From contig JAQGEQ010000140.1 of assembly GCA_034620365.1 (NCBI GenBank), forward strand, positions 124,001 to 188,000: 64,000 bases of DNA, in the 5' to 3' direction. Position 1 is the first letter of the stretch. Each line of letters opens with the position of its first letter. Source of the DNA: Pegea sp. RAD2-039 (taxonomy: Eukaryota > Chordata > Thaliacea > Salpida > Salpidae). The position numbers and the translations under genes were made by a program. The notes beneath the pieces are model-generated. The model had not been told where the DNA came from and did no database searches. It saw only the letters and a list, made by a program, of their open reading frames with translations. This document shows positions 1 to 64,000 of the stretch, in pieces.

Positions 1-761
1 TTGTAACATTCGACAATTTTAACATCCTTTACTCCAGAACGACCTCCTGAAACAATCAACAAGTTCATCACAATTATGCAAATTATTGTAAACATCATAA
101 ACATTTTATTAAAAAGTTTTTCAATTCCAAACATAAGAAAAGTTTTACCAAAAACATAAATCTTCTTATTAAAGACAACAGCTTTTGGTTCTTCTGAAAT
201 AAGGTGGAGCAGCAACTAATATACGTTTGTCCAAATTGAAAAATCTTTCAAATCCATTTAATTTCACTTTGATGATAACATCATGAATCCGACAATCTTC
301 AGAAGACTTATTCAGTTTGAGTTTTAGATTGAGTTGATGAAGATTTGTACAATTATCAACTTCCGAAACTTCATCTCTAAAAACATCAAAAGTATAATTT
401 ACTTTAGTATCAAATTATAAATAAAGAATTAGAAGAAACAAATAAGTTAGATAAAAATAAAAAAAGTGAATAATTAAAATCACAAATACTTGTTTCAGTT
501 CGAAAATTAGTAAATAAATAAAATAACAAAATTAAAAGTCTTCTAAATGATTGAGTAACAGTAAAATCACTCTAAAACAATTTAGAAATATAATAATTAC
601 AATTTAAAATTGATAAATTTTAAGTTATTAATCTTCTTAGACACCACATAATTATTTTTCTAATCTGTGTTTATTTAAAAAAAAAATTCTACTAACCTTT
701 TATCATCTGTAGGTTCCATATTTGAATCGAAAACAACTTTGCTATTTGATCTATCTACCAC
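1..761 (-). pseudogene. Copy 0: BTB-Kelch pseudogene, kelch exon fused to BTB exon
   Basis: This is the left-most, partial copy; its 3' end lies outside the window. Read on the minus strand it has exon 1 (697-761), exon 2 (upper end 376), and then jumps at about position 198 from the middle of the BTB exon straight into the middle of kelch exon 10 (149 to about 198), followed by the 102-nt last intron (47-148) and part of exon 11 (1-46). BACK and four of the six kelch repeats are therefore missing, equivalent to an internal deletion of about 2 kb in an intact copy. The join is out of frame and meets a stop soon after. The start codon is also lost (ATG to GTG at 759-761), and exon 2 has a 12-nt insertion near 320. 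The two lesions make a functional protein very unlikely. Sequence identity to the other copies is seen directly; the deletion mechanism is inferred. Confidence 0.85.
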
Positions 762-1851
762 TTTGAAGCAATTAACAACTTTAGAAACTCTACAACCTGT
801 TGATGTTATATAAATGAATTAATTCAGTTATATAAACAGTTTAATTTTAAAACTACCAAATAAATCGAATTATCGGATAAATAATCTAAAATAAAAATAA
901 ATAATTTCAAAAGAAAAATGTATTTTAATTAAATATTAGCAATTTTTTAAAAACTTTTTAAAAGGAATTTTTAGAAGTGATTACAGTTTCAACTTGTAAC
1001 ACTAAAAGCCTAACATATTTTGATAGAAAATATTATGATTATCATAAACTACCAAGGTTAAATTAGTTAAAACTAAATACAAAAATATAAAGTGATAAGA
1101 AAATGTATTATAAAAACAATTCTATCAGTTAGCATTAAAATTAGAAGAAATATATTTTTCTCTAAAATAAATTAGAAAAGTTTGATATAAAAAGAAAAAT
1201 TTCGAAAAAGATTAATTAAAAATGTTTTCCAAAAATTTAAATAAGATAAATTTTTCAATGAAAGTAAAGATAACTCTTATAAAGAAAGTTTTTCAAAGTA
1301 ATAAGAAGACAACTAACAATAATGACAAGTACAAGAATGATAAACGCTAGTTACAAGTAGCTATTCAGCAAGTGACAGTTATCTGAAAACGAATGATAAA
1401 AACCATTTACGTCGGCGGCAAAATATTTTACAATTATATTATAGGTAGTTATAAATAAAAGTAGTATAAGCTGAATTTTGTAAATCTATAAATGAATAAT
1501 TACAATATATGTTAAATAATAATAAATAATATCAACATTTGTTAAATGCTACAAAACAATTTTAAAAATAAATCAATCTAAGAAATTAGAAAGATATTTT
1601 TATATTCTCTAACTTGTTGAAAGAAATCAAAAATTTTTTTTCATAATTCACATTATATAGTAACTAGAAAAAATAATTTGTTTGAGACCTTTCTGAAATT
1701 ATTAGTAAAAGTAGTAGAGCATGTGAAGCCTTTGATGTTTAGCATGAAGTACATTGTTGTCAGATTAGTTTGCTTCAAAACTTTCTAGTTTGAGATCTTT
1801 TGCTTTCACGTTAAATTTAAATTTTGACAGAGACCACAAAAATCGAAAACA
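762..1851. other. 5' flank of copy 0 (conserved non-coding)
   Basis: AT-rich non-coding sequence that recurs upstream of every kelch copy (9068-10225, 15921-16929, 24549-25708, 33255-34415, 39923-41087, 49196-50342, 56070-57230). It should contain the promoter and 5' UTR of the minus-strand gene. Apart from the GC-rich block at 1409-1430 I see no clear element and no convincing ORF. Confidence 0.6.
1409..1430. promoter_or_regulatory. Conserved GC-rich block upstream of copy 0
   Basis: Core GTCGGCGGCAAAATATT in otherwise AT-rich DNA, kept about 650 bp upstream of the start codon in eight units. On the gene strand it reads TTTTGCCGCCGAC, which fits the E2F/DP consensus TTTSSCGC. Function is inferred from conservation and motif match only. 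Confidence 0.35.
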
Positions 1852-2023
1852 GAACGTTTTTATTTTAATTTCATTAGCTTTCGACAAGGTCCATGTTTTG
1901 CTAACGTACGATAGCGTACAAGAGACAAACACTCTCTAAATGGTCGCCGTGGTTTTGATGGATAGCTATGGATTATCCAAAATTAAATGTACCAGGTGTC
2001 CTACTGATGCAGATGCTGATTTC
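1852..2023 (-). pseudogene. RTE-like LINE reverse transcriptase relic (unit 0)
   Basis: On the minus strand this stretch matches the end of the reverse-transcriptase region of RTE-like LINEs, the part with the pattern LSxKTKxxxYRAxVxxxLxYxxxTWTL. This is the most diverged copy of the relic: the segment around 1955-1985 differs from the other units. It is a dead fragment carried along with each array unit. It lies about 1.1 kb upstream of the copy 0 start. Confidence 0.55.
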
Positions 2024-3390
2024 GGCTTCTATTGGTATTAATGATGTTATTGGTTAGCCGAGATAAGCTTCATGATGATATCATGAGGTGGCTGGTGAAA
2101 AGTCGCTGAAGAGATTATTGAAGGGATAATCTTTTATTAGTTACAACAATAAAGTCAAACAATTATTTTAATTTATTTATTTTAAAATGTGAAGAAAACT
2201 CAGACAAATTAATTATTAAACAACTGAAAGTATTTCTGCTGAACTTTATAAGCTATGTAGATAGAAAGAAAATTATACTTACTCTATTGAAATTCAATTA
2301 TATATACATTTATTGAATTTACAATAGAAGTTTATTATATAGAAATTTGAGATCAATAAATAGAAAATTTTTTTCATGGGTTACTACCACGCCATTTTTG
2401 AATCAACTATATTCATCCAGAGTTTGGAAAGATAACTTCAGCGTTCGATAGGAAAAATTACTCTTTATCAAGTACAAATATTTTCTATCTTTGACGACAA
2501 AGTTGGAATCTATCTAAATTTTATAAACCACATTTTTATATACAATCGATTTAACGTTTCTCCAATTCGTTGTTATTCCATCTAATTAGTAGTAAAACAT
2601 TTATTTAAAAATCCTGGAAGTTTATTTTCTTCAATTTTCGGCTGTTTTAAGATCAACATTCTGGTTGACATTTAATAATGAACAATAATAGAAAAATGAT
2701 TCTTAGATAAACTGAAACCTAATTTTTTGTATAGTTGCTTGGTAATAATGATTTATTAACTTTAAAATTTCATTATTTATATAAATGTGGTTTGTAAAAG
2801 CATGAATTATTAAAAGTTTTGAAATTATTTGTCAGTTTTGTTTAAACTGAAATGTTTTATAACAATAACTAACATCAATATTTCCTAAATACAAATGTCA
2901 AAATTGAACTTTTACTGAAAGTGAACACTGAAACGTCTTTAAAAAACTCAGTTTAGTTTACAATTGATTATCAACTACTTCAACAAGAGTCTTTTCTAAC
3001 TACTATCCAAATATATTATTTCGATTTCATTATTATTTCTTTAAAATCTTATCTTATGACCCAAATACGATAAACTTTATAAAAAGTAAAAAATATTACT
3101 TTTCTAAAACTTCCATTATTATTATAAGGATATTAGTTGGTTACACTAAAATGACTTGAAATTTTAAACTAGTCAAATGTTAGGTTTTATAAACTGTGGA
3201 GGTAAATCTAACTACTAATCTATTAAACAAAGAGAAATATTTGTGGAAATAAAACGACTTTAGACAATTGATTGAATTTCAACCTAGATAATCATCGTGA
3301 TAGATAATCATATATTAATAGTAATTACCTACTCTCAAACTTTATGCTTCCAGCATATTCACTTACTACTATAAATCTCTGATAATATTT
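2024..3390. other. Unit 0 spacer with block X
   Basis: Non-coding AT-rich spacer. The first part (to about 2595) is common to all units. Block X (about 2595 to 3320) is present only in units 0, 2, 4, 5 and 7 and is absent at the matching place in units 1, 3 and 6. At 3340-3390 begins the short head block (TTATGCTTCCAGCATATTCA and following) that precedes all three alternative modules. No ORF or RNA gene recognised. Confidence 0.5.
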
Positions 3391-3580
3391 GAAAATCGTT
3401 GCATATACCAACAAATAATTTTAAAAACAAAAGAAACTTTAAAACGAACTATTTGGATAAAATTTGAACTTTTTAATAAAATTGTTTCAAAGTATTCATA
3501 TTTTAATCACTTTTCAATTATCTTAAATTGTTTTCAAAATAAATTTTAGTAATAATCATAAATCAATTTTTCATTTGTAG

Positions 3581-4616
3581 AGCTGAGTTTGTAGATCCCT
3601 TATCATCAATGAATCCTTTATCAGGAGATCCTTTATCTCTCCTTGCTAATGAAAATATGAGTCAAAAGGTTTCTTTCTAAATGTTATTTTTTATTTGATG
3701 GTAATTGTGTTAATTTGACATTTTATAAAATATCATTTTTAACATATATATAAATTGTAATATAATAAAAAAACATTAGAAAGAATCAATTATTTTCAGA
3801 TTATGAATGAAATAACTGATTATGAAGATGATAAGTTTGATGTAGATGAATGGGAATCTTATAAAATGAAAATATTAAATAAATTTACAATATAACATTT
3901 CTTAGGTACACTAGTATTCGAACGAATCTTGTCTAAATGTACTGAAATGTCTTCAAGTTCGTTCACTGGATTCTGTCTTGTTTATCAAAGAACGCTCATG
4001 AGGTTCTATGATTGTTGTGTCAACTACTTCTTCTCAATTACGATTTTAAAGGAGACATTGACAGAAGTCCTGGATAAATGCAAGAACTCTGATCACAGTC
4101 TTCTTCTCATCAATTGTTGCCTGGTCACTTTCAGGAGTGGTTATATCGCAGCGAGATCCTTTTCAATTTGTCGTTAAATCTGTTCATTTGAAGAAACTGT
4201 GGTTCACAAGGTCCATCTCAACAATTTATCTATTACTTTTCTCTACCAAGAAATTTAGTTGCTGGCATTGGAAGCGGTAGTATGATCATGGGTTTATTTA
4301 GATGGATTAGCTTGATCATATATAATGAAAGTGTTGCTAGAGCGAGAAACTTTAACATTAGAAGAAGCAGTGACAGTAAAAGATGCCTGGTGGCATACTT
4401 CGGGACTGGAAGATTATATAAAGCTTCAGAAGAAATTAAGCTTACACGTAGAAGAGTTTCTTTGTGGGGTTTTATGGGATATTATTCATATGTTGACGAA
4501 GAATCTTTCTACAAAATGCTCGATTTTAGTCGTAAGTAAAAGCATTCAAAATTAACTTAAACAGAAAATAAAAATCGTTTTTTTGCAGGACAAGAAGAGG
4601 ACATACAGTTTTGATT
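3581..4616 (+). pseudogene. VPS35L-like pseudogene, module W copy 1
   Basis: A broken plus-strand relative of VPS35L, the VPS35-like subunit of the Retriever endosomal recycling complex. Exon A (3581-3668, between a TTTGTAG acceptor and a GTTTCT donor) encodes a DPLSS...GDPLSLLA stretch like the serine-rich VDPLSS...DPLSMF region of VPS35L. Exon B (3800-3895) has D.WESYKMKILNKFT, resembling the following FEPW..KR.EILARYT segment, but ends in a TAA. After an acceptor at 3905, the frame TLVFERILSKC matches LVYERIFSMC, then CVNYFFSITILKE matches CLNWFFKIASIRE, and next comes TLTEVLDKCK...RSGYIAARS, like LLTEMMERCK...RAEFIATRS. About 100 residues are missing between the last two, and the frame breaks after 4175. 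A further piece (4325-4533; LEDYIKL, WDIIHML) matches the next VPS35L segment. Stops, frame changes and internal losses make it a pseudogene. Family assignment is from remembered motif order and needs a search. Confidence 0.6.
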
Positions 4617-5940
4617 TAAACTATTTTCAAAAGATTTAGTTTACGACTGTTTTCAAACTACTAAACCAAATTGTAATATAACTAAAAACTAGACATATAG
4701 TTTTAAATAAAAAACTTAATAAAATTAATTTCCTAAACTGTATTTTGTATCAACAGCTAGATAAAAGTCTAACAACATAAAAGTTAGATAAGAAAACTTG
4801 TCAGATTTTACTGTCAAGCACTATCTTTATTACAAAGTTGAAGAAACTTAAAATAGAACCAGCACCGAATTGTCAACAACCAACTGCCGAAAAGTAAATA
4901 ACCCTCACTTTTTACAAAACGCAACTTTATTTGATTTCTTCTCAGTGTAAGTAATCAATTTCAGAACAAACTGAAAATAGATAAAAACTAAAATAGAGTG
5001 TCATGTGATGAAAAATATTTAAAAAGATTAACATCTCAATGTTTTATTTCAATAATGTTCATTTAAGTGATTTTTGAAACAATTTAATTTGAGTTTAATC
5101 TTTTGTCTGAAGCCTTGTAATTAAGAATCTGTGTAGTTTTTACCTCATATATCTCACGTACTTGTAGATGATGTTTTTTAACTTTCTTTTTAGGTAACTA
5201 TCACGTTAATTTTTCTACATTTAACACAGAACCATTTAAACACCATTTATTTCAACTGGTTGTTTTCAGATATTTCAAATTGTTTTTGGGCTACACTAGA
5301 ACAGACAGAATCTAAAAGAGGTAATTATTAGACTCTACTGCGGGAAAGTTTAATTTAAAGTTACAAGATAATAATGTAGAATTTCATTTAAATTTAAATA
5401 TCCGAGTATTTCAAAATCAAAACAATTATTTTCTATTTGAAGATGAAGTACAATTGAATTAAAAACAAATGTTTACAGACAAATAAAAGTAACGGAAAGA
5501 TTACTAGCTAGTAAAAGTCATTAAATGACGTAGATCTAGTTGAAACTCTTTTTTAAATGAAAAAGATATTTGTAACTAAAACTTTCTTTTCAATTAGAAC
5601 CAATCAACTGTTTTAAATCAAAAATTTCTTAAATAGAAATGTTCATAAAAATGTAATTATTTGAAACTGATAATACTTTTTAAAAATCTGTTTAAAAAGA
5701 TCAAACTAAAGAATCTTTATCTCAGGTAAATAACAAACTTTTAATTTGCAAATCTAAATATGAAATATATTCTTGACTTGTTAGATATCAAAACAGTAAA
5801 ATTTGAAGCTAAAGTAGAAGTGAGTGAAAAATTTAACAAAACTACAACAGATGGTTGAAGATACAAGAAAGATGAATATCTGTAAAAGTAATCTTCATTC
5901 TTTACTCTTTTATTTTTAATCTTATTTTGTTAATAAATGT
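4617..5940. other. Remainder of module W copy 1
   Basis: Non-coding AT-rich DNA, repeated at about 60011-61335. Two coding-like scraps on the plus strand are noted without assignment. One is 5195-5322, an open stretch after a TTTTTAG acceptor-like site that also contains a possible small exon ending at a GAG/GTAATT donor. The other is 5760-5858, an ATG-started 32-codon frame (MKYILDLLDIKTVKFEAK and on) ending in TGA. Neither resembles a family I know. Confidence 0.35.
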
Positions 5941-6233
5941 TTGAATTTCACAGAATTTGTTTCTTATTAGACAAAAATTTGTTAAAAATTTAATGAACTT
6001 CAATTTCTAAATAACTTTAAACAAAAAGATCTGATTTGATGATTAAAATAAATCTCTAAATTCAAATAAACTTTTTTATATTTTGTAAATTATGAAACAA
6101 TTAAAAAATATGAAAATTTTCATGAAAGAACATTTTGATTTTATTCTAATTGTTTTTGAAAACAAACACGACCTCAAAAGCAACTTTATACTGAAAATAA
6201 ACTTCACAGCAATCTACTAGTAAAATTTATTTA
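5941..6233. other. 3' flank of copy 1, shared by W and Z units
   Basis: About 290 bp directly downstream of the kelch stop codon. The same sequence follows copies 4, 6 and 8 (30090-30381, 46030-46320, 61335-61628), whereas Y units keep only the last 85 bp or so next to the gene. The AATAAA overlapping the stop codon is the likely poly(A) signal. Confidence 0.5.
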
Positions 6234-9067
6234 TTAAAATGGGAAATTTTCACATATGTCAGGTACACATGGTTGATAGCTGACTACTACTTGATCAATC
6301 CATTTATTCGTTCTTGCAACTTCTTTCCATTCATTTGTTACTTCATTGTAACATTCGACAATTTTAACAACATCATCTCTTACAGATAAACCTCCTGAAA
6401 CAATCAACAAGCTCATCACAATTATGCAAATTATTGTAAACATCATAAAAATTTTATTAAAAAGTTTTTCAATTCCAAACATCAGAAAAGTTTTACCAAA
6501 AACATAAATCTTCTTATTAAAGACAACAGCTTTTGGGAATCCTCTTGCATATTTCATACTTGCTACAAACTCCCAATTATCATTGAGGACATCGTATCTT
6601 TCAACAGTTTTTGAACCTTCTCCGTAATTCAAACCACCAATGGCGTAGATATAGTTGCCAAGTGTGACTACATCTTTAATGATTTTAAAATTAGTTATCA
6701 TCATAAGATCAAAACGTCATCGTGACGTCATCAGAAAATACCTAGATAACTTTGAGGTGTCAACATCGATTTTACAGAACTCCATTCGTCCCTCTGTGGA
6801 TCATATTTCTCCACACAAGAAACTGGGTTATTCAAATGGTAACCACCGACAACATACAACATCCGGTTGAAGACAGCACAACCGAAAAAGAGACAATATC
6901 TATTTAATGAAGCTCTTTGCGTCCATTCATCAGTGATCGGATCGTATCTGGAAATAACAAAAGAGTTTTTGGAATATAAAGTTTTGGTTGAAATGTCATT
7001 TCATCACTCACTTCATCAATCTGTTTTCAATACCACCTTGAAAAAGATACAATTCATTTTGAACAACTTCCATTTTCGGCCAATACAATCGACCGTCTAA
7101 ACTTTTGCACTTCTTCCACTCATTTAAAATTGGGTCGTATCTAGAAATGTGATGACGTCATATTTAGTTTGCAATGATGATGTCATCATTTGCTTCATGC
7201 TTCTAACCTTTCCAAATCACCATTCATCTTTATAATATAAATGAAACCGTTGATGACAACAGATCTCTCAGTTCTTGAAAGACATATCTTCGGAAGTTTA
7301 AACCAAACATCTGTTTCAGACAAACAGAACTTTACACTTTCCAAAGATTTCTCATCAGATCTATTGAATTTACCAATGATGTAGATCACCTGTGACGTCA
7401 TATTTCAGTGGTTGAAGTGAAAAGTATTTAATTAAATAATCTTACCTGCCGAATATCAAGTTGTCTTGGCTTACTTTCAATTGGGATGTAAGCTTTGAGG
7501 TCATCAAGGACCTTGCTGAGATACTCATAACAAGTATCTCTAATTACATTACAACTTTCTAATTTCATCGAAATAAAATTTGGATTTATTAAATGGCATC
7601 GTACCTAGAGAAATCACAATTTTATACTCACAAGTCTACAACTTTATAGTTTCTAGATACTTACGTTCTTAATTAATTTATTTAAACAATGTTTTCTTGA
7701 AGTTAAATCATATTTGATCCAATCTAAAAGAGCATTGAATACTTGGGATTCACAAATCACATGAAGATCATCTTTTGAAATTATTTTACAAATTACAGAG
7801 TCTGGTTGTAATTTGAATTCATCACTTTTTGAAATCTGGTAAATATCATGAGATCAATCAAAAACTTTTTCTTATTAAATATGAAAAGAACAAAATTAGT
7901 AGAAATAACGAAGCAAGTAAATATTTCATAAATATTTAAGTTTGATGAAGTAGAAAAAATCTTTCTACTTAAAATGTTTTAGCCAAGAAAATATCATTTC
8001 TCTATTTTCTTACTTCTATAAAGTTTTTTCCAATAAATTTTCCTATTTTCGTTGAAAGCTCCAAAAATCCATAATTCTCAGCAAATGTTGCAAATTCGAA
8101 GCAGTTGGAAATCTCTATTTGACTTTCCAAAAAGCTGTAATTGATAAAGTATAATTACAAAAACTATTGAAAGAAACTGATTTATAAAACTAGCTTACTT
8201 GCTACATAACTTCTCTAAGCCATTTATTTGAAATATGGAATCTGCAATCATCAGTTTCTCAACGTTTTCTTCATTGATTTGTATTTTGTTTGTGTAAATG
8301 TATCCTAGAAGATCAGAGAATACATTTGGGTCTACATCATTTAAGGTAACTTCACGAGAATATGATTCTTTAAATCCACCTTAATAAATTCAAATAGTTT
8401 TTTGTATATTCAGTTATTTTCACAATTGAAGTTGAATCTTGAATCTAACTTACCACGAAACATTGCTTCAAAATAAGGAGAAGCAGCAACTAATATACGT
8501 TTGTCACAATTGAAACTTCTTTCAAATTCATTTAATTTCACTTTGATGCTAACATCATGAATCTGAGAATCTTCAGAAGAGTCATTCAGTTTAAGTTGAT
8601 GAAGATTTGTACAATTATCAACTTCCGAAACTTCATCTCTAAAATTATTAAAAGTATAATTTACTTTAGTATCAAATTATAAATAAAGAATTAGAAACAA
8701 GTTTGATAAAAATAAAAAAGTGAATAATTAAAATCACAAATATTTATTTCAGTTCTTAAATTTATAAATAAATAAAACAATAAAATTTAAATTCTTCTAA
8801 ATAATTGAGTAACACTAAAATGACTCTAAAACAAATTAGAAATATAATAATTACAATTTAAAATTGATAAAATTTAAGTTATTAATCTTTTTAGATGCAA
8901 CATAAATAATTTTCTAATCTGTGTTTATTTTAAATAAAAAGTGAATTTAAAGTAAGTTTTCTTAGCGAACAATTTTAAGTGAAAACACAAAATTCTACTA
9001 ACCTTTTATCATCTGTAGGTGGCATAATTGAATCGAAAACAACTTTGCTATTTGATCTATCGACCAT
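6234..9067 (-). CDS. Copy 1: BTB-BACK-Kelch protein, intact, 578 aa
   Basis: Predicted Cullin-3 substrate adaptor of the KLHL family: BTB binds Cul3 and dimerises, BACK positions the propeller, kelch binds the target for ubiquitination. Eleven exons on the minus strand: 9003-9067, 8454-8638, 8199-8379, 8014-8134, 7665-7835, 7446-7604, 7208-7389, 7012-7140, 6742-6947, 6497-6673, 6234-6394; every junction is GT-AG and the lengths sum to 1737 nt in one open frame. BTB is about residues 49-144 (HDVSIKV, LVAASPYFEAMFRG, then FKE, which fits the phi-X-E Cul3 contact, and EVTLNDVDP). BACK is about 145-294 (NCFEFATFAENYGF, VFNALLDWIKYDLTSRK). Residues 295-578 hold about six kelch repeats with YDP...W and IYxxGG motifs. 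The start is the ATG of the short first exon, giving an N terminus MVDRSNSKVVFDS. No lesion found. BTB-BACK-Kelch identity is certain; the target and biological role are unknown. Confidence 0.92.
6395..6496 (-). other. Stop-free 102-nt intron of copy 1 (possible retained intron)
   Basis: Intron between exons 10 and 11, GTAAAAC to TTTCAG. Removing it joins IYVFG to G and restores a normal kelch diglycine. It is a multiple of three, has no in-frame stop, and would add 34 residues including a strongly hydrophobic run (TIICIIVMSLLIV) if kept. The intron call is firm because the kelch motif is only complete when it is spliced out; retention is speculative. Confidence 0.75.
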
Positions 9068-10225
9068 TTTGATGTAATTAACAAGTTTAGAAAATCTACC
9101 AACTGCTGATGTTATATAAATGAATTAGTTGATTTATATAAACAGTTTAATTTTAAAACTACCAAATAAATCGAAATATCGGATAAATAATCTAAGATAA
9201 ATAATAAATAATCTCAAAAGAAAAAAAGTATTTGAATTAAATATTAGCAATTTTTATAAAACTTTTAAAATAATTTTTTTAGAACTTGTAACAGTAAAAC
9301 GCCGAACATATTTTGATAGAAAGTAATTATTATAATCATAAACCACCAAGTTTAAACAAGTTAAATTCAAATACAAAAATATAAAATCATAAGAAAATAT
9401 ATTAAATTATAGAAACGATTTAACCAAGTAGCATCATTAAAATTAAAAGAAAATATTTCACTAAAATAAATTAAAAAAGTTTGATATAAAAGGAAAAATT
9501 TAGAAAAAGATTAATTAAAACTGTTTTCCAAAAATTAAAAAAATATTAGATAAACAAAACGATGATAAATTTTTTAAAGAAAGTAAATATAATTCTTATA
9601 AGGAGATTTATTCAAAGTAATAAGAAGACAACTAAGAATAATGACAAGTACAAGAATGATAGACGCTAGTTACATAGAGATAATTAGCAGATGACAGTTA
9701 TCTGAAAACAAATGATGAAAACCATTTACGTCGGCGGCAAAATATTTTACTATTATATTATAGGTAGTTATAAATAAAAGTAGTATAAGTTGAATTTTGT
9801 AAATCTATAAATGAATAATTACAATATATGTTAAATAATAATAAATAATATTACCATTTGTTAAAAGCATATAAGACTCATCAGGAAAAGTTAGAATAAT
9901 TCGAAATCAGAAAAACGTAAAAAGCTACAAAATAATTTCAAAAATAAATCACTCTAGAAAATTAGAAAAATATTTTTATTTTCCCTAACTTGTTGAAAGA
10001 AATTGTAAAATCATTTTCAAAGTTAACATTATATAGTAACTAGAAAAAATAATTTGTTTAAGACCTTTCTGAAATTAATAGTAAAAGTAGTAGAGCATGT
10101 GAAGCCTTTGATGTTTAGCATGAACTACATTGTTGTCAGATTAGTTTGCTTCAAAACTTTCTAGTTTGAGATCTTTTGCTGTCACGTTAAAATTTATTTT
10201 GACAGAAACAAGAAAATCGAAAACA
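9068..10225. other. 5' flank of copy 1
   Basis: Same conserved non-coding flank as upstream of copy 0, with the GC-rich block intact at 9728-9749. No gene recognised. Confidence 0.55.
9728..9749. promoter_or_regulatory. Conserved GC-rich block upstream of copy 1
   Basis: GTCGGCGGCAAAATATT core, about 660 bp upstream of the copy 1 ATG; E2F-like on the gene strand. Confidence 0.35.
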
Positions 10226-10400
10226 GAAAGTTTTTATTTTAATTTCATTAGCTTTCGACAAGGTCCATGTTTTGCTAACGTACGATAGCTAACAAGAGAC
10301 AAACGCTCTATAAATGGTAGCCTTAGTTTTAAAAGATAGCTTTGTATTATGCCAGATTAAATGTACCAGGTGTCCTACTGATGCAAATGCTGATATCAGC
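10226..10400 (-). pseudogene. RTE-like reverse transcriptase relic (unit 1)
   Basis: Homologue of the relic at 25709-25880, with a few substitutions (for example the LSYVSKTW segment is altered by a change at 10285-10292). Co-amplified with the array, not an independent insertion. Confidence 0.5.
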
Positions 10401-13072
10401 TTCTATTGATATTAATGATGTTATTGGTTAGCCCAAATAAGCTTCATGATGCTATCATGAGGTGGCTGATGAAAAGTCGCTGAAGAGATTATTAAAGAGA
10501 TTATCTTTTATTAGTTACAACAATAAAGTCAAACAGTTATTTTATTTTATTTATTCAAAAATGTAAAGAAAACTCTGACAAACTAATTATTAAACAACTG
10601 AAAGAATTTCAGCTGAACTTTGTAAGCTATGTAGATGGAAAGAAATTGATACTTACTCTATTGAAATTCAATTATATATATTTATTGAATTTACAATAGA
10701 AGTCTATTATATAGATGTTTATGATATAAAAAATAGATTCGAGATCAATAAATAAAAATTTTCTTTCATGGTTTACTATTACACATTTTTTTGAAACAAC
10801 TATATTCATCCAAAGTTTGGAAAGATAACTTCAGCGTTCGATAGAAAACATTACTCTTTACCAAGTATAAATATTTTGTATCTTTGACGACAAAGTTGGA
10901 ATCTATCTTAAATTTTATAAACCACATTTTTATATACAACCGAAATAAATTTTCTCCAATTCGTTGTTATTCCATCTAATCAGTAGAAAAAACAATCTTA
11001 CATTGATATGAGCTTATTAAACTAAACTTGCTTAATGTAATGCTTTCATCAGCTTTCGAATACGAAGCTTTGACGTTAAAAACTGAAGTAATTACCACTT
11101 TTCAAACTTTATGCTTCTAGCATATGCACTTATTACTATAAATCTTTGATAATATTTGAAAAAGTTACAGCTGCAAACATATACGACCATAGGACTTTCA
11201 TTTTTGCATAATTCCTGAATACTTTATAGCCTCATAGAAACTCTTACAAGACAATTCTGAAAATCAAATTCAGTTCTTGCTGAATTGTATTATTCTAAAA
11301 ATATTAATTTAACATAAAGTTGATACTAGATTTTAAAATTTCAAATGTTTTTAGATACATAATCGTTGATATATTAATTGTATAAAATTTTGTTTTACTA
11401 AAAGGGTAAATAACAAAGTTAGATTGAAGTATGATTGAAATGAATAAATAGTATGTTTTAACTTCTTAAACATCAGTGTAATAATCAATAATACGAAATT
11501 TATTAAATTAGATGTTTTGTTTAGTTGCTATTTGACATCAATGTTCAATTAAACTGAAAGAATTTTGTAGTGATGAAAAATATATCTAATCTGTTTGTGA
11601 TTAAAATCAAGTTTGACTTGAATAAAGTCTTCTGTAAAAGAAACTTGTCAATATTTTCTAATTTGCAGTTTTTTTAACTGTTTATTTTCCATCTCTTGAA
11701 TTTGTATGATGATCTTTTATAACATTTGATTTTACAAGAATTGCAACAAATAAATTACCTTCTATTATGTAGAATATTAAAAGCAATTCACAAATTAATA
11801 AAATTTTTATTCCTGATTTTATGATTCTGATTTTGTGACTACTATTTGTCACTTTACAACTTGATTAGCTTAGAAACAATAAAGAACTTGCAGATTGCTT
11901 AATCTCAAAGAAATGTTTACCAAGTGATGGAGAAAAAGAAGATCAAGAAGACATATGCGATGCAAATATCATGACATTGAGCAAAATTAATGGTTTCACT
12001 TCAATAATCATAAAAGAATTTCTTTTCCTAGCATCGTAGACAAACCATTTTTTACTCAATTTGAAAGCTAATCAATAACCTGCTTGCGTTTAATTTCATG
12101 TTTGATTAAAAACAAACATAACTTACTACTAATAAACACTTAACTTATTCAAATATTTTTATTTTAGAAGTCTTAATTACGTTTATATAAATATTACTAA
12201 TCGGAAATTGTGGCCATATTTATTATATTATTTGAATAAGCTTATATGTTATACTTTATAATTGATATTGACGTATTACAGAAAGATCCTAATACATCTA
12301 TCACTTAAGGTTTATGCTTAGATAGCATCAATAATAAGCAATTATCACGAGTATATTACATTTACTGTGAAGCATGGAGTCATTTCAAATACTGCATGAC
12401 GAAATAAGCATTTAATCTTCTGTGTTAGATGAAAATGCCAAAAAGAGGCTACTGTCTTTTTTCAGTTTTCTTAAGTAGTTGTGTAAAGAATGTAAAATGA
12501 TCAATAAACCAAGTAAAAGTAGTTTAGATTTACCAAGTACCAAGATACATGCTGAAAATAAGGACTTGTTTAAAAGTTGACCTCCTAAAAAGAAGACTTG
12601 ATAAATGAGATTCAAGCTTAGTAAGCCTCATATGCTATTGTAACTAAAAGAAACTTTGAAATATCAAACTAAACAAAATATTCAAATTTCTTAAATGAAG
12701 AATAACTTCAAAACAAAATTCTCTAGCATCACCTAAACTGTGTAAACCCTGGCTGATATTACTCTTAAGAACTTTGAAATAGAATCATCAACATCTCAAA
12801 ATCTAAAAATATGATCAAAGGAAGATTTTCAAACTTTCCTAAAGTCAGTAGAGGATAATGATCTTCTGAAATAAACGACATCAACACGTTTTACTAAGTT
12901 GATTCAACATCTTTCAATAATAAATCAATTCTACTAAATGTTTCAAATGAATCAACGAAAAATAAAATCATAAAAACATCAGCATCAGTTGTTTTTGAAA
13001 ATAAACACGACCTCAAAAGCAACTTTATACTGAAAATAAACTTCTCAGCAATCTACTAGTAAAATTTATTTA
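10401..13072. other. Unit 1 spacer: common spacer, head block, module Y copy 1
   Basis: Block X is absent: the common spacer passes directly into the head block at about 10990. Module Y (about 11245-12990) follows; it is repeated at about 19790-21630, 36215-38060 and 51375-53110. Coding-like stretches within it have no known relative. One is a plus-strand open stretch at 11884-12039 rich in acidic and lysine residues (SDGEKEDQEDICDANIM). Another is a minus-strand hydrophobic 67-codon frame at 12412-12615. The third is a minus-strand hydrophobic frame near 11700-11840, complete only in other Y copies. The Y copy near 36970 has an in-frame TGA in the first one, so at least that one is not under strict protein constraint. 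Only the last 85 bp before the kelch stop match the W and Z units. Confidence 0.45.
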
Positions 13073-15920
13073 TTAAAATGGGAAATTTACACATATGTCA
13101 GGTACACATGGTTGATAGCTGACTATGACTTGATCAATCCATTCAGTCGTTCTTGCAACTTCTTTCCATTCATCTGTTACTTCATTGTAACATTCGACAA
13201 TTTTAACAACATCATCTCTTCCAGAAAAACCTCCTGAAACAATCAACAAGCTCATCACAATTATGCAAATTATTGGAAACATCATAAACATTTTATTTAA
13301 AAGTTTTTCAATTCCAAACATAAGAAAAGTTTTACCAAAAACATAAATCTTCTTATTAAAGACAACAGCTTTTGGAAATCTTCTTGCATATTTCATACTT
13401 GCTACAAACTCCCAATTATCATTGAGGACATCGTATCTTTCAACAGTTTTTAAAACTTCATATTCTTCATTATAACCACCAATGGCGTAGATATAGTTGC
13501 CAAGCGTGACTACAGCTTTAATGATTTTAGAATTAGTTATCATCATAAGATCAAAACGTCATCGTGAAGTCATCAGCAAATACCTGGAACACTTCGAGGT
13601 GTCAACATCGATCTTACAGAACTCCATTCGTCCTTCTGTGGATCATATTTATCCACACTAGCAAGTGAGTTATTCAAATCTTCGTCACCACCGACAACAT
13701 ACAACATCCGGTTGAAGACAGCACAACCGAAAAAGTAGCGATATCTATTTAATGAAGCTATTTGCGTCCATTCATCAGTGATAGGATCGTATCTGGAAAT
13801 AACATAATAGTTTTTGGCAAATGAAGTTTTGGTTGAAATCTCATTTCATCACTCACTTTATCAATCTAGTTTTATAACCACCTTGAAAAAGATACAATTC
13901 ATTTTCAATAACTCCAAAACTCGGCGAACACAATTTATCGTTTAAACTGTTGCACTTCTTCCACTCATTTAAAATTGGGTTGTATCTAGAAATGTGATGA
14001 CGTCATATTTAGTTTGCAATGATGATGTCATCATTTGCTTCATGCTTCTAACCTTTCCATATCACCATTCCTCTTTAACATAAAAATGAAACCGTTGATG
14101 ACAACAGATCCCCTAGTTTTTCGAAGACATATCTTTGGGAGTTTAAACAAAACATCTGTTTCAGACAAACGGAACTTTGCACTTTCCAAAGATTTCTTAT
14201 CAGATCTACCAGATTTATCAATGATGTAGATCACCTGTGACGTCATATGTCAGTGGTTGAAGTGAAAAGTATTTAATTAAATAATCTTACCTGCCGAATA
14301 TCAAGTTGTCTTGGCTTACTTTCAATTGGGATGTAAGCTTTCAGGTCATCGAGGACCTTGCTGAGATACTCATAACAAGTATCTCTAATTACATCACAAC
14401 TTTCTAATTTCATCGAAATAAAATTTGGATTTATCAAATGGCATCGTACCTAGAGAAATCACAATTTTATACTCACAAGTCTACAACTTTATAGTTTCTA
14501 GATACTTACGTTCTTAATTAATTTATTTAAACAATGTTTTCTTGAAGTTAAATCAGATTTGATCCAATCTAAAAGAGCATTGAATACTTGGGATTCACAA
14601 ATCACATGAAGCTCATCTTTTGAAATTATTTTAGAAATTACAGAGTCTGGTTGTAATTTAAATTCTTCACTTTTTGAAATCTGGTAAATATCATGAGATC
14701 AATCAAAAACTTTTTCTTATTAAATATAAAAAGAACAAAATCAGTAGAAATAAGGAAGCAAGTAAATATTTCATAAATATTTAAGTTTGATGAAGTAGAA
14801 AAAATCTTTCTACTTAAAATGTTTTTGCCAAAAAAATAACATTTCTCTATTTTCTTACTTCTATAAAGTTTTTTCCAATAAATTTTCCTATTTTCGTTGA
14901 AAGCTCCAAAAATCCATAATTCTCAGCAAATGTTGCAAATTCGAAGCAGTTGGAAATCTCTATTTGACTTTCCAAAAAGCTGTAATTGATAAAGTATAAT
15001 TACAAAAACTATTGAAAGAAACTGATTTGAAAAAACTAGCTTACTTGCTACATAACTTCTCTAAACCATTTATTTGAAACATGGCATCTGCAATCATCAG
15101 TTTCTCCACATTTTCTTCATTTATTTGTATTTTGTTTGTGTAAATGTATCCTAGAAGATTAGAGAATACATTTGGGTCTACCTCATTTAAGGTAACTTCC
15201 CGAGAATATGATTCTTTAAATCCACCACCTTAATAAATTCAAATAGTTTTTTGTTGATATATTCAGTTATTTTACAACTGAAGTTGAATCTTGAATCTAA
15301 CTTACCACGAAACATTGCTTCAAAATAAGGTGAAGCAGCAACTAATATACGTTTGTCACAATTGAAAGTTCTTTCAAATCCATTTAATTTCACTTTGATG
15401 CTAACATCATGAATCTGAGAATCTTCAGAAGAGTCATTCAGTTTAAGTTGATGAAGATTTGTACAATTATCAACTTCCGAAACTTCATCTCTAAAATTAT
15501 CAAAAGTATAATTTACTTTAGTATCAAATTATAATTAAAGAATTAGAAACAAGTTTGATAAAAATAAAAAAAGTGAATAATTAAAATCACAAATACTTAT
15601 TTCAGTTCTTAAATTTATAAATAAATAAAACAATAAAATTTAAATTCTTCTAAATTATTGAGTAACACTAAAATGACTCTAAAACAAATTAGAAATATAA
15701 TAATTACAAGTTAAAATTGATAAAATTTAAGTTATTAATCTTTTTAAATGCAACATAAATAATTTTCTAATCTGTGTTTATTTAAAATAAAAAGTGAATT
15801 TAAAGTAAGTTTACTTAGCGAACAATTTTAAGGGAAGACACAAAATTCTACTAACCTTTTATCATCTGTAGGTGGCATAATTGAATCGAAAATAACTTTG
15901 CTATTTAATCTATCTACCAT
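13073..15920 (-). CDS. Copy 2: BTB-BACK-Kelch protein, intact, 581 aa
   Basis: Exons 15856-15920, 15306-15490, 15045-15228, 14859-14979, 14510-14680, 14291-14449, 14053-14234, 13857-13985, 13584-13792, 13336-13515 and 13073-13233 (1746 nt, one frame). The three extra residues relative to copy 1 are all single-codon indels. There is a second glycine at the start of exon 3, one codon in the loop of the kelch repeat in exon 9 (VVGGDEDLNN against VVGGYHLNN), and one in the exon 10 loop (AIGGYNEEYEVLKTVERY). The BTB and BACK parts are nearly unchanged. Other kelch-edge differences include KLCSPS for RLYWPK in exon 8 and PRSVPA for PQSYLD at the exon 9-10 junction. The N terminus is MVDRLNSKVIFDS. 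No stop or splice lesion was found. It is a full-length predicted Cul3 adaptor, probably with a target range different from copy 1 (inferred from loop divergence). Confidence 0.92.
13234..13335 (-). other. Stop-free 102-nt intron of copy 2
   Basis: Same position, length and phase as in copy 1; open throughout. One substitution puts a proline in the hydrophobic run (MMFPIICIIVMSLLIV). Confidence 0.75.
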
Positions 15921-16929
15921 TTTGATGAAATTAACAAGTTTAGAAAATCTATCAACTGTTGATGTTATATAAATGAATTAGTTGATTTATATAAACAGTT
16001 TAATTTTAAAACTACCAAATAAATCGAATTATCGGATAAATAATCTAAAATAAATAATAAATAATCTCAAAAGAAAAAAAGTATTTGAATTAAATATTAA
16101 CAATTTTTATAAAACTTTTAAAATAATTTTTTTAGAACTTGTAACAGTAAAACGCCGAAAATATTTTGATAGAAAGTAATTATTATAATCATAAACTACC
16201 AAGTTTAAACAAGTTAAATTCAAATACAAAAATATAAAATCATAAGAAAATATATTAAATTATAGAAACGATTTAATCAAGAAGCATCATTAAAATTAAA
16301 AGAAAAATATTTCACTAAAATAAATTAAAAAAGTTTGATATAAAAGGAAAAATTTAGAAAAAGATTAATTAAAACTGTTTTCCAAAAATTAAAAAAATCT
16401 TAGATAAACAAAACGATGATAAATTTTTTAAAGAAAGTAAATATAATTCTTATTAGGAGATTTATTCAAAGTAATAAGAAGACAACTAAGAATAATGACA
16501 AGTACAAGAATGATAGACGCTAGTTACATAGAGATAATTAGCAGATGACAGTAATCTGAAAACGAATGATAAAAACCATTTACGTCGGCGATAAAATATT
16601 TTACTATTATATTATAGGTAGTTATAAATAAAAGTAGTATAAGTTGAATTTTGCAAATCTATAACTGAATAATTACATTATATGTTAAATAATAATAAAT
16701 AATATTACCATTTGTCAAAAGCATATAAGACTCATCAGGAAAAGTTAGAATAATTCGAAATCAGAAAAACGTAAAAAGCTACAAAATAATTTCAAAAATA
16801 AATCACTCTAAAAATTAGAAAAATTTTTTTATTTTCCCCAACTTGTTGAAAGAAATCGAAAAAAAAATGTTCATAGTTAACATTGTATAGTAACTATAAA
16901 AAATAATTTGTTAAAGACCGTTCTGAAAT
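15921..16929. other. 5' flank of copy 2
   Basis: Conserved 5' flank, interrupted at 16930 by the LINE fragment. The GC-rich block at 16582-16603 is damaged here (GGCGGC changed to GGCGAT). No gene recognised. Confidence 0.5.
16582..16603. promoter_or_regulatory. GC-rich block upstream of copy 2, degraded
   Basis: Same place as in the other units but reads GTCGGCGATAAAATATT, which breaks the E2F-like GCCGCC core. If the motif matters, copy 2 should be expressed differently. Confidence 0.25.
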
Positions 16930-17831
16930 CCAACTTAAAATCCAGCCAACAAAGTCTGAAGTTATAACATTCTCCCGTAAGCCAACTGCCAACTTCAGCA
17001 ACCAATACTACATCAATGGATCTATTCTTGAACGAGTATCCTCAGTCATAGACCTCGGCATTACTCTGACATCTGACTTCAAATGGCACAGTTATTGTTC
17101 CAGAATCATTTGAAAATCTTTCAAGCTTGTCCACCTCATCATAAAGACTTTTAATTCTAAAGATCCATGGTTTTTCGTCAACCTTTTCAAACTGTACATA
17201 CGCCCTATTCTTGAATACAATGTCAGTGCATGGATGCCATATCAAGTTGGTGATATCAGAAAAATCGAATCTGTTCAGGCAACATTTACGATATTGGTTT
17301 GCAGGAAACTTAATATCAAATACGAGAGTTATAAGCATCGTCTCAGCTTCTTCAATCTAGATACTTTGGAAATCCGAAGAATTAAATACGACCTTATTCT
17401 GATTTTTAAAATTATTCACAACCTAATTGATCTTCAGTTTGATGACTTGTTCTCCATTAGTCCCTACCTCAAGTTATATCAACTTAGAAGACATAAACTA
17501 CATCTTAATAAGCCCACTCCACCAGCTACGTTAACCAGATTAAGTTTTTTCTCATAAAGCACAATCAGTACATGGAACAATCTGCCATCAGAGATTGTCA
17601 TGTCAAAATCACTTGTGTTGTTCAAAAAAAGCTGAATTGTTATGATATCGCCAACATTGCCATTTCTAAACTGTGAATTTTTCTCTTTTACAATACTATG
17701 TTTCTGTGCAATTCTTCACTGTCATATGCTTTTTCGTTTACACGTCAAATAGATCTAATTTGTGAGAATGTGTGTTAGCGAGAGGTGCTCTGTTTAGGCA
17801 CCCTCCTTCACATTTATTGTAATAAATAAAT
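16930..17831 (+). mobile_element. 5'-truncated non-LTR retrotransposon (CR1/L2-like), 3' end of RT
   Basis: About 900 bp inserted in the unit 2 spacer; all sister units have the uninterrupted sequence CTGAAATTATTAGTA at this place. Sequence at both edges shares AAAT, a possible short target-site duplication. A single plus-strand frame runs from about 16946 to 17640 with few interruptions (TGA near 17112, TAA at 17556-17558, then a frame change). It encodes the end of a reverse transcriptase: SEVITFSR, then VIDLGITLTSDFKWH, LYIRPILEYNVSAWMP, IRKIESVQATFT, a YKHRLSFFNLDTLEIRRIKYDL stretch (written here in part), and TWNNLPSEIV. This motif order is typical of CR1/L2-type LINEs. The 3' UTR ends in a short AATA-type repeat. 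The few stops suggest a young, dead-on-arrival insertion. The clade call is from motif recall. Confidence 0.8.
17764..17817 (+). repeat. LINE 3' tail shared with the SINE
   Basis: The final part of the LINE 3' UTR (GAGAATGTGTGTTAG to CCCTCCTTCACATTTA) matches the SINE tail at 26337-26390 with only a few differences. It can fold into a GAGGTGC / GCACCCTC stem, as expected for a reverse-transcriptase recognition hairpin. Confidence 0.7.
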
Positions 17832-17987
17832 AAATTATTAGTAGAAGTAGTAGAGCAAGTGAAGCCTTTGATGTTTAGCATGAAGTACATTGTTGTCAGA
17901 TTAGTTTGCTTCAAAACTTTCTAGTTTGAGATCTTTTTTTGTCATGTTAAATTGAATTTTCGACAGAGACAACAAAAATGGAAAACA
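17832..17987. other. Remainder of copy 2 5' flank after the LINE
   Basis: Resumes the conserved unit sequence interrupted by the LINE (AGTAGTAGAGCA...GTGAAGCC and on). Non-coding. Confidence 0.5.
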
Positions 17988-18160
17988 GAAAGTTTTTATT
18001 TTAATTTCATTAATTTTCGATAAGGTCCATCTTTTGCTAACGTACAAAGCGTACAAAAGACAAACGCTCTATAGATGGTCGCCTTGGTTTAAATAGATAG
18101 CTTTGTATTATGCCAGATTAAATGTACCAGGTGTCTTACTGATGCAGATGCTGATTTCAG
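17988..18160 (-). pseudogene. RTE-like reverse transcriptase relic (unit 2)
   Basis: Same relic as in the other units, with small indels near 18045 that break the frame. Confidence 0.5.
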
Positions 18161-21100
18161 CTTCTATTGACATTAATGATGTTAATGGTTAGCCGAAATA
18201 AGCTTCATGGTGCTATATTGTGGCTGGTTAAAAGTCGCTGAAGAGATTATTAAAGGGATAATCTTTTATTAGTTTCAACAATAAAGTGAAACAATTATTT
18301 TATTAAATTTATTTTAAAATATAATGAAAACTCTGACAAATTAATTATTAAACAACTGAAAGAATTTCTGCTGAACTTCATAAGTTATGTAGATAGAAAG
18401 AAATTGATACTTTCTGTATTGAAATTCAATTATATATACATTTATTGAATTTACAATAGAAGTCTATTATATAGATGTTTATGATATGAAAAAAAAATTT
18501 GAGATCAATAAATAGAAAATTTTTTTCATGGGTTACTACCACGCCATTTTTGAATCAACTATATTCATCCAGAGTTTGGAAAGATAACTTCAGCGTTCGT
18601 TAGGAAACATTACTCTTTATCAAGTATAAATATTTTGTATCTTTGACGACACAGTTGGAATCAATCTTAATTTTATTAACCACGTTTTTATATACAACCG
18701 ATTTAACTTTTCTCCAATTCGTTGTTATTCCATCTAATTAGTAGTAAAAACATTTATTTAAAAATTATGGAAGTTTATTTTCTTAGATTTTCGGCTGTTT
18801 TAAGATCAACATTCTGGTCAACATTTAATAATGAACAATGATAGAAAAAAGATTCTTAGATAAACTGAAACCTAATTTTTTGTATAGTTGTTTGGTAATA
18901 ATGATTTCTTAACTTTAAAATTTCATTATTTATATAAATGTGGTTTGTAAAAGCATGAATTAATAAAAGTTTTGAAATTATTTGTCAGTTTCGTTTAAAT
19001 TGAAATATTTTATAACAATAACTTACATCAATATTTCCTAAATAAAAATGTAAAAATTAAACTTTTACTGAAAGTGAACACTGAAACGTATTTGAAAATC
19101 TCAGTTTAGTTTAGAATTGATTATTAACTACTTCAACAAGAGTCTTTTCTAACTACTATCCAAATATATTATTTTGATTTCAGTATAATTTCTTTAAAAT
19201 CTTTTCTTATGACCCAAATACGATAAATTTTATAAAAAGTAAAAATATTACTTTTCTAAAACTTTCATTATTATTATAAGGATATTAGTTGGTTACACTA
19301 AAATGACTTGAAATTTTAAACTAGTCAAATATTAGGTTTTATAAACTGTGGAGGTAAATCTAACCACTAATTTATTAAACAAAGAGAAATATTTGTGGAA
19401 ATAAAATAACTTTAGACAATTGATTGAATTTTAACCTAGATAATCATAGTGATAGTTTCCATATTCTTTATTTCGAAATTCTTACTTTCTTTATCAAATA
19501 ATTTAGTAAACCATCTTACATTGATATGAGCTTATTAAACTAAACTTGCTTAATGTAATGCTTTCATCAGCTTTCAAATACGAAGCTTTGACATTAAAAA
19601 ACTGAAGTAATTACCACCTTTCAAACTTTATGCTTCCAGCATATTCACTTACTACTATAAATCTCTGATAATATTTGAAAAAGTTACAGCTGCAAACATA
19701 TACGACCATAGGACTTTCATTTTTGGATAATTCCTGAATACTTTATAGCCTCATAGAAACTCTTACAAGACAATTCTGAAAATCAAATTCAGTTCTTGCT
19801 GAAATGTATTATTGTAAAAATATTATATTGAGCTTAAACGTTTAATGACTGTCAATGCTCACCAATATATATATATATATTAACTAAATATATTAAATCG
19901 AAAAAATAAACTTAGATATATCAACAAAATGAATGTTTAAAAACATTAATTTAAAATAAAGTTGATACTAGATTTTAAAATATCAAATGTATTTAGATAC
20001 ATAATCGTTGATATATTAATTGTATAAAATTTTGTTTTACTAAAAGGGTAAGTAACAAAGTTAAATTTAAGTATGATTGAAATGAATAAATAGTATGTTT
20101 TAACTTCTTAAACATTAGTGTAATAATCAATAATACGAAATTTATTAAATTAGATGTTTTGTTTAGTTGCTATTTGACATCAATCTTCATTTAAACTGAA
20201 AGAATTGTGTAGTGATGAAAAAATATATCTAATCTGTTTGTGATTAAAATCAAGTTTGACTTGAAACAAGTCTTCTGTAAAAGAAAATTGTCAATATTTT
20301 CTAATTTGCAGTTTTTTTAACTGTTTTTATTCCATTTCTTGAATTTGTATGATGACCTTTTATAACATTTGATTTTACAAGAATTGCAACAAATAAATTA
20401 CCTTCTATTATGTAGAATATTAAAAACAATTCACAAATTAATAAAATTGTTATTCCTGATTTTATGATTCTGATTTTGTGACTACTATTTGTCACTTTAC
20501 AACTTGATTAGCTTAGAAACAATAAAGAACTTGCAGATTGCTTAATCTCAAAGAAATGTTTACCAAGTGATGGAGAAAAAGAAGATCAAGAAGACATATG
20601 CGATGCAAATATCATGACATTGAGCAAAATTAATGGTTTCACTTCAATAATCATAAAAGAATTTCTTTTCCTAGCATCGTAGACAAACCATTTTTTACTC
20701 AATTTGAAAGCTAATCAATAACCTGCTTGCGTTTAATTTCATGTTTGATTAAAAACAATCAAAACTTACTACTAATAAACACTTAACTTATTCAAATATA
20801 TTTATTTTAGAAGTCTTAATTACGTTTATATAAACATTACTAATCGGAAATTGTGGCCATATTTATTATATTATTTGAATAAGCTTATATGTTATACTTT
20901 ATAATTGATATTGACTTATTACAGAAAGAGCCTAATACATCTATCACTTATGGTGTATGATTAGATAGCATCAATAATAAGTAATTATCACGAGTATATT
21001 ACATTTACTGTGAAGCATGGAGTCATTTCAAATACTGCATGACGAAATAAGCATTTAATCTTCTGTGTTAGATGAAAATGACAAAAAGAGGCTACTGGTT

Positions 21101-21716
21101 TTTTTCAGTTTTCTTACGTAGTTGTGTAAAGAATGTAAAATGATCAATAAACCAAGTAAAAGTAGTTTAGATTTTCCAAGTACCAAGATACATGCTGAAA
21201 ATAAGGACTTGTTTAAAAGTTGACCTCCTAAAAAGAAGACTTGATAAATGAGATTCAAGCTTAGTAAGTCTCATATGCTATTGTAACTAAAACAAACTTT
21301 GAAATATCAAACTAAACAAAATATTCAAATTTCTTAAATGAAGAATAACTTCAAAACAAAATTCTCTAGCATCACCTAAACTATGTTAACCCTGGCTGAT
21401 ATTACTGTAAGGAACTTTGAATTAGAATTATCAACATATCAAAATCTAAAACAGATGATCAAAGGAAGATTTTCAAACTTTTCTTAAGTCAGTAGAGGAT
21501 AATGATCTTCTGAAATAAACGACATCAACGCGTTTTACTAAGTTGGTTCAACATCTTTCAACAATAAATCAATTCTACTAAATGTTTCAAATGAATCAAC
21601 AAGAAATAAAATCATAAAAACATCAGCATCAGTTGTTTTTGAAAATAAACACGACCTCAAAAGCAACTTTATACTGAAAATAAACTTCACAGCAATCTAC
21701 TAGTAAAATTTATTTA
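18161..21716. other. Unit 2 spacer: common spacer, block X, head block, module Y copy 2
   Basis: Block X lies at about 18740-19507, the head block at about 19508-19785, and module Y follows to about 21630. A short (TA)n run sits at 19865-19880. The Y module holds the hydrophobic minus-strand frames at 20301-20495 (64 codons) and 21055-21258 (67 codons). Both are repeated in other Y copies, but no family is recognised and I do not call them genes. Confidence 0.45.
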
Positions 21717-24548
21717 TTAAAATGGGAAATTTTCACATATGTCAGGTACACATGGTTGATAGCTGACTATGACTTGATCAATACTTTCATTCGTTCTTGC
21801 AACTTCTTTCCATTTATTTGTTACTTCATTGTAACATTCGACAATTTTAACATCATCTTCTCTTTCAGAATGACTTCCTGAAACAATCAACAAGCTCATC
21901 ACAATTATGCAAATTATTGTAAACATCCTAAAAATTTTATTAAAAAGTTTTTCAATTCCAAACATAAGAAAAGTTTTACCAAAAACATAAATCTTCTTAT
22001 TAAATACAACAGCTTTTGGGAATCCTCTTGCATATTTCATACTTGCTACAAACTCCCAATTATCATTGAGGACATCGTATCTTTCAACAGTTTTTAAATC
22101 TTCTCTGTCATTCCAACCACCAATGGCGTAGATATAGTTGCCAAGCGTGACTACAGCTTTAATGATTTTAAAATTAGTTATCATCATAAGATCAAAACGT
22201 CATCGTGACGTCATCAGCAAATACCTAGATCAATTCGAGGTGTCAACATCGATTTTACAGAACTCCATTCGTCCCTCTGTGGATCATATTTCTCCACACT
22301 AGCAACTGGGTTATACAAATCGTAACCACCGACAACATACAACATCCGGTTGAAGACAGCACAACCGAAATTGCCACGAATTCTATTTAATGAAGCTCTT
22401 TGCGTCCATTCATCAGTGATCGGATCGTATCTGCAAATAACATAATAGTTTTTGACAAATGAAGTTTTGGTTGAAATCTCATTTCATCACTCACTTCATC
22501 AATTTAATTTTATAACCACCTTGAAAAAGATACAATTCATTTTCAATAACTCCAATTCTCGGCCGACACAATCGACCGTTTAAACTTTTGCACTTCTTCC
22601 ACTCATTTAAAATTGGGTCGTATCTAGAAATGTGATGACGTCATATTTAGTTTGCAATGATGATGTCATCATTTGCTTCGTGCTTCTAACCTTTCCATAT
22701 CACCATTCCACTTGAACATATAAATGAAACCGTTGATGACAACAGAACTTGAAATACATGAAAAACATATCTTTGGAAGTTTAAACCAAACATCCGTTTC
22801 AGACAAACAGAACTTTGCACTTTCCAAAGATTTGTCATCAGATCTATTGGATCTATCAACGATGTAGATCACCTGTGACGTCATATGTCAGTGGTTGAAG
22901 TGAAAAGTATTTAATTAAATAATCTTACCTGCCGAATATCAAGTTGTCTTGGCTTACTTTCAATTGAGATGCAAGCTTTGAGGTCATCGAGGACCTTGCT
23001 GAGATATTCATAACAAGTATCTCTAATTACATTACAACTTTCTAATTTCATCAAAATAAAATTTGGATTTATTAAATGGCATCGTACCTAGAGAAATCAC
23101 AATTTTATACTCACAAGTCTGCAACTTTATAGTTTCTAGATACTTACGTTCTTAATTAATTTATTTAAACAATGTTTTCTTGAAGTTAAATCATATTTGA
23201 TCCAATCTAAAAGAGCATTGAATATTTGGGATTCACAAATCACATGAAGCTCATCTTTTGAAATTATTTTACAAATTACAGAGTCTGGTTGTAATTTGAA
23301 TTCATCACTTTTTGAAATCTGGTAAATATCATGAAATCAATCAAAAAGTTTTCTTATTAAATATGAAAAGAACAAAATCAGTAGAAATAACGAAGCAAGT
23401 AAATATTTCATGAATATTTAAGTTTGATGAAGTAGAAAAAATCTTTCTACTTAAAATGTTTTAGCCAAGAAAATAACATTTCTCTATTTTCTTACTTCTA
23501 TAAAGTTTTTTCCAATAAATTTTTCAATCTTCGTTGGAAGCTCCAAAAATCCATAATTCTCAGTAAATGTTGCAAATTCGAAGCAGTTGGAAATCTCTAT
23601 TTGACTTTCCAAAAAGCTGTAATTGATAAAGTATAATTACAAAAACTATTGAAAGAAACTGAATTATAAAACTAGCTTACTTGCTACATAACTTCTCTAA
23701 ACCATTTATTTGAAATATGGAATCTGCAATCATCAGTTTCTCAACGTTTTCTTCATTGATTTGTATTTTTTTTGAGTAAATGTATCCTAGAAGATCAGAG
23801 AATACATTTGGGTCTACCTCATTTAAGGTAACTTCACGAGAATATGATTCTTTAAATCCACCTTAATAAATTCAAATAGTTTTTGGTTCATATATTCAGT
23901 TATTTTCACAATTGAAGTTGAATCTTGAATCTAACTTACCACGAAACATTGCTTCAAAATAAGGTGAAGCAGCAACTAATATACGTTTGTCACAATTGAA
24001 ACTTCTTTCAAATTCATTTAATTTCACTTTGATGCTAACATCATGAATCTGAGAATCTTCAGAAGAGTCATTCAGTTTAAGTTGATGAAGATTTGTACAA
24101 TTATCAACTTCCGAAACTTCATCTCTAAAATTATCAAAAGTATAATTTAATATCAAATTAAAAATAAAGAATCAGAAACAAGTTTGATAAAAATAAAAAA
24201 GTGAATAATTAAAATTACAAATACTTAATTCAGTTCTTAAATTTATAAATAAATAAAACAATAAAATTTAAATTCTTTTAAATGATTGAGTAACACTAAA
24301 ATGACTCTAAAACAAATTAGAAATATAATAATTACAAGTTAAAATTGATGAAATTTAAGTTATTAATCTTTTTAAATGCAACATAAATAATTTTCTAATC
24401 TGTGTTTATTTGAAATAAAAAGTGAATTTAAAGTAAGTTTTCTTAGCGAACAATTTTAAGTGAAGACACAAAATTCTACTAACCTTTTATCATCTGTAGG
24501 TGGCATAATTGAATCGAAAACAACTTTGCTATTTAATCTATCTACCAT
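21717..24548 (-). CDS. Copy 3: BTB-BACK-Kelch protein, intact, 578 aa
   Basis: Exons 24484-24548, 23940-24124, 23681-23861, 23496-23616, 23148-23318, 22929-23087, 22691-22872, 22495-22623, 22225-22430, 21980-22156 and 21717-21877 (1737 nt, one frame). BTB and BACK match copy 1 closely, with a few changes such as the YSKKIQI segment in exon 3. The kelch face differs: VIYIVDRSNRSDDK in the first strand-loop, CFSCISSSVV near the end of exon 7, LNRIRGNFGC in exon 9, PRIDLA at the exon 9-10 junction, AIGGWNDREDLKTVERY, and GSHSEREDD after the last intron. The exon 9 acceptor is TTTGCAG instead of TTTCCAG and still valid. No lesion found. Predicted full-length Cul3 adaptor. Confidence 0.92.
21878..21979 (-). 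other. Stop-free 102-nt intron of copy 3
   Basis: Same length, phase and open frame as in copies 1 and 2. Confidence 0.75.
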
Positions 24549-25708
24549 TTTGATGCAATTAACAAGTTTAGAAAATCTACCAACTGTTGATGTTATATAA
24601 ATGAATTAGTTGATTTATATAAACAGTTTAATTTTAAAACTACCAAATAAATCGAATTATCGGATAAATAATCTAAAATAAATAATAAATAATATCAAAA
24701 GAAAAAAAGTATTTGAATTAAATATTAGCATTTTTTTAAAAGCTTTTAAAATAAATTTTTTAGAACTTGTAACAGTAAAACGCCGAACATATTTTGATAG
24801 AAAGTAATTATTATAATCATAAACTACAAAGGTTAAACAAGTTAAATTCAAATACAAAAATCATAAAATCATAAGAAAATATATTAAATTATAGAAACGA
24901 TTCAATCAAGTAGCATCATTAAAATTAAAAGAAAAATATTTCACTAAAATAAATTAAAAAAGTTTGATATAAAAAGAAAAATTTAGAAAAAGATTAATTA
25001 AAAATGTTTTCCAAAAATTAAAAAAATAGTAGATAAAACAAAACGATGATAAATTTTTCAATGAAAGTAAATATAATTCTTATAAAGAGATTTATTCAAA
25101 GTAATAAGAAGACAACTAACAATATTGACAACTACAAGAATGATAGACGCTAGCTACAAGTAGTTAATCCGCAGATGACAGTTATCTGAAAACGAATGAT
25201 AAAAACCATTTACGTCGGCGGCAAAATATTTTACAATTATATTATAGGTAGTTATAAATAAAAGTATTATAAGTTGAATTTTGTAAATCTATAAATGAAT
25301 AATTACATTATATTTTAAATAATAATAAACAATATTAACATTTGTTAAAAACATATAAAACTCATCAGGAAAAGTTAAAATAATTCGTAATTAGAAAAAC
25401 GTAAAACGCTACAAAATAATTTCAAAAATAAATCAATCTAGAAAATTAGAAAAATATTTTTATTTTCTCTAACTTGTTGAAAGAAATCGAAAAATCATTT
25501 TCATTATTAACATTATATAGTAACAAGAAAAATAATTTGTTAAGACCTTTCTGAAATAATTAGTAAAAGTAGTAGAGCATGTGAAGCCTTTGGTGTTTAG
25601 CATGAATTACAATGTTTTCAGATTAATTTGCTTCAAGACTTCTTAGTTTGAGATCTTTTGGTTTCACGTTAAATTCAATTTTTGACAGAGACAACAAAAA
25701 TGGAAAAC
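24549..25708. other. 5' flank of copy 3
   Basis: Conserved non-coding flank with the GC-rich block at 25212-25233. A 66-codon minus-strand frame at 24657-24857 (longer in copies 5 and 7) is hydrophobic and AT-rich. It lies where the 5' UTR should be and is not counted as a gene. Confidence 0.5.
25212..25233. promoter_or_regulatory. Conserved GC-rich block upstream of copy 3
   Basis: GTCGGCGGCAAAATATT core, about 665 bp upstream of the copy 3 ATG. Confidence 0.35.
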
Positions 25709-25880
25709 AGAACGTTTATATTTTAATTTCATTAGCTTTCGACAAGGTCCATGTTTTGCTAACGTACGATAGCGTACAAGAGACAAACATTCTAAAAATG
25801 GTCACCTTGGTTTTAAAAGATAGCTTTGTATTATGCCAAATTAAATGTACCAGGTGTCCTACTGATGCAAATGCTGATAT
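25709..25880 (-). pseudogene. RTE-like reverse transcriptase relic (unit 3)
   Basis: Among the better preserved copies of this relic. The minus-strand frame resembles the end of the RT of RTE-like LINEs: a WHNxKLSFKTK-type segment, then YRxFVSCTLSYVSKTWTL and SKANEIK (family pattern: LSLKTKxxxYRAxVLPxLLYGxETWTL). An in-frame stop lies just upstream on the same strand, so no active enzyme remains. Confidence 0.6.
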
Positions 25881-26210
25881 CAGCTTCTATTGATATTAAT
25901 TATGTTATTGGTTAGCCGAAATAAGCTTCATGGTGCTATCATGAGGTGGCTGATGAAAAGTCGCTGAAGAGATTATTAAAGGGATTATCTTTTATTCGTT
26001 ACAGCAATAAAGTCAAACAATTATTTTATTTTATTTATTTTAAAATGTAAAGAAAACTCTGACAAATTAATTATTAAACAACTGAAAGAATTTCTGCTGA
26101 ACTTTGTAAGCTATGTAGATAAAAAGAAATTGATACTTACTCTATTGAAATTCAATTATATATATTTATTGAATTTACAATAGAAGTCTATTATATAGAT
26201 GTTTATGATT
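25881..26210. other. Common spacer of unit 3 before the SINE
   Basis: Conserved non-coding spacer identical in layout to the other units. Nothing recognised. Confidence 0.45.
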
Positions 26211-26418
26211 GTCCTGCTTGATGGCGAAGCGGTTACTACACCTAGCTACAAGGAACATCTAGTTTGGAAGTACCGGGTTCGAACCCAGGTGGAGACATAT
26301 AAAACTCCTGAGAAAAAAAAACCATAAAAAACTCCTGAGAATGTGTGTTAGTGAGATGTGCTCTCTTTAGGCACCCTCCTTCGCATTTATATATTAAAAA
26401 AAAAAAAGAAAAAGCAAA
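26211..26418 (+). mobile_element. tRNA-derived SINE with LINE-type 3' tail
   Basis: Insertion of about 208 bp found only in unit 3; the sister units (for example near 10729, 34912, 41582, 50828, 57722) have the empty site. The head has RNA polymerase III promoter boxes as in tRNA genes: box A near 26222-26234 (TGGCGAAGCGGTTA) and box B at 26276-26286 (GGTTCGAACCC). The body contains a repeated ACTCCTGAGA. The tail (26337-26390) is nearly the same as the 3' tail of the LINE at 16930-17831, and the element ends in an A-rich run (26395-26408). It is not a functional tRNA gene, because the sequence between the boxes does not form the cloverleaf arms. The tail sharing shows it is probably copied by that LINE family. 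Confidence 0.85.
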
Positions 26419-27230
26419 TTCGAGATCAATAAATAAAAATTTTCTTTCATGGTTTACTATTACACATTTTTCTGAAACAACTATATTCATCCACAGTTTG
26501 GAAAGACAACTTCAGCGTTCGATAGGAAACGTTACTCTTTATCAAGTATAAATATTTTGTATCTTTGACGACAAAGTTGGAATCTATCTAAATTTTATAA
26601 ACCACATTTTTATATACAACTGAAATAAATTTTCTCCAATTCGTTGTTATTCCATCTAATCAGTAGAAAAAACCATCTTACATTGATATGAGGTAATTAA
26701 ACTAAACTTGCTTAATGTATTGCTTTCATCAGCTTTCGAATACGAAGCTTTGACGTTAAAAACTGAAGTAATTACCATTTTTCAAACTGTATGCTTCCAG
26801 CATATTCACTTACTACTATAAATCTTTGATAATATTTGAAAAAGTTACAGCTGCAAACATATACGACCATGGGACTTTCATTTTTGCACAATTCCTGAAT
26901 ACTTTATAGCCTCCTAGAAACTCTTATAAGAAAAATTAATTATTGTTAATCAACTATACCTCTCACTAAAACATATTACTGTAAAAATACAAAATGAAGT
27001 TACACGTTTAATAACTCTCAATGCTGATCAAGTTACATAGTAAGTTGAATTAATTTTTGGATATGTTTGATTGATGACTGACATACGAAGTTCCCTTTTC
27101 TGTAATTTGAACTAGAGAGGAACTCGAATATCAGACGACGTTACTTTGACAGGTCGAGACCAATCTTTTGTAGTTAGTTTTAGATTAATTTTATCAAAAA
27201 GTAAATTAACAAACAGCGTTTTTACTAAAC
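26419..27230. other. Unit 3 spacer and start of module Z copy 1
   Basis: Block X is absent. The head block is at about 26680-26930, then module Z begins and runs to about 30090; it is repeated at 42880-46030. The first part is non-coding as far as I can see. Confidence 0.45.
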
Positions 27231-27335
27231 ATGAAATTTCTTGACAAGTTCACCGACAAACTTTGTTCTTTGCAAATTATAGCAGTTAGCATCGTCCAAG
27301 AAATACCTCTAGGTTACCTTAAGATATTTCTATAG
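27231..27335 (+). other. Small coding-like frame in module Z copy 1
   Basis: ATG-started 34-codon frame (MKFLDKFTDKLCSLQIIAVS and on), less AT-rich than its surroundings and repeated at 43165-43269. It could be a decayed first exon. No family recognised. Confidence 0.25.
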
Positions 27336-27544
27336 ATAATTCTTCTGTAAAAACATATACAAAAGTAAATTGTAAAATATCAAATCTAATATCTGTTCAA
27401 AAACTTAACCCTGTAACAATATTTAACTCATTTATTTTTTAGTGAATAAAATTAAAGATTAATGAAGTGGAACGAAGTTAATTGCAGTAAAGCGGTTAAG
27501 ATGCGATGCTTAGTTTGTGGGGGATATCAGACAGTAAAAGTTGT

Positions 27545-27660
27545 TTGTGTAAAATGTGTAAAAGCATACTTACATTTGCACCACTTGGTACTTCAATATC
27601 AAGTAGTACCTTTTTACTTACATTTGCATCACTTGGTACTTCAACACCAATTAGTAAGCA
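27545..27660. repeat. Imperfect 48-bp tandem duplication in module Z
   Basis: Two adjacent units beginning TACTTACATTTGCA(C/T)CACT, period 48 bp (16 codons), repeated in Z copy 2 near 43500-43600. It sits in a plus-strand frame starting at 27462 (repeat residues YLHLHHLVLQ). The period being a multiple of three suggests a former coding repeat, on either strand; not assigned. Confidence 0.5.
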
Positions 27661-27870
27661 TAATTTTTGGGTCTAGAAGACGATCTGGTCTATTTGCTAT
27701 AATTTCTTGATCTTATTATCGAGCTTTTGTAACAATGTATAAAAAAATTAAATTACCATAAATAAAATTATTATTAGTCTTGATTTTTTGCAACTTATAA
27801 CTTTCTATATCTATTCAATATATATATATTTAAATATATTTATCTGAAATCATTTAATTTATAATTTTTG

Positions 27871-28011
27871 ACATCGCCAAAACCTGAAACTTTCCCAGTA
27901 ACTGATGATAATGTTACCAAAAGTCCTGCAAAAGAAGAAGTTACTGATAAACAAAAAGATGAAGATCTGATAAAATGTTTGCTTCTAAATTTGTTATCTA
28001 AATCCAGTTAA
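27871..28011 (+). other. Coding-like relic (acidic/lysine-rich) in module Z copy 1
   Basis: 46 codons open to a TAA, composition unlike the flanks (SPKPETFPVTDDNV, then SPAKEEVTDKQKDEDL). A stop lies just upstream in the same frame and no acceptor AG separates them, so it is not a usable exon as it stands. Repeated at 43808-43948. Unassigned. Confidence 0.3.
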
Positions 28012-28298
28012 ACTTTTATCATGTTTAGGATTATTATATATTTATAGACAGTAAGTTTATAACTTTGTGTTAAATTTTTTAAACGGTTTCAAATATCTAC
28101 CCTTATGTTAATTTTTTACTAAAAAGTTTTCAAATGAAATTACTTGTAAAGATAAAGTTATTTCCCGTGAAAATTGATTAAACAACTAAAATTAAACCAG
28201 TTTATAAACAAGACATTAAAATCTAAAGTTGTATCCTCTATATCCAATTTCAATTTTTCGTGTTTTGAAAATAGGAAAGAAAATAAGCATAAGCAAAG

Positions 28299-28460
28299 TG
28301 GAATTGCGTTTTTTGATTTTATGGGTTATTCTTCATATGTTCACGAAGGGTCTTTCTACAAAATATTCAATTTTTGTCGTAAGTAAAATTACTTTAAAAA
28401 AATTAAGCAGAAATGTAAAAAGTTTTTGTTGCACAAGAAGAGGACATACAGTTTGTATTG
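28299..28460 (+). pseudogene. VPS35L-like exon relic, module Z copy 1
   Basis: Diverged relative of the last part of the VPS35L-like pseudogene in module W. Shared landmarks are the frame LHMFTKGLSTKYSIFVV (LTKNLSTKCSILVV in W), the following GTAAGT donor (28380-28385), and a second piece, ACAAGAAGAGGACATACAG. The upstream VPS35L exons are not present. It is repeated at 44236-44399. Confidence 0.5.
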
Positions 28461-30381
28461 AAATGATTATCAGGAAATTTTAATTTAAGCTGTAAAAGTA
28501 AAACTTGTTATATTTGATTTCTTAAAATTATTAATTCTGTATCAACAGATGGACAAAAGTCTGACGATTTGTAGTCAGATAAGAAAACCTGTCAAATGAG
28601 AATAACAGAAGTTATTAAAACTCATAATTTGATGGTTTCTCAATAGATGACAATTCCCTTCAGAATATTCAGCATTTTAATTAAACTTTTTCAAACCGTT
28701 TTCTTTGTGACTTGAGCGTTTTCAAGACTTATTTTGTAACATTTTATAAATCAAACAATTGTTTTAACAAAAACAAATATTTTATATCAGCAAGATCTCT
28801 TCAAAAATCACATAACTTTTCTCATGAGTATCTGTTCCACTTTTAGAAATTACAGTGAAAAAGTGTTTTAACTATTTTCAAAAAGATTATTAATTTCAAT
28901 TATTATTTTTATCAGCTTTAGTTGTTAAAATTTTTCAAGCTAAACTTTTCAATCTAGTTCCGGAAGATTGTTTTTTTATTTTAAAGTCTTCTTTAATTTC
29001 CTGATTAACTCAAATAATTGAACCAATCCAATTTTGAAAGATCTAAAAAGCAAGTTTAAGTTTTTATATGATTTAACATTTCAATAATTTTGGAAATGCT
29101 TTATTTTAAAAGCTTTTTTCTGTGATGTTTTAGCTAATAATTAGTATAAATAAACTATTTAATATTTTTTGTTAATATTTTAGCATTGAAAGCCTTTTAA
29201 TGTGTTAATTTGATATTTATAATGAACAGTCAAATATGTACAATTTACAAATTTTGTATATTTTTAACTTGACATATTATCAGATATTAGTCTGTTTTTA
29301 ACTTAATACTTTATATTCAGTTTGATAAATTTGATGTAAGTAAAAACTTTGAAACAGTGTTCACTATTCTGATATTATTATAAGTAAAGAGCATACATTA
29401 AAATAGTAAACTAATTGTAGAAACTTTCTCTTTGTATAATATTATAAGCAAGTAAAATAGTTTGACAAATTTGTTTAGTGAAGTTAATATTCTTTAAATT
29501 CTTTGAGTTAACTCTCACCAGCAAATTATTTTTCAGATAAAAATAGAAGTTATTTGCTGTAATTGCTTTTATTATTGAGGTCAATATCATCGCTGCAAAT
29601 GTTTCAGGCCACAAGTTTAAAAACCTCAAATATCTATCAGTATGTAATTCTGGTTATCACCATAAAATCTATAATAAGAGAACCTTGTCAATCTGTTTGT
29701 GTTTCTGGGCGAGTTTCAGAGCCCCTAACATTTTATCTCATCATAATATTCAAAGAAATAATAATGAGAAAGTCAGACCAATGTACAATTTAAACCACAA
29801 GAACCTTGAAACATGGTATCATGTTATATGAAATCATTGACGAGGTCAATGATACTTATAAAGATATTTAGAAAAGTTGTAAAATTTTGTTGAATAAAGT
29901 GAAATATTTTTTTAGTTTTTATCTTGATTAAACAATTTATTATGAAATTTTGTAGTCAGAACTGAATGCGTTTTCGTTTATGTCGAAAATGACGAATGAA
30001 CAAATCTTTAAATCGTTAACTTTTAGTAATTAATCAAATCCTACTTTTGTTTAGAACTTCACTATAAGATGTATCGTTAATAAATTTTCTAATTTCACAG
30101 AATTTGTTTCTTATTAGACAAAAATTTGTTAAAAATTTAATGAACTTCAATTTCTAAAAAACTTCAAACAAAAAAGATCTGATTTGATGATTAAAATAAA
30201 TCTCTAAATTCTAACAAACTTTTTTATATTTTGTAAATTATCAAACAATTAAAAAATATGAAATATTTATGAAAAGAACATTTTGATTTTATTCTAAATA
30301 TTTTTGAAAATAAACACGACCTCAAAAGCAACTTTATACTGAAAATAAACTTCACAGCAATCTACTAGTAAAATTTATTTA
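28461..30381. other. Remainder of module Z copy 1 and 3' flank of copy 4
   Basis: AT-rich DNA, nearly identical to 44400-46320. Overlapping frames at 29411-29629 (minus) and 29563-29793 (plus) are open in both Z copies, but neither matches a known family. The minus one (FLNLWPETFAAMILTSIIKA) is the more protein-like. From about 30090 the sequence is the shared 3' flank of W and Z units. Confidence 0.4.
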
Positions 30382-33254
30382 TTAAAATGGGAAATTTTCA
30401 CATATGTCAGGTACACATGGTTGATAACTGACTATGACTTGATAAATCCATTCATTCGTTCTTGCAACTTCTTTCCATTCGTTTGTTACTTCATTGTAAC
30501 ATTCGACAATTTCTACATCTTCTCCTCCATAATAACTACCTGAAACAATCAACAAGCTCATCACAATTATGCAAATTATTGTAAACATCATAAACATTTT
30601 ATCAAAAAGTTTTTCAATTCCAAACATAAGAAAAGTTTTACCAAAAACATAAATCTTCTTATTAAATACAACAGCAATTGGATGTTCTCTCGCATATTTC
30701 ATACTTGCTACAAACTCCCAATTATCATTGAGGACATCGTATCTTTCAACAGTTTTTAAATTTCCTTCTCCGTAATTCAAACCACCAATGGCGTAGATAT
30801 AGTTGCCAAGTGTGACTACAGCTTTAATGATTTTAGAATTAGTTATCATCATAAGATCAAAACGTCATCGTGACGTCATCAACAAATACCTAGATCAATT
30901 CGAGGTGTCAACATCGATTTTACAGAACTCCATTCGTCCCTCTGTGGATCATATTTCTCCACACAAGAAACTGGGTTATTCAAATCGTAACCACCGACAA
31001 TATACAACATCCGGTTGAAGACAGCACAACCGAACCAGTAACGAAGTGTATTTAATGAAGCTCTTTGCGTCCATTCATCAGTGATCGGATCGTATCTGGA
31101 AATAACATAATAGTTTTTGGCAAATGAAGTTTTGGTTGAAATGTCATTTCATCACTCACTTTATCTGTTTATTTCAAAATAATCAGAATCAGAATCATCA
31201 TCATCTGCTTCAAAATCATAATAATCTTCAAGAATGTACAATTCATTTTCAACAACTTCCATTTTCGGCATACAAGGCACATCTTCTAAACTCTTGCACT
31301 TCTTCCACTCATTTAAAATTGGGTTGTATCTAGAAATGTGATGACGTCATATTTAGTTTGCAATGATGATGTCATCATTTGCTTCGTGCTTCTAACCTTT
31401 CCATATCACCATTCCACTTTAACATATAAATGAAACCGTTTAGGACAACAGATCTTAAAGTTTCTGGAAGACATATCTTCGGAAGTTTAAACCAAACATC
31501 TGTTTCAGACAAACGGAACTTTGCACTTTCCAAAGATTTGTCATCAGATCTATAAGATCTATCAATGACGTAGATAACCTGTGACGTCATATGTCAGTGG
31601 TTGAAGTGAAAAGTATTTAATTAAATAATCTTACCTGCCGAATATCAAGTTGTCTTGGCTTACTTTCAATTGGGATGTAAGCTTTCAGGTCATCGAGGAC
31701 CTTGCTGAGATATTCATAACAAGTATCTCTAATTAGATCACAACTTTCTAATTTCATCGAAATAAAATTTGGATTTATAAAATGGCATCGTACCTAGAGA
31801 AATCACAATTTTATACTCACAAGTCTACAACTTTATAGTTTCTAGATACTTACGTTCTTAATTAACTTATTTAAACAATGTTTTCTTGAAGTTAAATCAT
31901 ATTTGATCCAATCTAAAAGAGCATTGAATACTTGGGATTCACAAATCACATGAAGCTCATCTTTTGAAATTATTTTACAAATTACAGAGTCTGGTTGTAA
32001 TTTGAATTCATCACTTTTTGAAATCAGGTAAATATCATGAGATCAATCAAAAAGTTTTCTTATTAAATATGAAAAGAACAAAATCAGTAGAAATAACGAA
32101 GCAAGTAAATATTTCATAAATATTTAAGTTTGATGAAGTAGAAAAACTCTTTCTACTTAAAATGTTTTAGCCAAGAAAATAACATTTCTCTATTTTCTTA
32201 CTTCTATAAAGTTTTTTCCAATAAATTTTCCTATTTTCGTTGAAAGCTCCAAAAATCCATAATTCTCAGTAAATGTTGAAAATCCAATACAGTTGGAAAT
32301 CTCTATTTGACTTTCCAAAAAGCTGTAATTGATAAAGTATAATTACAAAAACTATTGAAAGAAACTGATTAATAAAACTAGCTTACTTGCTACATAACTT
32401 CTCTAAACCATTTATTTGATAGATGGAATCTGCAATCATCAGTTTCTCAACGTTTTCTTCATTGATTTGTATTTTGTTTGTGTAAATGTATCCTAGAAGA
32501 TCAGAGAATACATTTGGGTCTACCTCATTTAAGGTAACTTCACGAGAATATGATTCTTTAAATCCACCACCTTAATAAATTCAAATAGTTTTTTGTATAT
32601 TCAGTTATTTTCACAATTGAAGTTGAATCTTGAATCTAACTTACCACGAAACATTGCTTCAAAATAAGGTGAAGCAGCAACTAATATACGTTTGTCACAA
32701 TTGAAACTTCTTTCAAATTCATTTAATTTCACTTTGATGCTAACATCATGAACCTGAGAATCTTCAGAAGAGTCATTCAGTTTAAGTTGATGAAGATTTG
32801 TACAATTATCAACTTCCGAAACTTCATCTCTAAAATTATCAAAAGTATAATTTAATATCAAATTAAAAATAAAGAATTAGAAACAAGTTTGATAAAAATA
32901 AAAAAAGTGAATAATTAAAATCAAAAATACTTATTTCAGTTCTTAAATTTATAAATAAATAAAACAATAAAATTTAAATTCTTCTAAATGATTGAGTAAC
33001 ACTAAAATGACTCTAAAACAAATTAGAAATATAATAATTACAAGTTAAAGTCGATAAAATTTAAGTTATTAATCTTTTTAGATGCAACATAAATAATTTT
33101 CTAATTTGTTTTTATTTTAAATAAAAAGTGAATTTAAAGTAAGTTTACTTAGCGAACAATTTTAAGTGAAGACACAAAATTCTACTAACCTTTTATCATC
33201 TGTAGGTGGCATAATTGAATCGAAAACAACTTTGCTATTTGATCTATCGACCAT
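30382..33254 (-). pseudogene. Copy 4: BTB-BACK-Kelch gene with lost acceptor and premature stop
   Basis: All eleven exons are present (exon 1 33190-33254, exon 8 31160-31329, last exons 30382 to about 30828) and most of the frame is open, but two lesions are visible. First, the acceptor of exon 5 is changed from CAG to CTG (32025-32026), so exon 5 of BACK cannot be joined normally. Second, exon 8 is 170 nt, which breaks the frame, and a TAA (31161-31163) sits just before its donor, cutting the protein after the first kelch repeats. The exon 8 loop carries a striking acidic insertion (EADDDDSDSDY). Later exons still read well (AIGGLNYGEGNLKTVERY, REHPIAVVF, GSYYGGEDVEIVECY), so the damage is recent. 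A truncated BTB-BACK product is conceivable if a cryptic acceptor is used. Confidence 0.8.
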
Positions 33255-34415
33255 TTTGATGCAATTAACAAGTTTAGAAAATCTACCAACTGTTGATGTT
33301 ATATAAATGAATTAGTTGATTTATATAAACAGTTTAATTTTAAAACTTTAAAATAAATCGAAATATCGGATAAATAATCTAAAATAAATAATAAATAATA
33401 TCAAAAGAAAAAAAGTATTTGAATTAAATATTAGCAATTTTTATAAAACTTTAAAATTAAATTTTTTAGAACTTGTAATAGTAAAACGCCGAACATATTT
33501 TGATAGAAAGTAATTATTATAATCATAAACCACCAAGTTTAAACAAGTTAAATTCAAATACAAAATAATTAAATCATAAGAAAATATATTAAATTATAGA
33601 AACGATTTAACCAAGTAGCATCATTAAAATTAAAAGAAAATATTTTACTAAAATAAATTAAAAAAGTTTGATATAAAAAGAAAAATTTAGAAAAAGATTA
33701 ATTAAAAATGTTTTCCAAAAATTAAAAAAATATTAGATAAAACAAAACGATGGTAAATTTTTCAATGAAAGTAAATATAATTCTTATAAAGAGATTTATT
33801 CAAAGTAATAAGAAGACAACTAACAATAATGACAACCACAAGAATGATAGACGCTAGCTACAAGTAGTTAATTAGCAGATGACAGTTATCTGAAAACGAA
33901 TGATGAAAACCATTTACGTCGGCGGCAAAATATTTTACAATTATATTATAGGTAGTTATAAATAAAAGTAGTATAAGTTGAATTTTGTAAATCTATAAAT
34001 GAATAATTAAAATATATGTTAAATAATAATAAATAATATTAGCATTTGTTAAAAAATATAAAACTCATCAGGAAAAGTTAAAATATTTCGAAATTAGAAA
34101 AACGTAAAACGCTACAAAATAATTTCAAAAATAAATCAATCTAGAAAATTAGAAAAATATTTTTATTTTCTCTAACTTGTTGAAAGAAATTGAAAAATCA
34201 TTTTCATAATTAACATTATATAGTAACTAGAATAAATAATTTGTTTAAGACCTTTCTGAAATTATTAGTAAAAGTAGTAGAGCATGTGAAGCCTTTGATG
34301 TTTAGCATGAACTACATTGTTGTCAGATTAGTTTGCTTCAAAACTTTCTAGTTTGACATCTTTTTCTGTCACGTTAAATTCAATTTTTGACAGAGACAAC
34401 AAAAATGGAAAACAG
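33255..34415. other. 5' flank of copy 4
   Basis: Conserved non-coding flank with the GC-rich block at 33916-33937. Nothing else recognised. Confidence 0.5.
33916..33937. promoter_or_regulatory. Conserved GC-rich block upstream of copy 4
   Basis: GTCGGCGGCAAAATATT core, same distance from the start codon as in copies 1 and 3. Confidence 0.35.
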
Positions 34416-34588
34416 AACGTTTTTATTTTAATTTCATTAGCTTTCGACAAGGTCTATGTTTTGCTAACGTACGATAGCGTACAAGAGACAAACATTCTAT
34501 AAATGGTCGCCTTGGTTTTAAAAGATAGCTTTGTATTATGCCAAATTAAATGTATCAGGTGTCCTACTGATGCAGATGCTGATTTCGG
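34416..34588 (-). pseudogene. RTE-like reverse transcriptase relic (unit 4)
   Basis: Close copy of the relic at 25709-25880, same minus-strand frame with the TWTLSKANEIK region (one base change alters the W/T segment near 34452). Confidence 0.55.
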
Positions 34589-37500
34589 CTTCTATTGATA
34601 TTAATGATGTTATTGGTTAGCCGAAATAAGCTTCATGATGCTATCATGAGGTGGCTGATGAAAAGTCGCTGAAGAGATTATTAAAGGGATTATCTTATAT
34701 TAGTTACAGCAATTAAGTCAAACATTTATTTTATTATACATATTTTAAAATGTAATGAAAACTCTGAAAATTAATTATTAAACAACTGAAAGAATTTCTG
34801 CTGAACTTTGTAAGCTATGTAGATGGAAAGAAATTGATACTTTCTCTATTGAAATTCAATTATATATATTTATTGAATTTACAATAGAAGTCTATTATAT
34901 AGATGTTTATGATATGAAAAGTAAATTCGAGATCAATAAATAAAAATTTGCTTTCATGGTTTACTATTACACCTTTTTTTGAAACAACTATATTCATTTA
35001 TAGTTTGGAAAGACAACTTCAGCGTTAGATAGGAAACATTACTCTTAATCAAGTATAAATATTTTGTATCTTTGACGACAAAGTTGGAATCTATCTAAAT
35101 TTTATAAGCAACATTTTTATATACAACTGATTTAACTTTTCTCTAGTTCGTTGTTATTCCATCTAATTAGTAGTAAAAACATTTATCTAAAAATTCTGGA
35201 AGTTTGTTTTCTTCAATTTTCTGCTGTTTTAAGATCAACATTCTGGTTGACATTTAATAATGAACAATGATAGAAAAATGAATCATAGATCAACTGAAAC
35301 TTAATATATTGTATAGTTGTTTGGTAATAATGATTTCTTAACTTTAAAATTTCATTATTTATATAAATATGGGTGGTAAAAGCATGAATTAATAAAAGTT
35401 TTGAAATTATTTGTCAGTTTTGTTTAAACTGAAATGTTTTATAACAATTACTTACATCAATATTTCCTAAATACAGATGTCAAAATTGAACTTTTACTGA
35501 AAGTGAACACTGAAACGTCTTTAAAAAACTCAGTTTAGTTTAGAGTTGATTATTAACTATTTCAACAAGAATATTTTCTAACTACTTTCCAAATATTTTA
35601 TTTCGATTTCATTATTATTTCTTTAAAATCTTATCTTATGACCCAAATACGATAAATTTTATAAAAAGTAAAAAATTTTACTTTTCTAAAACTTTCATTA
35701 TCATTAGAAAGTTATTAGTGGGTTACACTAAAATGACTTGAAAGTTTAAACTAGTCAATTATTAGGTTTTATAAACTGTGGAGGTAAATCTAACCACTAA
35801 TTTATTAAACAAAGAGAAATATTTGTAGAAATAAAACGACTTAAGACAATTAATTGAATTTTTATCTAGATAATCATTGTGATTTTTTCTATAATCTTCA
35901 TTTCGAAATTCTTACTTTCTTTATCAAATAATTTAGTAAACCATCTTACATTGATATGAGCTTATTAAACTAAACTTGCTTAATGTAATACTTTCATCAG
36001 CTTTCGAATACGAAGCTTTGACATAAAAAAACTGAAGTAATTACCACCTTTCAGACTTTATGCTTCCAGCATATTCACTTACTACTATAAATCTCTGATA
36101 ATTTTTGAAAAAGTTACAGCTGCAAACATATACGATCATGGGACTTTCATTTTTGCACAATTCCTGAATAATTTATAGCCTCATAGAAACTCTTATAAGA
36201 AATTTTTGAAAATCAAATTCAGTTTTTGCTAAATTGTATTATTGTAAAAATATTAATTGAACTTAAACGTTTAATGGTTGTCAATGCTGACCAAATTATA
36301 TATATATATTAACTAAATATATTAAACCGAAAAAATAAACTAAAATATATCAACAAAATGAATGTTTAGAAACATTAATTTAACATAAAGTTGTTACTAG
36401 ATTTTAAAACTTCTAATGTTTTTAGTTACATAATCGTTGATATATTAATTGTATTAAATTTTGTTTTACTAAAAGGGTAAGTAACAAAGTTAGATTTAAG
36501 TATGATTGAAATGAATAAATAGTATGTTTTAACTTCTTAAACATCAGTGTAATAATCAATAATATGAAATTTATTAAATTAGATGTTTTGTTTAGTTGCT
36601 ATTTGACATCTATGTTCATTTAAACTGAAAGAATTTTGTAGTGATCAAAAAATATATCTAATCTGTTTGTGATTAAAATCAAGTTTGACTTGAAAAAAGT
36701 CTTCTGTAAAAGAAAATTGTCAATATTTTCTAATTTGCAGTTTTTTTAACTGTTTTTATTCCATTTCTTGAATTTGTATGATGACGTTTTATAACATTTG
36801 ATTTTACAAGAATTGCAACAAATAAATTACCTTCTATTATGTAGAATATTAAAAGCAATTCACAAATTAATAAAATTGTTATTTCTGATTTTATGATTCT
36901 GATTTTGTGACTACTATTTGTCACTTTACAACTTGATTAGCTTAGAAACAATAAAGAACTTGCAGATTGCCTAATCTCAAAGAAATGTTAACCAAGTGAT
37001 GGAGAAAAAGAAGATCAAGAAGACATATGAGATGCGAATATCATGACATTGAGCAAAATCAATGGTTTCACTTCAATAATCATAAAAGAATTTCTTTTCC
37101 TAGCGTCGTAAACAAACCATTTTTTACTCACTTTGAAAGCTAATCAATAACCTGCTTGCGTATAATTTCATGTTTGATTAAAAACAAACATAACTTACTA
37201 CTAATAAACACTTAACTTATTCAAATATTTTTATTTTAGAAGTCTTAATTACGTTTATATAAATATTACTAATCGGAAATTGTGGCCATATTTATTATAT
37301 TATTTGAATAAGCTTATATGTTATACTTTATAATTGATACTGACTTATTACAGAAAGAGCCTAATACATCTATCACTTATGATATATGCTTAGATAGCAT
37401 TAATGATAAGTAATTATCACGAGTATATTACATTTACTGTGAAGCATGGAGTCATTTCAAATACTGCATGACGAATTAAGCATTTAATCTTCTGTGTTAG

Positions 37501-38144
37501 ATAGAAAATGCCAAAAAGAGGCTACTGGTTTTTTCAGTTTTCTTACGTAGTTGTGTAAAGAATGTAAAATGATCAATAAACCAAGTAACAGTAGTTTAGA
37601 TTTACCAAGTACCAAGATACATGCTGAAACTAAGGACTTGTTTAAAAGTTGACCTCCTAAAAAGAAGACTTGATAAATGAGATTCAAGCTTAGTAAGCCT
37701 CATATGCTAACGTAACTAAAACAAACTTTGAAATATCAAACTAAACAAAATATTCAAATTTCTTAAATGAAGAATAACTTCAAAACAAAAATCTCTAGCA
37801 TCACCTAAACAATGTAAATCCTGGCTGACATTACTGTAAAGAACTTTGAATTAGAATCATCAACATCTCAAACTCTAAAAATATGATCAAAGGAAGATTT
37901 TCAAACTTTCCTAAAGTCAGTAGAGGATAATGATCTTCTGAAATAAACGACATCAACACGTTTTACTAAGTTGGTTCAACATCTTTCAATAATAAATCAA
38001 TTCTACTAAATGTTTCAAATGAATCAACAAGAAATAAAATCATAAAAACATCAGCATCAGTTGTTTTTGAAAATAAACACGACCTCAAAAGCAACTTTAT
38101 ACTGAAAATAAACTTCACAGCAATCTACTAGTAAAATTTATTTA
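34589..38144. other. Unit 4 spacer: common spacer, block X, head block, module Y copy 3
   Basis: Block X at about 35170-35938, head block to about 36210, module Y to about 38060. A (TA)n run lies at 36298-36310. The hydrophobic minus-strand frames recur at 36730-36924 and 37484-37687; the latter has a shifted C-terminal part. The acidic plus-strand frame seen in Y copy 1 has a TGA here near 37028. No gene supported. Confidence 0.45.
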
Positions 38145-39922
38145 TTAAAATGGGAAATTTACACATATGTCAGGTACACATGGTTGATAGCTGACTACTA
38201 CTTGATCAATCCATTCATTCGTTCTTGCAACTTCTTTCCATTCATTTGTTACTTCATTGTAACATTCGACAATTTTAACATCATATTCTCTTCCAGAATG
38301 ACCTCCTGAAACAATCAACAAGTTCATCACAATTATGCAGATTATTGTAAACATCATAAAAATTTTATTAAAGTTTTTCAATTCGAAACATAAGAAAAGT
38401 TTTACCAAAAACATAAATCTTCTTATTAAAGACAACAGCTTTTGGGAATCCTCTTGCATATTTCATACTTGCTACAAACTCCCAATTATCATTGAGGACA
38501 TCGTATCTTTCAACAGTCTTTAAATATCCTTCGTAATTCAAACCACCAATGGCGTAGATATAGTTGCCAAGCGTGACTACAGCTTTAATGATTTTAGAAT
38601 TAGTTATCATCATAAGATCAAAACGTCATCGTGACGTCATCAGCAAATACCTAGATAACTTCGAGGTGTCAACATCGATTTTACAGAACTCCATTCGTCC
38701 CTCTGTGGATCATATTTCTCCACACAAGAAACTGGGTTATACAAATCGTTGTTACCACCGACAACATACAACATCCGGTTGAAGACAGCACAACCGAAAA
38801 AGTCACGATATCTATTTAATGAAGCTCTTTCAGTCCATTCATCAGTGATCGGATCGTATCTGGAAATAACATAATAGTTTTTGGAATATAAAGTTTTGGT
38901 TGAAATGTCATTTCATCACTCACTTCATCAAATCTTTTCCATTCTGATCTTTAAAAAGATACAATTCATTTTGAACAACTTCCATTTTCGGCATACGCAA
39001 TTTATTGTCTAAACTTTTGCACTTCTTCCACTCATTTAAAATTGGGTTGTATCTAGAAATGTGATGACGTCATATTTAGTTTGCAATGATGATGTCATCA
39101 TTTGCTTCATGCTTCTAACCTTTCCAAATCACCATTCCACTTTAACATATAAATGAAACCGTTGATGACAACAGATCTCTCAGTTCTTGAAAGACATATC
39201 TTCGGAAGTTTAAACCAAACATCTGTTTCAGACAAACGGAACTTTTGACTTTCCAAAGATATCTCATCAAATCTATAAGATCCATCAATGATGTAGATCA
39301 CCTGTGACGTCATATGTCAGTGGTTGAAGTGAAAAGTATTTAATTAAATAATCTTACCTGCCGAATATCAAGTTGTCTTTGCTTACTTTCAATTGGGATG
39401 TAAGCTTTATCATGAACCTGAGAATCTTCAGAAGAATCATTCAGTTTAAGTTGATGAAGATTTGTACAATTATCAACTTCCGAAACTTCATCTCTAAAAT
39501 TATCAAAAGTATAATTTACTTTAGTATCAAATTAAAAATAAAGAATTAGAAACAAGTTTGATAAAAATAAAAAAGTGAATAATTAAAATCAAAAATACTT
39601 AATTCAGTTCTTAAATTTATAAATAAATAAAACAATAAAATTTAAATTCTTTTAAATGATTGAGTAACACTAAAATGACTCTAAAACAAATTAGAAATAT
39701 AATAATTACAAGTTAAAATCGATAAAATTTAAGTTATTAATCTTTTTAAATGCAACATAAATAATTTTCTAATTTGTGTTTATTTTAAATAAAAAGTGAA
39801 CTTAAAGTAAGTTTACTTAGCGAACAATTTTAAGTGAAGACACAAAATTCTACTAAACTTTTATCATCTGTAGGTGGAATAATTGAATCGAAAACAACTT
39901 TACTATTTGATCTATCTACCAT
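38145..39922 (-). pseudogene. Copy 5: kelch-only derivative, BTB and BACK deleted in frame
   Basis: A deletion of about 1.06 kb (size taken from copy 4) joins exon 2 just before the BTB core to exon 6 near the end of BACK, at 39408/39409. The join is in frame: DSQVHD continues into KAYIPIESK. The fusion exon is 39358-39493. All kelch exons are open (exon 8 38924-39052 with FKDQNGKDL, exon 9 with VVGGNNDLYNPV, exon 10 with AIGGLNYEGYLKTVERY, exon 11 with GGHSGREYD). The predicted protein would be a short N terminus plus a complete propeller with no Cul3-binding part. However, the exon 1 donor GT is changed to TT (39857); using the neighbouring GT one base upstream would shift the frame. The last intron has lost 2 nt (100 nt), which is harmless only if it is spliced. 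I class it as a pseudogene, with a kelch-only decoy as the alternative if translation starts elsewhere. Confidence 0.75.
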
Positions 39923-41087
39923 TTTGATGCAATTAACAAGTTTAGAAAATCTATCAACTGTTGATGTTATATAAATGAATTAGTTGATTTATATAAACAG
40001 TTTAATTTTAAAACTACCAAATAAATTGAAATATCGGATAAATAATCTAAAATAAATAATAAATAATATCAAAAGAAAAAAAGTATTTGAAATAAATATT
40101 AGCAATTTTTTTAAAACTTTTAAAATAAATTTTTTAGAACTTGTAACAGTAAAACGCCGAACATATTTTGATAAAAAGTAATTATTATAATCATAAACTA
40201 CCAAGGTTAAATTAGTTAAAATTAAATACAAAAATATAAAATCATAAGAAAATGTATTAAATTATAAAAATTAATTCAATCAAGTAGCATCATTAAAATT
40301 AAAAAAAAATATTTCACTAAAATAAATTAAAAAAGTTTGATATAAAAAGAAAAATTTAGAAAAAGATTAATTAAAAATGTTTTCCAAAAATTAAAAAAAA
40401 AAATAGTAGATAAACAAAACGATGATAAATCTTTCAATGAAAGTAAAGATAATTCTTATAAAGAGATTTATTCAAAGTAATTAGAAGACAACTAACAATA
40501 ATGACAAGTACAAGAATGATAGACGCTTGTTACAAGTAGTTAATCCGCAGATGACAGTTATCTGAAAACGAATGATGAAAACCATTTACGTCGGCGGCAA
40601 AATATTTTACAATTATATTATAGGTAGTTATAAATAAAAGTAGTATAAGTTGAATTTTGTAAATCTATAAATGAATAATTACATTATATTTTAAATAATA
40701 ATAAATAATATTAACATTTGTTAAAAACATATAAAACTCATCAGGAAAAGTTAAAATAATTCGAAATTAGAAAAACGTAAAACGCTACAAAATAATTTCA
40801 AAAATAAATCAATCTAGAAAATTAAAAAAAATATTTTTATTTTCTCTAACTTGTTGAAAGAAATCGAAAAATCATTTTCATAATTAACATTATATAGTAA
40901 CTAGAAAAAATAATTTGTTAAAGACCTTTCTGAAATTATTAGTAAAAGTAGTAGAGCATGTGAAGCCTTTGTTGTTAGCATGATGTACATTGTTGGCAGA
41001 TTAGTTTGCTTCAAAACTTTCTAGTTTGACATCTTTTTCTGTCACGTTAAATTCAATTTTTGACAGAGACAACAAAAATGGAAAACA
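39923..41087. other. 5' flank of copy 5
   Basis: Conserved non-coding flank with the GC-rich block at 40588-40609. It contains an 80-codon hydrophobic minus-strand frame at 39989-40231, in the 5' UTR position; not called as a gene. Confidence 0.5.
40588..40609. promoter_or_regulatory. Conserved GC-rich block upstream of copy 5
   Basis: GTCGGCGGCAAAATATT core, intact although the gene downstream is damaged. Confidence 0.35.
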
Positions 41088-41260
41088 GAACGTTTTTATT
41101 TTAATTTCTTTAGCTTTCGACAAGGTCCATGTTTTGCTAACGTACGATAGCGTACAAGAGACAAACATTCTATAAATGGTCGCCTTGGTTTTAAAAGATA
41201 GCTTTGTATTATGCCAAATTAAATGTATCAGGTGTCCTACTGATGCAGATGCTGATTTCG
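41088..41260 (-). pseudogene. RTE-like reverse transcriptase relic (unit 5)
   Basis: Very close to the unit 4 copy, including the rare base TATCAGG at 41227-41233, which points to a recent duplication of this interval between units 4 and 5. Confidence 0.55.
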
Positions 41261-43164
41261 GCTTCTATTGATATTAATGATGTTATTGGTTAGCCCAAAT
41301 AAGCTTCATGATGCTATCATGAGGTGGCTGATGAAAAGTCGCTGAAGAGATTATTAAAGGGATTATCTTTTATTAGTTACAGCAATTAAGTCAAACATTT
41401 ATTTTATTATACTTATTTTAAAATGTAATAAAAACTCTGAAAATTAATTATTAAACAACTGAAAGAATTTCTGCTGAACTTTGTAAGCTATGTAGATGGA
41501 AAGAAATTGATACTTTCTCTATTGAAATTCAATTATATATATTTATTGAATTTACAATAGAAGTCTATTATATAGATGTTTATGATATGAAAAGTAAATT
41601 CGAGATCAATAAATAAAAATTTGCTTTCATGGTTTACTATTACACCTTTTTTTGAAACAACTATATTCATTTATAGTTTGGAAAGACAACTTCAGCGTTC
41701 GTTAGGAAACATTACTCTTAATCAAGTATAAATATTTTGTATCTTTGACGACAAAGTTGGAATCTATCTAAATTTTATAAGCAACATTTTTATATACAAC
41801 TGATTTAACTTTTCTCTAGTTCGTTGTTATTCCATCTAATTAGTAGTAAAAACATTTATCTAAAAATTCTGGAAGTTTATTTTCTTAAATTTTCTGCTGT
41901 TTTAAGATCAACATTCTGGTCAACATTTAATAATGAACAATGATAGAAAAATGAATCTTAGATCAACTGAAACTTAATATATTGTATAGTTGTTTGGTAA
42001 TAATGATTTCTTAACTTTAAAATTTCATTATTTATATAAATATGGGTGGTAAAAGCATGAATTAATAAAAGTTTTGAAATTATTTGTCAGTTTCGTTTAA
42101 ACTGAAATATTTTATAACAATAACTAACATCAATATTTCCTAAATACAGATGTCAAAATTTAACTTTTACTGAAAGTGAACACTGAAACGTCTTTAAAAA
42201 ACTCAGTTTAGTTTAGAATTGATTATTAACTATTTCAACAAGAATATTTTCTAACTACTTTCCAAATATTTTATTTCGATTTCATTATTATTTCTTTAAA
42301 ATCTTATCTTATGACCCAAATACGATAAATTTTATAAAAAGTAAAAAATATTACTTTTCTAAAACTTTCATTATTATTATAAGGATAATGGTTGGTTACA
42401 CTAAAATGACTTGAAATTTTAATATAGTCAATTACTAGGTTTTATAAACTGTGGAGGTAAATCTAACCACTAATTTATTAAACAAAGAGAAATATTTGTA
42501 GAAATAAAACGACTTAAGACAATTAATTGAATTTTTATCTAGATAATCATTGTGATTTTTTCTATAATCTTCATTTCGAAATTCTTACTTTCTTTATCAA
42601 ATAATTTAGTAAACCATCTTACATTGATATGAGCTTATTAAACTAAACTTGCTTAATGTAATGCTTTCATCAGCTTTCGAATACGAAGCTTTGACATAAA
42701 AAAACTGAAGTAATTACCACCTTTCAGACTTTATGCTTCCAGCATATTCACTTACTACTATAAATCTTTGATAATTTTTGAAAAAGTTACAGCTGCAAAC
42801 ATATACGATCATGGGACTTTCATTTTTGCACAATTCCTGAATAATTTATAGCCTCATAGAAACTCTTATAAGAAATTTTTAAATCAAATTCACTTTTTGT
42901 TAAAACGTAATACTGTAAAAATACAAAATGAAGTTACACGTGTAATGACTGTAAATGCTGACCAAGTTACATTGTAAGTTGAATTTATTTTTGGATATGT
43001 TTGATTGATGACTGACATACGTAGTTCTCGTTTCTGTAATTTGAACTAGAGAGGAACTCGAATATCAGACCACGTTACTTTGACAGGTCGAGACCAATCT
43101 TTTGTAGTTAGTTTTAGAATAATTTTATCAAAAAGTAAATTAACAAACAGCGTTTTTACTAAAC
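41261..43164. other. Unit 5 spacer: common spacer, block X, head block, start of module Z copy 2
   Basis: Block X at about 41835-42610, head block to about 42880, then module Z. Unlike Z copy 1, this one is preceded by block X. Non-coding. Confidence 0.45.
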
Positions 43165-43269
43165 ATGAAATTTCTTGACAAGTTCACCGACAAACTTTGT
43201 TCTTTGCAAATTATAGCAGTTAGCATCGTCCAAGAAATACCTCTAGGTTACCTTAAGATATTTCTATAG
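43165..43269 (+). other. Small coding-like frame in module Z copy 2
   Basis: Same 34-codon frame as at 27231-27335, unchanged. Unassigned. Confidence 0.25.
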
Positions 43270-43807
43270 ATAATTCTTCTGTAAAAACAAATACAAAAGT
43301 AAATTGTAAAATATCAAATTTAAAATCTGTTCAAAAACTTAACCCTGTAACAATATTTAACTCATTTATTTTTTAGTGAATAAAATTAAAGATTAATGAA
43401 GTGGAACGAAGTTAATTGCAGTAAAGCCTCGGTTAAGATGTGATGCTTAGTTTGTGGGGGATATCAGACAGTAAAAGTTGTTTGTGTAAAATGTGTAAAA
43501 GCATACTTACATTTGCACCACTTGGTACTTCAATATCAAGTAGTACCTTTTTACTTACATTTGCATCACTTGGTACTTCAACACCAATTAGTAAGCATAA
43601 TTTTTGGATCTAGAAGACGATCTGGTCTATTTGCTATAATTTCTTGATCTTATTATCGAGCTTTTGTAACAATGTATAAAAAAATTAAATTACCATAAAT
43701 AAAATTATTATTAGTCTTGATTTTTTGCAACTTATAACTTTCTATATCTATTCAATATATATATATTTAAATATATTTATCTGAAATCATTTAATTTATA
43801 ATTTTTG

Positions 43808-43948
43808 ACATCGCCAAAACCTGAAACTTTCCCAGTAACTGATGATAATGTTACCAAAAGTCCTGCAAAAGAAGAAGTTACTGATAAACAAAAAGATGAA
43901 GATCTGATAAAATGTTTGCTTCTAAATTTGTTATCTAAATCCAATTAA
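43808..43948 (+). other. Coding-like relic in module Z copy 2
   Basis: Second copy of the acidic/lysine-rich stretch at 27871-28011, differing in one or two bases. The plus-strand frame that starts at 27462 in Z copy 1 is disrupted in this module by a small insertion (GCCTCGG near 43426), so that upstream frame is not conserved. Confidence 0.3.
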
Positions 43949-44235
43949 ACTTTTATCATGTTTAGGATTATTATATATTTATAGACAGTAAGTTTATAAC
44001 TTTGTGTTAAATTTTTTAAACGGTTTCAAATATCTACCCTTATGTTAATTTTTTACTAAAAAGTTTTCAAATGAAATTACTTGTAAAGATAAAGTTATTT
44101 CCCGTGAAGATTAAGTAAACAACTAAAATTAAACCAGTTTATAAACAAGACATTAAAATCTAAAGTTGTATCCTCTATATCCAATTTCAATTTTTCGTGT
44201 TTTGAAAATAGGAAAGAAAATAAGCATAAGCAAAG

Positions 44236-44399
44236 TGGAATTGCGTTTTTTGATTTTATGGGTTATTCTTCATATGTTCACGAAGGGTCTTTCTACAAAA
44301 TATTCAATTTTTGTCGTAAGTAAAATTACTTTAAAAAAATTAAGCAGAAATGTAAAAAGTTTTTGTTGCACAAGAAGAGGACATACAGTTTGTATTGAA
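44236..44399 (+). pseudogene. VPS35L-like exon relic, module Z copy 2
   Basis: Nearly identical to the relic at 28299-28460, with the same GTAAGT donor and downstream piece. Confidence 0.5.
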
Positions 44400-46320
44400 A
44401 TGATTATCAGGAAATTTTAATTTAAGCTGTAAAAGTAAAACTTGTTATATTTGATTTCTTAAAATTGTTAATTCTGTATCAACAGCTGGACAAAAGTCTG
44501 ACGATTTGTAGCCAGATAAGAAAACCTGTAAAATGAGAATAACAGAAGTTATTAAAACTCATAATTTGATGGTTTCTCAATAGATGACAATTCCCTTCAG
44601 AATATTCAGCATTTTAATTAAACTTTTTCAAACCGTTTTCTTTGTGACTTGAGCGTTTTCAAGACTTATTTTGTAACATTTTATAAATCAAACAATTGTT
44701 TTAACAAAAACAAATATTTTATATCAGCAAGATCTCTTCAAAAATCACATAACTTTTCTCATGAGTATCTCTGTTCCACTTTTAGAAATTACAGTGAAAA
44801 AGTGTTTTAACTATTTTCAAAAAGATTATTAATTTCAATTATTATTTTTATCAGCTTTAGTTGTTAAAATTTTTCAAGCTAAACTTTTCAATCTAGTTCC
44901 GAAAGATTGTTTTTTTATTTTAAAGTCTTCTTTAATTTCCTGATTAACTCAAATAATTGAACCAAACCAATTTTGAAAGATCTAAAAAGCAAGTTTAAGT
45001 TTTTATATGATTTAACATTTCAATAATTTTGGAAATGCTTTATTTTAAAAGCTTTTTTCTGTGAGGTTTTAGCTAATAATTAGTATAAATAAACTATTTA
45101 ATATTTTTTGTTAATATTTTAGCATTGAAAGCCTTTTAATGTGTTAATTTGATATTTATAATGAACAGTCAAATATGTACAATTTACAAATTTTGTATAT
45201 TTTTAACTTGACATATTATCAGATATTAGTCTGTTTTTAACTTAATGCTTTATATTCAGTTTGATAAATTTGATGTTAATAAAAACTTTGATACAGTGTT
45301 CACTATTCTGATATTATTATAAGTAAAGAGCATACATTAAAATAGTAAACTAATTGTAGAAACTTTCTCTTTGTATAATATTATAAGCAAGTAAAATAGT
45401 TTGACAAATTTGTTTAGTGAAGTTAATATTCTTTAAATTCTTTGAGTTAACTCTCACCAGCAAATTATTTTTCAGATAAAAATAGAAGTTATTTGCTGTA
45501 ATTGCTTTTATTATTGAGGTCAATATCATCGCTGCAGATGTTTCAGGCCACAAGTTTAAAAACCTCAAATATCTATCAGTATGTAATTCTGGTTATCACC
45601 ATAAAATCTATAATAAGAGAACCTTGTGAATCTGTTTGTGTTTCTGGGCGAGTTTCAGAGCCCCTAACATTTTATCTCATCATAATATTCAAAGAAATAA
45701 TAATGAGAAAGTCAGACTAATGTACAGAATAAACCACAAGAACCTTGAAACATGGTATCATGTTATATGAAATCATTGACGAGGTCAATGATACTTATAA
45801 AAATATTTATAAAAGTTGTAAAATTTCGCTGAATAAAGTGAAACATTTTTTTAGTTTTTATCTTGATTAAACAATTTATTATAAAATTTTGTAGTCAGAA
45901 CTGAATGCATTTTCGTTTATGTCGAAAATGACGAATGAACAAATCTTTAAATCGTTAACTTTTAGTAATTAATCAAATCCTACTTTTGTTTAGAACTTCA
46001 CTATAAGATGTATCGTTAATAAATTTTCTAATTTCACAGAATTTGTTTCTTATTAGACAAAAATTTGTTAAAAATTTAATGAACTTCAATTTCTAAATAA
46101 CTTCAAACAAAAAAGATCTGATTTGATGATTAAAATAAATCTCTAAATTCTAACAAACTTTTTTATATTTTGTAAATTATCAAAAAATTAAAAAATATGA
46201 AAATATTCATGAAAGAACATTTTGATTTTATTCTAAATATTTCTGAAAATAAACACGACCTCAAAAGCAACTTTATACTGAAAATAAACTTCACAGCAAT
46301 CTACTAGTAAAATTTATTTA
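44400..46320. other. Remainder of module Z copy 2 and 3' flank of copy 6
   Basis: Near-identical repeat of 28461-30381; open frames at 45350-45568 (minus) and 45502-45720 (plus) as in the first copy. No family recognised. Confidence 0.4.
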
Positions 46321-49195
46321 TTAAAATGGGAAATTTTCACAGATGTCAGGTACACATGGTTGATAACTGACTATGACTTCATCAATCCTTTCATTCGTTC
46401 TTGCAACTTCTTTCCATTCGTTTGTTACTTCATTGTAACATTCGACAATTTTATCATCATCTATTCCAGAATAACTTCCTGAAACAATCAACAAGCTCAT
46501 CACAATTATGCAAATTATTGTAAACGTCATAAACATTTTATTAAAAAGTTTTTCAATTCCAAACATAAGAAAAGTTTTACCAAAAACATAAATCTTCTTA
46601 TTAAATACAACAGCTTTTGGAAATCCTCTTGCATATTTCATACTTGCTACAAACTCCCAATTATCATTGAGGACATCGTATCTTTCAACAGTCTTTAAAT
46701 ATTCTCCTTCATTCCAACCACCAATGGCGTAGATATAATTGCCAAGTGTGACTACAGCTTTAATGATTTTAAAATTAGTTACCATCATAAGATCAAAACG
46801 TCATCGTGACGTCATTTACAAGTACCTGGTCCACTTCGAGGTGTCAACATCGATTTTACAGAACTCCATTCGTCCCTCTGTGGATCATATTTATCCACAC
46901 AAGAAACTGGGTCAAACAAATCTTCGTCACCACCGACAACATACAACATCCGGTTGAAGACAGCACAACCGAAAAAGTTAAGAAATCTATTTAATGAAGC
47001 TCTTTGCGTCCATTCATCAGTGATCGGATCGTATCTGGAAATAACATAATAGTTTTTGACAAATGAAGTTTTGGTTGAAATCTCATTTCATCACTCACTT
47101 TACTATTCCAGTTTTATTTAAATAATGAGAATCATCATAATAATCTTTAAGAATGTACAATTCATTTTCAATAACTCCAAATCTCGGCCAACATATTCGA
47201 CCGTCTAAATACAAGTTATCTTCTAAACTTTTGCACTTCTTCCACTCATTTAAAATTGGGTCGTATCTAGAAATGTGATGACGTCATATTTAGTTTGCAA
47301 TCATGATGTCATCATTTGCTTCATGCTTCTAACCTTTCCATATCACCATTCCACTTGAACATATAAATGAAACCGTTTAGGACAACAGATCTTGAAATAC
47401 GTGAAAAACATATCTTTGGGAGTTTAAACCAAACATCTGTTTCAGACAAACAGAACTTTGCACTTTCCAAAGATTTCTCATCAGATCTATCGGATTCATC
47501 AACGATGTAGATCACCTGTGACGTCATATGTCAGTGGTTGAAGTGAAAAGTATTTAATTAAATAATCTTACCTGCCGAATATCAAGTTGTCTTGGCTTAC
47601 TTTCAATTGGGATGTAAGCTTTGAGGTCATCGAGGACCTTGCTGAGATACTCATAACAAGTATCTCTAATTACATCACAACTTTCTAATTTCATCGAGAT
47701 AAAATTTGGATTTATCAGATGGCATCGTACCTAGAGAAATCACAATTTTATACTCACAAGTCTACAACTTTATAGTTTCTAGATACTTACGTTCTTAATT
47801 AACTTATTTAAACAATGTTTTCTTGAAGTTAAATCATATTTGATCCAATCTAAAAGAGCATTGAATACTTGGGATTCACAAATCACATGAAGCTCATCTT
47901 TTGAAATTAGTTTACAAATTACAGAGTCTGGTTGTAATTTGAATTCATCACTTTTTGAAATCTGGTAAAAATCATGAAATCAATCAAAAAGTTTTCTTAT
48001 TAAATATGAAAAGAACAAAATCAGTAGAAATAAGGAAGCAAGTAAATATTTCATAAATATTTAAGTTTGATGAAGTAGAAAAAATCTTTCTACTTAAAAT
48101 GTTTTAGCCAAGAAAATAACATTTCTCTATTTTCTTACTTCTATAAAGTTTTTTCCAATAAATTTTCCTATTTTCGTTGAAAGCTCCAAAAATCCCTAAT
48201 TCTCAGCAAATGTTGCAAATTCGAAGCAGTTGGAAATCTCTATTTGACTTTCCAAAAAGCTGTAATTGATAAAGCATAATTACAAAAACTATTGAAAGAA
48301 ACTGATTTGAAAAAAATAGCTTACTTGCTACATAAATTCTCTAAACCATTTATTTGAAATATGGAATCTGCAATCATCAGTTTCTCAACGTTTTCTTCAT
48401 TGATTTGTATTTTGTTTGTGTAAATGTATCCTAGAAGATCAGAGAATACATTTGGGTCTACCTCATTTAAGGTAACTTCACGAGAATATGATTCTTTAAA
48501 TCCACCACCTTAATAAATTCAAATAGTTTTTTGTATATTCAGTTATTTTCACAATTGAAGTTGAATCTTGAATCTAACTTACCACGAAACATTGCTTCAA
48601 AATAAGGTGAAGCAGCAGCTAATATACGTTTGTCACAATTGAAACTTCTTTCAAATTCATTTAATTTCACTTTGATGCTAACATCATGAACCTGAGAATC
48701 TTCAGAAGAGTCATTCAGTTTAAGTTGATGAAGATTTGTACAATTATCAACTTCCGAAACTTCATCTCTAAAATTATCAAAAGTATAATTTACTTTAGTA
48801 TCAAATTAAAAATAAAGAATTAGAAACAAGTTTGATAAAATAAAAAAGTGAATAATTAAAATCAAAAATATTTATTTCAGTTCTTAAATTTATAAATAAT
48901 TAAAACAATAAAATTTAAATTCTTTTAAATGATTGAGTAACACTAAAATGACTCTAAAACAAATTATAAATATAATAATTACAAGTTAAAATTGATAAAA
49001 TTTAAGTTATTAATCTTTCTAGATGCAACATAAATAATTTTCTAATCTGTTTTTATTTAAAATAAAAAGTGAATTTAAAGTAAGTTTACTTAGCGAACAA
49101 TTTTAAGTGAAGACACAAAATTCTACTAACCTTTTATCATCTGTAGTTGGCATAATTGAATCGAAAACAACTTTGCTATTTAATCTATCTACCAT
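46321..49195 (-). pseudogene. Copy 6: BTB-BACK-Kelch gene with a nonsense codon in BACK
   Basis: Exon 1 is 49131-49195; all exons and splice sites are present. In exon 4 the conserved AENYGF of BACK reads AEN-stop-GF: TAT is changed to TAG at 48196-48198 on the plus strand. Translation would end after BTB and a small part of BACK, about residue 168. The rest of the frame is open. Exon 8 is 168 nt (47099-47266), 13 codons longer than in copies 1-3, with an added NLYLDGR-type segment and a YYDDSHYLNKT loop. Exon 10 has AIGGWNEGEYLKTVERY and exon 11 has GSYSGIDDDKIVECY. A single point change separates this copy from an open frame, so a very recent loss or a sequencing or assembly error should be considered. 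Confidence 0.8.
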
Positions 49196-50342
49196 TTTGA
49201 TGTAATTAACAAGTTTAGAAAATCTACCAACTGTTGATGTTATATAAATGAATTAGTAGATTTATATAAACAGTTTAATTTTAAAACTACCAAATAAATC
49301 GAATTATCGGATAAATAATCTAAAATAAATAATAAATAATCTCAAAAGAAAAAAAGTATTTGAATTAAATATTAGCAATTTTTATAAAACATTTAAAATA
49401 ATTTTTTTAGAACTTGTAACAGTAAAACGCCGAACATATTTTGATAAAAAGTAATTATTATAATCATAAACTACCAAGGTTAAATTAGTTAAAATTAAAT
49501 ACAAAAATATAAAATCATAAGAAAATATATTAAATTATAGAAACGATTTAATCAAGTAGCATCATTAAAATTAAAAGAAAAATATTTCACTAAAATAAAT
49601 TAAAAAAGTTTGATATAAAAAGAAAAATTTCGAAAAAGATTAATTAAAAATGTTTTCCAAAAATTAAAAAAATAGTAGATAAAACAAAACGATGATAAAT
49701 TTTTCAATAAAAGTAAATATAATTCTTATAAAGAGATTTATTCAAAGTAATAAGAAGACAACTAACAATAACGACAACTGCAATAATGATAGACGCTAGC
49801 TACAAGTAGTTAATTAGTAGATGACAGTAATCTGAAAACGAATGATGAAAACCATTTACGTCGGCGGCAAAATATTTTACTGTTATATTATAATTACTAA
49901 TACTATTGAAATAATATTATAGGTAGCTGTAAATAAAAGTACTATAATTTAAAATTGTAAAATCTAAAAATGAATAATTACAACATATGTAAAAATCATC
50001 AGAAAAAATTCAAATAATTCGAAATTAGAAATATCCAAAAATCTACAAAATAATTTCAAAAATAAATCAATCTAGAAAATTAAAAAAATATTTTTATTTT
50101 CTCTAACTTGTTGAAAGAAATCGAAAAATCATTTTCATAATTAACATTATATAGTAACTAGAATAAATAATTTGTTTAAGACCTTTCTGAAATTAATAGT
50201 AAAAGTAGTAGAGCATGTGAAGCCTTTGATGTTAGCATGAACTACATTGTTGTTAGATTAGTTTGCTTCAAAACTTTCTAGTTTGAGATCTTTTGCTGTC
50301 ACGTTAAAATTTATTTTGACAGAAACAAGAAAATCGAAAACA
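49196..50342. other. 5' flank of copy 6
   Basis: Conserved non-coding flank with the GC-rich block at 49858-49879. The part at 49885-50040 is rearranged compared with the other units (short insertion with ATTACTAATACTATTG and loss of some following sequence). Confidence 0.5.
49858..49879. promoter_or_regulatory. Conserved GC-rich block upstream of copy 6
   Basis: GTCGGCGGCAAAATATT core, about 665 bp upstream of the copy 6 ATG. Confidence 0.35.
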
Positions 50343-50516
50343 GAAAGTTTTTATTTTAATTTCATTAGCTTTCGACAAGGTCCATGTTTTGCTAACGTAC
50401 GATAGCTTACAAGAGACAAACGCTCTATAAATGGTCGCCTTAGTTTTAAAAGATAGCTTTGTATTATGCCAGATTAAATGTACCAGGTGTCCTACTGATG
50501 CAAATGCTGATATCAG
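50343..50516 (-). pseudogene. RTE-like reverse transcriptase relic (unit 6)
   Basis: Copy of the same relic, closest to those of units 1 and 7 (shared GATAGCTTACAAGAG-type changes). Confidence 0.5.
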
Positions 50517-53185
50517 CTTCTATTGATATTAATGATGTTATTGGTTAGCCCAAATAAGCTTCATGATGCTATCATGAGGTGGTTGGTGAAAAGTCGCTGA
50601 AGAGATTATTAAAGAGATTATCTTTTATTAGTTACAACAATAAAGTCAAACAGTTATTTTATTTATTCAAAAATGTAAAGAAAACTCTGACAAACTAATT
50701 ATTAAACAACTGAAAGAATTTCTGCTGAACTTTATAAGCTATGTAGATGGAAAGAAATTGATACTTTCTGTATTGAAATTCAACTATATATATTTATTGA
50801 ATTTACAATAGAAGTCTATTATATAGATGTTTATGATATAAAAAGTAGATTCGAGATCAATAAATAAAAATTTGCTTTCATGGTTTACTATTACACATTT
50901 TTTTGAAACAACTATATTCATCCAAAGTTTGGAAAGATAACTTCAGCGTTCGATAGAAAACATTACTCTTTACCAAGTATAAATATTTTGTATCTTTGAC
51001 GACAAAGTTGGAATCTATCTTAAATTTTATAAACCACATTTTTATATACAACCGAAATAAATTTTCTCCAATTCGTTGTTATTCCATCTAATCAGTAGAA
51101 AAAACAATCTTACATTGATATGAGCTTATTAAACTAAACTTGCTTAATGTAATGCTTTCATCAGCTTTCGAATACGAAGCTTTGACGTTAAAAACTGAAG
51201 TAATTACCACTTTTCAAACTTTATGCTTCTAGCATATGCACTTACTACTATAAATCTTTGATAATATTTGAAAAAGTTACAGCTGCAAACATATACGACC
51301 ATAGGACTTTCATTTTTGCATAATTCCTGAATACTTTATAGCCTCATAGAAACTCTTACAAGACAATTCTGAAAATAAAATTCAGTTTTTGCTGAATTGT
51401 ATTATTCTAAAAATATTAATTTAACATAAAGTTGATACTAGATTTTAAAATTTCAAATGTTTTTAGATACATAATCGTTGATATATTAATTGTATAAAAT
51501 TTTGTTTTACTAAAAGGCTAAATAACAAAGTTAGATTGAAGTATGATTGAAATGAATAAATAGTATGTTTTAACTTCTTAAACATCAGTGTAATAATCAA
51601 TAATACGAAATTTATTAAATTAGATGTTTTGTTTAGTTGCTATTTGACATCAATGTTCATTTAAACTGAAAGAATTTTGTAGTGATGAAAAATATATCTA
51701 ATCTGTTTGTGATTAAAATCAAGTTTGACTTGAATAAAGTCTTCTGTAAAAGAAACTTGTCAATATTTTCTAATTTGCAGTTTTTTTAACTGTTTATTTT
51801 ACATCTCTTGAATTTGTATGATGATCTTTTATAACATTTGATTTTACAAGAATTGCAACAAATAAATTACCTTCTATTATGTAGAATATTAAAAGCAATT
51901 CACAAATTAATAAATTTGTTATTTCTGATTTTATGATTCTGATTTTGTGACTACTATTTGTCACTTTACAACTTGATTAGCTTAGAAACAATAAAAAACT
52001 TGCAGATTGCCTAATCTCAAAGAAATGTTAACCAAGTGATGGAGAAAAAGAAGATCAAGAAGACATATGCGATGCAAATATCATGACATTGAGCAAAATC
52101 AATGGTTTCACTTCAATAATCATAAAAGAATTTCTTTTCCTAGCATCGTAGACAAACTATTTTTTACTCACTTTGAAAGCTAATCAATAACCTGCTTGCG
52201 TTTAATTTCATGTTTGATTAAAAACAATCAAAACTTACTACTAATAAACACTTAACTTATTCAAATATTTTTATTTTAGAAGTCTTAATTACGTTTATAT
52301 AAATATTACTAATCGGAAATTGTGGCCATATTTATTATATTATTTAAATAAGCTTATATGTTATACTTTATAATTGATATTGCCTTATTACAGAAAGATC
52401 CTAATACATCTATCACTTATGATGTATGCTTAGATAGCATCAATGATAAGTAATTATCACGAGTATATTACATTTACTGTGAAGCATGGAGTCATTTCAA
52501 ATACTGCATGAAGAATTAAGCATTTAATCTTCTGTGTTAGATGAAAATGACAAAAAGAGGCTACTGGTTTTTTTCAGTTTTCTTACGTAGTTGTGTAAAG
52601 AATGTAAAATGATCAATAAACCAAATAAAAGTAGTTTAGATTTACCAAGTACCAAGATACATGCTGAAACTAAGGACTTGTTTAAAAGTTGACCTCCTAA
52701 AAAGAAGACTTGATAAATGAGATTCAAGCTTAGTAGCTCTCATATGCTAATGTAACTAAAACAAACTTTGAAATATCAAACTAAACAAAATATTCAAATT
52801 TCTTAAATGAAGAATAACTTCAAAACAAAATTCTCTAGCATCACCTAAACTATGTAAACCCTGGCTGATATTACTGTAAAGAACTTTAAATTAGAATCAT
52901 CAACATCTCAGGCTCTAAAACAGATGATCAACAGAAGATTTTCAAACTTTTCTAAAGTCTGTAGAGGATAATGATCTTCTGAAATAAACGACATCAACGT
53001 GTTTTACTAAGTTGGTTCAACATCTTTCAATAAAAAATCAATTCTACTAAATGTTTCAAATGAATCAACGAGAAATAAAATCATAAAAACATCAGCATCA
53101 GTTGTTTTTGAAAATAAACACGACCTCAAAAGCAACTTTATACTGAAAATAAACTTCACAGCAATCTACTAGTAAAATTTATTTA
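50517..53185. other. Unit 6 spacer: common spacer, head block, module Y copy 4
   Basis: Block X is absent, as in unit 1, which this spacer resembles closely from end to end. The hydrophobic minus-strand frame of module Y recurs at 52524-52727. No gene supported. Confidence 0.45.
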
Positions 53186-56069
53186 TTAAAATGGGAAATT
53201 TACACATATGTCAGGTACACATGGTTGATAGCTGACTACTACTTGATCAATCCATTCATTCGTTCTTGCAACTTCTTTCCATTCATTTGTTACTTCATTG
53301 TAACATTCGACAATTTTAACAACATCATCTCTTACAGATAAACCTCCTGAAACAATCAACAAGTTCATCACAATTATGCAAATTATTGTAAACATCCTAA
53401 AAATTTTATTAAAAAGTTTTTCAATTCCAAACATAAGAAAAGTTTTACCAAAAACATAAATCTTCTTATTAAAGACAACAGCTTTTGGGCATCTCCTTGC
53501 ATATCTCATACTTGCTACAAACTCCCAATTATCATTGAGGACATCGTATCTTTCAACAGTCTTTAAATATGCTCCTTCATTATTACCACCAATGGCGTAG
53601 ATATAGTTGCCAAGTGTGACTACATCTTTAATGATTTTAAAATTAGTTACCATCATAAGATCAAAACGTCATCGTGACGTCATCAACAAATACCTAGAAA
53701 ACTTTGAGGTGTCAACATCGATTTTACAGAACTCCATTCGTCCCTCTGTGGATCATATTTCTCCACACAAGAAACTGGGTAAAACAAATCTTCGTTACCA
53801 CCGACAACATACAACATCCGGTTGAAGACAGCACAACCGAAAAAGTTAAGAAATCTATTTAATGAAGCTCTTTGCGTCCATTCATCAGTGATCGGATCGT
53901 ATCTGGAAATAACATAATAGTTTTTGACAAATGAAGTTTTGGTTGAAATCTCATTTCATCACTCACTTTACTATTCTAGTTTTTATTTAAATAATGAGAA
54001 TCATCATAATAATCTTTAAGAATGTACAATTCATTTTCAATAACTCCAAATGTCGTCCAACACATTCGACCGTCTAAATACAAGATATCTTCTAAACGTT
54101 TGCACTTCTTCCACTCATTTAAAATTGGGTCGTATCTAGAAATGTGATGACGTCATATTTAGTTTGCAATGATGATGTCATCATTTGCTTCATGCTTCTA
54201 ACCTTTCCATATCACCATTCCACTTGAACATATAAATGAAACCGTTTAGGACAACAGATCTTGAAATACGTGAAAAACATATCTTTGGGAGTTTAAACCA
54301 AACATCTGTTTCAGACAAACAGAACTTTGCACTTTCCAAAGATTTCTCATCAGATCTACCAGATCCATCAATGATGTAGATCACCTGTGACGTCATATGT
54401 CAGTGGTTGAAGTGAAAAGTATTTAATTAAATAATCTTACCTGCCGAATATCAAGTTGTCTTGGCTTACTTTCAATTGGGATGTAAGCTTTGAGGTCATC
54501 GAGGACCTTGCTGAGATACTCATAACAAGTATCTCTAATTACATCACAACTTTCTAATTTCATCGAGATAAAATTTGGATTTATCAGATGGCATCGTACC
54601 TAGAGAAATCACAATTTTATACTCACAAGTCTACAACTTTATAGTTTCTAGATACTTACGTTCTTAATTAACTTATTTAAACAATGTTTTCTTGAAGTTA
54701 AATCATATTTGATCCAATCTAAAAGAGCATTGAATACTTGGGATTCACAAATCACATGAAGCTCATCTTTTGAAATTATTTTACAAATTACAGAGTCTGG
54801 TTGTAATTTGAATTCATCACTTTTTGAAATCTGGTAAAAATCATGAGATCAATCAAAAACTTTTTCTTATTAAATATGAAAAGAACAAAATCAGTAGAAA
54901 TAACGAAGCAAGTAAATATTTCATAAATATTTAAGTTTGATGAAGTAGAAAAAATCTTTCTACTTAAAATGTTTTAGTCAAGAAAATAACATTTCTCTAT
55001 TTTCTTACTTCTATAAAGTTTTTTCCAATAAATTTTCCTATTTTCGTTGAAAGCTCCAAAAATCCATAATTCTCAGCAAATGTTGCAAATTCGAAGCAGT
55101 TGGAAATCTCTATTTGACTTTCCAAAAAGCTGTAATTGATAAAGTATAATTACAAAAACTATTGAAAGAAACTGAATTATAAAACTAGCTTACTTGCTAC
55201 ATAACTTCTCTAAGCCATTTATTTGAAATATGGAATCTGCAATCATCAGTTTCTCAACGTTTTCTTCATTGATTTGTATTTTGTTTGTGTAAATGTATCC
55301 TAGAAGATCAGAGAATACATTTGGGTCTACCTCATTTAAGGTAACTTCACGAGAATATGATTCTTTAAATCCACCACCTTAATAAATTCAAATAGTTTTT
55401 TGTTGATATATTCAGTTATTTTTACAATTGAAGTTGAATCTTGAATCTAACTTACCACGAAACATTGCTTCAAAATAAGGTGAAGCAGCAACTAATATAC
55501 GTTTGTCACAATTGAAACTTCTTTCAAATTCATTTAATTTCACTTTGATGCTAACATCATGAATCTGAGAATCTTCAGAAGAGTCATTCAGTTTAAGTTG
55601 ATGAAGATTTGTACAATTATCAACTTCCGAAACTTCATCTCTAAAATTATTAAAAGTATAATTTACTTTAGTATCAAATTATAATTAAAGAATTAGAAAC
55701 AAGTTTGATAAAATAAAAAAAGTCAATAATTAAAATCAAAAATACTTAATTCAGTTCTTAAATTTATAAATAAAAAAAACAATAAAATTTAAATTCTTCT
55801 AAATGATTGAGTAACACTAAAATGACTCTAAAACAAATTAGAAATATAATAATTACAAGTTAAAATCGATGAAATTTAAGTTATTAATCTTTTTAAATGC
55901 AACATAAATAATTCTCTAATCTGTTTTTATTTTAAATAAAAAGTGAATTTAAAGTAAGTTTACTTAGCGAACAATTTTAAGTGAAGACACAAAATTCTAC
56001 TAACCTTTTATCATCTGTAGGTGGGATAATTGAATCGAAAACAACTTTGCTATTTAATCTATCTACCAT
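53186..56069 (-). pseudogene. Copy 7: BTB-BACK-Kelch gene with frameshift and stop in exon 8
   Basis: Exon 1 is 56005-56069; BTB and BACK exons are open and carry the extra glycine codon at exon 3. Exon 8 (53967-54135) is 169 nt against 168 nt in copy 6. One extra A (T on the plus strand, in the run at 53980-53984) shifts the frame and reaches a TAG at 53976-53978, three codons before the donor. The predicted product is BTB plus BACK plus about one and a half kelch repeats, roughly 410 residues. The downstream exons are still open (AIGGNNEGAYLKTVERY, RRCPKAVVF, GGLSVRDDVVKIVECY as in copy 1). It is a recent pseudogene or a truncated adaptor lacking most of the target-binding domain. Confidence 0.8.
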
Positions 56070-57230
56070 TTTGATGGAATTAAAAAGTTTAGAAAATCTA
56101 CCAACTGTTGATGTTATATAAATGAATTAGTAGATTTATATAAACAGTTTAATTTTAAAACTACCAAATAAATCGAAATATCGGATAAATAATCTAAAAT
56201 AAATAATAAATAATATCAAAAGAAAAAAAGTATTTGAATTAAATATTAGCAATTTTTTTAAAACTTTTAAAATAAATTTTTTAGAACTTGTAACAGTAAA
56301 ACGCCGAACATATTTTGATAAAAAGTAATTATTATAATCATAAACTACCAAGGTTAAATTAGTTAAAATTAAATACAAAAATATAAAATCATAAGAAAAT
56401 GTATTAAATTATAAAAATTAATTCAATCAAGTAGCATCATTAAAATTAAAAAAAATATTTCACTAAAATAAATTAAAAAAGTTTGATATAAAAAGAAAAA
56501 TTTAGAAAAAGATTAATTAAAAATGTTTTCCAAAAATTAAAAAAAAAAATAGTAGATAAACAAAACGATGATAAATCTTTCAATGAAAGTAAAGATAATT
56601 CTTATAAAGAGATTTATTCAAAGTAATAAGAAGACAACTAACAATAATGACAACCACAACAATGATTGACGCTTGTTACAAGTAGTTAATCCGCAGATGA
56701 CAGTAATCTGAAAACGAATGATGAAAACCATTTACGTCGGCGGCAAAATATTTTACAATTATATTATAGGTAGTTATAAATAAAAGTAGTATAAGTTGAA
56801 TTTTGTAAATCTATAAATGAATAATTAAAATATATGTTAAATAATAATAAATAATATTAACATTTGTTAAAAAATATAAAACTCATCAAGAAAAGTTAGA
56901 ATAATTCGAAATTAGAAAAACGTAAAACGCTACAAAATAATTTCAACGATAAATCAATCTAGAAAATTAGAAAAAATATTTTTATTTTCTCTAACTTGTT
57001 GAAAGAAATCGAAAAATCATTTTCAAAGTTAACATTATATAGTAACTAGAAAAAATAATTTGTTTAAGACCTTTCTGAAATTATTAGTAAAAGTAGTAGA
57101 GCATGTGAAGCCTTTGATGTTAGCATGAACTACATTGTTGGCAGATTAGTTTGCTTCAAAACTTTCTAGTTTGAGATCTTTTGCTGTCACGTTAAAATTT
57201 ATTTTGACAGAGACAAGAAAATCGAAAACA
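56070..57230. other. 5' flank of copy 7
   Basis: Conserved non-coding flank with the GC-rich block at 56734-56755 and the 80-codon hydrophobic frame at 56136-56378, which I do not call as a gene. Confidence 0.5.
56734..56755. promoter_or_regulatory. Conserved GC-rich block upstream of copy 7
   Basis: GTCGGCGGCAAAATATT core, same relative place as in the other units. Confidence 0.35.
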
Positions 57231-57405
57231 GAACGTTTTTATTTTAATTTCATTAGCTTTCGACAAGGTCCATGTTTTGCTAACGTACGATAGCTTACAA
57301 GAGACAAACGCTCTATAAATGGTCGCCTTAGTTTTAAAAGATAGCTTTGTATTATGCCAGATTAAATGTACCAGGTGTCCTACTGATGCAAATGCTGATA
57401 TCAGC
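57231..57405 (-). pseudogene. RTE-like reverse transcriptase relic (unit 7)
   Basis: Eighth copy of the relic; same strand and position relative to the kelch gene as in all other units. Confidence 0.5.
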
Positions 57406-58973
57406 TTCTATTGATATTAATGATGTTATTGGTTAGCCCAAATAAGCTTCATGATGCTATCATGAGGTGGTTGGTGAAAAGTCGCTGAAGAGATTATTAA
57501 AGAGATTATCTTTTATTAGTTACAACAATAAAGTCAAACAGTTATTTTATTTATTCAAAAATGTAAAGAAAACTCTGACAAATTAATTATTAAACAACTA
57601 AAAGAATTTCTGCTGAATTTTATAAGCTATGTAGATAGAAAAAAATTGATACTTTCTCTATTTAAATTCAATTGTATATATTTATTGAATTTACAATAGA
57701 AGTCTATTATATAGATGTTTATGATATAAAAAGTAGATTCGAGATCAATACATATGAATTTTTTTTCATGGTTTACTATTACACCTTTTTTTGAAACAAC
57801 TTATTCATTTATAGTTTGGAAAGATAACTTCAGCGTTCGATAGGAAACATTACTCTTTATCAAGTATAAATATTTTGTATCTTTTACGACAAAGGTGGAA
57901 TCTATCTTAATTTTATAAACCACATTTTTATATACAATCGATTTAACCTTTCTCCAATTCGTTGTTATTCCATCTAATTAGTAGTAAAAACATTCATTTA
58001 AAAATTCTGGAAGTTTATTTTCTTCAATTTTCGGCTGTTTTAAGATCAACATTCTGGTTGACATTTAATAATGAACAATGATAGAAAAATGATTCTTAGA
58101 TAAACTGAAACCTAATTTTTTGTATAGTTGTTTGATAATAATAATTTCTTAACTTTAAAATTTCATTATTTATATAAATGTGGTTTGTAAAAGCATGAAT
58201 TAATAAAAGTTTTGAAATTATTTGTCAGTTTTGTTTAAACTGAAATGTTTTATAACAATAACTTACATAAATATTTCCTAAATACAAATGTCAAAATTAA
58301 ACTTTTACTGAAAGTGAACACTGAAACGTATTTTAAAAACTCAGTTTAGTTTACAATTGATTATTAACCACTTCAACAAGAGTCTTTTCTAACTACTTTC
58401 CAAATATTTTATTTTGATTTCATTATTATTTCTTTAAAATCTTATCTTATGACCCAAATACGATAAACTTTATAAAAAGTAAAAAATATTACTTTTCTAA
58501 AACTTTCATTATTATTATAAGGATATTAGTTGGTTACACTAAAATGACTTGAAATTTTAAACTAGTCAATTATTAGGTTTTATAAACTGTGGAGGTAAAT
58601 CTAACTACTAATCTATTAAACAAAGAGAAATATTTGTGGAAATAAAACAACTTTAGACAATTGATTGAATTTCAACCTAGATAATCATCGTGATAGATAA
58701 TCATATATTAATAGTAATTACCTACTCTCAAACTTTATGCTTCCAGCATATTCACTTACTACTATAAATCTCTGATAATATTTGAAAATCGTTGCATATA
58801 CCAACAAATAATTTTAAAAACAAAAGAAACTTTAAAACGAACTATTTGGATAAAATTTGAACTTTTTAATAAAATTGTTTCAAAGTATTCATATTTTAAT
58901 CACTTTTCAATTATCTTAAATTTTTGTCAAAATAAATTTTAGTAATAATCATAAATCAATTTTTCATTTGTAG
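57406..58973. other. Unit 7 spacer: common spacer, block X, start of module W copy 2
   Basis: Block X at about 57975-58700, then the head block and module W, nearly identical to 2024-3580. Non-coding. Confidence 0.45.
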
Positions 58974-60010
58974 AGCTGAGTTTGTAGATCCCTTATCATC
59001 AATGAATCCTTTATCAGGAGATCCTTTATCTCTTCTTGCTAATGAAAATATGAGTCAAAAGGTTTCTTTCTAAATGTTATTTTTTATTTGATGGTAATTG
59101 TGTTAATTTGACATTTTATAAAATATCATTTTTAACATATATATAAATATTGTAATATAATAAAAAAACGTTAGAAAGAATCAATTATTTCCAGATTATG
59201 AATGAAATAACTGATTATGAAGATGATAAGTTTGATGTAGATGAATGGGAATCTTATAAAATGAAAATATTAAATATATTTACAATATAACATTTCTTAG
59301 GTACACTAGTATTCGAACGAATCTTGTCTAAATGTACTGAAATGTCTTCAAGTTCGTTCACTGGATTCTGTCTTGTTTATCAAAGAACGCTCATGAGGTT
59401 CTATGATTGTTGTGTCAACTACTTCTTCTCAATTACGATTTTAAAGGAGACATTGACAGAAGTCCTGGATAAATGCAAGAACTTTGATCACAGTCTTCTT
59501 CTCATCAATTGTTGCCTGGTCACTTTCAGGAGTGGTTATATCGCAGCGAGATCCTTTTCAATTTGTCGTTAAATCTGTTCATTTGAAGAAACTGTGGTTC
59601 ACAAGGTCCATCTCAACAATTTATCTATTACTTTTCTCAACTAAGAAATTTAGTTGCTGGCATTGGAAGCGGTAGTATGATCATGGGTTTATTTAGATGG
59701 ATTAGCTTGATCATATATAATGAAAGTGTTGCTAGAGCGTGAAGCTTTAACATTAGAAGAAGCAGTGACAGTGAAAGATGCCTGGTGGCATACTTCGGGA
59801 CTGGAAGATTATATAAAGCTTCAGAAGAAATTAAGCTTACACGTAGAAGAGTTTCTTTGTGGGGTTTTATGGGATATTATTCATATGTTGACGAAGAATC
59901 TTTCTACAAAATGCTCGATTTTAGTCGTAAGTAAAAGCATTCAAAATTAACTTAAACAGAAAATAAAAATCGTTTTTTTGCAGCACAAGAAGAGGACATA
60001 CAGTTTTGAT
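58974..60010 (+). pseudogene. VPS35L-like pseudogene, module W copy 2
   Basis: Near-identical second copy of the pseudogene at 3581-4616. Exon A is 58974-59061 and exon B starts at 59195 and ends in a TAA after KMKILN. The TLVFERILSKC exon follows an acceptor at about 59300, and the LEDYIKL/WDIIHML piece is at 59720-59928. The same internal loss and frame changes are present, so the gene was already broken before the module was duplicated. Small differences from copy 1 include NFDHS for NSDHS and a C-to-T type change that gives a TGA in one frame near 59740. Confidence 0.6.
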
Positions 60011-61628
60011 TGAAACTATTTTCAAAAGATTTAGTTTACGACTGTTTTCAAACTACTAAACCAAATTGTAATATAACTAAAAACTAGACATATAGTTTTA
60101 AATAAAAAACTTAATAAAATTAATTTCCTAAATTGTATTTTGAATCAACAGCTGGATAAAAGTCTAACAACATAAAAGTTAGATAAGAAAACTTGTCAGA
60201 TTTTACTGTCAAGCACTATCTTTATTACAAAGTTGAAGAAACTGAAAATAGAACCAGCACCGAATTGTCAACAACCAACTGCCGAAAAGTAAATAACCCT
60301 CACTTTTTACAAAACGCAACTCTATTTGATTTCTTCTCAGTGTAAGTAATCAATTTCAGAACAAACTGAAAATAGATAAAAACTAAAATAGAGTGTCATG
60401 TAATGAAAAATATTTAAAAAGATTAACATCTCAATTTTTTATTTCAATATTGTTCATTTAAGTGATTTTTGAAACAATTTAATTTGAGTTTAATCTTTTG
60501 TTTGAAGCCTTGTAATTAAGAATCTGTGTAGTTTTTACCTCATATATCTCACGTACTTGTAGATGATGTTTTTTAACTTTCTTTTTAGGTAACTATCACG
60601 TTAATTTTTCTACATTTAACACAGAACCATTTAAACACCATTTATTTCAACTGGTTGTTTTCAGATATTTCAAATTGTTTTTGGGCTACACTAGAACAGA
60701 CAGAATCTAAAAGAGGTAATTATTAGACTCTACTGCGGGAAAGTTTAATTTAAAGTTACAAGATAATAATGTAGAATTTCATTTAAATTTAAATATCCGA
60801 GTATTTCAAAATCAAAACAATTATTTTCTATTTGAAGATGAAGTACAATTGAATTAAAAACAAATGTTTACAGACGAAAAAAAGTAACGGAAAGATTACT
60901 AGCTAGTAAAAGTCATTAAATGACGTAGATCTAGTTGAAACTCTTTTTTAATTAAAAAGATATTTGTAACTAAAACTTTCTTTTCAATTAGAACCAACCA
61001 ACTGTTTTAAATCAAAAATTTCTTAAATAGAAATGTTCATAAAAATGTAATTATTTGAAACTGATAATACTTTTTAAAAATCTGTCTGAAAAGATCAAAC
61101 TAAAGAATCTTTATCTCAGGTAAATAATAAACTTTTAATTTGCAAATCTAAATATGAAATATATTCTTGACTTGTTAGATATCAAAACAGTAAAATTTGA
61201 AGCTAAAGTAGAAGTGAGTAAAAAATTTGACAAAACTACAACAGATGGTTGAAGATACAAGAAAGATGAATATCTGTAAAAGTGATCTTCATTCTTTACT
61301 CTTTTATTTTTAATCTTATTTTGTTAATAAATGTTTTAATTTCACAGAATTTGTTTCTTATTAGACAAAAATTTGTTAAAAATTTAATGAACTTCAATTT
61401 CTAAATAACTTCAAACAAAAAAGATCTGATTTGATGATTAAAATAAATCTCTAAATTCAAATAAACTTTTTTATATTTTGTAAATTATCAAACAATTAAA
61501 AAATAAGAAAATATTCATGAAAGAACATTTTGATTTTATTCTAAATATTTTTGAAAATAAACACGACCTCAAAAGCAACTTTATACTGAAAATAAACTTC
61601 ACAGCAATCTACTAGTAAAATTTATTTA
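60011..61628. other. Remainder of module W copy 2 and 3' flank of copy 8
   Basis: Near-identical to 4617-6233, including the acceptor-like open stretch at about 60590-60715 and the short ATG frame near 61155. Nothing assigned. The last 290 bp are the shared W/Z 3' flank. Confidence 0.4.
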
Positions 61629-64000
61629 TTAAAATGGGAAATTTTCACATATGTCAGGTACACATGGTTGATAGCTGACTATGACTTGATTAATCTTTTC
61701 TTTCGTTCTTGCAACTTCTTTCCATTCATTTGTTACTTCATTGTAACATTCGACAAATTTAACATCATCTTCTCTTTCAGAAAAACCTCCTGAAACAATC
61801 AACAAGTTCATCACAATTATGCAAATTATTGTAAACATCATAAAAATTTTATTAAAAAGTTTTTCAATTCCAAACATAAGAAAAGTTTTACCAAAAAGAT
61901 AAATCTTCTTATTAAAGACAACAGCTTTTGGTTCTCCTCTTGCATATTTCATACTTGCTACAAACTCCCAATTATCATTGAGGACATCGTATCTTTCAAC
62001 AGTTTTTAAACCTTCTCCGTCACCATAACCACCAATGGCGTAGATATAGTTGCCAAGCGTGACTACAGCTTTAATGATTTTAGAATTAGTTATCATCATA
62101 AGATCAAAACGTCATCGTGACGTCATCAGCAAATACCTAGATAACATCGAGGTGTCAACATCGATTTTACAGAACTCCATTCGTCCCTCTGTGGATCATA
62201 TTTCTCCACACAAGAAACTGGTTTATTCAAATGGTAACCACCGACAACATACAACATCCGGTTGAAGACAGCACAACCGAAATTGTCACGAATTCTATTT
62301 GATGAAGCAATTTGCGTCCATTCATCAGTGATTGGATCGTATCTGGAAATAACATAATAGTTTTTGGCAAATGAAGTTTTGGTTAAAATCTCATTTCATC
62401 ACTCACTTTACTGTTCTGTTATTTCTTAAATGAGAATCATCATAATAATCTTGAAAAATGTACAATTCATTTTCATTAACTCCCAATCTCGGCAAAAACA
62501 TTCGACCGTCTAAATACAATTTATCTTCTAAACTTTTGCACTTCTTCCACTCATTTAAAATTGGGTCGTATCTAGAAATATGATGACGTCATATTTAGTT
62601 TGCAATGATGATGTCATCATTTGCTTCATGCTTCTAACCTTTCCAAATCACCATAATTCTTTAACATATAAATGAAACCATTTATGACCACAGATCTTGA
62701 AATATTTCCAAGACACAGCTTCGGAAGTTTAAACCAAACAAACGTTTCAGACAAACGGAACTTTGCACTTTTCAAAGATTTCTCATCAGATCTATTGAAT
62801 ATATCAACGATGTAGATCACCTGTGACGTCATATGTCAGTCATTGAAGTGAAAAGTATTTAATTAAATAATCTTACCTGCCGAATATCAAGTTGTCTTGG
62901 CTTACTTTCAATTGGGATGTAAGCTTTCAGGTCATTGAGGACCTTGCTGAGATATTCATAACAAGTATCTCTAATTACATCACAACTTTCTAATTTCATC
63001 GAGATAAAATTTGGATTTATTAAATAGCATCGTACCTATAGAAATCACAATTTTATACTCACAAGTCTACAACTTTACAGTTTCTAGATACTTACGTTCT
63101 TAATTAACTTATTTAAACAATGTTTTCTTGAAGTTAAATCATATTTGATCCAATCTAAAAGAGCATTGAATACTTGGGATTCACAAATCACATGAAGCTC
63201 ATCTTTTGAAATTAGTTTACAAATTACAGAGTCTGGTTGTAATTTGAATTCATCACTTTTTGAAATCTGGTAAAAATCATGAGATCAATCAAAAACTTTT
63301 TCTTATTAAATATGAAAAGAACAAAATCAGTAGAAATAACGAAGCAAGTAAATATTTCATGAATATTTAAGTTTGATGAAGTAGAAAAAATCTTTCTACT
63401 TAAAATGTTTTAGCCAAGAAAATAACATTTCTCTATTTTCTTACTTCTATAAAGTTTTTTCCAATAAATTTTTCAATCTTCGTTGGAAGCTCCAAAAATC
63501 CATAATTCTCAGTAAATGTTGCAAATTCGAAGCAGTTGGAAATCTCTATTTGACTTTCCAAAAAGCTGTAATTGATAAAGTATAATTACAAAAACTATTG
63601 AAAGAAACTGAATTATAAAACTAGCTTACTTGCTACATAACTTCTCTAAACCATTTATTTGAAATATGGAATCTGCAATCATCAGTTTCTCAACGTTTTC
63701 TTCATTGATTTGTATTTTTTTTGAGTAAATGTATCCTAGAAGATCAGAGAATACATTTGGGTCTACCTCATTTAAGGTAACTTCACGAGAATATGATTCT
63801 TTAAATCCACCACCTTAATAAATTCAAATAGTTTTTTGTATATTCAGTTATTTTCACAATTGAAGTTGAATCTTGAATCTAACTTACCACGAAACATTGC
63901 TTCAAAATAAGGTGAAGCAGCAACTAATATACGTTTGTCACAATTGAAACTTCTTTCAAATTCATTTAATTTCACTTTGATGCTAACATCATGAATCTGA
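61629..64000 (-). CDS. Copy 8: BTB-BACK-Kelch protein, 5' end beyond the window, intact so far
   Basis: Exons 2 (63888-64000, partial), 3 (63630-63813), 4 (63445-63565), 5 (63096-63266), 6 (62877-63035), 7 (62639-62820), 8 (62407-62571), 9 (62137-62342), 10 (61892-62068) and 11 (61629-61789). All are GT-AG and one open frame; exon 1 is outside. Exon 8 is 165 nt and in frame, of the long-loop type seen in copies 4, 6 and 7 (KLYLDGRMFLPRLG, QDYYDDSHLRNN), making this the only intact member of that sub-type here. Other kelch-face residues: VIYIVDIFNRSDEK, CLGNISRSVV, SSNRIRDNFGC, AIGGYGDGEGLKTVERY, RGEPKAVVF, GGFSEREDDVKFVECY, RTKEKINQVIV. BTB and BACK are close to copy 3 (same YSKKIQI change), while module W links it to copy 1, so the array has exchanged segments. 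Confidence 0.9.
61790..61891 (-). other. Stop-free 102-nt intron of copy 8
   Basis: Same 102-nt, open, frame-preserving intron as in copies 1-3, also conserved in length in copies 0, 4, 6 and 7. Confidence 0.75.

What the first reader, a model, noticed from the sequence alone, without database searches (positions are those of the whole stretch)
6234..64000. Tandem BTB-Kelch array with frozen scaffold and hypervariable propeller loops
Across eight copies the BTB and BACK exons and the kelch beta-strand cores (for example KTVERYDVLNDNWEFVASM) are almost unchanged. Differences, including one- to three-codon in-frame indels, pile up at loops. After the fourth diglycine the copies read LNYGEGS, YNEEYEV, WNDRED, LNYGEGN, LNYEGY, WNEGEY, NNEGAY, YGDGEG. 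After the last diglycine they read LSVRDDVV, FSGRDDVV, SHSEREDD, SYYGGEDV, HSGREYD, SYSGIDDD, FSEREDD. At the exon 9-10 junction they read SYLD, SVPA, IDLA, SGPA, SFLD. In kelch propellers these loops form the target-binding face (established for KLHL proteins). This suggests lineage-specific adaptors diversifying against changing targets, as proposed for other expanded Cul3/Cul1 adaptor families with roles in immunity or conflict.
Basis: partly seen in the sequence, partly recalled or inferred. Interest (0 to 1): 0.78.

Follow-up and report, generated by a model that had tools for sequence, protein, structure and literature searches.

The report
Fast-diversifying BTB-Kelch receptor gene array
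A young tandem array of genes that resemble ubiquitin-ligase receptors, in an unidentified small animal genome, keeps its scaffold fairly constant while natural selection rapidly rewrites the surface that would grip target proteins, as if the animal were keeping up with changing targets.

Summary
The window carries eight minus-strand copies of one 11-exon BTB-BACK-Kelch gene, part of a ~156 kb array. Four copies are intact, three are disrupted, and one has lost BTB and BACK in frame. Introns differ by ~2.7% and exons 1-6 by about as much, but Kelch exons 7-8 by 12-16%. At target-face loops dN is 0.34 against dS 0.13; in the rest of the Kelch part dN/dS is 0.5. Site models put ~8% of sites at omega ~7; 16 of 17 such sites lie in DA/BC loops. 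The signal survives exon-specific trees, recurs in nine loci of other contigs and exceeds 20 of 20 neutral simulations with recombination. BTB/BACK exons lack it. Also found: one full-length CUL3 and twelve CUL3-like copies without a recognisable C-terminal third. Best reading: a CRL3 substrate-receptor repertoire diversifying against changing targets. Targets, species and an immune role remain unproven.

The parts
6234..9067 (-). Copy w1, intact BTB-BACK-Kelch gene, 11 exons (9067-9003, 8638-8454, 8379-8199, 8134-8014, 7835-7665, 7604-7446, 7389-7208, 7140-7012, 6947-6742, 6673-6497, 6394-6234)
   Evidence: Spliced model open, GT/AG at all introns; BTB and BACK of w1 by Pfam (typed query with one extra R at the exon 1/2 junction)
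13073..15920 (-). Copy w2, intact
   Evidence: Exon transfer by alignment, open frame
21717..24548 (-). Copy w3, intact
   Evidence: Open frame; Pfam BTB, BACK, Kelch_1
30382..33254 (-). Copy w4, frameshift in exon 8 (4-bp deletion)
38145..39922 (-). Copy w5: exon 2 joined directly to exon 6 at 39409/39408; BTB and BACK lost in frame, Kelch part open
   Evidence: Pfam finds Kelch but no BTB or BACK
46321..49195 (-). Copy w6, in-frame stop in exon 4
53186..56069 (-). Copy w7, frameshift in exon 8 (1-bp insertion at a run of A; assembly error not excluded)
61629..64000 (-). Copy w8, intact; exon 1 and part of exon 2 lie beyond the window (ATG at window-equivalent 64496)
1..760 (-). Relic of a further copy (parts of exons 1, 2, 10, 11), running out of the window at the low end
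   Evidence: Exon blastn
6742..7389 (-). Exons 7-9 of w1, in the Kelch part that diverges fastest
   Evidence: Exon mean p 0.117, 0.156, 0.081 against 0.008-0.038 in the ten introns

Best explanation
This is a lineage-specific, tandemly amplified family of Cullin-3 substrate receptors (KLHL type). BTB and BACK are under purifying selection, so that copies can dock on the ligase. The DA and BC loops on the target face of the six-bladed propeller are under strong diversifying selection, while gene conversion keeps introns and scaffold alike and reassorts segments. Shown here: gene structure, domain content, omega above 1 almost confined to target-face loops, replication in other contigs. Inferred: that the proteins assemble with CUL3, that they mark targets for ubiquitylation, that the family is lineage-specific, and that the targets change fast, most likely foreign or selfish proteins inside the cell (no N-terminal signal peptide is apparent by eye). 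The twelve CUL3-like copies without a recognisable C-terminal third may bind the same receptors without RBX1 and act as brakes; this is a hypothesis.
For: Kelch exons differ about 2-5 times more than the introns between them. Loops dN 0.337, dS 0.126; rest of Kelch dN 0.042, dS 0.083; introns 0.027; dS at loop codons with unchanged amino acid 0.049. M7/M8 LRT 336 with one tree, 232 with exon trees, omega about 7; selected sites 16 of 17 and 12 of 12 in DA/BC loops. One-ratio omega: loops 1.33, opposite-face turns 0.44, strands 0.66. Neutral simulations with block-wise recombination: LRT 10-65 in 20 runs. BTB/BACK exons: LRT 3.7, p 0.16, omega 0.36. C97 copies alone LRT 189.5; nine loci of other contigs alone 109.9. 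15 KEAP1 contact-equivalent sites: mean entropy 2.06 against 0.64 for 199 mapped sites, 0 of 20000 random sets as high. DA and BC loops form the substrate surface of KEAP1 (passage of PMC4668279). A full-length CUL3 is present at C278.
Against: Half of the window copies are disrupted or lack BTB, so part of the array is decaying. Copies share variants through gene conversion, so sites are not independent and chi-square p values are too small; the single-exon LRTs (19.5-95.4) were not calibrated and four of five fall inside the range of the neutral simulations. The one-ratio omega of loops is only 1.33, lower than the pairwise 2.67. dS in Kelch exons (0.090) is above intron divergence (0.028), so part of the variation is older than the introns suggest. 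No expression data, no known target, no binding test; species not identified.
Confidence: 0.72

Rival explanations
1. Diversifying receptors against changing own targets (for example sex-specific, germline or other rapidly evolving own proteins), not against parasites or viruses. This shares the ligase and selection reading with the best explanation, so the two odds overlap; 0.3 is the share for own targets.
For: The same molecular signature is expected; the sequence data do not reveal the target.
Against: The number of copies (16 modelled on C97, 14 of them with all 11 exons, plus others on C116, C14 and elsewhere) fits a repertoire better than one coevolving pair; this is an argument, not a test.
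Confidence: 0.3
2. No adaptive story: relaxed constraint on exposed loops plus gene conversion from older, more divergent copies.
For: dS in Kelch exons is raised (0.090 against 0.028 in introns); loops are shuffled between copies (adjacent-loop correlation 0.14), as are introns; three of eight window copies are broken.
Against: Relaxation cannot lift dN above dS: loop dN/dS 2.67, loop dN 12 times intron divergence. Neutral recombining simulations reach LRT 65 at most against 336, and fitted omega 1.0-2.9 against 7.3.
Confidence: 0.06
3. A mutational process aimed at the loops (targeted hypermutation) makes the diversity.
For: Changes are very concentrated in short stretches and include in-frame indels.
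Against: At loop codons whose amino acid is unchanged dS is 0.049, below the rest of the Kelch part (0.082), though this subset is chosen for not changing; opposite-face turns, which are shorter, are quiet.
Confidence: 0.04
4. The array is mainly a graveyard: amplified, mostly unexpressed copies.
For: w4, w6, w7 disrupted, w5 lacks BTB/BACK, relics present.
Against: Of 16 C97 copies modelled, 10 have an open full-length frame (one, w13, lacks the ATG) and 2 more an open Kelch-only frame; purifying selection on exons 1-6 (omega 0.36).
Confidence: 0.1

Closest known systems
Nematode F-box and MATH-BTB (BATH) adaptor expansions, and plant F-box families (Thomas 2006, recalled; I saw only its entry in the reference list of PMC8665587)
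   Same: Large lineage-specific ligase-adaptor families with a conserved docking domain and positive selection in the substrate domain. PMC8665587 (passages) reports dN/dS peaks over 1.5 at the C-terminus in 73 of 95 C. elegans and 25 of 37 C. briggsae F-box paralogue pairs and proposes foreign proteins as targets.
   Different: The target domains there are others (recalled); here it is a kelch propeller, the residues can be placed on known contact positions, and amplified CUL3-like copies without a recognisable C-terminal third accompany it.
KEAP1 / KLHL family (BTB-BACK-Kelch Cul3 receptors)
   Same: Domain order, six blades, target face formed by DA and BC loops (PMC4668279, passage).
   Different: Vertebrate KLHL genes are, as recalled, mostly single and conserved; here many young copies have variable loops.
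Kelch-like and BTB high-copy families of Rhizophagus irregularis (PMC8647823, passages)
   Same: High-copy Kelch-like and BTB gene families that form strain-specific gene sets.
   Different: A fungus; Kelch-like and BTB/POZ are listed there as separate high-copy classes; loop selection is not mentioned in the passages seen.
Truncated human Cul3(1-427) construct (PMC3401178, passages)
   Same: N-terminal Cul3 part without the C-terminal region, like the amplified genomic copies.
   Different: Laboratory construct; the genomic reading frames run to about human residue 492 plus ten codons.

Membership tests
KLHL (BTB-BACK-Kelch) | BTB domain | tested here: met
   PF00651 E 2.7e-25 in w3
KLHL (BTB-BACK-Kelch) | BACK domain | tested here: met
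   PF07707 E 2.9e-23 in w3
KLHL (BTB-BACK-Kelch) | Kelch propeller, six blades | tested here: met
   PF01344 E 1.4e-41 with 3 stretches over threshold; six b-strands by my own motif labels; the first blades look degenerate by eye; no structure was predicted
KLHL (BTB-BACK-Kelch) | Docks on Cullin-3 as substrate receptor | not testable with these tools
   Full-length CUL3 exists in the genome; binding needs an experiment
Diversifying ligase-adaptor family (F-box/MATH-BTB type) | Multi-copy family | tested here: met
   Exon 5 query: 250 first-look candidates, 40 scored, all 40 at least 96% identical; Kelch_1: 150 scored of 912 candidates, all 150 over the cut-off, all kinds of kelch gene. That it is lineage-specific was not tested: no relative genome is held
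Diversifying ligase-adaptor family (F-box/MATH-BTB type) | Positive selection in the target domain, not in the docking domain | tested here: met
Diversifying ligase-adaptor family (F-box/MATH-BTB type) | Role against pathogens or selfish elements | not testable with these tools
   No expression, infection or target data
CUL3 (amplified copies on C92, C134, C96) | CUL3-specific sequence | tested here: met
   Last two exons of L047: best PDB hits Cullin-3, E 1.9e-41, ahead of Cullin-4A 1.7e-24
CUL3 (amplified copies on C92, C134, C96) | C-terminal RBX1-binding and neddylation domain | tested here: not met
   On these contigs no PF00888 match beyond position ~473 (71 of 94 candidates scored) and no PF10557 match (11 of 11 scored); in 11 of 12 copies the last exon runs into a stop at the same place. 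A downstream exon too diverged to be found is not excluded

The most novel reading that the evidence does not exclude
The animal runs an intracellular, germline-encoded recognition repertoire built on kelch propellers. Dozens of Cul3 receptors have target-face loops varied by selection and reassorted by gene conversion, aimed at foreign or selfish proteins. They are balanced by natural dominant-negative parts: truncated CUL3 copies that could hold receptors without RBX1, and Kelch-only copies (w5, w11) that could hold targets without ubiquitylation.
Probability: 0.25. Interest if true: 0.88.

Novelty: new variant of a known kind. Interest (0 to 1): 0.72.

Why it matters
Positive selection on ligase adaptors is known for F-box and (recalled) MATH-BTB families. 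Here the selected residues fall on contact positions of a kelch propeller that are known from KEAP1, so the hypothesis 'the target face is the arms-race face' becomes testable residue by residue. If the targets are foreign, this is a cell-internal recognition repertoire in an animal. The accompanying amplification of CUL3-like copies without the C-terminal third would suggest regulation of the whole ligase class. In ten searches of the held open-access library (listings and a few passages only) I saw neither described.

Tried and rejected
Species: not identified. No match to the arthropod cuticle domain PF00379 or the insect receptor family 7tm_6; no control genome rang for either, so absence is not shown. 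No COX1 match, no match to a bdelloid spliced leader that I recalled. Telomere repeat TTAGGG, which as recalled is not the insect or nematode repeat. So an insect, my first guess, is unlikely. The 18S stretch L030 looks animal but derived to my eye; I had nothing to compare it with.

Insect salivary effector: considered first, dropped with the insect reading; the N-terminus also shows no hydrophobic signal peptide by eye.

Loop reassortment as a special feature of loops: adjacent-loop correlation is low (0.14), but introns are as poorly correlated (0.12 adjacent; short introns carry little information), so mosaicism is not claimed for loops alone.

Strong constraint on the truncated CUL3-like copies: not found. 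Coding and non-coding divergence are similar (0.0215 and 0.0249 among 12 copies); 8 of 12 have no disruption in the eight exon pieces examined; pN/pS 0.58 among those 8, with codons of 2 or 3 differences counted wholly as nonsynonymous. Between L032 and L033 coding is not below non-coding (24 of 1397 against 9 of 731). They may be young or decaying.

Chi-square p values of the site models: rejected as literal, since neutral recombining simulations gave LRT 10-65. The null was a simple two-class model with values close to the M1a fit; simulated data were analysed with one tree only, so they calibrate the value 336 and not the exon-tree value 232 or the single-exon values.

Structure prediction: not run.

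Failed scripts: the second half (simulation) crashed; its first half gave exon coordinates. One search is the rerun, with smaller recombination blocks.

Choices that could bias: loop labels were drawn by me on w3 after seeing an alignment. The KEAP1 test is independent of those labels, but of its 15 positions only Arg415, Arg483 and Ser508 are named in the passage that I saw; the other 12 are recalled. Rows dropped before the selection tests: w4, w6, w7, w14 (disrupted), w12 (near copy of w3, dropped from the models, kept and the C97 entropies), L003 (near copy of L002). w13, which lacks an ATG, was kept. Site models kept 251 of 324 columns, without gapped columns or their neighbours. They used IQ-TREE topologies and relative branch lengths with one scale factor, in my own code, not PAML.
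Full report
What is there. The window is C97:124001-188000 of an unnamed 105.7 Mb, 387-contig genome, 22-31% G+C in 2-kb steps. On the minus strand lie eight copies of one gene with 11 exons and GT/AG introns; copy w1 runs from 9067 to 6234 and encodes 578 residues. Pfam finds BTB and BACK in w1 and BTB, BACK and Kelch_1 in w3. The array runs from about C97:103.7k to the contig end at 259.6k, with 16 minus-strand copies that I modelled (g00, w1-w15; 14 with all 11 exons), one plus-strand copy, a copy cut by the contig end, and relics. Relatives lie on C116, C81, C14, C23, C238, C264 and C341; for six of them (C116, C81 and C14, two each) all 11 exons were matched, for C23, C238, C264 and C341 the fetched stretch held exons 4-11, with a piece of exon 3 on C264. 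An exon-5 DNA query had 250 first-look candidates, of which 40 were scored, all 96-100% identical.

State of the copies. In the window w1, w2, w3 and w8 are intact. w4 and w7 are frameshifted in exon 8, w6 has a stop in exon 4, and w5 has exon 2 joined directly to exon 6, which removes BTB and BACK in frame. w11, outside the window, has the same fusion. An assembly error cannot be excluded for the 1-bp insertion in w7. Of the 16 modelled copies 10 are open over the full length (w13 without an ATG) and two more are open as Kelch-only.

Where the copies differ. Over 14 copies (w5 and w11 left out, disrupted ones included) mean pairwise difference is 0.8-3.8% in the ten introns, 1.2-4.9% in exons 1-6, and 11.7, 15.6, 8.1, 7.2 and 7.5% in exons 7 to 11. 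Among ten open copies, exons 7-11 have dN 0.111 and dS 0.090; exons 1-6 have dN 0.023 and dS 0.047; introns 0.027-0.028. Exon 10 as a whole has dN/dS 0.72, the other Kelch exons 1.06-2.23. Split by structure (nine copies), target-face loops have dN 0.337 and dS 0.126, the rest of the Kelch part dN 0.042 and dS 0.083; dS at loop codons whose amino acid is unchanged is 0.049. Exons evolving faster than the introns between them is a classic sign of positive selection (general knowledge).

Where on the propeller. Mean residue entropy in the 12 C97 sequences: DA and BC loops 1.14 bits (80 columns, 69 variable), opposite-face AB and CD turns 0.14 (34, 8 variable), strands 0.22 (161, 51 variable). 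In nine loci from other contigs: 1.36, 0.24, 0.36. DA and BC loops form the substrate surface of KEAP1 (passage of PMC4668279). Mapping 15 KEAP1 contact positions (three named in that passage, twelve recalled) by the alignment gives mean entropy 2.06 against 0.64 over 199 mapped positions; 0 of 20000 random sets were as high.

Codon models. With 20 sequences and 251 columns, M7 against M8 gives 2dlnL 336, with 8% of sites at omega 7.3; M1a against M2a gives 328. 17 sites have posterior over 0.95 and 16 are in DA/BC loops, which make up 58 of the 251 columns. With a separate tree for each exon the value is 232 and 12 of 12 sites are in loops; single exons give 19.5 to 95.4. C97 copies alone (11) give 189.5, the other contigs alone (9) 109.9. 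One-ratio omega is 1.33 in loops, 0.44 in opposite-face turns, 0.66 in strands. Exons 1-6 (9 copies) give 3.7 (p 0.16), omega 0.36. Because gene conversion inflates such tests I simulated 20 neutral data sets with a tree drawn anew every 12 codons: the LRT was 10-65 and fitted omega 1.0-2.9. Chi-square p values are therefore too small, but the observed 336 is five times the largest null; the single-exon values are not calibrated, and four of five lie within the null range.

How it most likely works. Inference from family knowledge: KLHL proteins dock on CUL3 through BTB and present the Kelch target face to a substrate. The data fit many receptors with one docking module and fast-changing target faces. 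Gene conversion is likely: distance matrices of neighbouring loops and of neighbouring introns are nearly uncorrelated. The driver (foreign, selfish or own fast-evolving proteins) is not decided by these data. The N-terminus is polar by eye, so the proteins are probably intracellular.

Cullin 3. A cullin search unexpectedly found many matches (101 matches; 71 of 94 candidates scored). C278 carries a full-length CUL3 (N-terminus in L036, C-terminus in L039/L041; assigned by eye and by 91% DNA identity to the copies below). A DNA query with the last two exons of the C96 copy found 13 places: C278 at 91%, and twelve at 97-100% on C92 (8), C134 (3) and C96 (1). In 11 of these twelve the last exon runs into a stop at the same place, ten codons after the point that matches human residue 492 of 768; in L055 my search did not find the exon end. 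Neither the rest of the cullin domain nor the neddylation domain was found on these contigs. Eight of twelve copies show no disruption in the eight exon pieces examined, but constraint is weak (pN/pS 0.58). Such forms could bind BTB proteins without RBX1; a human Cul3(1-427) construct is comparable (PMC3401178, passages). Whether they are expressed is unknown, so the regulatory reading is a hypothesis.

What is known. The closest precedent is F-box and MATH-BTB families in nematodes and F-box families in plants. PMC8665587 (passages) describes the F-box N-terminus under purifying and the C-terminus under positive selection in Caenorhabditis, and foreign proteins as possible targets. Thomas 2006 is recalled and not held. 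In ten library searches I saw no report of a kelch family with selection on its target-face loops or of amplified truncated CUL3; the library is open-access only and I saw listings and passages, not whole papers.

Verdict. The 'frozen scaffold' wording should be softened: the scaffold is similar mainly because the copies are young and homogenised, with moderate purifying selection. New variant of a known kind.

Noticed in passing
G000 contigs C92 (8 places), C134 (3), C96 (1); L046-L057: Twelve CUL3-like copies without a recognisable C-terminal third, beside one full-length CUL3 on C278 (L036, L039, L058).
   Followed up: partly
C97:162145-163922 (w5, window 38145-39922) and C97:213503-215284 (w11): Two Kelch-only copies with the same in-frame exon 2/exon 6 fusion.
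   Followed up: partly
C97:103677-105562, plus strand: A copy in opposite orientation with another exon 2/exon 6 fusion point; frame not checked.
   Followed up: no
C203 (2), C369, C370: Four further partial cullin-like loci (only N-terminal parts matched).
   Followed up: no
L029 (C278), L031 (C1:6130301-6132100): 18S rDNA fragments repeated in short units; on C1 a partial rDNA copy sits next to a TCATCAACAAAATTA-type satellite about 3 kb from the contig end.
   Followed up: no
window 17042-17557: Overlapping ORFs on both strands; the plus-strand one resembles the end of a LINE reverse transcriptase to my eye, but Pfam finds nothing.
   Followed up: partly
window 3896-4177 and 59291-59572: An ORF present twice, in the duplicated unit; the first copy has no Pfam match, nor has the neighbouring ORF at 4192-4539; the second copy was not scanned.
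   Followed up: partly
C108:4-56, C125:1-41, C142:22-44, C139 and C342: TTAGGG repeats at the very start of three contigs and in long runs on two others (contig lengths not seen); recalled knowledge makes an insect or typical nematode unlikely.
   Followed up: partly
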